Origin: Toxoplasma gondii ME49 | Taxonomy: Eukaryota > Apicomplexa > Conoidasida > Eucoccidiorida > Sarcocystidae | Length of the DNA: 64,000 nt | Assembly: GCF_000006565.2 (NCBI RefSeq) | Contig: NC_031468.1 | Location: 310,001 to 374,000 of the forward strand | Direction: 5' to 3' | Part shown: positions 1-64,000 of the stretch, piece by piece | Position numbering within the stretch: position 1 is the stretch's first letter | Layout of the letters: every line of letters begins with the position of its first letter | Notes under the pieces: model-generated | What the model was told of the DNA's origin: nothing | What the model saw: the letters and a program-made list of their open reading frames with translations, nothing else | Databases searched by the model: none | Translations under genes and position numbers: made by a program

Positions 1-3000
1 TGTTGATTGATTCGACTGCTGCACCAATGGCACTGCACCAGCCGAAAGGACGCCGACTTTTTTAGCGGTGACCGGCGGCGGACTCGCGGAACAAAAGCCG
101 CCTGAAGCCTTCGAACCTATGGAATTGGACAGCAGCTGCCGATGTAATGCGGTTATTGCAAAACGAGGAAAGATATGTGCGTATGACAAAAGCGCATAAT
201 CTGACTAACACGACACGTGGATACGTATTCACGATGAACCAGGAATCACACTGTTCGGCACGGTCTAGTAGCGCATTGAAGAATTCAGTCAATATGCCCC
301 GACACGGGTAATTTTGCTTCAAGTAACTGGTACGAGGATAGGTCCATACGATTAGTAAAATTGCGTTCATCCAGGCGGGATCCACGTGTAAAAAATTTGA
401 GACGGTCGTCTCGGTATTACTGTGCACACCTAAGAAACTGCGTTCTGCTTCTGAATTGCTTTTTTGGGGATCAGTTAAGTGCGCATACGGGGGAAGGGAC
501 CTTTGTGGCGTTCGAATGGACCACTCCTAAACCTAGAACTGTGAAAATGGTAAAACTAATAACTTGGACACTACACCATAGAACTGTGAAAATGGTAAAA
601 TTAATAACTTGGACACTATGCCTAGAAATATGTGGGGGGTGAGGTCGGAGGAAGAAGCCGTGGCACCATCCAAAGAGAGGAACTCGCTTACCCTCTGACA
701 TCTTTTAAATTTTACGGAAGATGGAATAGCAGCATCTTTTAAAGGATCAAACTCACCGCAGTTACCGGCAGCACAGCAGTCGCCAACGTATGAGTACTGC
801 CGGGCTGTTGCCCAAATGGTCTGGACGCAAGACACCCACCACCGAGGATTGCCCAAATAATAGCACCACCGGGCTGAAGCTGCTCGTTCTTGTTTTTGCG
901 CATCCTTCGATACCTATCCTTCATATGTGAAATTCATCCTTCCGTTAGCAAAAATAACAGTCACACATGATCGCATAGCACAGAAAAAAAAGTTCGTCTC
1001 CCCGCGTCCCTGTCTTGGCCGTGAAAGGCTGCAGCCACACTGCCGTAGTGGTTTGCATGAATTGGAGGTCAACAGGGCGTGCCAGGCACGGGGTGTGCAT
1101 GCGCGGCTACCCGCGTGTTTACCACAACATTCGACTACTGTGGCTTGTCGACTTCACCGATTCCCCTCTTCACGCCCTCTAGGTACCACCACTAAGCACT
1201 GCGTCAAATGTTTTTGTGCCTTGCCGAGGGGGAAGCCGACGAAAAAACAAATTCCCAAGTGACGTTGCCATTATCCTAGGGCACGTCCGCACAGCAAGCC
1301 TACTGCCCACACGTCTATTGCTGTGTGCAGTTTGAGCAGAAGGTGTCCACGGCAGCCTCTTTGTCTGCAAAACTCAACATCTGATACCAGAGTTTTTTTA
1401 GGAAGCTAAGTAACTCTTCGTATGAGGAATTGTGTTGTTTGCATGGGTAGACGGATCAGCAATTTGGACAAACGCGTCTCCCGTGAGCAGGGGTAAGTAC
1501 TTCACGTTAAGAGGTTTTTATGCACTGGAGTTGCAACTCTACTGGGGTGGACGACCCCCTGCGTGCAAGGACCGGGCCAGGCGACCGTTCCGGCCAATGT
1601 GAGCAGGATGCATCTCTACTCTCTGTTGACTTTAGTTCTTCCTTTTTCTGAGACGCTGCTTCTGGTTCGATGTGTTCTGGTGTCTGGTAACTGAGTTTGT
1701 GACCGAGGACAGTCCAGTCTGGTGCATGCACTCGAAGACGGCTGCTGGTGCTGGACGGTGGGCACCTCAAGGATAGGTCTGACGTCTGCAAAGTGCGTTT
1801 TATCTGGGCTTGACGCTTTGTGTTAGATGCTATGCATTTTCAGCTGATCGGCACCAGGAATGTAGTGCCAGCTGTCGGGTGAAACACAAGAGCCCGGCGA
1901 CCTATTTTTTTGGTGGGCAAGGCGAAAGTCGGACCAGCCTGGTTTCGCCAAGGAGAGATGATCTTGTCCACGTGCTTGTCTTCTTTTTTTCCTTCCGTGC
2001 AAAACCACTAGGGTGGTGCTGAGGGCGTGGTCTCAGATGGTGCTGCCTATTCGTCGCGACCTCTCGCTGCTGTTATCACCGGAAGCCTTGGGCCGGAGGC
2101 GGGAATAATTGCAACGCTGTCGGTCGGCTTCGCGCAGTGCGTCGTTTTTTTTAGGCAGCACCGCTGTCACCTCTTCAGCCGTGCACGTTGCAGCTGCCTG
2201 TGTCTGTTGAGTCGTCCATTTCTGTCCGCTGCGCCACTTTCTTTTCCCCTTTGGGCTTCCCGGGAGAGTGCACAGCGGCGGCATCGCGCGACAAACAATA
2301 CATACGCTCTCAGCAGGACGCCGCCGGATCGGAGAAAAGATACCTGGCTCGTGTGTATTCGTAAGTCAAAAACAGTAGCTGAGGGCTGGCACTGCAGAAC
2401 CTGTTTCGATTGCTGGTTTATCTTCGTTTCTGTGATGACAGAAATTGCAAAACTAGGCCCCTCCGTGCTTGACGATGAGTGGTGTCTGATCGTAGTACCA
2501 GGATTTTCTTAGCATCAGAGAAGAGGGTTGTTTGTGGTCTGTCTTTCAAACCAATGCCGTGCGTGCATGCCACACTCGCGTAGCAGGTGCGACTATCGCG
2601 CGGTTGAGCCAGTGCGTAAATGGAGTCTATCCGGATAGAAGCCTGACTGTGACGAACGGACATAAGGTCATCCCCGGTAGAAAAGGGCAGGTCCGTTCTT
2701 CCAACTCTAGTCGGCGCGGAGCGCCTAGTTGAGCATGAAAGTTGAGGGGGAAGTTTCGCGACTCCGAGACGTGGCGGGTATGTTTTACCACATAACGCAC
2801 ATAAGGTTAGGATGTGGTTATTGCAGTGACACTATTGACCTGTAACGCCGAAATCGAGTATGGTAATCAGAGTTGTGCATCGCCACGATGTGCGTCAATA
2901 TCGGATGTGGTGCACCGATTCTTTTGAGCTAGGTGTGCTCAGGGAGGGATGCGTGGTGGGTGGGAGGATACCAAAACGGACGGATACTAATCGTGTGCAT

Positions 3001-3373
3001 GTCAGTGACGCGATTACGCAGTTGCCCGACATTGCTGGAAGATGACAGAGCCCCAATTTTCGTAAATGACTAAGGCGCTTTGTGGGCTAGAGTCTTTTTG
3101 TTTAGCCATTTTCTGGTGGCACCTATCTTGATGCCAAAGGCAAGTTGCGCTGCTCCGATTGTGCTTGTCTTAATGCAGTTTCCGCCTGCCATCCGCCGTT
3201 AGAGGTCGATGACCAATGCCGACGTAGCGTTACTTTTTGAGGCTCGGCTGGCGGAAAGCCTGTGTCCGACAGGTCCCCTCTGAGTTGTTTCGGAGCCGAC
3301 AGGGTGTCAGTCCACCAGGACGCCGGTATTGTGGTGTGTGGCTGTCTGTTTTGGTCTGCATTTCGTTTTTGAA
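1..3373. other. Non-coding region upstream of the MAPK2-type kinase gene
   Basis: No reading frame here shows protein family motifs, sustained coding composition or a plausible splice structure. Short open frames occur on both strands but look random. The part nearest 3374 must contain the kinase promoter and 5' UTR. A GAGACG hexamer lies at 2766-2771; GAGACG-type elements are known promoter motifs in Toxoplasma, but here the preceding base is C rather than A/T, so its role is unproven. The only repeat I see is the 39-bp duplication at 535-618. Confidence 0.6.
535..618. repeat. Direct tandem duplication, two 39-bp copies
   Basis: Copies at 535-573 and 580-618 begin AGAACTGTGAAAATGG and end AACTTGGACACTA. 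They differ at one base (AAACTAAT versus AAATTAAT) and are separated by 6 bp, giving a 45-bp period. The near identity suggests a recent duplication. It lies in non-coding DNA and no function is apparent. Confidence 0.9.
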
Positions 3374-15013
<11,640 letters not shown>

Positions 15014-17321
15014 GCTGAGGCAGTGAAGACTGCACAACTTGGTCTAATGACTAATGGTCTTGCACACGGGGGATTACACTTTTAGATTATGCAAGTAATG
15101 CCTGCAGGGTCAGCTAGAAGGAGGTAGAAACGGCGTGCGCTATGCGATGTGTATCAATACCTTGTGGACAACGGGCAGTTTTCTCTTGTTCAGTACATTG
15201 ATGGTTTGCTGTGTCCGTGGGGGGCCGCCGTTATGCTGTGGGAGCCAGAGGACTATGTGGGAAGCACGTGATGGCAAGAGTGTGGTGCGGTGGATCGGGG
15301 TGCACTAGATGTACTGGTTCTGAGGCTGGTGTTGTTGCTGTTGTGCCGACGTTTTCCCAGCTTTATGGACCCAAGGTGTGCGAGTAAAGTGGCTAGATGA
15401 GGAAGAGTCGCAAGAAGATGGAGTGCTAGAAACGAAAGAGACTGAGGGACAGTCTAAAGTGCCTTCCACACAGTAGGCTAGAATCACAAAACAACATGAG
15501 GAGTAACCAAATAAAGCGAATAATAAAAGTTCAGTGGGGAGAAACGAGCAAGCATGGATGATGTCTGACAAACAGGCAGAACTGGATGTCAAACCGGGAC
15601 GTGCGCCTGCCGAAGTTGCCACGTCATGGATAATATTTGAGGTTTTTTCCTGTGCGGATTACCGTGTTACTTCTGGTCAGGGGGTGGACGCACCTGGTTA
15701 ACTGATATGTTAAACGGAGTGGAACTGTAGTTTGTGTGGAGCCCTTCAATCTGGAGCTGAGGGGGGGAGAGGAGCAGACAAGTAGACAAATGCCACAGAT
15801 GTTGACGTGTAAACAGTGGACTGCCGTGTTCAATACTTGAATGGTCTGTACAGTCTCTGCCTGACATCAGTACTGGAAGGCATTATGATGTCGAACTGCA
15901 CCCAGCAGCTGAGGGGTGTACTTGGGTACTCGGGGCAGCGTGGTTGTGTGCTTAAGAAGTTAATCTGCTAATGCTTGGCAAAGTTGCCAGTACATCCATT
16001 TTTGTTTGTTTGCGACCGGGGGAGGACGTCTTCACATGAACAACTTTCCACACTTCGCTTACAGCGATGTGCCTGGTTTCGTCTGGATGTGCGCTTGGAA
16101 ACGCCAGAGACAACATGGTAAAGCGCTTTTATTGGATGCTAGTTTTTATTGGTACCACCGATGTTCGAGCGACTTCATCGTGGCCCGCGTTTCCGGACCC
16201 TATTCGGAAGACTCACAAGTAGAACGTTTCAGCGTCGTTTGTTCCGTTAGGTAGCGACGTGACATGCACAAAGAGCTGTAGATTCCTAGAGGCTTTCGCT
16301 GGGATATCTTTACCCTCACCAGCCACTACGGTGTTGACTCCGAACTGTAATTGACATGTAAACATATATCCATGTGCAGCCCCCGCACACTTGAATTTTT
16401 ATTTGGTAGAACAACCACAGCCGAGAACGGGACAAATCCGAGACTGAGCTGTTCTCTGCGTTCCATCCGCTCAAAACCGTTTCATGATGAAGAGTGGTCC
16501 CAAACGTGTGTCGCAGTTTTTCGAGGTGCCGCCAGATTCCTAAGGTGAAGGGATGAGATCTCTTTCCGAAACTACTGCACCTCTGGTACTGAGTGGAGCT
16601 GGAAGGTTTCTGAACATACATTCGTGCATTGTTGGTTTCGGTTTCGCTGCGGTAACGTGATGCAATACCTCCCCTAAGCGATCAGCGTTTCGTGCCAATT
16701 CCAGCCTACACTGTCGTCCGCCAAATGGTGTATAGGAATTTTTCCGCTCTACATCTAGCGCTGTTTGTGACCTGTCACTCACGGACTACCATGAGCTACA
16801 GACACCGTCAAACTCTACTAATGCAACCTGTTTTTCCGCTTGGCGCTCAAGTCTAACACACACCACATCGTACACGATGAATGCCCTACGCTATTTTCCG
16901 TCGTGGTTGTCTGTAAGGTCGACTACCTCTGCTTGCCAACCAAATATGGATTTCGTATACAGCATGTGGAAACAGCGGAGAAGCATAGTTGAAAGTCTTG
17001 GGTCATCTCTGGGTAGTACGGACTGTCCGGTGCTTCCAGCAAGACTGCCTCGGCCACCCTTCCGCTTTCCGGTAGGGGACGGGAAGAAGGGAGCACGACA
17101 CTCCTTTAGTACAGGCGAGTTCGCATCTCACAGCAGCTTGCAAGAACACAAACACCACCTGGTTCTGGCTGTTTACGGGCTACGAGTACATCTTTGAATT
17201 GGACCAAAAAGAGGATTAACGGGTAACCCGGGCTTTCACAGCAGACAGACTAGCGACAGGGTATGAGATAGAGAACTCAATCAAACCGAGCTTGTTACGT
17301 CTCTGTTCGACCGGACACTAT
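15014..17321. other. Non-coding region between convergent MORN and RPS17 genes
   Basis: The two flanking genes converge here, so this should hold both 3' UTRs and polyadenylation sites. I looked for further MORN units downstream of 15013 and found none. A 200-bp open stretch follows a CAG at ~15106, but it has no MORN motif and is in the wrong phase. No RNA gene or repeat was recognised. Confidence 0.55.
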
Positions 17322-19024
17322 TCAGTTTCTTCGGTTCTGGTTGTTCGACGGGCGTCCCGCACTGGGAACAACAACATTGGGCAGGTTGATGTCAAGTGCA
17401 CGCAGCATGTCGGCCGTGTCCTGGTCAACGGTGATGGTCGCCACATCGACCTCCGATCGCTCGGGGACGAAATCCATGCGGCGCTCACGCTCTTCTTCCT
17501 GCAATTTGAGAGAAATGCCTCGGACCGGTCCCTTTTGGATTCTCTTCATCAGATGCTGAACACATAACAAAAGGGAACACCACCACACTTAATGACATGA
17601 TGCCATCACGGCACTGAAATTTGGTTTCGTAGTAATCGACGTAGGCCTACACTCGGTGACTTTTACAAGAACTGCAGAGATCGGACGTGCCGGTGACAAG
17701 TGCGCGTGTCACCATACATACAGAGGAGACGAATAACAAGAAATCACCACAAACGAGGTCGAAGCTTTGGAAGTACGGCAGTAACGATCACCAATGCAGA
17801 GCAATAGCGATGGATCACCATGTGCTGATGTAGTAGACTATGGTGATTTTAACTCGCTTACACTAAAACCCAGCCTCCGGCACGCGCAGACACAAGGAAG
17901 AAAATGGCGCAGAGTTTGGCGCTAACCTCCACTGAACCCGCATCCTGCACTCGACAAACCAAATGCAGTGCTTAGTCCCGGATAGAAAACCATACTTACG
18001 GTTACGAATCCCGCAACCCGGTTGCGCATGCGCTTCGACGGAATTACGGCGACCTCTTCCGAAATCTTCTTGTTAATCTGGAAGTCCAGAGTAAGCCTGT
18101 AGGATACCATAAGAGCCACACATATGCACCGTGGCTACTAGTTCCCACACTGTAACCGTCAACCTACGACCTACCACCATTCCGCGACTGTATAGACTAC
18201 TGACGGGACGTGCTCCCAGTGCTGGATAATATAAAGTAGACGCTCTTGGAACCGACTCTACAAGAGGATATTCCCAGAAGAGCATTTGATCCCGATTTGC
18301 ACTTTACGTAGTCACAGTTACATCGAATGCGGTTGAAAATGTCAACATGAATGCTCCTATGCAGACCAGAAGCTGTCAAACACGGAGGCCTTACTTAGCG
18401 TAGTACTTCTCGACAATCTGTCGAGCAGCACGCTTGACGGTCCTGGTACGCACGCGCCCCTACAAAACAAGCCGCAGAGAAAAAGTTCCGGACCACGATT
18501 CACCGCAGTTCATCCATAATTTTGCGAACAAAACACATACGGTGTCATGAAGTACAAGCTAGATGGGAGCAATGCAAACAGTCGCCCACATCGCAACTGG
18601 CGAGACCACCCGCCTGCGCTCCAGCACAGTCCGAGAGGGCGGACAACCTGGTTAGGTAATGAGCCCACACAGGGCCACAAAATTTGCAGAAAAACAGAAT
18701 GAAATGACAAAACGTCGAAGAAAATGGGGAACATCATGCCATTCATCAATGCGGTTGGTATAAAAAACACCACCCGTGCGATTCTGGCGTGTATACGCAC
18801 AGGGGTAGAAAAGTAAATTAAGACCTGACTTGTGACAGCACGCTTTCCCTTCCACAGATAGAAGTGCAAACACTACGGAGAAAATAACACATTAGAAGAA
18901 ATGTCGTGGACTTTTTCCCGTCCTGTGTATCAAACGGCTTCAGGCTGCCTCCCCACAGTTTCAAGAGCGAACCACTCCCATCTCCTTTGGCCATGGTATG
19001 CCGGCAGCCCAAAGCACTCACCAT
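17322..19024 (-). CDS. RPS17: 40S ribosomal protein S17 (eS17)
   Basis: Small-subunit ribosomal protein, 132 residues, minus strand. Exons in transcription order: 19024-19022 (only the ATG), 18459-18395, 18096-18000, 17555-17322. The exons read [20 protein letters not shown], then a segment ending NRVAGFVT, then [20 protein letters not shown] and a tail ending with stop TGA at 17322-17324. This is colinear with eukaryotic eS17 over its full usual length (~135). Donors are GTGAGT, GTAAGG and GTAAGT; acceptors are TAG, CAG and CAG. The isolated start codon at 19022-19024 (ATG|GTGAGT) was chosen because the next exon begins GGG-CGC without a Met, and no better ATG|GT lies nearby on the minus strand. 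A start codon alone before intron 1 is common in ribosomal-protein genes. Family certain; first exon likely. Confidence 0.93.
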
Positions 19025-19176
19025 GGTGCAGGAAAAACAAGCTGGAACCGACAAAAAGACAATTGGTTCTCGTGACCGCCGGTTTGCTGAAACTGTGTTC
19101 AGTGCTGTTCCCGTTTTCTCGGAAATGGAACACTGTGGACGGTATGCATCCGATCATCCCAGAGAGTTTCCACATG

Positions 19177-19184
19177 CGCATGCA
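19177..19184 (-). promoter_or_regulatory. TRP-2-like GCATGC element upstream of RPS17
   Basis: The plus strand reads CGCATGCA, i.e. TGCATGCG on the RPS17 strand, about 150 bp upstream of its start codon. Toxoplasma ribosomal-protein promoters are reported to share a TRP-2 motif with a [T/C]GCATGC[G/A] core. Position and gene class fit, but binding is not shown by sequence alone. Confidence 0.5.
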
Positions 19185-20919
19185 ACGGAGAAAATCCCCG
19201 CGAGTCGCTCAGCTGAGAACGCCTCCCCATTTCCGCGCGAACGGTAACGTTTGGCAGCTGTTGGGGGAGAAAACTGCACGCCCCGCCGGAGTGGCGCATT
19301 CGTAGTGAGGTAGACCCATGTCACGCGAAGAATGTTCCCTGTAAGTGTGTTTACGGTGGTTTGGCGTGTCTTTCTTGACGGTGAATAAACTGAGGACCAA
19401 TACCGTGTAGAGTGCATTGGTGATCCATGACTAGCGCCAGGTAGGAATATGAAAATGTACTTCGGGCTAACCGGGAGACTAGGCTGATGCGCTACACATT
19501 GAGATCCCCGGGGGGACATTTTTTCCGACAGGGGGGTTTAGTCTACCAGTTCATCCCAGTTATGTATGCACGCATGACCGTGCTCCCGTAGTTGTTCCCG
19601 CTTAATGAGGCGGCAGCAATGGCGATTTTTTATCATGGGATAAAACGACACGATTAACGCTCCGGCGGTGCGCGGTTTGAAGTTGAACTGGGCTGGTCGA
19701 TCTGGACACAGAGAGACTCAAGCCAATGGTTGACCCCAGCAGAGGAGAAAAGGCGAAACTGGATTTTGGCTATCGTATTGAACCGGTAGAATCTCCTTCC
19801 TGCAACAGCAACGTACGAACCCAAGTAGCAAGACAAAAGCTCGGAGTGCGCACAGATGACCGCCGAGCTCAAGCCCTGGACGTAACAGCACGTGAGAGGA
19901 CCCATAAGGAAATCACATTTAGTAATTATGATCCATGGTGCCATCATCTACAATAATATAGGTCACTCTGATCCGTTCTTTCTCCACAAAATACTAAAAA
20001 GCGGGCGTCGATACTCGCACGTGACCACGACTAGCACGCTGCCGCGGCAGCGCCGGTAACGTGGATCTCAAGTTGGCAGCGAAGCACGAAGATTTCACGT
20101 TTCCTGTAATCATCTTTGCGGGGCTCTCTTCAAAGGTTGAGTCGCGAAGCGTGCTTTGACGCACAGTAAAGACCGACCCGTCGATGGGAAAGTAGGGCGT
20201 TCACCAATCGTTGTCTCCCACGTGAAGAGACAAGCGACAAGTACTGCAAGACATATTTGTTACAAGGTCTAGGCTTGGGCCGAAATCCCTCAGTCGCACC
20301 AGCGCTAATAAGTGTCCTGCACACGTGAGTGTGAACTTCTTGAGGATTGGACCCGTAGCTAGTGCCGAGCATCTGGCTGTTGTCAAAAAATTATCGTTTG
20401 CCTGCGTGGCAGGTACTCTTCTCTGCTGAGCATGTTCGTTCCGCACCTCTTTGTAATACTTCAAGCTTATGCGTGAAAGTCCGTTTGAACACAAAAGCTG
20501 ATGAATAGTGATCTCGAATCGTCGGGGATTTGAGCCGATGCAAGATGACACAAAACCACAGCGACAGGATTACTCTTAAAGAACGCACGTATTACAACGT
20601 CGCCGAATCTGGCTGTGAAGTGTGGACTCGGGATATCTTTGCCAGATTGTCGTAATCTATACAGGATTTTGTTGCAGATGTATCCTTGCTAGAATTCTTG
20701 GATTTATGGGGCCACCTCCTGGGCTCACGCGTAACGAATCAGCTGGGACCAGGGAGAATATTTTTGCGCTTATGGTGCACTTATGCACGACCGGTCAAAC
20801 TGCGAACAACACGGTTCGCCCTCAGAGAGAAACATTTGAATGGAATGGCAATTCCCAAAGTGGTGCGCACTGTTATTGCTTAAGACCGGCTCCAGCTGTA
20901 GGTTTGTTTGTTGAGTGGA

Positions 20920-20926
20920 TGAGACG
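20920..20926 (+). promoter_or_regulatory. WGAGACG-type promoter element (candidate)
   Basis: TGAGACG matches the A/TGAGACG element found in many Toxoplasma promoters. It lies about 1.05 kb upstream of the mosaic-gene ATG. A seven-base motif occurs often by chance, so this is tentative. Confidence 0.25.
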
Positions 20927-21755
20927 CACTTAGAACAACAGGATTTGGAACCGTCAAGTAGTCAACTAATAGGTGTTTGTCCATTTGCGAGATTCCGTCA
21001 TTGCCTTTGGCGAACGTGAGGATACTCAGCGTCGTTTGATGTACCAGTCCGAGAAATTCGTAAAACAATGTAACGGCACGTTGGACAGATTTGGGGACGG
21101 CCCGCTCTAGCGGTACACGCAGCTGCATGCACCACCGGAGCATGCTTGAAAGTGCAGAAAGCCCATGCCGAGTTCGTCAACCGGTGTCTCCAACATAACA
21201 TAGATAAAGTCGTACCTTTCTGGTGACGCGCCCTTGACTACATTATTTGCAGACCAAACGTGCAACTCTCACCGAATGCAGCAGCACCAGTGCAGTGGTG
21301 GAATATTTTACTGGGATTCCTTGAAAAATCCGGAGGTGCGAGGGACAACAGTGAGAAATCGAAATGCTGGACACTGCGCAGCCTGCGCCTTTTTAGAGAT
21401 TCCCTGTGGAGTAGTCTTCTGAAGGCTCTGAATACAACGTCTACCTATTCACTTGAAAAGGTGCTCGTGTCCTCAAGACAGCCTCGATTATAGATGAGTT
21501 CCGAGTCCACTTCAAACCGTCCCCATGTGGGGTCTGGAATATCGTCTTTGTTCAAATTCTGACAGTATCTTTGTCACGTGCTGCAGTGAAACACGTGAAA
21601 GGATACCAAAGAATGCCCCGATCCTTGGTGATACCATGGGGCTTCCTGAGTATCGTTCTCATTAGGTTTCCGGGTCACAGGCCACAGACACTGTTGCATC
21701 CTTGTTCGCAGCGTTTGATTCATTTTCCCCCCTATGCTGCACTAAAGACGTCCAG

Positions 21756-21911
21756 GAGCTGACTCTAGCGGTGACCTACGAGAATTCGATGTTTGTTTCT
21801 GAATCAACATTTTCGATCCCTGTCCCTCATAATCGTGATTTACGGTTGCCAGTGGCACCGAACACTAGTTGTTGGCCATCTTTGACTGATCCGAAAGTTT
21901 TTGTAAACTAA
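21756..21911 (+). other. Possible upstream or orphan exon (weak)
   Basis: After an acceptor-like TCCAG (21751-21755), a frame reads ELTLAVTYENSMFVSESTFS and stays open to TAA at 21909-21911. The wording resembles the extracellular repeats of the downstream mosaic gene. It has no clear donor and no ATG at its head, and an in-frame TAG at 21955 separates it from the ATG at 21970. It may be a relic repeat unit, a 5' UTR exon or chance. Confidence 0.2.
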
Positions 21912-21969
21912 CCGGCATCTGTTTGCCGATGACTCCCCCTTTCTGGTCTTGTCTTAGAGTGTCTTTCTT

Positions 21970-23371
21970 ATGGAGGGGAACACTGAGGCCAAAACGCCCA
22001 ACGTGCTGGGGCCCTCTCATATTGCTCTGTCGCCACGGCAGGCCAGGTGGAAGACCGTGCCACTTTCATCTTCAGAACATGTACCCAGAAGCCGTATTTC
22101 TCGAAGGACCTCAGTTTCGACATTTGGCCACCTCTCGGTTACGGTCACCGTGACCAATCGTGCTTGCCAATTCCTGGAACCTCAGAGCAGGATTCCAGGC
22201 GTCGACTCAGCAGCATTCTTCGCCGGGGTCCTGCGGCAGCAATTGAAGACTGGCAATATAGCCGGCCGCAGGCTCATCCTTCTCACTTGCTTTTTCCTTT
22301 GGTTCGGATGTAATGGCGTCTTCCAAGAATATAGCAGAACAGGCAGTCCTGGAAGTCGTCTGAACAACAGTCAGCCCAGCCACAGTATCCAGAATCATTC
22401 TTGTACTGTGGATAAGGAGGCTGTTGCGTTGCTGTTCAAAGCGAGGGAATCTGAACGTTTAGGAGGTTGTCCGTTCGATTTTAGCAGCGCGAAGTGCCCG
22501 AGAACATGTTCTACAGCAGGTCCAGGAGACACTTCTTTACTAGCTGGACTGCTGCGGTTCTTCACTTTTCAGAACTTGTATCAAATTGTGCCCAGAGGCC
22601 TGGACTGTATTCGCTTGTTTTACGCAAAAACAGTGACTTCTTCAGCTGTCTACAGCATCAAGAGATATCATACTGGGAATTTCACGGCTTTCGTACCGTT
22701 TGCTTTGCTCGCCACAGCTGAGAATGTAGCAACGTTGACTGGCACAACGATTCCGAGCGAGGCAAACACCACGCAAGGATTGCCACCTCGTCATCCCTCG
22801 CTGAAACAGGACAGTCCCGATTGGCTTGGGGACGATGCTTCTTTTAGCGTGCTGAATGGGAATGACACTTCTACCAACGACACCAGAAGCGGCCACAGGT
22901 ACATTGCCTATTCTCCTGCCGAGAGATTACCTGCTTCAGCACTTGCGGAGGAGACACGTTCGAAGAACATAGATGACGCAAAAAGCCCAGATACCGAACG
23001 CGTGCCAGTGTACGAGGTACGCTCAGCGTCTCCCTCTGAGAGGCCTACCAAGGTAAACGGTGGAGAGGAATCAGCGCGTAAATTGCAGAAGGGAAATTTG
23101 CATCACCATAGGGCCTTCCCCAGGAATGCGAAACAGCTTCAGTTTACCACCGACAGGGTTAGGCACATCGTGCTTACGGGAAGTCTACGCCCGTCGTACG
23201 TCAAAGGCTCAGCTATTGATGTCACGGCAGACGTCACTCAGGCAGGAGAACTCGACCTTGGGTTTGACGGCGACGTCTTCTTTAGCCTTTATTTGAAGAA
23301 AGAAGGACCGCTCGGTGCAGCGACCCAGCCAATTCCTCAGTCTCCAACGTATCGAGCTCGCGCAGAGAAAG
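21970..23371 (+). other. Mosaic gene exon 1: N terminus with buried signal anchor
   Basis: A 1402-bp exon, 467 residues plus one base, donor GTACGC. Residues ~101-118 (RLILLTCFFLWFGCNGVF) are the only strong hydrophobic segment and follow ~100 polar residues. Apicomplexan secreted proteins often have such recessed signal sequences; a type II anchor is the alternative. Several NxS/T sequons follow (around residues 134-310), consistent with a lumenal chain. From ~390 the sequence becomes repeat-like (QLQFTTDRVRHIVLTGSLRP), the first Ig-like unit, which continues into the next exon. The region between the hydrophobic segment and ~390 is unrecognised. Confidence 0.7.
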
Positions 23372-26300
23372 GTACGCTGGTAGAGACTATGCCATCTCCA
23401 TCCCACCACCACCGACGTCCCCCCATCACGCACACAACGAACCACATCCTGTCAATTTGGTAGTCCTTGCCTGTAAAACAAACTATTCAGTCTCTACTCA
23501 GCGTAGCGAGAAGCTACGTAAGATGCTGCCCTGCACTCGGCTATGTTAGACAGTGCTTGAGGCTTGTCGGTCTTTCTTCCATGCGCAACCAACACGGGGA
23601 ATGAGGACGCTCTCGTAGCAACAGTAGCTGAATGCAGTAGCCGGGGAGGCCCTAAACCCATCTCATGCACTGGAGTGGCGGCGGTTTCATTGTATCGAGA
23701 ACCGTTGTGCGAACTCAGGTTCAAGAAAGGTGGCTTCGTGTATATAGTGATAAAACTCAGTTTGGCGACACATAAGCATGAAGGAACGATCGTTTGGTTA
23801 GGCGCACGATTTACTCAAACCATGACGGCACCAGACTCAGGCTCTTGGGTTTAAAGGGGGTGGTTGCCGTTTGATGATCATGGAGGCCTTACGAAGGCAG
23901 GCGTTGTTTCTTGTCAAGACCATCGAATACGGAAGTCTTGTTCTTGTTGTCGTGAGACAGCACTATGTTCTGAAACGCCTACTGACATGTACTTGTTCTC
24001 TAGGCGGTGTATTACTGAGAAACATATCGTATATGCGCCAGTAAATTGGAGGCAGGTAGTTTTAGCGGGATGAACACGTGCACTTAAAAAAACGCCGACC
24101 ATTACATTAAAGCATAGAATCATCACCCCCTCAGTTCGTTCCCTTTTGACATGGTGAGTCCCATCCAGAGGGCGATTTTTGTCGGTCGTGAGGCAATTGC
24201 ATGGCCTGCCCCCTCCGGCTTGACCTCAACATGGCTTTCGTCCTATTGAGTATGACATGGCAGCAGCCGGAAGCAAACAAGTTTCACGCGCATACCTACC
24301 ACTGGATCGAGCACTGGGTTCACCACGGTGTACACGTCGCGGTGGAACGGTTGAACCTGTGCCATCCAGTTCAGGGCTCCCGAAATACTCGGCACGCTCG
24401 AGATTAAGATGCTTTTCAGCAGGTGCCTCGTTCCTCGCTTGTGGCTGTGTTTTCGGTTCTTTTGTAATGTAACAGGTATCGCAGTTGCACGGCTTGTTCT
24501 CGAAACTGCGGGAGAGGTGGCTGTCAGGATTTACTGTGGCAGCTGCGTTTCGACTATTACCCACTTTTTCGCTGTTACTGAGTTGACTGCTAGGAGACTT
24601 GTTGTCAGTCGACAGCCCTCTCCTAGTGTCGCCGGCGTCCCTCTGCCTGTCCAGCCTGTGGTCACCGTAGTACAGGCGGATGGCTCGCCTGCTCGTGGAC
24701 GAGTTGTTCTCGTGGCAACGCTTCTTGTCCGTGGTATACAGCCCGAACTGAAAGGTACGGGCACGTCCGAGGGGTAGTATATTATATCTGAAAATCCCCA
24801 AACTCCCACTGAGCTTCAGGGTCACTTACCAGAAGAAAGCAGATCGAGAAGCGAATTTGTTCAGCAGTGGTATCACTAGTGCGCCAGGAAATTATATAGT
24901 ACCGGCAGGTATTGCAATGCTAGAGCATTATAAAGTTGAACGAAAAACGACGGCTACTGCGACAATCGCTTGATACATATCGCAGACAAAACCTGCTGCT
25001 GCGGTGACCGTGCCCATCTTCGAAGAACTAGAGAGTCTCCTTAGCCCTGACACAGCATAGACCTAAAGCCAGCCGGGACATATTGGGGACGACTATCCTA
25101 GTGCGTCCGCGTGTGTGGATCTCCTAACAATACGATTGTCAACCCGTGTCGAGAAGATCGTTCACCGAACGTAATCAATTTCAGAAGGCATGAAAGGTAC
25201 CCTTGATTGCCATCCGCTTACCGTTGCCCTCCTGTGACTGGCATCGGGACACCGTTCACGCTCATTCTGGAGTGGCAGCGTAGCGAGTACCGGAGCTGAA
25301 CAGCGGTTACGTAAAAATGCCAAAGGGAATAAACATCAAGAAAGACGAGCGATTCGCTTCTGCGCACGGATTGCAGTTTGCCCTGCGTTTCACATCTTGT
25401 GCTTGGGCTCAGCGCATGCACTGCTAGGAACAAAGACCATTGAGACGACCGAAGATGGTGTTGGCGTATTCGAGGACTTGGCTGTGTCTCTCGTTGGCGA
25501 CGGGTTCTTTCTCGGGTTTGCCTTAGCTGAGCCATACTCTTCATTCCCTCCCACCTTCACTTGGCCGTTCGCGATTGAGCACGGACCAGCTTCTGGCCTG
25601 CGGTTTGCTATTGAGCCGCCTGCTGAATTTTTGCCAGGTGAACAATTTTCTGTGTCGATCGACATTGTTGACGCGTGGGGGAATAGCGTGTCTGGCACCG
25701 TGGAGGACACAGACGGCAACCCAGCAGAGATTACGCTTGGTCTCGCCGGGACCAGTTCCAGCTCAACGTCGCTCCGTGGCGTGCTCGCGCGCGAAGCAAC
25801 AGGAGGACCTCTGCTGTTCGACAGTCTCGCAGTAACTGGCATTTTAAAAGGAGATCTGCAGCTTGAGGTGAGTACGCAGTCGAACGCTTCACCCTGTTTG
25901 GTCCGATGAGCGAACTGTTGAGCCGATTCACTGCCATGCTGCCGGGTGAGGACACGACAGACACTTTCGTGTCGCGGGTGTTATGGTTTGATTCGGTCAG
26001 AGTGCTCCCGCGAATAAACGAAACTTAGACAAAAGGATGTCTGCGCCGTCAGCCGATGATGTACATTAGGGTTTCCTTATCAACGATCGCACCGTAGGCG
26101 CGCGGGCGTAAAGTGGGATATGAGAATTTAACTTTGATTGCTGGAATGCTTCTTACTTTACTGCTCAAGACCAATAAAATTGTTCGGTGTGTTTTGCGTT
26201 CACATATGCATGACTCAACTTGAATAAGCAGAGACATTACAGTACCATTAGCTACTAGTCTACCAAAGATATGCATTGCTTGTGGAATAGCACTTGTTTG

Positions 26301-29300
26301 CTTGGAGGCTGTAGTCAATGACAATGCTTGTCATGCAGAATACTCTATGATAAACTGTCCGTCTTTCGGGCCTTCGTTCGGTTCACGTTTCGTCGCGGCC
26401 GCACGCGTCAGAAATGCCGTAGACTGTGCACGACGGTTGCGTCCGACAGTTCCCATGCTGTAGGTCGGATCTGGGATGTGCCAGAGAATTCCCGACACGA
26501 TGGCCACTTTGTAGTTCCCAGCGATGATGTGTTTGTGTCCCGACACCGGTTTGCTGTCGGGAATGTTACGCCTGACAGCTCTTGATGCTTCTTGCACCTG
26601 CAGGCTTCCTGCGTTAAATGCAAGCTCGTTCCAGTGCAATCACGAATCTTCAAGATATCTTTGACAAATATTGCACGCATTTCAAAATGCCCACTTCTCT
26701 ACGAAGATGCAGCAGTCTCTACAGAGGTTCCATCACCATCTTCCGTCCAAGGCACGTATGGTTTCAGTTTTAACACTTGCGTGTACCGAATAACGCTGCT
26801 TGCCGACAAAATGCAATTGCTTGCTCCAAAGCATGACGTCACCGTTACTATTGCGGGCGTTGAATTGAAAGATCCTGTACCCGGTTTACAAGGAGAAATG
26901 CTGCCGGAGGAACGAATTCGCGTTACGCCAAGGACGCTGACGTTCTCTCCATCGAACTACCATATTCCTCAGGACGTTCTTCTCGAGGTGAGGGCGCGGC
27001 GCCGGAGAGCGCAGATGTCGTGCTTATGCCACTTGATACATCATGATAAACTGTTTGAAGGTGTCATGCATTTTAGACTGCCTTTAGTGACATCCTAAGA
27101 ACATTCCCTCTGAGTCTGAGGGAGAGCAACGATTCCAGGTGCTAGACGTGTGAGACGTAACGCAGTACTCGGACAGACTCTCGACCGCCGGATCCTTTAG
27201 GCTGACAGTGACTGCTCTCTTTATTAGTGGTGCGTTAATGCCTATGAGCGTGTCAAGGAAAATAGATCTACATAATGAATCAGGATGCACCATAGCGGAA
27301 CCTGGCGACTGAAGAAGGAAATTCTGGCGGTTTCCTAGGTTCCCTGTCCCATACAGACTTTTTCACGGGCGTCACGAGACGTGCCATTTCGTTTGCGGCT
27401 ACATAGTCACATATGCCTATTGTTGCCACAGCTGTGTTGAAACTCAAGCAACAACCTGTACGTGTTAACGTAGCAGTACATTCAGGTGATCACGTTTCCC
27501 CATTCTCTTCAAAAATGGAAAGCACAAACACATTCTTCATGACGAGCATTCCACTGTGTAACTGACCAGGTTGTAGACGACAACGAAATCGTCGCCTCCA
27601 TCGAACTGACAAACATTGCAGACGAGCTCTTTGTGGGCGACTATATCATTCACCACACGATGAGTTCGGCCGATACCATATGGAACGATGGAAATGTAAA
27701 ATGGCAAATCGATAGCGGCGAGGCCCCCGAAGGCACAGAGCACTTCATTGACTTCGTGGAAGGTGGCAGCGAAGCCGCTAACGAGGACCGAGCTTTCATT
27801 ACCGAAGGAAATCTCATGGTTCGCGTTGTCGACGATGACAAGCGCCGTGTGTTCACTAAAGTTCCTTCCACCATTCGTATGGAAGGTGAACAGGTTAGCT
27901 GCTACAGTTTGTATGGGTTCTAACGGCAGAATAAGTGCTCAAGCCACATAAGTTTTCACCATGAGAATCGAAGGGCTATCCAGAACAAAGGGATGTACTC
28001 TAGTTTTCGACTGCCTTGAATGGCCAGCGTCAGTCGTCCGCCTGGACTGTGTGCACCTGAGTGGTTAGTCTTGCGACCACTGCCAGAGTTACGAAGTTTA
28101 AAAATGGTTCTCCGTCAGTCTCATCCCCAAAAACGGCAAAGCTGAGGTTTCATTTTTCAGTGTCCGGTGCTGTGAACGAGACGCAGTTGGATTGCCTGTC
28201 GCTCAAGATCCGGTGCTGCGTACAAGCGAACCATGTCAGCGTCCGATACTGAGACGGGCCCCCGGTAGCGAATCAGAACCATCCGAGGGCTCTCTGGAGA
28301 GGCCAAACCGCATAACGCACTGCGCGGTGAAACCCTGAACACGTCTTCCAACTAGAAATTATTTATTCGTAACACAAAGGTTCTAATACAGGATCTGGAC
28401 AAGCCACTGTGAGAGCGTTCTCGGAGTGGCTAAAGGCGGTAGCTTAAAGAGACCTGCGAATAACATTTTTCAATGTGTTACAGGGAGCCTAGCTTCAGTT
28501 ATTGTCTGATTTGCGTTGCATGACTGGTGCCTTAAATTATGATTCTTATTAATGGGGGCACAGTTCCCGTAGTAACCAATCCAGTGCTCTGCGTTGGGCA
28601 TGAGTGTGCTTCCCGTGAAATACTCAGCTGACGGATGAACGCAGGCAGGAAGATGAAAACTGTGTAAGATGCAGCCTTGTTGTTTTCAGATGTCCTATAC
28701 GGTGTGGCTTTCGATGCCACCCTCACCGGGGACGAATGTGACAGTGAAAATGGAGTCAGCGCTGGGAAGTCGGTCGGTGGTCCTGGACCCTGAAGTGCTG
28801 GTCTTCACGCGTGACGACTGGCAAACGCCTAGAAATGTGTCCGTGAACACCGAAGACGACAACATAGCTCTACCACCGGTAAGGCCGAACCCACCCTGAC
28901 GCACTGGACTACCCAGGAGTACAGAGAAACTTTACCTTGAGCAAAGAGTTGTTGCTATCTATACATAATGCAGTTTAAATGAGTCTTCAGAAGTTCTACG
29001 GCGAGGGAGATACCACCCGTTACAAGCAATAGTTCCATGCATTTGAGACACTTTCCACCAAGGTGGAAAGCCGCTGCTTGCTATACGAGAGGAGCAAACA
29101 AATTTCCAGCCTTTCTACTCTATGCAGACATACGTTCACTGCAGTGGTGGATTGCGTTGTCTCTACGCATGATGCTAAGGATGGTCTGGCGCCAGTGCAT
29201 AAAAAGGGGTATGTGGAAGCAAATGAGATTGATTTACGCTTTCATTTACGCTTTCGGAGCTCGTGTCCCTCTCCAGGAGAAGAACAGAAAGACGCTAACA

Positions 29301-32300
29301 TGGAACCAGATCGAAGTGATACAGATTGCCCAGACGGTGATGAGCGATGATAACTTCGTCATGGCTTCCACAAGCATCGGAATCGCTGTTCGCGACAATG
29401 ACAGAGCTGGAGTGAGTAGCAGCTAGCTCTGAGCTCTGCCGATGTTGCCCTCTGATCGTTCACATCTTTTTGGTTGTGGCGTATTCAAACGGCACCCTGG
29501 ACACCGAAAGGCACGAACAGCCCGGCTAGGCAGACCCTGGCACGCTGTCGGCCATTGCCGTACCCGTCAGACTGAGACATACACACTTATGCGGTTCCGC
29601 CACGCGGTCGCTGAAGCCTCGAGTTTACCCGGTTACCGTTGTGCTAAAGAGGTCGCCTATAGTGCCGCAGGGCCAGGGTAGACGCTCCGCCTGAGTATGC
29701 CTCTGTGTCTCTTTCAAGCAGCAATGGAGCTCTGGCTTCAGTGCTCGGTTCACTGAACCAGATGCGTATTCAACATCATTCGAAAGACAGACACGGTCGA
29801 ATTGAAGTGCCGCAGTTCCATACGGCAGACTTCTCCACATTCTGTCTGCAAACGTATCGTAGAGCGTGTAGTCGGCTTTTGCTTTTTCATGGCTAAAGGC
29901 TTTCGCTTGCTTTGCGGACTCACATACGAGTGACTGCCTTTCTGCTGATTATGTCTGCAGTTCGAGTTCGAAGATACGGCTGTGGTGCCAGAGGGCTCTG
30001 CAGCTTCAGCATCATTTCGGCTTCGCTCGCAGCCTGTTGGCCCTGTGACGATTCGGGTTCAGTGCGATGGGGCTCACATAAGAGCCGACTTCGAAGACCA
30101 CGAATCGCTGTTGATTCAGCCCTTGGACTGGAATACCACTCAGTCTGTCACCCTGCACGCTGACTTTTCGGAAGGTGTGACATCCGCTGGAGCCCAGCGT
30201 AAATTATGTGATGCCTCAGTTATTGCCCTTCACCCATTTGGATGCACTCTTTGCTATTTTTCTCCTGGGCAACGCTCCCTTAGTTATATGTGCGTGCGTG
30301 CGGGACGCAACTGTTCCAGCACAGGCAACATGCTCGCTGACTCCTGTGCGTATATCCTTTTCTTCGGGACACCACAGAGCTGCTTAAAGCGTACTGTTGC
30401 ACGTGATGGCAGGCTGTTCCACACTCTGTATCATGCAGGTGTACGTTATCGATCCGCACAGATTTGCAGAGGATCCGGCATGTGTGCTTCAGTGGAGAGC
30501 GCGCGTCATCCCTACAGAGCCTCTGAGCGGGATGTTACAGCGCTGTACAGTGTTTGTACGGAGATAGGGGTCCGACGTACTTTGCACATCCTGGAGATAC
30601 TCATGCCACTATTGGCGTTTCTGGATCTTACGTCGATGTTTCCAGGGTCTTCTATTTCCGTGTGTCAAAAAATGCGTCCCACCCGATGAACGAAGAAAGG
30701 CGCCACCTGAGAGGCACCTCTCAGCTTCGAGGGGAGCGTGCGGTCTGTCTTACAGCGCCAAAACTTGCAGGACTCGAAACAACGTGTGTTTGACTGGCGG
30801 TTTTGAAGTGTTTGTGCTCTGTTGCTTCCAGCGACTCTTGGTCCTGAGTACAAGGCGTTCTGTAAAGTCATCGCAGAATCCGCCGACGAAAATTACAACT
30901 CAGGTGCGTGAGCGCGAAGTGCCGGGAACTAAGGGAACACCTGAACGTTGATAGGGCTTCAAGAATGATGATGGAACAATACAAGCCTCTTCGTTCGCTT
31001 CTCGCATACAACCATAACAGCCAAATGTGGGTCGCAACCGCCCACGCAGTGGTAAAAATAAAATGCATGTCGCAGTGGTGACGTGGCTTCACAAAGATTC
31101 GGGCGGGATGTTGGACTGGTGCGTTTGTCCTCAGTGTCATGGGAAGAGAACAACAAAGAGTTACCCGTCTACGGCTTTACCGTGGTCATCTACCGCCCCG
31201 GTCTCACCAGCGGCGACAAAATGACGGCCACCGTCTGCCCGGTTGGCCAAAGCCTGCAGTACGTTCAACGACAGTCCATCTGCTGGGATTCTGAACGGGT
31301 GAAAAAACGAAAAAACTCAAATCGAATAAAAAGATACGTTATGGTACTTGGGATACTGAATATGACTCCAGTTAAGAGATACAGACGGGTGTGTGCGACG
31401 TCTAGAAAAGCGTTTGAGGCCATGTCTCTGGTGACACTCAGACGCTACATACATCAACCATGCAGAACTGGAGCTCAGCATTTTAGCCTTCATGATTCCA
31501 CTTGCGTGGAGTCAGATTTCGGCGCAGATATGACAAGCCTAGTAACGTGTCTTTCGCCACTGCACAGGAGGGCACACAACTGACTTTGGATGGCTCAACG
31601 AGCGCGAGAGCATGAAGTGTTCATCAGCCAGGCGCTGAACAAAGACGAGGCGTTCACAGAACTAGGGCTGTGTTCTGTGTGGGTATTCCCTGTGCTCGAA
31701 AGGCATTAGGTTTTCATATAAATCAACTCTAGAGATTGACTGGTACATTAGCTGAACTTGGGCTTGTCCCCGTTCCTCAGCAATACTGTTTACTTCCCTG
31801 AACGCTCTCGCGGATCCTTTTCTCTCCAATTGTGCGGGCGAGGAGGGGAGGAGAGTTGAGGCCGGATTCTGGACACCCAGATATATATACATATATATAG
31901 CTCTTGATACTTCACCAAGATCTAAAATAATTCATCTAGCTGATAAATTAGCGAATCTCTACAGTTTGTGCGTTTCCGGGGAAGGTGGGGTGGCAATTTG
32001 CCAAAGGAGGCGGTACCTTTTGCCCTGGCTTGCTGTTAACGCTTGGGCGCTATGCCAACAACGGCGAGACAGAACAGAGGTTCACCATACGCCTGAAACA
32101 GCACCGGATGCTCGAGTGAGTCGAACACTCAGCACTGGAAACTCAAGACCTGGAGGGGGGTATAGGGTAATGCAGGACAGGGAGGCAGAAGAGAAGACAC
32201 CTCTAACCAAGCTTTGCCGAGAAGCACTGCCCTTGGTGTTTTGTGGACTTTGGCCGTCTGTTTGGGTTCCCTTTCCTCGCTTGCATTTAGGAAATCTACC

Positions 32301-35300
32301 GTTGGAGATGTCGATAAGTGGGAATGTCGGCCGTGCCCTCGGGGCCATCGGTGTCCACATCCGCTGCTCAAACCGGAGAAGTGCGGAGATGGCAAACATC
32401 CGATGTCTCGCAATGGTTGTCCTGATCTCTGCCCAGCGGGGGGTGAGCGTGTCCCTGCGAAAACAGTTGCAACAAGTGGAATACAGAAATGGTCCTCCTA
32501 GCAATTCTGAATCCAGGGCATCCGGAGTTTCACGCCTCCTGAAGCAAAGAAAACTAAACTGAGAAGGAACAGGAATCAATCCCATATGCAACGTTGAATT
32601 TGGCTTGTTCTAGCACACTCGAACAAATGCACAACTTCTTCCCGATCAAATTTCGAGTTTTTGTTGCACGTTTCGGCTGCGACAGACGGAAGGCGACGTG
32701 GCTCGGCGGACTGAAGAAGTAGGCCTCCCAGGCAGAATGCGTTTCGCTGGTCAGAAATCGTATTTTGTGGTGGACTTATTGCCCGTGTCTTTTTAGAGGT
32801 CATCTGCGGAATGCATATACCGCATAGAGACCACTGGACGTTCGAGGCCTGTGATCCTGGCTACTTCTTCTATCCCAAACTTGGTGGATCTTACTGTCTC
32901 CCCTGCCCGGCGGGAAACTACTGCCCGAAGTTGTTCGTCATGCCCACACCATGCCCTCGGGGCACATACTGTCCACAGCAATCCATACAGCCCAAACCGT
33001 GTACAGCTGGGTTCTACTGCGCAAGGCCCTGGCTTCCACCGGAGGTGAGCACCAGTCTAAAGCGCGTCAAATGCTTCAGTGGTTATCGGTGATATCTATC
33101 GTCATGCCGAGAGCTGGCAGCTACAGTGAGGAGCACATTACTATTAAGATATTGTATGTATACATGTGTACATGTGTGTGTCTAAATACGAAAGGGTGGA
33201 TCTCGAAAAACACGAGTAACCCCTCCTGATTTTTAATAGTTTATTAAAAACTTTATTACATGGTAGTTTATGTAATAAATAAATCTAATTAAATAAAATT
33301 TTTTCAGTATTCAAAAAAATAGTTTTTTTTATGTTCCAGATAATACCAGAGTTAAAAAGAATTTCTGTGTAGAAAATATAACTGTAAATTCATCTTTAAT
33401 AAATACAACAGAGATGCCGAATTTCTAAGGAGACTTCATTTCTGTGATGCCGACAGACTGATCTGCCTGAGTTCCGGTTCCGCTGACAGGAACACACAAC
33501 AGCAGGAGTTTATTGGCGTATAACGTTGCGGAATATCTAGCTCTGTCGCTATCGCCGTATTTCTCTCTGTTTTTCGAATGGCATAGGAAAATGAGGCAGT
33601 GCAATATCTGAGTAAACGAAGTCATGTCGAAATTTGATACTATTCTTGTGCTTTGTTTTGTTTGCTTTCCAGCCTTGTCCGTATGGCATGATGAGTGGCC
33701 CAGGAGCTGACCGCTGTACGCCTTGTCCCGAAGGTTACAGCTGCCCGGATGCACCTTTGATGCGCACTCAAAAATGCCCAGACAAGACGCGATCATTCCT
33801 TGTAAGTGTTGCCACACGATACCACATCCGATACAGCTGAGAGCGGCATCTCTCTCAGTGCTCTTGAAACCTGGGTTCTTTCACTAGAAATAACGTCGTG
33901 CAAATGTCCCAGTTTGCGGCGTACTGCAAGCAACACCAACATACAAGCATTTGGGATGTTCTAATGATCTGTCATTTCGAGGCAGTAGTAGCGGACTCCA
34001 ATAAGTCCGCACACACTCAGGCGCCAACAAGCACACAAAGAGGCGATCATTCTGGGATCTGATTTTTCACATTGTGCAGTAGAGGGAGAAGTGAATCTTT
34101 CAGAGCCCCTCATCCACGCGAAAGGACTCTTTCAGAGCGACAGAGCCACTCATTTGGCTAGTGCAAGCATGTAAAATACTTGAAAGCCGAACAATCCGAG
34201 TTTGACTTAAAGGTAGATCTCGATTTCATTGTGGTACAGGTATCTTATGACTGCCACGATTGAGCCTAAATGCAGCGAGTTTTTCAGATGGCGATATGGC
34301 TACGCTCTTCGCTCCGCTTTGGGGATACAGATTTCCATTATATATCCGCTTAGACGTATGTTCTTACGCAAGACAACAATAACCGTAGAGGGACTTGATA
34401 TGATGCCACCTTTGTCTGAGATCAGACGAAAAGCCCTACCGATGAGCAACCTTCCTGTTCGCTGATTCCGTGGCGCTTGTCAGAGAAACCCGAAGTGCCT
34501 CAGGTGTGATGACAGAGGAGATACGTACTGCTCACACAGCGCACATGTGAACATCTGCTATTCGCCGGAGGAGATCCCGGACCCTGATCGTTCACGTTGT
34601 ATTCCTTGCCCTGCCGGTACGGATATAGCTTCTCCACGGATGTTGCTTTCTGAACCATACACTTTATACCACTATGCTCAATACACTTTACAAAGGGGGT
34701 GATGAAAAACATAATAGAATTTGGTTTTAGTAAACGAAGACCAATGGCGTTCAGTTGAACGCGAGGCCGAGTGGAGAGTTGTACGGATCCAGCCCTCCCT
34801 TCTCTTATCACTGCGGAGAAGGCAACAGGGCCAAGGCATGCCGATGGCGGACGATGAGCTGTCTTTGGTGAACACGTGTGACACATAGGTGGAGAGAGTG
34901 AAGGAAGGGTATTTTCACGCGCAGTATGTCATACCGTTGTTCAGTGGAACTTGAAACACCGTAGCATGTCGACACCCACCAGCGAGACAGTCTAACAGGG
35001 GAAACGAATCGCTACAGAACAGGGCGGTGTGTCTCTCACTCGAGTCAGTTAGAGACCGATCACCTCATCTGTTTCTCATAAATAACGCATTTGTATCTGG
35101 AGTGATTGCCGTTTTGCAGGTCACGAGTGCATTCTAGGCAAAGCCGTACCTTGCCCAGCCGGATTCTACGCGGAAGAAGCAGGGGGCATCTGCCGCCCTT
35201 GTGAGGCGGGGCACCTCTGTGCCGAGCGGGAGCCTGGTCCGAATACCGGTCGATACGTGAACGGACCGTAAGAGACATGCAGCAACAACACTCGATCCTT

Positions 35301-36891
35301 TGACACCCTGCGTCGGTGCTCAGCTGAGAGACCCATTGGAGGAAATTTTTCTCGAGAGGTTTCTTGACTGCCTGGGCAGTCCACTTGGCGCTGCTCTTGC
35401 ATATGCTGTGGTGAAAGCAGAGCGTAGTGGCGTCGAGGAGAAATGAGGATACCCTTTGCTTTTTCGGGCAGCCCAGCGTAGTCGTTCGCAGATCTGGCGA
35501 ATGGTAACTTCAAGGAAGATTCAAAAGCCGTTTTCAGCTAGGATGCATATCATGCGGTGTTCGGATTTGCTGCCTTCTAGTTCGCAGAGACTGTAAGCGC
35601 GTTTTTCTCTTCTGTCAGGTTTTACAAAGAACCCGGCGTGATCGAAGTCAAGGTTTGCCCTCCTGGAACGTTCTCCTGGGGCATCGCGTTCACCTCTCAT
35701 GACGGCTGCCAGCCTTGCGGTGCAGGGGTGTACTGTCCCTACAATACCAACGAGCTCCCGACAATATGTGCAGCAAATGAATATTGCCCAGAAGGCACTT
35801 TGAGGCCCCTCAAGTCGCCTCCTTGTAAGCACAGAAAGATTATGTCTCATTTCCATTATCACGACGATTCGACATTTGGGCACACATTCAATTAACATCC
35901 GCCGCGCAAATAGCTTACACTCACGTAAACCACTGGGAGCCGATTGATGGTCAGCGTCTCGTAGACATGCGAGCAAGGCTTTCTAGAGGAGCCAGGAAGG
36001 CCTTTTGGTGCCCAAGATGTTCATGGATCGTCTTCAGAACATGTTCAACATGTTCACACCCGCCACCTTTCAGTTTCTTTGCTCTCACATTTGGTTCTTC
36101 CTACCCTTGAACAACACCACATGCTGGGCGACCGCAAGCCTTGGCGCCACCTTAGGTGGCCTCTTTCGCGTGTCGATGTTTTCTCGTGGCTAAGGCGGAG
36201 TGCATCGGCGCCAGTTTCATCCACCCCGTAGAACCCAAATGAGTTAATCTGTTCCCTGATTGTCTCTTTTACGAGACTTTTCCCCTCGTGCGTCGTGGTC
36301 CCAGTGTCCACAGCGCTTCGGCACTGCCAGGCAACCGCTTGCAGAATAGTGACCGTTGAGGTAGATTGAGAGAGACTTTCAAGTGGAGTCCTGGAACTGC
36401 CGGCGGTTGAGAGCCTTTGCGTGGGGAGAAAGGTGAGACACTTGTGGCAACTATGGGTCACCAATGACGAAATTGAGTTCTGTTGCTTTGCTTTTTGAAC
36501 TCAGTGACAGAAGGCTACACGCTGTCTAACGGGGACAGGACAACCGGTTTGGCGCACTTCGGAGCCTTTCGATATTGCAAATTCGGCCAAACAAACCTGT
36601 CACTAGGCGGCACCTGCACGCAGTGCCCCCGTGGGCAAATCTGTCGGATTGGATCGGCCCCGATCAACTGTCCACCTGGAACTTATGCACCTGGAGGCCG
36701 TGAGTGTCCGAATGTGTTGCAGTGGCTCCGACCAAAGATTACCTTTTTGTAGTCCATCGCGATTTAGATGGGCCAACTCACGGCACATGCGTGAAAAAAG
36801 TAGATGCACGCATATATATACATATATTATATCCACACAAAGAGGCCACTAGCGTGACATGACACGGTAAAATTTTCCACTCACATGCACG

Positions 36892-36922
<31 letters not shown>

Positions 36923-39900
36923 CGCCTCGACGAATATCAAAGGTGACTGTTTAGCGGGCCGTACCAGTCGGAACCTGAGAGGCTTTGCGTCATTCCAACA
37001 CTGAGCTAACGGTGTTGAAAAAGTGGCCATTCATGAGGGTTTATTCCTTTACACATTCTGAGTTAGGAACTGCTTTTCCGTAGAACGGGGATGGTCCGTG
37101 AAAAACCAATTAGTTCTTTTGAAGTATACAGCTTTCACCGGAGTGTTTCACCTCACTTGCTAGGCTTTCGCTCGGGGATGTATTTGCCCGGATTGCAGCC
37201 TTTCCCAGAGTGATATGGCACAGCTGCATGAACTTCTTTGCGTCTTCCTCACACACTTGGAACCCTCCTGTTCTTTGTCGTCTGCTTGATGTCTGCCTAA
37301 TTTTCACAGCGGGAGCCACAGAGCCGTGCAAACCTTGTCCTGAGGGGAAAATATGCCATCTTGCGGGAATGGAGCATCCTGTCACGTGCCCTGCTGGCAC
37401 TCGACATTTTAACGCTGATCCAAGTGGCACCGAGCCTGCAGAATATCCACAAGACCGTCAGGAGAATGTTGTCTACCAAGGCCCTAATACGATGGCGAGC
37501 AGCCTCATGGCCTGCACCAAATGCGCTGCTGGAACGTATTGCCAAGGCGGTGGTGCGACGTCCCAGAAGTCAGTCTGCTGGTTCCACTGCTGTTTCATCG
37601 ATTCTGCGCTAAGCACAAGCTGATGAGGGCCATGCGTCGACGGGATGTTGGTAACAGAAATGATGCGTAGCTCTTCTTGAAGGGTTCATACGACTTTGAC
37701 CCTCATATCCATAGTATGCGGCAGCGTTTAAGTGCTTGAGCTTCACTTCTCGGAGAAATGCCTTTAGCATGTTCATCTCCGGTTCCGAAAATTTGTCGGA
37801 GATCTCAGGGTGACGCCTTTAAGATCTCGTCTGTCTCAACAGGCGCGATTGTTCGGTTCCGCTTCTTTGTGTCTACATAGGTGCCCCGACCGGCATTTCT
37901 GTCCAGAAGGTACCGAAACTCCAGTCCACTGTCCTCCAGGAACGACGACAAAAGCAGGCGTTGGAGCAAAGGGCGAATCGGACTGCACTCCTTGCCCGCC
38001 AGGATTCGTACGTTTCCCCACGTGGGAATACCAGATTGCACAAGTGTCCAGATTTAATAAGGAGTCCCTGTACAGATAGACCAAAAGGGGAACATACACA
38101 TATCAGCATCGGAGCCACCAGAAGCTACATCCAAAGTTCGTTCCTTTCATGTAAACGATAGGGTATTCGTACGGGGAGACATACAAACAGATCGTCTGGA
38201 GGCGAGTGACAAGAGACTGCCGTGTCAATCCTAACAACAGGAGAATGGTATACGAGCCTAACTATTTGCCTGTTGAAAGGGGGACGGACACGTTTTGGTA
38301 GGTGGTCCGTGCAACGACTAGCTTTCTCTGCGAGCAGAAAGATTTCCGCACTTTGCGAATTTTTTCCCTGCACACGTTTCGCATTGTGAGGTAATTGAAG
38401 AGTTGAGGAGCCACCAGTCTCGGTTTCATTACAGAGGAATGCCACTTTTTCACAAGATACTGTGACCGTGGCGTACCGATGGCAGTCTCACATATAGTGT
38501 CTACGAATCGAAGAAATCTGTCGAGTGCGACAGATTCTGGCCGGTGACGTAGCTGACGCGATCGGTTGAGTTCCCTGTTTATTCGGTTCGCAGGCGTGCA
38601 ACTCAGGAAAAGAGGAACAATGCGAGGCCGGCTACTACTGTCCAGAAGGTGTCGAAACAGAACACGACTGTCGCACCCGTTGTTTCGTTTGCCGGGTTAT
38701 TTGTTGAAGTCGACGAAGATGTGTTTTCGTTTTCATATGCGCGCGAAGAGATACACATTCGTACTCAGGTTGGCCATGATGGCCTTCCGAGATATCCTCG
38801 TTACCTGGAAACCGCTAGAGGGGAGGAGCGGTATCTTCACGTAGAACGAACGACGAAGTGGAACTCCCTCGTTAGACACGAACTGCTCGGTGTGCGTAGA
38901 CGTTTGCTCCTGTGTGTGTACCAGTCTGATTCTTCACTAGAAAAAGGGAAGACTCGGTCTCTCATGGCAGGGACATCTTTCTGCTTTCGCATGATTCGAG
39001 AACCGCTGCTTCTTCAATCGGTGGAGGATGGTATATTCTGCATGCTTGCCTGAAGGAGGAAGAACGTTCTCACAAGCAGTGCCCTTTGCCACTCCAGTCG
39101 TCTGAATACTAGTGTTCCTGCCCGGTCGTTTGTAGGGACGAGGTACAAACACGAATTTCCGTGCCCCGGCGGGACATATTCCGGCCAAGGGAAGGCGAAA
39201 TGCACAAGCTGTCCAGCAGGGAGATATTGCCCTCCGGCAAGTACGACGCCCAAGAACTGTCCCGCAGGATACTACTGCCTGGCGGGGTCCGACAATCCGT
39301 GGAATACTCCGTGCCCTGTGAACACGTTTTCAGCGAGGCCGAATCTGACCGTAAGGAGCAGCTGGCAGACGGCAACCATTGTCGCACTTCGGGAGAGGGG
39401 GGAAGTTTTGCCGAGAACAACTCCACCGGTTTCAAGGAGACTGTTTCTCAGCCTACGTGCTTGTCTTGTTATTCAAAAGTCGCCGGTCTAGGTTCTAGCC
39501 TCAAGCCCTCCCCCTGTCTGAGTCTACTCACGGACAGACAGATCGAACAAAGTTCACCTTGGAACCTTTTTCTTGCATGATGGTTTCGGTATATACGAAT
39601 ACACATTTCTGTTTTCGTAGTGTGTGTGACTTCGAATGCCTGTGTCACAGAGAGAGCAAGAGTGCTTGAAGTGCAGAAAAAATGAATACTGTCCTGTGGC
39701 GACAGTAGATCCCCTCCCGTGCCCGCAAGGTGAGCCAGGAGTCACGCAACGCAGGAATGGACACCGAAGTGAAAAAACAGACTTGGGCACTCGAGCTGAA
39801 GCACAATGCTTCAATGCCCGTGAATCGAAACAGTGGAACTGCTGAAGGGTACTAGGACCATCGAATATAGCACAGTAAATTCGTGTCCAAAACAAGATCC

Positions 39901-42900
39901 CTGTACATGTATGCAGTGCTGACAGAGTCGGGTGAAGCGTGCCTTCCATCACACGAGAGAAAGGTTGCTGCAGACAGACTCATGACAGGTGGACGAGAGA
40001 AAAGATGAGACAGCTGATCTGGTTTTCCTTTCGTGTTCCTTTAACGCGCGATTGTTGCTTTGGCACCATCACTTTCCTGACATTCAGTCAGATTATTCGA
40101 TTTTTGCACAGCTTATCATCTGCTTTCGACTAGATTTTCTGAATTGTCCGTTGCATAACATTTCTGCTCAGAAGGACTGTAGTGGTCGCACCTGCGTGGC
40201 ATGCATGTGGACTTACTTCATTACAGAAAAACTGGACCCAGCTCTTGGAATCGAGTGCTCCCTGGTTGCCTTGAAGCGTTGCCAAGTCGGCGAGTACTTG
40301 GGGAGTAGTTCGTGTCTCGCTTGTAAACCGGTAATGCTTATGAACCATTGCGGCGAACCGTGTTCGAGGAAACGCGCTCGAGCATTCGTGACGGATACCA
40401 CATCGTGCTGCCCGAACTAGTGCAGAAGCACTTGTATTTATTTCCACTGTAAAAGGGTTGCCTGTCTGCGCTCATGTAATACGGTAATCGGTATAACGAA
40501 ATGAACAGACTTACGCATGTTCCAACAGGTTCCACTTACAGCTTCTAATCTGATCTTGGCACGGATGCCAGAGTTGGAGCTGCGTCTGCGTGCTGTTGCA
40601 TGGTGCATTGTTGCTACGTGACAAGCGCCATGATTCATTTAGAGACAGGTGTTGCGTGGCGGCTCAAGACCTCACGCACCATGATAAACATGTTCACCGA
40701 CAAGACGTGGCCTCACATCAGTAGACTCCTACTAGCGCAGTCCTTTCGACTGAACGCAGCTTGATGCGTCTGCGTTACGAGTGAAGAAACGAGTGCCATA
40801 TATATACACCAGAAGATACAGTGCGGGACCGTCTTTCAGTCGATGGGACTGGCGACAATAGATTTAACCGTCTATTATTGCGGCCGATGCCATCAAGGGA
40901 AAAGTGTAATGTGACTGCTTTCTTCATCAGCTGGTTCCGCTTCACATACAGGCGTTACAGGAGGAAAAATGTCAAGCGCCCATTGTACCTCCAGCGAACA
41001 TCCTGTGATAAAACCGAAGAAGACATCAAGACGCCACCAGGGTATCGGCGTTTCTCTGGGTTCTTTGCTTTTTTACTTCAGACTTCCTTTTGCTACTACG
41101 CTGTGTTCCTAGGGTTACTATTGCGGCTCCGCCGGAATGTCTGAAGAAGACATGCTCGACCACCCGTGCCCGGCTGGTTATACTTGCCCAACACCAGGTC
41201 TAAGTATGTGGACCGCTCCTAGGAGCGGCGGAAGTTTCCTGTCTTCTTCCACTGCAGCTTAGCACCACCAACGCCTGTCAGGGAGGCCGTACACGAAACC
41301 TTAGACATGGCACTGCCCGTATGCGCATCCACTCGCCCTACTTATTCATATCTGTGTTTCAATTTTACATTTCCATATCAGCGGCAATCACGGGGGAACC
41401 GGGCACATTGCATCTGGACGTACACTTACAAACGAGGGAAGCCTAACTTGTTGGCTTCCGGGGTGATCTCCGTGGGCCGTGTGGTGGGGTGGGTGAATAA
41501 CGCAAATGAGGCACACATTTGCGCACTTTCAATTCGTACTTCCGATTGTCGTGAAACTTCAGTGGCCCGGCGTTGCCAGGGCGACAGGCACCCAGGAACA
41601 GAAGAGAGCGAATGCCTTGCAGCACGGAGGTGGCTTCACTTGAAAATGAAGAAAGGAACACGACAGAAGAGAGGGAAGACACGCTATTCGGCGAGCTCGC
41701 GCAGCGTCCAGACACCTCGTTGCCGTGTTTTCACGCAAACTAGCCGGCGATGGAGATTTGGGAAGGGGACAGTTATGCCAGATGTTTTACTAGTCCGCAT
41801 ATCCAGATGTACGGTGTCATATTGAGGTGCACGGGAACACACAATGGTGAAGCGAACAGGATGTGTACCAAGTTTGACCGTTCTATCTCGTCTGGCATAT
41901 ATGGCGTTTTCTGGTTGCTGCACGGATACTCTGCAGTGTAAAGACAAGGGGAAATGTTTCTCCCCTGAAAACTCAGGATGCTCAAACGAAGGCACGCTGT
42001 CTGAGTACGCTTCCAGAGCAGGCCTGGGGACTCTCCTTGTTGCATCGATTCAGGTAGCGGGACCGCGACTAAATGCCCCGCAGGCTCCTACTGCTTGACG
42101 GGGACGTCTGATGCTCAGGGGATTCTTTGTCGTCCCGGAACCTACAACGATGAATTGGGCGCGGCGAGCGCAGAGGAGTGCCAACCTTTGCCAGCAGGGG
42201 TTTACTCCGGAGGCGGAGCAAAGACCGCTGCAGGAGACGGGAAGTGTGATGCGGTAGGCATTTCTTGGGGGCAGATACGGTCTGACACTTGGACCAGTAA
42301 AAGACGAGGAGACAGAGAGTCGCCGTGGAATTGCAACTTTGCTCTCGTTTCTTCTTCCATGCCGCCATGGTGATGTACAACCCCACAAAATTGGCGCTGT
42401 GGTTGGATATGTATCTGAGCTGCAAGTGTACTGTTTCCAAGGCACGACATATTTTTGGCGAGAGAGGACGGCAGTGAAACACTTTGATGCAAGCGGAGCC
42501 GTCTGTGCAGAAATAAGCTTTCCCAGTGTCTGTTTCGCTGGCGCATCTGTCCGTGTCAAAGAGCGCATGCAGGGAAACTTGTGACACCTGACGTGCCGGT
42601 ACAACGTGGCTCTTATAAAGAGCGCTTATACAAGACTCACAGTTGAATCGCAATTGTTCCAGGGGCTTACCCGGCTGGAGGACCAACTCTACTGACTGTG
42701 TGAAGATAAAAGCATACTGGCCGTGTCTCTGGCTTTTGTCTTGGTCTGTCGTGACAGGGGTACTACTGTCCTGAGGGTTCTACAGTGCCCCACGCTGTTC
42801 CCTGCCCGAGAGGGTAAGCTGTCAGGCCTCAGCACATATCACAGACGACGCGACATGCATTGATGGGATCCTGTGTTTACTGGCATACCCTTAGAATGAG

Positions 42901-45900
42901 GCAGCACAGTACCCGCGTTTCCGTGGAACCTGAATAGTTGCGTCCTGCGTAACTATGTCTCAGTGGGACCCCCCTGGAAAACAAGGGATCCACCTTTCAG
43001 GTCAGACCTCGACAGTGGTTCCCATTGTTCTTCGAGGGAAGCCACTGTAAACCAGATATCCACTTGCTTTCTGGGAGGAACCGATTGTCCCCACTGAGCA
43101 CTGTACGTCTTTGTGTTGAAACCAATCCCCAGGACGTATCTCAACCAGCCAGGGGGACAACGGGAAGAAGATTGCTTGCCTTGTGCTCCGGGCACCTACT
43201 GCGACACCGTCGCGGAAACACAGCCCCTGTCCTGCCCTGCTGGACACTATTGTCTAGGCGGAACACATTTGCCCGTACCGTGCCCCGTTGGCACTTTCAG
43301 GTAAGAAGTACACTGCGTCTGCTGTCGAGTGGTTTCATCAGCTGTAGTGAACACAGTAAGCGTGGCACGAATAGTGCAGAAATTATGGCAAATGCCTGAA
43401 AAGGTCCTTGCGTCTTGCACAGAACCATTCCTCCTTACTCTCCTGCCGGCTGCAGCCTGCTTGGCGTCTTGCTCACTGTTGTTAAATCGCCTTCGGCTGT
43501 GGCCATACCTGAAGGAGAACGGGGAATGCCACTGGCAATGCCGTTCAAGGACGACCTGTCAAACTTGCTCCAGTGCTAGGCAACACGTGAAACGATTCTT
43601 TCCTGGAACAAAGGCGTCCGGCCCCGGGGGGTCGAAGGATTTGAATTGCCGCGAGAGAGTTTGTTTGGCAGTCCGGACTAGGAAAGTGCGGAAATCTGGT
43701 CTCTGAAAGTCCACGGAAGGGAGAGATATAGTGCTGCGCGTTATGCATTCAGTGTCAGAATTCCTTTCAATGGTTTCTGTGGCAGAAAACAGATCCACGA
43801 ACCATGGAAATTTGTCCTTAATGGTTGCAAGTGACATGGCCACACGAGTCTTACCTTGCCTGGCTTTATTTGCCTTTTTTCTTCCCTGTTTGGCGCACCC
43901 AGAACGGATCCCGATGGGGATTCTTTGGAAGCGTGCACAGCGTGCCCAGCGGGAAAGTATTGCCCTCTGCTTGGTGCCGTAGAAGAAGCAGGAGATTGCG
44001 AGGCGGGCTATTTGTGCATCAGAGGTGCTACAGTCTCCACACCGACGGACGGTGTCACTGGTAAGGATCAGACTTGAACAGAGAGCATTTATTCAAACTC
44101 GCTAGTCTGCTGCAACATTAGAAGGTCACAACAGGTAACGCGAGAAAAGATTTTACACTCGACTGCTGTAGCCTTTGTCTAGAAGCTGTGGAACGAGGCG
44201 TCTAGGCTCTAGTGACAGCAGAGCATTTTCACACACGCCGATGCACTAGTTACATCTTTTCACGAATCCAAGTGGCATAAAGACACCTCAATTTGGCTGA
44301 CCATCGGGTCTTACCGAGGTCGATCTCTCGCGGGCAACTAGCGAAAGGAGATCTTTAGTAGATTCGACAAGATCACCTCTGTTCTCGGTCCTTTCCATGA
44401 AACGATGGCCATGCAGTCGTGACCCGTTACAGTGTTTCTTTATGGGCCTCAAGACAACTTCATTTCTACCGTGATCATTACGTAACGCTCTCTAATGATA
44501 AGGCATGGGGCTCTTGCCTTTTTAGAGCGAAGCGAAGCTTCGGGGCAGCCGTAGCATGGATCTCCCTTCCCGAGGCTTCCGGGTTCTTAACATGATAGAG
44601 GACGGCCAACTGTGAAGTGGTACGGGATCGTGTGACCTCAGATTTTGTAGACAGGGACTTTCCAGGCGTTTCGTACTTCGACTAGAGGTCACAGAGGTCT
44701 CTTAACTGACGTGTAGTGCTGGTTGCATGCTTTTTCACTGCGTAGGACTAAAACGACTTGTTCCCCATTTACGACACAGACGTTCTACATCTGATATTCG
44801 AGATTGTGTCCTGTGGATGCCCTGTGGACTCCCGCCAGGCAGTCTGTGCCCTCTGGGATACTATTGCGGATCTGGAGCACAACAGCCAGAGAGCTGCCCC
44901 CAAGGAGCGTATATTCCCTTTGCGGGGTCGACGAGCCAGGACGACTGCATCAGCTGCAAGCCAGGATTCTACTGTGACGGATCAGATAAAGCGAATCCCT
45001 TGAAGCCTTGCTCTGCTGGATCCTATTGTACTGGCGGTGCGAGGACGGGGACTCAACACCCAGTGCCCGAAGGGCATTACTCTCCAGCCGGGAGCTCTGG
45101 TCCCGTGGCGTGCCTTCCCGGCACATTCCAAAATGAACGGAGTCAAGCACAGTGCAAACCGTGTACTGAGGGCTACTACTGCCCGGAGCTGGTCAGTCTC
45201 GACAGGAAAAGGGACGTACGTGAATTACCCTCGGTCTTGTCCGTGCCTGTTCGCTGGAGATAGCTTTTTATGTTCAGAGGGATTACGTCAGATATCTGCG
45301 TCCATCTGATGTGCCGCTACCCCTTTCGAGTTCCGTGTTTGAACACAGGGTATGTCACAACCCACAGAATGCGGCGCCGGCAGATACTGCCCTGCAGGTT
45401 CATCAGCACCGTTACTCTGTCCTCCTGGGACATTCTCTTCGGCTGCAACGGCATCAGTCGTTTCGGAATGTGCTGCGTGCACTGCTGGCCACTACTGCTC
45501 GGGACCGGGCGCCTCCGTGGAAACTGGGAAGTGCGCGCCGGGGTATTTCTGCAAATCCGGAAGTCGATCACCTACTCCAGAGGTACGGGTTTTGATAACG
45601 AGCCGTACCTGCCTGCTAGCAAGAGGACTCCGTCCCTCTCCGAAACAGGCCTGTTGCAAGTCTGTGAGACTTGTGTAAACGAGAAGAACAGGAAATCGTT
45701 GAAGTAAACATGGGGCTGACACTAAGTGCACATGAAATCTCGAACACTGGACGAACATCTGATCACGAGGGCGATGGATGCCTTAGTCGTGGTGCTGCCA
45801 CCAACTCCGTCTTCTGTCACGCATCATACATTCACGTGGTTGTGACAAATCACCGACGATACATCGCTTAGAGACTCGTGCGATTCGGAATTCACATCTG

Positions 45901-48900
45901 TTATGGATAGTAATGATGCCAACGCCTGCCTTCCTCCGATCACAGGGAGCCTTAGCCGTTCGACTTTGATTTGCATGCAGGATGTAACGGAAAATTTCGG
46001 TCCGTGTCCGGCAGGGACATATTGTGACGTCGGAACGCACACACCTACCCCATGTAATGCTGGTACCTATGGGCCTTCCCCACGAGCCGTTGACGAGAAA
46101 GCTTGCGTCCCTTGCGACGCCGGATCGTAAGTGTCTTCGGTGAACATAGTAGAAACGGGTTCCATCTAACCCTTTAACTCAGTCCGTTCACGCGTGCATC
46201 GTTACATACGCTTTCTTGTCCGTGCGAGCTGTGCAGGCCCTCTTTCCTTTAGCTTCAGTGTCCTTGTACTCCTCTTTAGCTACGGTTGTCACTCCGCTTC
46301 GCTGTCTTAAGCATTCCGCAGGGCTGGTAGTTACGGCAGTCATAGAGAACTTGGTTGCCTGTGTCTCATAATTGGAGTCAGTGACCAGTCTCGTACAAAG
46401 TCAGCCTCTCTGATACAAAATGGAAAGGCGCGACTCAATGTGGAGCTCGAGGGTGCGTGATGTATGCACACCTCTGCGTTCTATGGCAACATGTGAAGGG
46501 GCGTTTGCGGGACCTCTGCGGTACCTGTGTACGTTCAGGTTCTGCGACCAACCAGGCCTGACGAAGCCGGTGGGGCCGTGCGGTGAAGGCTACTACTGCG
46601 AAGCCGGTACGGAAACCATCCGTTGGATATCGATGCCATGTGAACAGTTATTGCTGATCGACTGCTTTCGCATCGTATGCCACACGCGAAAACGTCTGGA
46701 AAGCACACTAACAGTCAGATTCAGCTTGGGTATCGACCATCCCCAAGTGGTGTCCTCCAACATTTCAGGCGTATGACAGCTGGTAAGCGGAAAGCGTACT
46801 GTCTTTTTCGAAGTTGGACCGATGTGGCGTCTTAAGATTTGCCAGTCACCCTATATGGAAGACGACGTACAATTTTGCAGAGCAAATGACATTGCCAGAA
46901 GAAAGATAGGGAAGAATACAGTTCTCTGCAAGTGTGCAGCCGAGTTGTGCAGTACGTGTAAAGAAGCGTTCTTGGTTTTCGCGTGAATTGGAACATGACA
47001 GAAAACCGCGAAATCGGACGTGACACTCCATTTTCTTTCAGAACCACTGTTTCAAAGGATCACGTTGTGTTCTCAGGAAGCGACAGTGCGACGCCTACAG
47101 GAAAGGAATGCCCTCCCGGCAAAAAGTGCCCCGGTGGTTCGCCGGCCCCCAGCCCTTGCCAGCCTGTGAGTGAAGAAAATGATACCTACTCCTAAATGGA
47201 AAGGCCCGCGCACTCATTCGCGCGCTTGGCGAGGTCCTGAGAAACTCTGCTGCGTCCTCTGAGTGCATTAACGAACTGACTCACTCTTGCAACTCTAATA
47301 CGGCCGTTTCTTCTAAATCATACGCCTTTTCGTCTCTTCCAGTACAGGCGGATGTATTGGTGTCACGTTTGCTCATTCCGATGAAGAGGAAGATGCGTCT
47401 GCTTTTGATGAGCTGTATCTAAACGAATCCACTGGCACTGAAGCGTGTGGTTCCTTAGCTCCTGTTCGTGACTTCATGTCTTGATTGTAGCATACATTGA
47501 ACTCGCCAAATGCATTAGGCTGATTTAACATCTTTTGAAGTGAAGACGGAATCGGATTCTGAACAGCATCACCCAGCGCTTCCACAGTTCATTTCCTGGT
47601 CCGGAGGGGACCTACGTAGGGCACGTCTTCCGGAATGCAGAAATGCGGTAACCGACGAATGTGCCTCAAGCTTTTGATGCCACCAGAGAAGAACGGGCGG
47701 CATTACCCATTATTCAAAACCGTGTGCATGGCGGAACACGCCGGTCTCTGTTCATGCGACTTGAGCTCTTCCAGTGTGAGCACATTAGATCAGGAATAAA
47801 TCGCTACGCTCCGGGTGAACCAGTGGCTGAGCAAACCTTTCCTGATTATCTTGACGTTCGTCCGATTTCTTCAAGAGCGAAGGGCGCCGGGCTCCCGTTT
47901 AGCAGTCAGTTCTTCTGAATGGGATATGCTGTTCTCACTTGCACCTTCTCTGGATTTCTTTTCAGGGGACTTACCAGAGTCAACAAGGGCAAAGCACGTG
48001 CGTGGAATGCTCAGCTGGGAGTTACTGCGGAGTGGCTGCGACTGGCGAGACGCCTTGTCCGGCCGGCTCCTTTTGCCCCCCCGGCACAAAACACGGCCAG
48101 GAAAACTTGTGCCCTCCTGGTAAGTCCCGAAGGGGTTTTCGTTGAACAAACCAGAACCGAAGAATGTGGCATAAAACACACAGGCTTGACAGGACTCGAA
48201 ATGCTGTCAGGGGCCACACGACTCTAATTTTCTCGAAAGGGAAGCAACTTTGCTCGAACATGGAGCCAGTCAGGCTGAGGCATGAGATTCGATTTGAGTT
48301 CAAGACGCGGTCAGAAACTTATTTCTACGCGAGAGTTGCAGACGAGAATTCCTGCGTTTGCTTGTGCAACGTACATTGGTGCTACACACAGGAAAGAGTT
48401 CCAGAGTACGGAAACACGCGATACAACAGCATCTTCTCTTGTGTAGGTGCTTCTGCCTCACGTGGAGCTATGCTTGGTTCTGTTTGTCTGCTTTCACTTG
48501 AGAAATCGGACAACAGCGACACCCTTACTGGTAATGCTACATCCTTGAAATGCACCTAAAACGCACTACCAGAGAGACCTGCAGATTATGATTTTAGGCC
48601 ACCGGAGGGGACTTTCCACAACTCGGATAGATGACCCCCCGAAAGTGACATCTCGAGCCTAGGATGACTTTTCTTAAGATCAGCTAACCACTGTTTGGCT
48701 GACATATTGCTTGCCCTTTCAACAGTCTTATGCAATTCTCGGTCTCTTCGTGTGCAAGGCAGCTCCATTTGTCATGCTGAATCCTCTATTTGAAACTGCC
48801 GTTCGCGTGTGGTCGCTGCAGGCACCTTCAGAGCTAACACAGGCGCCACGTCTCTGTCCGATTGCACACCATGCGGAGAAGGCGATTTTTGCGGGGATTT

Positions 48901-51900
48901 TGGTCTCACGCAAGCATCAGGCAAATGCAAGGTATGACTCCTGAATTTTCGGTTCTCGACCGTTTTCGTGTTACTTCAAAAGAATTGAACGGATTAAGTT
49001 TGAATTTAGAATTGTTTTTAATAATAGACGAGGCAGTGCCAATGATTTTGGTGTCTCAGAGGGACGTAACAGGAGCCCTAATTATAGTTTCGTCTTTTTA
49101 GATCGATGCCAAAAAGGCGAATTTCGAGTAGATCCAAAGAACTGAAGCAACGTCTGGGGAGGTCTGCTTATTCCCGAAGGCAGGTTTCCCCTACCACTTC
49201 TCTCTCTAACTGGCTCCGCTCTCTGCCTTCACGCGGAAATGCAGCATTTATATGTTGCGCAGTGTTGTAGAAGATAGCCTCGAAAGTTAGCCTTCATGTA
49301 CAGTCACGGCAACTGATGAACAATGGAACTTGCTTGCCTTTACGTTTGACGCTGGTATCGTTGGATACACAATACCTGTACACAGATTCAGAGGACGCAC
49401 CTGGGTCGTGCTTGCATGCTCGACCGCAAGCACAGAATTCATAACAGGTGCTTGGCGACTCGTTGTACGCATACGTCTACGAGGCACATGCCAGTAGAGG
49501 CAACGCCACGCGTTCGTACACTGTGATTTCTGCCCCTAGAACAAAACGCATTCACCCCGTGCAGCACTGTCTTTGGACTAGTTCCATAGAAAAACAGCAT
49601 TTGGACTTCTCTGTGGGAGACTGGATGAAAGAGCTCCTGACTGAAGCTTTTCTTTACCTGAGAAGCGAACTGATAATTCATGTACAGAAGGTGTAGGTGC
49701 TCTCTCATCTGGCAGACATGCAGTCGTTCGTTCCAGTAACTGTTTCCACATCTTTAAACAGCGAAGCTGCTATTCTTAGACTCCACCAAATGTGCAAGCA
49801 CCACTAGACGATAGTGAGATTCTGCGCAAGTGTGTCTGATGCGGCTTGTGGCTCAGGCAGGGTTCTACTGCAAACAGTACAATATAGTTAGCCAACCACT
49901 AACCAGCGGTAAGGCGACACTAAACCACCGCAGTGTCGAACGACTTTTGACTGTGTTGGAAGCATTGAACAGACATCTGCTGTAGCCACTTCACCCGCTG
50001 AGGCGGGAATCGCGTCCAGAGGTGTAGTCCTGACCAGTTCGTTTGCCGAAATTCTTATCGGATGCCTGTGATCTGCAATAACCTTTCTTCCTGATCCATG
50101 ACAGAAACCCTTCAGCACACAGGGCACGAAGCGATATGTAGGGATTCCAGACAGATTCCCCTTGCGTTCCACTTTTTCTTTCCTGCCCTTCGTTTCGCCA
50201 GACTGCTACTTTGCAGCTCCTGTCAGGGGGGGCCAGACGACAACCTGTCACAACACGATTCCCGCGGGGTTCACAAGCAAGGTGGACGCATTTGAGGCGT
50301 GCTCTGCTTCTGAAGACTGTGAAGGGGTCGTGAAAACAGTCGACGGAAGATTCCACCTACGGTGGGAGCAGACCACAAACCACAGCTGCTGCGATCTCAG
50401 ATACGGACACGATTAGGCGGACCCTCTCCAGACTCAGATAGATAAGATACACATTTAATTACAGCAGAGGGACGGAGTGTCATCGAGTTGAACTCACGTT
50501 TGATGTGTCTGTTATGCAGCGTCTGTAGTCCTATTTCACGCAGTTGTTGACATCGGAACTCTGGGTTGGTATGTCTAAGGGATCGACTGCAGCCACGACT
50601 ACAACGCTGCGCTTACATTTTCAGCTTTGGGGTTCTTGCTGTGTGTCGTTTACCAGATGCGGCGTATACACAGCTGCGGGAGAGTATCGAGATACCATCT
50701 TTTACTGGCGCATTTGTTGGGAGGGAGGACGGTGTGGCCCTGGAGAGCTCTGCGCTGCAGGTGCATCCGAGCCTGTGGCTTGTCCAGTGGGGCATTATTG
50801 CCAAGCGACAGCAGCCAGCCAAGAGCAGGGACCTTGCCCTGCGGGGTATCTCTGCCCTGACGGTAAACCGGACCTACGAAGGGTCTCTATCTTCGTTGCG
50901 AGGCTGGAGCCGTTCGTATATCTGGGCACGGACACCAGCGTTCGTTTCTTTCTCTGAACTTAGATTCTACCGCATGCCGATAAATTGCAGCCTCCCTGCT
51001 TCTCCATATCTCTTTGCCTCACAGAGGCGTTGCGTCTTCCTGCCACAACCAACTCACCAAACGTACTTGTTGGCAAGACTGTAGGTCTCAAAAAGAAAAC
51101 AGTGTGAATCCAATGTAGGAATGAACGCCACACATTCCCTTGTCTGCCGTCGTCCAGACGAAAGTGGTGTTCCGCAATCCGGGGCCAGCCTAATAGGCGC
51201 ACGAGGAAGGTGCAACGCGATTTGGATTTACACAGTGCATCCTGAGTTCCGAATGCTGAGACAAGGTGGCGCCATTGAGAAGTCCAATACGGTTCTTCTG
51301 CAAGGCGGTATAACTATCTCGTCGTTCTGTCGAAACCTTTGTACTCATTACGTTTCTTTCCAGGGTCTCTGAACACCATGGAAGCGGCAAGTCTCTGCCC
51401 GAAGGGCCACTTCTGCGTTAACGGGATAGCGGAAGCATGCCCAGAAGGAAAGTACTTGCCAGCAAGGTAGGGGTCAGTGTCCTGCCCAGATCACCAGAGG
51501 GTCTCTCACTGGGTTGTCGTCTGCTTGTGCATACGCACCTAGTTTTCTCTGTTCTTTGCCACTGCGCCAGCTGTGGCCTCATGATAAATTCCAACTCGTG
51601 CATCTCTAACCATCCGCGCCTCTGCTGTGCTACCGACTTCGGCATCACCCGAACACTTAGACAAACATGTTCGTCTCCAGAATCTATCGCTTGGACATTC
51701 AATGGTCGAACAAAGAACGTTTCAGGGAGACATGTTAGCGACGGAAGATTGTAGTCCCGCATTCTGGAGTCCCAGATATATATATATATATATAAGACAG
51801 GTCTTCACGTGCGCAGGGATTGAACTCACGGGATCAGTGGGACAGATGTTAGGATTTCGTCCTCAAAAAGAGGACTCTTGTTACCATAAGCTTCCTGAAC

Positions 51901-54900
51901 AGGTGCAAAAGAGAGATACATGTTTCCTTCCTCGTAGGCTCCCGTGTTATGTGGACAACAAAACACAATTTTCAAACAATTTCTGCGTTCTGTTGGCGCT
52001 GTTTTACGCTGCATCCCTGCATTACACCTTAGAGGCGGGAGATCGGAGAAAGAATGCCTAGACTGCCCAGCCGGTTTCTATTGCAGTGGGACAGGCAAAG
52101 AGGAACCGACAGGAACCTGTGATCCAGGCAAGTACACCGCTGTTCAGAGAGGCACGGAATGCGGAGGGAACACTTGTGAGTGCGGAAATGGAGTCCGGAC
52201 TATATCAGCGAGAGTGCGTAGCCTTGATAGAGAATACGTAACAGCCAAGGAAACCGAGACTATGCCAGGTGCGCGTGAGGAGAGCTCAATCGCTTCATCT
52301 ACAACGAGACCGTCCAGCGAACAATCAGACTAAATGTATGTAGAAAACCAATTAGACAAGACATATACTTGTTTCCTCTTCTAAAAAATAATGTCTTACA
52401 CTCACGGTTCCCGTGCGCGTCTCCGCACAAGAAACGTTTCGCCTGAGCACTTCCCGTTCTTCGTATGCAGTTGAGTTCCTGCCTTTTGGAGAGAGAAGGT
52501 CTGTTTGTGTCCGGAGTCATTTCTCCCCCACGTCAACACTGAATGGTTGCGGCATCGCAGGGGCACTCCTACCCTTCACTACTGAACACTTTCTCCGATG
52601 TATGTTTCAAACATGTCTGTTTCAAACAGGTTACTTTTGTGCGAAGGGAGCAAACTCCGCTCAACACGCTGCATGCCCTGGAGGCCACTACTGCCCTCGG
52701 GGAGCAGTGGAAGCTATTCCCTGCCCAGCTGGTACTGTGCAGCCTGATTCAGGGCAGGAGTCCTGTCTTCCATGCAGCACAGGTACGACGTAGAGGAGGG
52801 TCGACAGGTGTGCTGAGAAGCGCAAACGCTAGACAAGGAGATTATACGTGGAGGAAACATCTATTAGCAGCCCAGGACACACCACAGGTCACAAGAGCTT
52901 GCACGTGGCTGTGCGACGTTACAGTCTCGTGGGTGCCTGATGTGTGTCTCTTGTTCGTTCTGTCGCTACACATGTGTACTAGATGCTTATATATATACAT
53001 ACATGCGAGGCGGGCAGGTGTGGAGGTGAACAATCGAACAGATATATGGGGACCCATAGCTGATCGCATGCACATCTATTCCCACGGGTTGGCTTGGGGA
53101 AATGTCTGCATGTACGCGGCTTCCCACGTGTTGGATGCCTGGGATGCGTTATTGTTTACAGCCACTGTGGAGCTGTATCACCAACAACAAATATATTTTG
53201 AACCCACTGCATTAAGCGTCAGCTTTTTATTGCCGTTTTGTTTAGCCCCAGATAAGACGCTTGTCACGGAGGTTGTTTTCTTAGTCGGCGTGAGATCCGA
53301 ACAAGCATCTGGCCAAACTGATGTCAACTTCTTCTCCATATTGTGCGTGCCTCCAGGCAACTACTGTGAATTTGGCGCCATGGAAGGAAAACCTTGTCCG
53401 GCAGGGTATTACTGCCCGTCTGCGTCCGGAACGGGTACATCTTTCCCTTGTCCAATTGGAACTTTTTCAGCTCAGGAAGGGGTTACCAGTGCAGACACCT
53501 GTACCAAGTGCTTGGCCGGCCATTTCTGCGATGTTCCAGGCCTAACAAAGCCTGTCGGAAAATGCCTTCCAGGTATGACAGCAGCTTTTAACCAGCGTTT
53601 GACATCTGTTTCAATAAATGTCTTCTGCATGGATGGTGGAAGTGATTCCAACAATAAAAAACTGTCTCACCTTTGATACCTTTTTAAACGCGTAAGATCA
53701 CTAGCATGGCACGGCCTTACGCATGCTCCTGTCACTAATCATCCATGGCAACTCTGATTCATGGCTGTTGTGTGCGTTTTTCAACTATGTATCCCCTGTA
53801 CATATTTGAAGTTGTATGCGGACCTGAAAGCAATAAGGTAATCCTAGGAGAGGCTTCCGGAGATAGCGAAGCTCCTTCAAGACCTTTGTTTATAATTTCT
53901 ACGGGGGTATTGCTTTCCTGTGAAAGTCACAGGGCTGAGTCAACCTATGCTATTCTCATACCCTGCCAGACTGGTATCGCCTGTGTAGCGGCTGCATTCG
54001 CCGACATTCGATTCTACTCCTTTCGTCCTTCAGGGTATTACTGCCCTGTAGGGACGGGTCTCCGATATCCCAAGACATTTTGTCCCCCTGGGTCCTATTG
54101 CCCGAGAGGGTCTTCCCAACCCACCGATTGCCCAGCAAACTACTACTGTGACACTTCCCGACTGTCGGAGCCCACGGCCGCATGTTCACCGGGGTTCATT
54201 TGCGGCGCCCGATCTACTACGCCGACTCCAACGCAAGCGATCAGCGGCAGTGCCTGCTCCGAGAATCTACAAGGCTACAAGTGTCCAGCAGGTTACTACT
54301 GTCCACCAGGTACTGTTGGAGGACGTTTTTGCACGGAACCAAGGAAGGCGGGCTAGATAAAGATACAATTTTATCTCTGAGTGGCAGCGGTTTTTAACAG
54401 CTAGCACCTGTGTTCCCCATATCCGAAGTGTTTTTCGGCACGTGGTTCATTTAGGGTTGCGATACACTCCTAGTTGTAACCATCACACTCTGAAAAAGTC
54501 TCTTGTTCCCACACCCTATGGGCGTACATGTTTTTGGACTGTGTTTGCTGAGACTCAGTGCAACCGCTGGTGGCGTGCATGGGCCAACGGTGACAGACGC
54601 AAATATCTTCGATACTTACACGACTTTATAGTGACAGCGAAGTGCCACGCTGCGCACACCTTGAAGCCTGACTGTTGTAACAGTGTGCATGTCAAGTTAC
54701 AGTCGCTGACTTCAGACGCGGTGTCACACCACAAGTGCTTATGCTCCGACTCATTCTCGCCACGCCACGGAATCTCGTTTGTTACCTAGCCAGACGAGTT
54801 GGGATTTTGCTGCTCTGCTCTTCTGTTCTTGCCTTCTGCTCCTGTGCCCCTGCATCCTTATTTCAGTCTTGACTCGCCTCGTGGCGGGTGTCGGTTACCC

Positions 54901-57900
54901 CGGCAAATCGGCAGAAGGAGTAGATGCGAGCAAGGCCTTCTTAAATGGTCCCCAAGATGCTGTACGTACCAGCAACGGCGACATCTTCATTGCTGACACA
55001 GGGAACCAACGAGTTGCACGACTCGATGCCGTCACGGGTGAGTCTTCTAAAGTGGAATACAAGCGTGCATTATAGGACAGGGATGCAAGTGAAGTATAGA
55101 CTGAGGACAACCCAGAAGGGCCTTTGCTCTTGTCAGAGAAAGGGATGTTCAGTTCACTTCGAAGGGTAAAGAGCAGGATGAACCCCAAAATGACACGCAT
55201 GCAAGAAGGTCGGACTGGCAGTCGAGCAAGCATGTGTGCGGCGTAAATGTGATCACGGGGTTTGACTACATTGGAAGACATTCCACATAGCCGCTCCTAC
55301 TTTCCAGTTGAACAGCATGGACAGGTCTCGTCCGACACTGCCACGCATGCTTGCGTTTCCCAGAAGAATGTTCCAATGCGCGCTGTCGACTGAGTTGATA
55401 GCCGAGTGGGACTTCTTGTGTGTACGAGGACCTGGATGTTGGTGGAAGGAGGTCCTATTCACTACGCAGGCCTGGAGACCTCGGATCAGAAGAGGGTGGC
55501 AGCGATGTCTTATGGTTTGTGTCGCCATTTCCTTCTCAGGGGAAGTAACAACCTACATAGGCCAGGGATTGCGTCAAGGAGATTCGAGCTGGATTCTAAC
55601 TGCTAAACCAACAAGACTTGCACTGTCGCCCAACCAAGAAACGTTGTACATATTATATTCCGGTAAGAGAGCCCTACTGCTGGGATCCCAAAAACGCTTG
55701 ACTCGGCCGGGACGCTTCTCTTGAGATATTTCCAGCGACAGCGTGCGAGACTGATGGAACCAAATTAGTTCGAACAACTACGATCGTGGTCTGGCGAACG
55801 GAAACACTAGCCACGCCCCGGCAGGCGGAAACTGGTTACTTCATCTCCAACTCTTCGAATGCTTGTGAAGTTGTCTATTTGCCCTTCCAGAAGCTAAAGA
55901 CCGGCATGCTTCGTAGAACATTTATGGTTTTCCTTGGCTCTTTGTCCAGCAGAAGCTGCCTCGTTCACTGTAGGTGCGGTGGCCTACAGAAGGAAGGCCT
56001 GGCCTGTCCCTCTGCACAACCAGAGCAACTCGTGACCCCATTTGGCACTGCAAAAGCCCCGGACTAGTGCTGTCATGGTCTCTTCCACTTGCGCTACTCT
56101 GCACAAGACGTAGCTACTGATTCTCTCACAGATGTCGCTTCCATCATTCTTACACTTGGCACACCTGCTTCCGCTGCATATCCCAGAAGCGCTCCTGATG
56201 TGTTTGTGTATGGGTAGATGTTGCAAGGGTGGTCCAACATACGCTCTCGAACGCCAAGACGACGGAGGTCGTAGACGCTAGGGGCTGCAGTTCCCCTCAG
56301 GGGTTTGCTGTGGATCCTACTGGGTCTGCCTTATACGTTGCTGACACGGGGAATAATCGGATCAGGAAAGTCCCGGTGGCCCCGCCAAGCAGAGCAACAG
56401 ATCTCTTCGGTCAGGCCCAGACAGGTGAGGTTGGGAGCAGGGAAGTACGCAGAAAGTGAGAGGCCTCGACAAGGTGGGGTTTCCTGTATCTCTCTTTTAT
56501 TCACATACTTATGTTTCTGTGAGCGAATACACCCGTTTGTGCAAGACTGCGCACACGCACATACGTAGGACCTGCGTTACTGGCCAGTGATATACTTCAA
56601 GGACGAGAAAAGAGCGTCAGGCTGGTTGTCGAGCTCGCGAACGCAAACACTGAATGGCAGTCACTTCACACGAATTCGGACATTTGACTACAGCGGTCAC
56701 GGCGAATCAACAACGACAAGGAATTCGAGACGTGACAGTGATTTACATCCAGCCACATGTATAATATGAGAAGTTACAAATGAATTACAAATAAATGCGC
56801 CTTCGGTATTCACCAGCGCGTTTTGTTTCATATTTTTATGCCCCCGTAGCGTGGTGTTGTAGGCGAACTGTGGGAGATACACACTGTGGAGCCAAGGTAC
56901 CGGAAGTTAGACAACGGGGAAGCATAGTCCAACAGACACGCCGCGGCATACATGAGAAGGAAGTGAAAAGCTCTGGACTCGCAAACTTCTCAGTCACTCC
57001 AACCAGTCGTCCACAAAGGACATTCGTCTGTCCCTTGTGTGGACACACCAGACACCGCCGACAACCCACCCGATCAGGGGCCGAAGCTGGACAGGCCTTC
57101 AGCCGTCTGGGTTAGTTCGAATGGCGTCGTTTATATCGCAGACGCAGGAAACGGAAGGGTAAGTGCCACAAGCGTTCGGACTGCGAGGGGTTCTCCGGCT
57201 CTAAACGACTGGGGTCTAGGCAACGATCTGCAACGGAATGCAGCAAATGCGCAATAGTCCCAGTGTGCGCTTCGGCTTTCTTTTTTCGACAGCTCCAATC
57301 TAATGTTGCAGCACATTGCCAGCAGACGCGAATGAGCCACATCCTTGCGAGCGAAACAGACCTATATAAACATGTTTTCTTAGAGACTTGAAAGACCTCC
57401 GTGGCCGTGTGTGTCACCGAAAACAGGCAGAGTGTGCCAAGGAGAGGCACATACCATTTGAACTTTTTGGTTCGCTTCCGATTTCTTAATGCTGACAGCA
57501 CGGGGGCCCCTGATGCAGTTCACATACAGCTTCGCTTTCGTTCTTCCCTTGTCATCGCTAATCCCACGAGCAACGCGCCCTTGGAGCTAACACCGGTTCT
57601 CCTTAACCTCATCGACCTGTCTATCTATATTCGGTCTTCGGAGTTTCTGAAATTCGCTGTAAACCTCAGATTCGAAGGTTTCAGCAAGCTGCCGGACCGC
57701 AGAGTGGTGCACAGCTGACGACAATCGTTGGAGGGCCCGTGGCGGGCGTCAAACTGGAATCTCCTGTTGCCGTCACAGGCTTTGAAGCTGGTGGAGTAAG
57801 TTGCGCTTCGCTATCCTGTGTACGCGGATGCGCTCCTACGTCTAAGCCCTTTTTCTTGCTCCTCCCCATCTGGGCAAATACTTTGCGTTGAAGCTGGGAT

Positions 57901-60900
57901 ACACAGCAAGGAATGCAGCAAAGCACAACGGAGACCTATGCTGTGAGCATCCGAGGCAAAGTCCGCATGTTTGACTACCCTTGCCATTACCGCATTTGTG
58001 CGAATGCCTCCAGAAAGTGTTCCTCGTCGCCTACGACGCTGGCGTTCAAATGTGAGTCGATGGTCGCACAGGCACACATACTGGTGTGTTGCATTGCAGC
58101 AGAGAGACTGTATACGTGTAAACTGACTCCCTGTAAATTTGCCTGCTTACTTCAGTCTGAAGACAACCGCCCGCTTTTCGTGTCTCCAGTATCTGAACAT
58201 CGCCAGTAACAGCGACGGTGAAATAGCGAGTTTCTCCGAGTTTCGTAATCAACTGTTTATCTTCCTCTCTCAGAGTTTCTATAAACTTCCCAGATAAACA
58301 TGGGCTTTAGGGCTCCTGACATCCACTCGCGGTCTTCAGCATGGGTGCCGTTTCGTGGCTGCTTACAAGAATTCGAGTTCCTTCACTGCTGTATCTTTGT
58401 AACTGCACTTGGCCCTACACCCGTTTTCGAATTCGTCATACCCTGTTTCTTGAAGAAGTCGGGTATTCCTAAAGTGCACTCCGAAAACTTTTCCTTCGCT
58501 CCGGCGTTCCAGGGTCTTGAAGATTGACACTTCCGAGTCCACGCCAACGAAGGTGGATTTGTTTGACGCCTCGCGTGCTGGAAATGGTCACGTTGACTCC
58601 CAAATCCAATCACGATTCGGCAGCGTGCAAATGGAAACACCCGTACGCAAGTTGGTAGTGTCGAACCGTCAACTGCATGTTCATCTGTGTCTGCTCAAAC
58701 CTGTTCCCCAGCAGTAACAACCCAACTGAAGTCAACGCTAATAGGGTCACTGTCTAACTGTTTTGGCATTTGTCAGTCTCTATATGAATGTACATAGCTG
58801 TATAAAATCAGTTTTTTTGTCTCTCCATCTGTCTGTCTACGGATCCTTTCACTGGTCTGTGTTCTCGATTCAAACCGCGACACGCTCGAGGTATCCATCT
58901 GATCATTCAGTATGTCACTTCGTCTTTGCTTTCGTCGGATTCACATTCGTATCCTATTCATCCCGTGAGCTCTGTAGGTCACGTGTCCATCCACCTGCTT
59001 GTATCACAGTCGTTGAAGCCCGCGCTGTCTGTACGCTACCACACAAGCCACCATTTCATCGCCTATACGTTTGCGTATATACATATATATATATATATCA
59101 ATGCGTCTACCAACTTGACTGTTTCCTTTGTTTCTCCACTTAACCACTCTGGGGTCCTTCCCGCGTACACTCTTATCGGTCGCAGGTCCGGGTATCCGTG
59201 CGTGGTCCGTTGTCCGCATGGATATTCACCTGTGAGGATGTGAATGGGATGGGACTAAGCAACAGCTGATTTTTCTTCGCATCTGTATGCCTGCCCGTGT
59301 TGACTACCGACTTCACTGTCCTGTCTTTTGCCTCGAACACTGTCAATGCCCACACTCACAAGCAACCTATGCAGTCCGAGCCTGCCGGTAGCCCAGAGGC
59401 CATATGAATGCTTCGCTTTCCAGTTCATTCATGCATGGCCCCGTCCTGTTACCCTACCTGTTCCCGTGTCCCGCAGACAGGAGACACTGTAGCTGTACTT
59501 TTTGGTGATCCAGAACGTCACCGCATTCGTCGTATATTCCTCAACCCCGACTACGAAGAGCCCGTCGGCAAGAAGGTTCCCTGCCCCGCAGGGACCTACC
59601 TGGACTACGATGGCGCCTATGCCGAAAGCCACTGCAAGGAGTGCCCCGCCGGGAAATATTGCCGGGGGACAGGACTGACGCAACCAACTGGTGACTGCGC
59701 TGGCGGGTTTACTTGCGATGCGAGGTCGGAGCAGCCTGAAGGAACACCTTGCCCGGTCGGCCACTTTTGTCCTGCTTCGTCGGGTGCGTCGGCGAGCCGC
59801 TGAGAGAGAGAAAGTCGACTAAGCGAATACACGCGGTACAACGCATCTGCCATCGGATCTGTCAAACACAGAGTCTTGGGTCTCTGCTTTCCACAGCTCA
59901 GAACCGTAGCAGATGGAAGCTGCGCTCGGACACGGCTCTGAGTCGCGCACTCGTCCCGCTGCTCTGCCTACTACCACCGAATACGCGTCAAGGTCACTTC
60001 GTGCAGGGATAGGAAAGACACTCATGAGACACGAGCACGTAGAAGCAGAACTGACTAAGAAGAAGAGTGGCAGAAAAGGAAAAAGCAAGCCTTTGAATAG
60101 GGCATCTTATTCACGTAACAAAGGCACTCAATGGAGTTTTGCTGCGGTGTTGCCGCAAGCAGATATATGAATTTGAGTCAAAAGTCAAACGAGCGTATTG
60201 GTGAAGATTCAGACGGAAAAGATCGTGGCACTCCCCATCGACTCTGCGTTCACCTTCTACTAGTCCTTTTTGCATACACGACTGTAGACTGTATTGATGC
60301 AAATTGATGTGTCAACATATGCATCTGAGTTGTTTAGGGTGCGGATCGTACCTGAAGTGGATTGGGGTCACCAGGGGTTCAAACGAACTTGCTTCAGAAG
60401 CGCGGTTTCCCCCTTCTCGCTGCCACTCGGCTGTCTGCATGCCGCTGTAGGACTAGGGACTGTACGAGAAGCTCTCGTTTCTCGAACTGTGACTCCCTAA
60501 GTATTCCTAGTCGTTTTTTGCAGTTTTTGTATGAATATGCAGGCGCTTCAGATACGCAGCGGAATTTAGCCTTCAGAAAATCTGTGTTCACGCCCTTCGC
60601 CTACGGCCGGTCCGCTGCATCGGCTGTAACCGATGGTGATTTCTCAGAAGCTTCTTCGTGGCCTCTCCCGAGTCTTAGCTCCAGGATATATCCTTTCCGT
60701 CCATCTGCATCACGTGCTGCACTGCCTGGAGAGGACATTTTCGTCATTGATGTCGTGGAAGAATCGGAAATCAAGAGCGTCGAGCTTCACACGGGTCGCC
60801 CCTACGATCTAGCAGTAGGGAAAAGCTGATAGCAGTCGGGACAGAAGTCGGCCTCTGAAGTTACTTGCTTCATCTGAAGTTCTTGTTAATGTCGGATCCT

Positions 60901-63900
60901 AGATGTGCTTGCCAACCGCCCCAGTAGTGACAAACTGCCTATGAACGGCATCTGACTTGTCTGTAAACGTATGAGGGAGGGCAAAGACTTAGGAAACGCA
61001 GTGCCTCTACATCCGGCAGCTTCGTCTTCACCGCATGCACTTGTTCTGCGAATGCAATTTAGTGTGGCAATCAAGGCAGGCGAAGTCGATGCATGCACAT
61101 GAGCTCGAAACGTATCAAATTGCGAGTTCACCACCTCCAATTTATCTGCACGCTTCTCTGTTTTGCACGGGGTTTCCTGCGCGCATTCAGGCTGTGGATG
61201 ACGTGTCAGCTTGGTGCTGGGACAAAGAAGCATTGACGTGGAAAGGGATAGAATTTCACGACAAATTGACGGAGCCTGGCATGCTTCGGCTTGTTCTCAC
61301 CAACACAGCCAAATCTTCCAAGATAGCCCTTCAAGTTTCTGGAGAGAACGATTCACCGGTGCTGATTCGCGAGGTTGTTCTGCGGGCAGACTCCACCCAA
61401 ACAGGCACGCAGAAACACATACTTCAATTATGGGCAATGTGGAAAAACTTAAGGCGTGCGTGTGATGGTTGACGGACTCTCAAGTACATGCGGACCACTG
61501 CATGCGTGGAAGACGAACCCGAACTCGCTGAACCAGCAAGCGAATTGCTGTGACATGCCACGCATGTGATAGCTTACCAAAACATTATCTCGTCAACCGG
61601 CGCTGTTGTTCTTTGAATCGGCTTACACAAGGCGGTGTGTTTTCACTTTTTTCCTGCAGCTTTCCTGCTTCCCTCGATTGCCTTCTCTTCTACGTTCAGG
61701 GTTCGTGACCTCAGTCGCACAGATTCTGCAGTCTCAGTTCGGTTTGAGCAGCAGGTGCCTACGGTTCTTTCCACCTGGTCCTATGGTTATCCGAGCCTCT
61801 CCTATTTGCCGAGTCGCACCTTCACGCTGTATCGGTATCTCAACGACCGCTGTCTGATGCGTCTGCTGACTTCCTGTCGCTTTTCATTTTCTCTGTCCGT
61901 GGCTGTTCCGTTCAGAACTCCCGTCGAAGGTTGCACAGCCTTGCCCGCCTGGAACGTACCAAGATGAGCAAAGGCAGACTGCATGCAAGCAGTGCCCAGC
62001 AGGCCAGTTCTGTTCTTCGTTCAAAACAGAGACTCCAACGCCCTGCCCAGAGGGTCACTACTGCCCACCAGGAACGGTCTCTCCCCATTTATTTCCGTGT
62101 CCTCTCGGCACGTTCTCCAATAAACAGGGTGTGGCCCGAGTCGACGAGTGCCAGCCTTGTCCTGCAGGCAGCTACTGCGCGTCTAGGGGTTTGACGCGCC
62201 CAACGGGCCTTTGCGATGCGGTACGGTCGAACACAGATGTCGAAACAGGTCTAGGGATACAGGAACTCCTCATATACTCTATAAAGGCCTCAGAGATATT
62301 GTGCATACACATGTCTGTTCTTCCACGCTCAGATGGAGTTGCGTTGACTGGGAAAACGCCCACATCCGTGTAAATGCGCAGTCATTTTCAGGCATCCCAG
62401 AATCAGATCGAAAACAGCGGTGTCTACGCCGATGTTCAAGTCTTGCGTTCCAAACATGCACTGGATTAGCGGTAAAGATGAATGTTTACATATGTATCCT
62501 CGGGCAGACTCATGAACCATGGACACACACACATGGATCACACTGTCCGGGATTTTCTTGTTTCGTTCCACAGATGTGTGTATGCGTTCGTCTCTCGGTC
62601 TGGACTCGTCTGTGTGTAGACTAGCGTGTAGCCTTGTGACAGACACAGACACACTCGTCATGTTGTCCTGCCACCCCCATGCTTGTAGAAGCGATATCGA
62701 AGAAACAATGAATGTGGATGGAAGATTCTGGGTTTATTCCTCTTTCATTTCCAGGGCCATTTGTGCACTGGGAAGTCTTGGCTAGCAGCTCCGACCGTCA
62801 CCTCTGTCAATCCCGACATCGTCGTGATGGAAGAAGGGCAACCAAGGCTTTTCTCAGGTTTCGGGATGCTCTGTCCAGTGGGTTTCTACTGCCTAGAGGG
62901 AGCACAGACACCGTCCGAATGCCCTGCGTACGTCGAATAAAAACCCACACTTCTGTTTTGAGAACTTCCAATGTGATCGGAGCCTTTAGTTTACCTGGGG
63001 GTAGCAGTCCATCTGATGGGCGTGTCTTCCCGCGCGTCTTTCTGCTTCTGTGAAGCATAAGAGGATTTTGGGGGCGCTGCATGACTACAACGATCACGTC
63101 CTCTCGTACATACATACGCGCTCGAGTCAGCGCTCGTAGATGACCAGATGCACAAGCGTGCACATCCACTCGATTTTGGTTCTCTTTGTCTTGCGAGTAT
63201 CCCCAGAAGCCACCGTTGGCCTGAAGCAGTCTGTGCGCTTCTTTTGTTGCCTGTTTGCTTACACAGAGGAAGACAGACGGCAGCAGCAGGAGCGATGAGA
63301 GAAGAGGAATGTGTTCCTTGCGAGCCGGGCTTCTACTGCCCGGAACCCGGCGTTTCGTTGCCTTGCGATGCGGGATACGTTTGCCTAGAGGGAGCGACAA
63401 CGGCAACGCCTGCAGATACGACGACAGGAAAGCAATGTGACGCAGGTTTTTACTGTCCACAAGGCTCCTTCAGGATGCTTGTAAGCCAACAAAGTGGACA
63501 AATGATGTAAGGGTATATAGGAGTCCCCCGTACCCGTCTTGGACAGTTTAACCCATCATTCGCGTCCGGTTCTGTCCGACTTTTCAGGCATGCATACACA
63601 CGTGTCGGACAGTGTCGTATTGATTCTGGGGTCCCTTTTTCACCTTGAAGCGTTTCGGGCTCTGCCACCAACGCATCTTTAGTCGAGGTCGACACTCTCA
63701 GGCTCACCGCCTGTAAAGGAAGATGGTGTCGCCACTGGAGCAGAGTGTGAATTTGGAGATCAGGGAGTTCCTCACTTAGCTGGCTTACGGCATGCTCCAC
63801 ACTTACAGATGAATGCAATCATAGGCAACAAGGTACGCCCAGGTCACGCGGTTCTGCCCGTGATACGTACCCTTCATTTTCTGCCTTCACAGCCCTGTAG

Positions 63901-64000
63901 GCCCGGTACAACGAGCGCAGAGGGCGCCAGCTCTTGCACGCCATGTGAAGCAGGCAATTTCTGTCCATGGCCGGGGACGCCATCCGGAGACGCAGACGGC
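21970..64000 (+). CDS. Giant mosaic extracellular protein, GCC2/GCC3 domain-containing (3' end beyond window)
   Basis: About 58 exons encoding ~3,840 residues before the edge. Module order: signal-anchor-like N-terminal exon; Ig-like repeats; Calx-beta-like repeats; about thirty Ephrin-receptor-like (GCC2/GCC3) motifs CxxCxxGxxC; a PAN/apple-like module; more GCC; NHL propeller; discoidin-like domain; more GCC. Exon coordinates are in the block entries that follow. Almost every joint keeps phase, and CxxCxxGxxC motifs broken by introns are restored (e.g. CLAC|KPGYYC at 40330/41113, CVPCDAG|SFC at 46126/46539, CTPCPPGF|AC at 38007/38594). Large GCC2/GCC3 proteins are known in Toxoplasma; a secreted or surface role is inferred from the cysteine modules. 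It may be two genes: the link between 31298 and 31965 is not phase-consistent. The start at 21970 is preceded by an in-frame TAG at 21955-21957. Confidence 0.75.
24476..25867 (+). other. Mosaic gene exons 2-3: Ig-like repeats
   Basis: Exons 24476-24754 (phase 1 to 1) and 25413-25867 (phase 1 to 0). They complete the unit begun in exon 1 and encode two more. Each runs from a beta-strand like RLVVSRQPSPSVAGVPLPVQ through VVTVVQADGSPARGRVVLVA to a closing strand such as DGVGVFEDLAVSLVGDGFFL. The next reads LRFAIEPPAEFLPGEQFSVS then IDIVDAWGNSVSGTV. This resembles Ig-like repeats of bacterial and protist adhesins (V-x-V-x-D-x-x-G-N pattern). Family similarity is by eye only. Introns 23372-24475 and 24755-25412 hold nothing recognised. 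Confidence 0.65.
26604..31298 (+). other. Mosaic gene exons 4-10: Calx-beta-like repeats
   Basis: Exons 26604-26987, 27570-27893, 28690-28878, 29277-29411, 29961-30174, 30832-30903, 31135-31298, all phase-consistent. The recurring pattern is a YTVxLxxxP strand, then a L-x-F-x-x-x-[DN]-W/Y-x-x-P-Q-x-V strand and an acidic turn. Examples: TLTFSPSNYHIPQDVLLE|VVDDNE, VLVFTRDDWQTPRNVSVNTEDDN, SLLIQPLDWNTTQSVTL. Units close with DNDRAG, the acidic end typical of Calx-beta motifs. Such repeats bind calcium or serve as rigid spacers in extracellular proteins; the role here is inferred. Donor GTTAGC at 27894 and donor GTGTGA at 30175 are weaker than average. Introns of 300-800 bp carry no recognised feature. 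Confidence 0.65.
31568..31670 (+). other. Apparent frame-broken Calx-beta-like exon
   Basis: After the acceptor CAG at 31565-31567, one frame reads EGTQLTLDGSTSARA and stops at TGA 31613-31615. A second frame beginning at 31611 reads HEVFISQALNKDEAFTEL. Put side by side they follow the L-x-F..W..xxV-x-I-x-x-x-x-x-[DN]-[DE] layout of the other Calx-beta units, but they lie in different frames. This is either a real lesion, an error in this sequence, or chance. The flanking exons (31135-31298, ending phase 0; 31965-32115, starting phase 1) need an intervening exon changing phase from 0 to 1, which this could have supplied. Confidence 0.35.
32214..32290 (+). other. Signal-peptide-like open stretch inside an intron (candidate alternative first exon)
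   Basis: In frame with the GCC exon starting at 32291, the intron immediately upstream reads ALGVLWTLAVCLGSLSSLA followed by FRKST. That is a textbook signal-peptide core with a possible cleavage site. No ATG lies in this frame before an upstream TAG, so an upstream exon would have to supply the start. The regular model splices it out, using the TTTAG acceptor at 32286-32290. Confidence 0.25.
33228..33412. other. A+T-rich block in an intron, possible organellar DNA insertion
   Basis: About 185 bp that by eye are roughly four-fifths A+T, with abrupt edges, inside otherwise balanced intronic DNA. On the minus strand 33409-33331 is an open stretch reading VVFIKDEFTVIFSTQKF and ending in TAA. 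Composition and this fragment suggest apicoplast DNA, whose genome is very A+T-rich. I cannot name the source gene, and simple low-complexity expansion remains possible. Confidence 0.4.
36892..36922. repeat. Compound AT/GA microsatellite
   Basis: An AT run (36892-36910) passes directly into a GA run (36911-36922), in the intron 36700-37309. A looser TA-rich patch lies 80 bp upstream near 36811-36832. No function is inferred. Confidence 0.9.
40227..49908 (+). other. Mosaic gene: GCC2/GCC3 cysteine-rich block, second part
   Basis: Exons 40227-40330, 41113-41197 (or to 41203 with donor GTATGT), 42054-42253, 42758-42813, 43133-43300, 43903-44060, 44839-45191, 45349-45582, 45981-46126, 46539-46606, 47077-47165, 47966-48119, 48822-48931, 49857-49908. 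Modules include CLPCAPGTYCD, CTACPAGKYCP, CISCKPGFYCD, CKPCTEGYYCP, CAACTAGHYCS, CVECSAGSYCG and CTPCGEGDFCG. Small exons (42758-42813, 46539-46606, 49857-49908) are accepted because both phase and cysteine spacing are restored. Donor GTCAGT after 45191 gives CPEL|GMSQPTECGAG, preferred over an in-phase GTACGT 24 bp later. Long introns (40331-41112, 44061-44838, 47166-47965, 48932-49856) contain no other recognised element, except a spliceable acidic frame at 47348-47484. Confidence 0.8.
47348..47484 (+). other. Possible alternative terminal exon (weak)
   Basis: After a TACAG acceptor (47343-47347), a phase-1 frame reads GCIGVTFAHSDEEEDASAFD and continues to a TGA at 47482-47484. It cannot follow the normal preceding exon (47165 ends in phase 0). 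It could follow exon 46539-46606, which ends in phase 1, giving a truncated product with an acidic tail. No transcript evidence is available. Confidence 0.2.
50202..50730 (+). other. Mosaic gene: PAN/apple-like module
   Basis: Exon 50202-50361 plus the start of exon 50657-50862. The spliced chain begins DCYFAAPVRGGQTTTCHNTI, continues through KVDAFEACSASEDCEGVVKT and VDGRFHLR, and on into CGVYTAAGEYRDTIFYWR. The Cys spacing with a central AFEACSASEDCEG segment resembles PAN/apple domains, which bind proteins or sugars and are frequent in coccidian microneme proteins. The joint uses donor GTGGGA (50362) and acceptor CCAG (50656), both phase 2. The donor is weak, but the spliced motif and the downstream CGPGELC frame support it. 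It interrupts the GCC array between ...SQPLTS and CGPGELCAAG. Confidence 0.5.
50657..54309 (+). other. Mosaic gene: GCC2/GCC3 block, third part
   Basis: Exons 50657-50862, 51364-51466, 52033-52175, 52630-52782, 53357-53572, 54034-54309. Modules include CGPGELCAAG, CPKGHFCVNG, CLDCPAGFYCS, CLPCSTG|NYCEF (split by the intron 52783-53356), CTKCLAGHFCD, and a long last exon with FCPPGSYCPRG, CPANYYCD, CSPGFICG and CPAGYYCPPG. The phrase PGLTKPVG at ~53537 repeats that in exon 46539-46606, pointing to exon duplication. Donor after 54309 is GTACTG, moderately weak, but the next exon joins in phase 1. Introns contain AT tracts and no recognised gene. Confidence 0.78.
51776..51794. repeat. AT microsatellite
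   Basis: A run of alternating A and T in the intron 51467-52032. No function is inferred. Confidence 0.9.
54867..59565 (+). other. Mosaic gene: NHL-type beta-propeller
   Basis: Exons 54867-55037, 55540-55662, 56218-56424, 57052-57158, 57703-57795, 57919-58016 (or to 58051), 58513-58654, and the first part of 59477-59783. NHL blades are clear: LNGPQDAV..NGDIFIADTGNQRVARLD, SPQGFAVDPTGSALYVADTG followed by NNRIRKV, and LDRPSAVWVSSNGVVYIADA followed by GNGR. More diverged blades read VRMFDYPCHYRICANASRK|VLKIDTS and GDTVAVLFGDPERHRIRRIF. Five or six blades would make one propeller, a protein- or ligand-binding platform. The joint 58016|58513 needs donor GTGTTC; the stronger donor GTGAGT at 58052 gives a phase that does not fit 58513. 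The exon starting at 58513 probably ends at GTAGTG (58655) or GTGTCG (58658). The intron 58655-59476 holds an AT tract and nothing else recognised. Confidence 0.7.
59076..59098. repeat. AT-rich microsatellite
   Basis: TATATAC followed by a (TA)n run in the intron before exon 59477. No function is inferred. Confidence 0.85.
59566..59783 (+). other. Mosaic gene: short GCC block between propeller and discoidin
   Basis: The second part of exon 59477-59783. After the propeller (..IRRIFLNPDYEEPVGKK) it reads VPCPAGTYLDYDG, CKECPAGKYCRGTG, LTQPTGDCAGGFTC and TPCPVGHFCPASSG, all GCC2/GCC3 modules. It ends at donor GTGCGT in phase 1. The intron 59784-60542 holds nothing recognised. Propeller and cysteine modules share one exon, which shows directly that they belong to one protein. 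Confidence 0.85.
60543..61455 (+). other. Mosaic gene: discoidin (F5/8 type C)-like domain
   Basis: Exons 60543-60814 and 61191-61455. The chain starts ASDTQRNLAFRKSVFTPFAY, has AASAVTDGDF and GEDIFVIDVVEESEIKSVEL, and continues AVDDVSAWCWDKEALTWKGI to VLIREVVLRADSTQT. This matches the F5/8C layout: an N-terminal NLA-x-x-K strand, an AVDGxx turn, an I-x-V-D-L strand leading to I-x-x-V-x-L, and a closing REVxL strand. Such domains bind sugars or phospholipids. Donors are GTAGGG (60815) and GTGCGT (61456). The second intron border lies inside the domain in phase 0, which fits. Moderately sure of the family. Confidence 0.6.
61916..64000 (+). other. Mosaic gene: last GCC2/GCC3 block, cut by the window edge
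   Basis: Exons 61916-62220, 62755-62927, 63267-63480 and 63893 to the edge. Modules include PCPPGTYQDEQRQTACKQCP, CPAGQFCSS, CPEGHYCPPG, CQPCPAGSYCAS, LCPVGFYCLEG, CVPCEPGFYCPE, CDAGYVCLEG, CDAGFYCPQG and CTPCEAGNFCP. All four joints agree in phase (1, 0, 2, 0). Exon 62755-62927 also contains ~30 residues without Cys (APTVTSVNPDIVVMEEGQPR). The reading frame is open at base 64000, so the protein continues. Introns 62221-62754, 62928-63266 and 63481-63892 contain nothing recognised. Confidence 0.85.

What the first reader, a model, noticed from the sequence alone, without database searches (positions are those of the whole stretch)
21970..64000. A >42-kb gene encoding a mosaic of Ig-like, Calx-beta-like, GCC, PAN-like, NHL and discoidin-like modules
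Seen: consistent splice phases over ~58 exons and clear module motifs. Known: GCC2/GCC3, PAN and discoidin-like domains occur in coccidian secreted or surface proteins, but an NHL propeller and a discoidin-like domain embedded in a long GCC array with Calx-beta-like repeats is an unusual, animal-like architecture. Inferred: a very large extracellular scaffold or adhesin. Exon 59477-59783 carries both propeller and cysteine modules, so that fusion is not an annotation artefact.
Basis: partly seen in the sequence, partly recalled or inferred. Interest (0 to 1): 0.85.

Follow-up and report, generated by a model that had tools for sequence, protein, structure and literature searches.

The report
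Ancient giant membrane protein in Toxoplasma
The finding is the first part of one huge gene that appears to encode a roughly 6,200-residue membrane protein, and its membrane-proximal part is shared with unnamed giant proteins from algae, ciliates, flagellates and vertebrates, so it looks like an old and unstudied cell-surface protein rather than a parasite novelty.

Summary
The gene is real and larger than reported. My curated model runs from window 21970 to about 97030: 92 exons, 6171 residues; 57 exons touch the window. Layout: beta-rich N-part, a long cysteine (GCC) array, a PAN-like insert, an NHL propeller, an insert called discoidin-like, more GCC, a juxtamembrane domain of about 390 residues, one transmembrane helix, a charged tail of about 1230. 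NHL is firm (Pfam 2.6e-18). Ig-, Calx-beta-, PAN- and discoidin-like labels got no Pfam match in this gene; PAN and discoidin rest on position in relatives. The public T. gondii models found are fragments. Annotated single-gene relatives with the same order occur in Eimeria, Besnoitia and the free-living alga Vitrella, so the architecture is neither animal-derived nor parasite-specific. The juxtamembrane domain (no Pfam match; cupredoxin-like in a medium-confidence fold) recurs next to one helix in giant GCC proteins of ciliates, Bodo, metamonads, Bigelowiella, a choanoflagellate and animals, including a mammalian 'Predicted gene 9195'. I infer an ancient type I surface receptor or scaffold tied to the cytoskeleton; function is untested. 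By position it is probably TGME49_207875, reported in chronic but not acute mouse infection.

The parts
21970..23371 (+). Exon 1 as modelled (inside the open frame 21958-23460); holds a hydrophobic stretch that may be a signal sequence after a long n-region, then the start of the beta-rich N-part. Start codon and exon extent are my choice and uncertain.
   Evidence: the public model P0002 matches only from near 23209
24476..31258 (+).
32291..49908 (+). First GCC (PF07699-type) cysteine array, 26 exons
50202..50862 (+). PAN-like insert (50202-50361 and start of 50657-50862), in the same place in the eight relatives compared; no Pfam match in this gene
51364..54309 (+). GCC modules before the propeller
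54867..59577 (+). NHL propeller over exons 54867-55037, 55540-55662, 56218-56424, 57007-57158, 57670-57795, 58014-58051, 58513-58642 and the 5' part of 59477-59783; the genome's only PF01436 match at E up to 0.001 is here
   Evidence: fold of a relative:
59477..59783 (+). Exon that fuses the last propeller blade with GCC modules
60543..61455 (+). Insert called discoidin-like, two exons (60543-60814, 61191-61455) in my model; identity unproven; absent from the public model P0001
61916..64000 (+). GCC array resumes and runs out of the window (to about 72 kb). Beyond the window: juxtamembrane domain about 71.9-75.4 kb, transmembrane helix in exon 75117-75485, tail to 97033.

Best explanation
One gene of about 75 kb encodes a single-pass (type I) surface protein of about 6,200 residues, the T. 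gondii member of an old eukaryotic family of giant GCC proteins. A disulphide-rich GCC stalk carries an NHL propeller and other inserts outward as likely binding modules; a conserved juxtamembrane domain, possibly cupredoxin-like and without a conserved copper site, sits on the membrane; a charged, probably coiled-coil tail likely ties it to the membrane skeleton. Shown: an open model, the domain order, one hydrophobic helix, relatives and tree. Inferred: surface location, orientation, ligand binding and skeleton coupling. The confidence given is for gene, topology and family; I give the receptor-scaffold role about 0.35.
Confidence: 0.78

Rival explanations
1. A flagellar-membrane or gamete protein: the family is kept for a ciliary role, and T. 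gondii uses it in the flagellated microgamete. (This overlaps with the receptor-scaffold reading.)
For: The named carriers of the juxtamembrane domain that I could identify are ciliated or flagellated at some stage (ciliates, Bodo, Chilomastix, Kipferlia, Bigelowiella, Salpingoeca, Vitrella, coccidia, animals; life-cycle facts recalled).
Against: Lineages without flagella were not searched, so absence there is untested. If the gene is TGME49_207875, it is reported in chronic mouse infection, where gametes are not expected (recalled). The main text of an E. tenella gametocyte paper had no occurrence of GCC, ephrin or NHL.
Confidence: 0.25
2. A third CRMP-type protein acting with CRMPA/B in rhoptry discharge.
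For: GCC-rich, very large, same genome; CRMPs are essential for invasion (PMC9815656, abstract and one section read).
Against: CRMPs are described with nine helices and an EGF-TM core; this model has one helix, and the juxtamembrane profile found nothing in the fetched C9 (20 kb) and C11 (30 kb) stretches that I take to be CRMPA/B by chromosome (that assignment is recalled).
Confidence: 0.05
3. Several shorter neighbouring genes, as public annotation suggests (2,914 and 2,878 residues).
For: P0002/P0003 and P0001 are separate records that end inside the locus.
Against: Those records overlap each other (37.2-59.8 kb); P0002/P0003 end by reading past the donor at 59783, and relatives annotated elsewhere are single genes of about 6,000 residues.
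Confidence: 0.1
4. An animal-like gene gained from a host.
For: NHL, F5/8C-type and GCC modules are common in animals (recalled).
Against: The tree (rooted at the midpoint only) puts it with Eimeria and Vitrella, apart from animal rows; free-living Vitrella has NHL plus F5/8C in the same order.
Confidence: 0.02

Closest known systems
Vitrella brassicaformis giant proteins P0097 (6089 aa) and P0105 (6157 aa)
   Same: Same order: N-part, GCC, PAN-like insert, GCC, NHL, GCC, insert at the discoidin place, GCC, juxtamembrane domain, one helix, long charged tail
   Different: Clear F5/8C match in P0097 (5.2e-9); about 31% identity overall; free-living alga
Eimeria stiedai Esti_002354 (6116 aa) and E. 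flavescens Efla_004403 (5987 aa)
   Same: Sister to the T. gondii gene in the juxtamembrane tree; same layout
   Different: About 32% identity. Their insert at the discoidin place has no Pfam match either (E. flavescens tested)
Besnoitia besnoiti BESB_054230 (6014 aa)
   Same: Same layout, NHL, PAN by precomputed Pfam
   Different: Groups with a second Eimeria set (98/93), so probably a paralogue; weak F5/8C match (0.0025)
Mammalian 'Predicted gene 9195' (a Peromyscus record) and vertebrate relatives filed as SCO-spondin or zonadhesin(-like)
   Same: Juxtamembrane domain, one helix, tail; GCC array counted in frog, bird and fish relatives
   Different: 171-677 residues after the domain in the vertebrate rows with a full-length match; in the vertebrates among the 30 best rows printed of 120 proteins, my NHL-discoidin profile matched only in its GCC stretch
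T. gondii CRMPA and CRMPB
   Same: Very large GCC-containing membrane proteins
   Different: Nine helices and an EGF-TM core as published; no juxtamembrane match in the stretches fetched
Teneurin and other NHL propellers
   Same: NHL repeats; TEN_NHL match 4.6e-10
   Different: Only the propeller is shared as far as tested

Membership tests
Giant GCC / juxtamembrane-domain family (unnamed; 'Predicted gene 9195' group) | About 390-residue juxtamembrane domain | tested here: met
   305 bits in the T. gondii model; three pieces match in unspliced frames, 94.5, 78.0 and 64.4 bits. The profile was built without T. gondii.
Giant GCC / juxtamembrane-domain family (unnamed; 'Predicted gene 9195' group) | Single helix at the end of the domain and a long charged tail | tested here: met
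   One helix by hydropathy at residue 4924, 1229 residues after the domain, 37% E/K/R/Q; tail exons are ab initio
Giant GCC / juxtamembrane-domain family (unnamed; 'Predicted gene 9195' group) | Long GCC array before the domain | tested here: met
   68 counts of a GCC-type motif; PF07699 matches at the locus
CRMP | Nine transmembrane helices with EGF-TM core | tested here: not met
   One helix by hydropathy; CRMP definition from one section of PMC9815656
NHL propeller protein | NHL repeats | tested here: met
   PF01436 2.6e-18, 3 stretches
F5/8C (discoidin) domain protein | Match to PF00754 or to relatives' F5/8C domain | tested here: inconclusive
   No Pfam match, hhalign under 1%, low-confidence beta-rich fold in the E. 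stiedai relative; same position as Vitrella's domain
PAN/apple domain protein | Match to PF00024 | tested here: inconclusive
   No Pfam match in the segment, none at this locus among 97 genome matches; conserved in place in relatives
Calx-beta / Ig modules | Pfam match in the N-part | tested here: inconclusive
   None in the T. gondii N-part or in slices of two Vitrella and one Eimeria N-part; fold not tested
Blue copper protein of cupredoxin fold | Conserved histidine copper ligands | tested here: not met
   Best His column 33 of 62 full-length domains; T. gondii has no His at any of the seven columns listed. Fold similarity alone is of medium confidence

The most novel reading that the evidence does not exclude
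The gene is the coccidian member of a receptor family already present in the common ancestor of eukaryotes and still carried by mammals, with a conserved extracellular juxtamembrane domain and a partly conserved intracellular motif, which coccidia and chromerids fitted with an NHL propeller block. It would be a basic outside-to-skeleton link, possibly on the flagellar membrane, that has had no name or function.
Probability: 0.4. Interest if true: 0.85.

Novelty: new variant of a known kind. Interest (0 to 1): 0.62.

Why it matters
If the family holds up, T. gondii, Vitrella, Bodo, ciliates and vertebrates share a giant surface protein of unknown function that the public records I saw split, leave unnamed or file under other names. 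A tractable laboratory parasite and the mouse would both allow tests of what it does. It would also correct a broken gene model in the T. gondii genome, and it suggests that a propeller-bearing surface architecture predates parasitism in this lineage.

Tried and rejected
Rejected or not upheld: animal-derived origin; Calx-beta and Ig labels by Pfam; a sequence link of the discoidin-like insert to the Vitrella/Besnoitia F5/8C domain (nine real pairs 0.11-0.55% probability, 20 shuffles 0.04-0.97%, positive control Vitrella against Besnoitia-type 88.6%); PDB relatives of the juxtamembrane domain by sequence (only noelin at E 0.4); a copper site. Early gene-finder settings were too loose or too weak, a first homology-guided run over-extended exons and broke the gene in three, and one curated chain failed by frame before the one used. 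In that chain I set by hand the first exon, the two discoidin exons and the removal of several small exons. An anchor search (PF01066 for TGME49_207710) found nothing on C2, so it neither helps nor harms the identity. The fold of the NHL block was of low confidence overall (pLDDT 53); the 50 PDB rows shown are beta-propeller proteins, none a discoidin domain.

Papers: a text naming the locus was found only in PMC4177681, by searches for TGME49_207875, 207875 and six neighbouring or strain identifiers (0 papers). Gm9195 gave one paper, a chromatin-table entry only. The listings of domain-name searches (titles and abstract starts) showed no account of this family; I did not read those papers beyond what follows. 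Seen: PMC9815656 abstract and section 6; PMC4177681 passages and part 1 of section 7; PMC11321763, PMC12528612, PMC4501334 and PMC4345034 passages; PMC4340605 a term search without hits. The library holds only open papers.

Limits of the counts: the juxtamembrane tree used 38 rows picked from the carriers then held, one of them (TOXO_B) stitched from four pieces; TOXO_B, Salpingoeca and INCI are long branches, 18 of 35 inner branches are well supported and 5 are open, and the animal rows do not form one group (oyster lies with Salpingoeca and Nk52). The profile was built from seven coccidian and Vitrella proteins, so their own scores are by construction. The 217 proteins were gathered by searches biased to this family and include isoforms and close relatives. 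Protein searches listed 120 of 428, 115 and 88 hits and took only proteins of similar length, so short fragments of this gene in public records would not show.

Full report
What is there. The window is C2:310001-374000 of a 65.3-Mb genome in 1,959 contigs. A self-trained gene finder without homology found one plus-strand gene from 21.5 to 78 kb with 78 exons. Nine query proteins, two of them T. gondii's own, matched only the plus strand: 2633 pieces against 0. The curated chain has 92 exons, 21970-97033, 6171 residues, no internal stop and 91 of 91 introns GT-AG; the finder imposed the last two, so they are no independent support. 57 exons touch the window. Of 65 joints between 23.2 and 72.8 kb, 57 occur in public T. 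gondii proteins; for the homology-free model it is 46 of 66. The curated figure is not independent either, since those proteins helped fit it.

Public models found are fragments. P0002/P0003 (2914 aa, T. gondii COUG and GT1, 'GCC2 and GCC3 domain-containing protein') cover 23.2-59.8 kb; P0001 (2878 aa, listed as encoded by the window) covers 37.2-72.8 kb and goes from 59783 to 61916 without the insert between. Near 100 kb a different gene seems to begin (a TFIIB-like zinc-ribbon stretch by eye).

Identity. Genes named in PMC4177681 (Tables 3 and 4) anchor C2: the only tubulin-family match on C2 is at 148.6 kb (E 1e-4, under the family's cut-off; TGME49_207600 is 'tubulin/FtsZ'), PIG-P is at 497 kb (TGME49_207980), and a PAN cluster at 532 kb fits MIC4 (its number is recalled). 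The only PF07699 locus on C2 between 148 and 497 kb is this one (17 matches in the genome, a lower bound). So TGME49_207875, 'GCC2 and GCC3 domain-containing protein', is probably this gene or part of it. Table 4 lists it as 17 with an asterisk, meaning that its mean value in acute infection was 0.

Modules. NHL: PF01436 2.6e-18, and the only match of that model in the genome at E up to 0.001. PAN-like, discoidin-like, Ig-like and Calx-beta-like segments have no Pfam match here. The PAN-like segment is conserved in place across the eight relatives compared. At the discoidin position Vitrella P0097 has PF00754 at 5.2e-9, Besnoitia P0111 a weak match (0.0025) and E. flavescens none. Profile comparison of the T. 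gondii/Eimeria version with these fails while the Vitrella-Besnoitia control succeeds. I leave that label open.

Relatives. E. stiedai P0059 (6116 aa), E. flavescens P0063 (5987) and P0096 (6036), Besnoitia P0111 (6014), Vitrella P0097 (6089) and P0105 (6157) share length and order. In five of these six the juxtamembrane profile matches over nearly its whole length, in P0096 over its C-terminal half; in all six one helix lies at its end and a long charged tail follows. Besnoitia P0111 groups with a second Eimeria set, so it is probably a paralogue. The genome itself holds two further relatives: C2:100-130 kb (GCC and juxtamembrane pieces, no NHL match) and C12:4.71-4.73 Mb (NHL and discoidin pieces).

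A wider family. The profile also matches giant GCC proteins of Stylonychia, Bodo saltans, Chilomastix, Kipferlia (C-terminal part of the domain only), Bigelowiella, Salpingoeca, Nk52 (organism recalled as the ichthyosporean Chromosphaera), oyster, hemichordate, echinoderms and vertebrates. A search from the frog domain returned amphibians, reptiles, birds, fishes, lancelet, echinoderms, Hydra and mammals, among them a Peromyscus record called 'Predicted gene 9195'. In 62 full-length domains 13 cysteine columns are conserved at 100% (rounded), and the motifs around YPVY, LxNTN, FDY and GxYVF are largely kept. The T. gondii domain has no Pfam match. A motif after the helix is alike by eye from Bodo to frog, weaker in coccidia and Vitrella and not seen in Stylonychia. 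The tree of 38 domains, rooted at the midpoint only, splits coccidia, Vitrella and P0101 from the rest (95/99) and joins T. gondii with Eimeria (98/90). Elsewhere deuterostomes, the two hypotrich ciliates, the two fornicates and a Bodo set form groups, but the oyster lies with Salpingoeca and Nk52 rather than with other animals, and several forks are weak.

How it may work. Shown: a modular ectodomain, one helix and a charged tail in the model. Inferred: the GCC array acts as a disulphide-rich stalk, the propeller and inserts bind partners, and the tail ties the protein to the membrane skeleton. I put the receptor-scaffold reading at about 0.35 and the flagellar reading at 0.25; they overlap. 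I found no functional data on any member.

Verdict. The gene and the propeller-cysteine fusion are confirmed; four of the six module labels are not confirmed by sequence. The 'animal-like' inference is not supported. The most interesting point, which lies beyond the window, is membership in a eukaryote-wide family of giant single-pass GCC proteins that I did not find described.

Noticed in passing
window 12251-12880, plus strand: Open frame with MORN repeats (PF02493, 4.5e-14), upstream of the gene.
   Followed up: no
window 5319-5750, plus strand: Open frame with a partial protein-kinase match (PF07714 3.6e-5, PF00069 3.3e-4).
   Followed up: no
window 14369-14770, plus strand: Weak match to ALOG_dom (0.0019, below Pfam's cut-off).
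   Followed up: no
G000 C2:100001-130000 (L014-L016): Second giant GCC gene on the same contig with pieces of the same juxtamembrane domain but no NHL match; long branch in the tree.
   Followed up: partly
G000 C12:4710001-4730000 (L022-L023): Third relative with a PAN match and NHL- and discoidin-type pieces, close to Besnoitia BESB_054230 by eye.
   Followed up: partly
Vertebrate records P0020, P0066, P0089: Filed as SCO-spondin or zonadhesin(-like) although they carry the juxtamembrane domain, one helix and tail of this family; whether they also have the defining features of those names was not tested.
   Followed up: partly
window 527-627: Tandem repeat, period 45, 2.3 copies.
   Followed up: no
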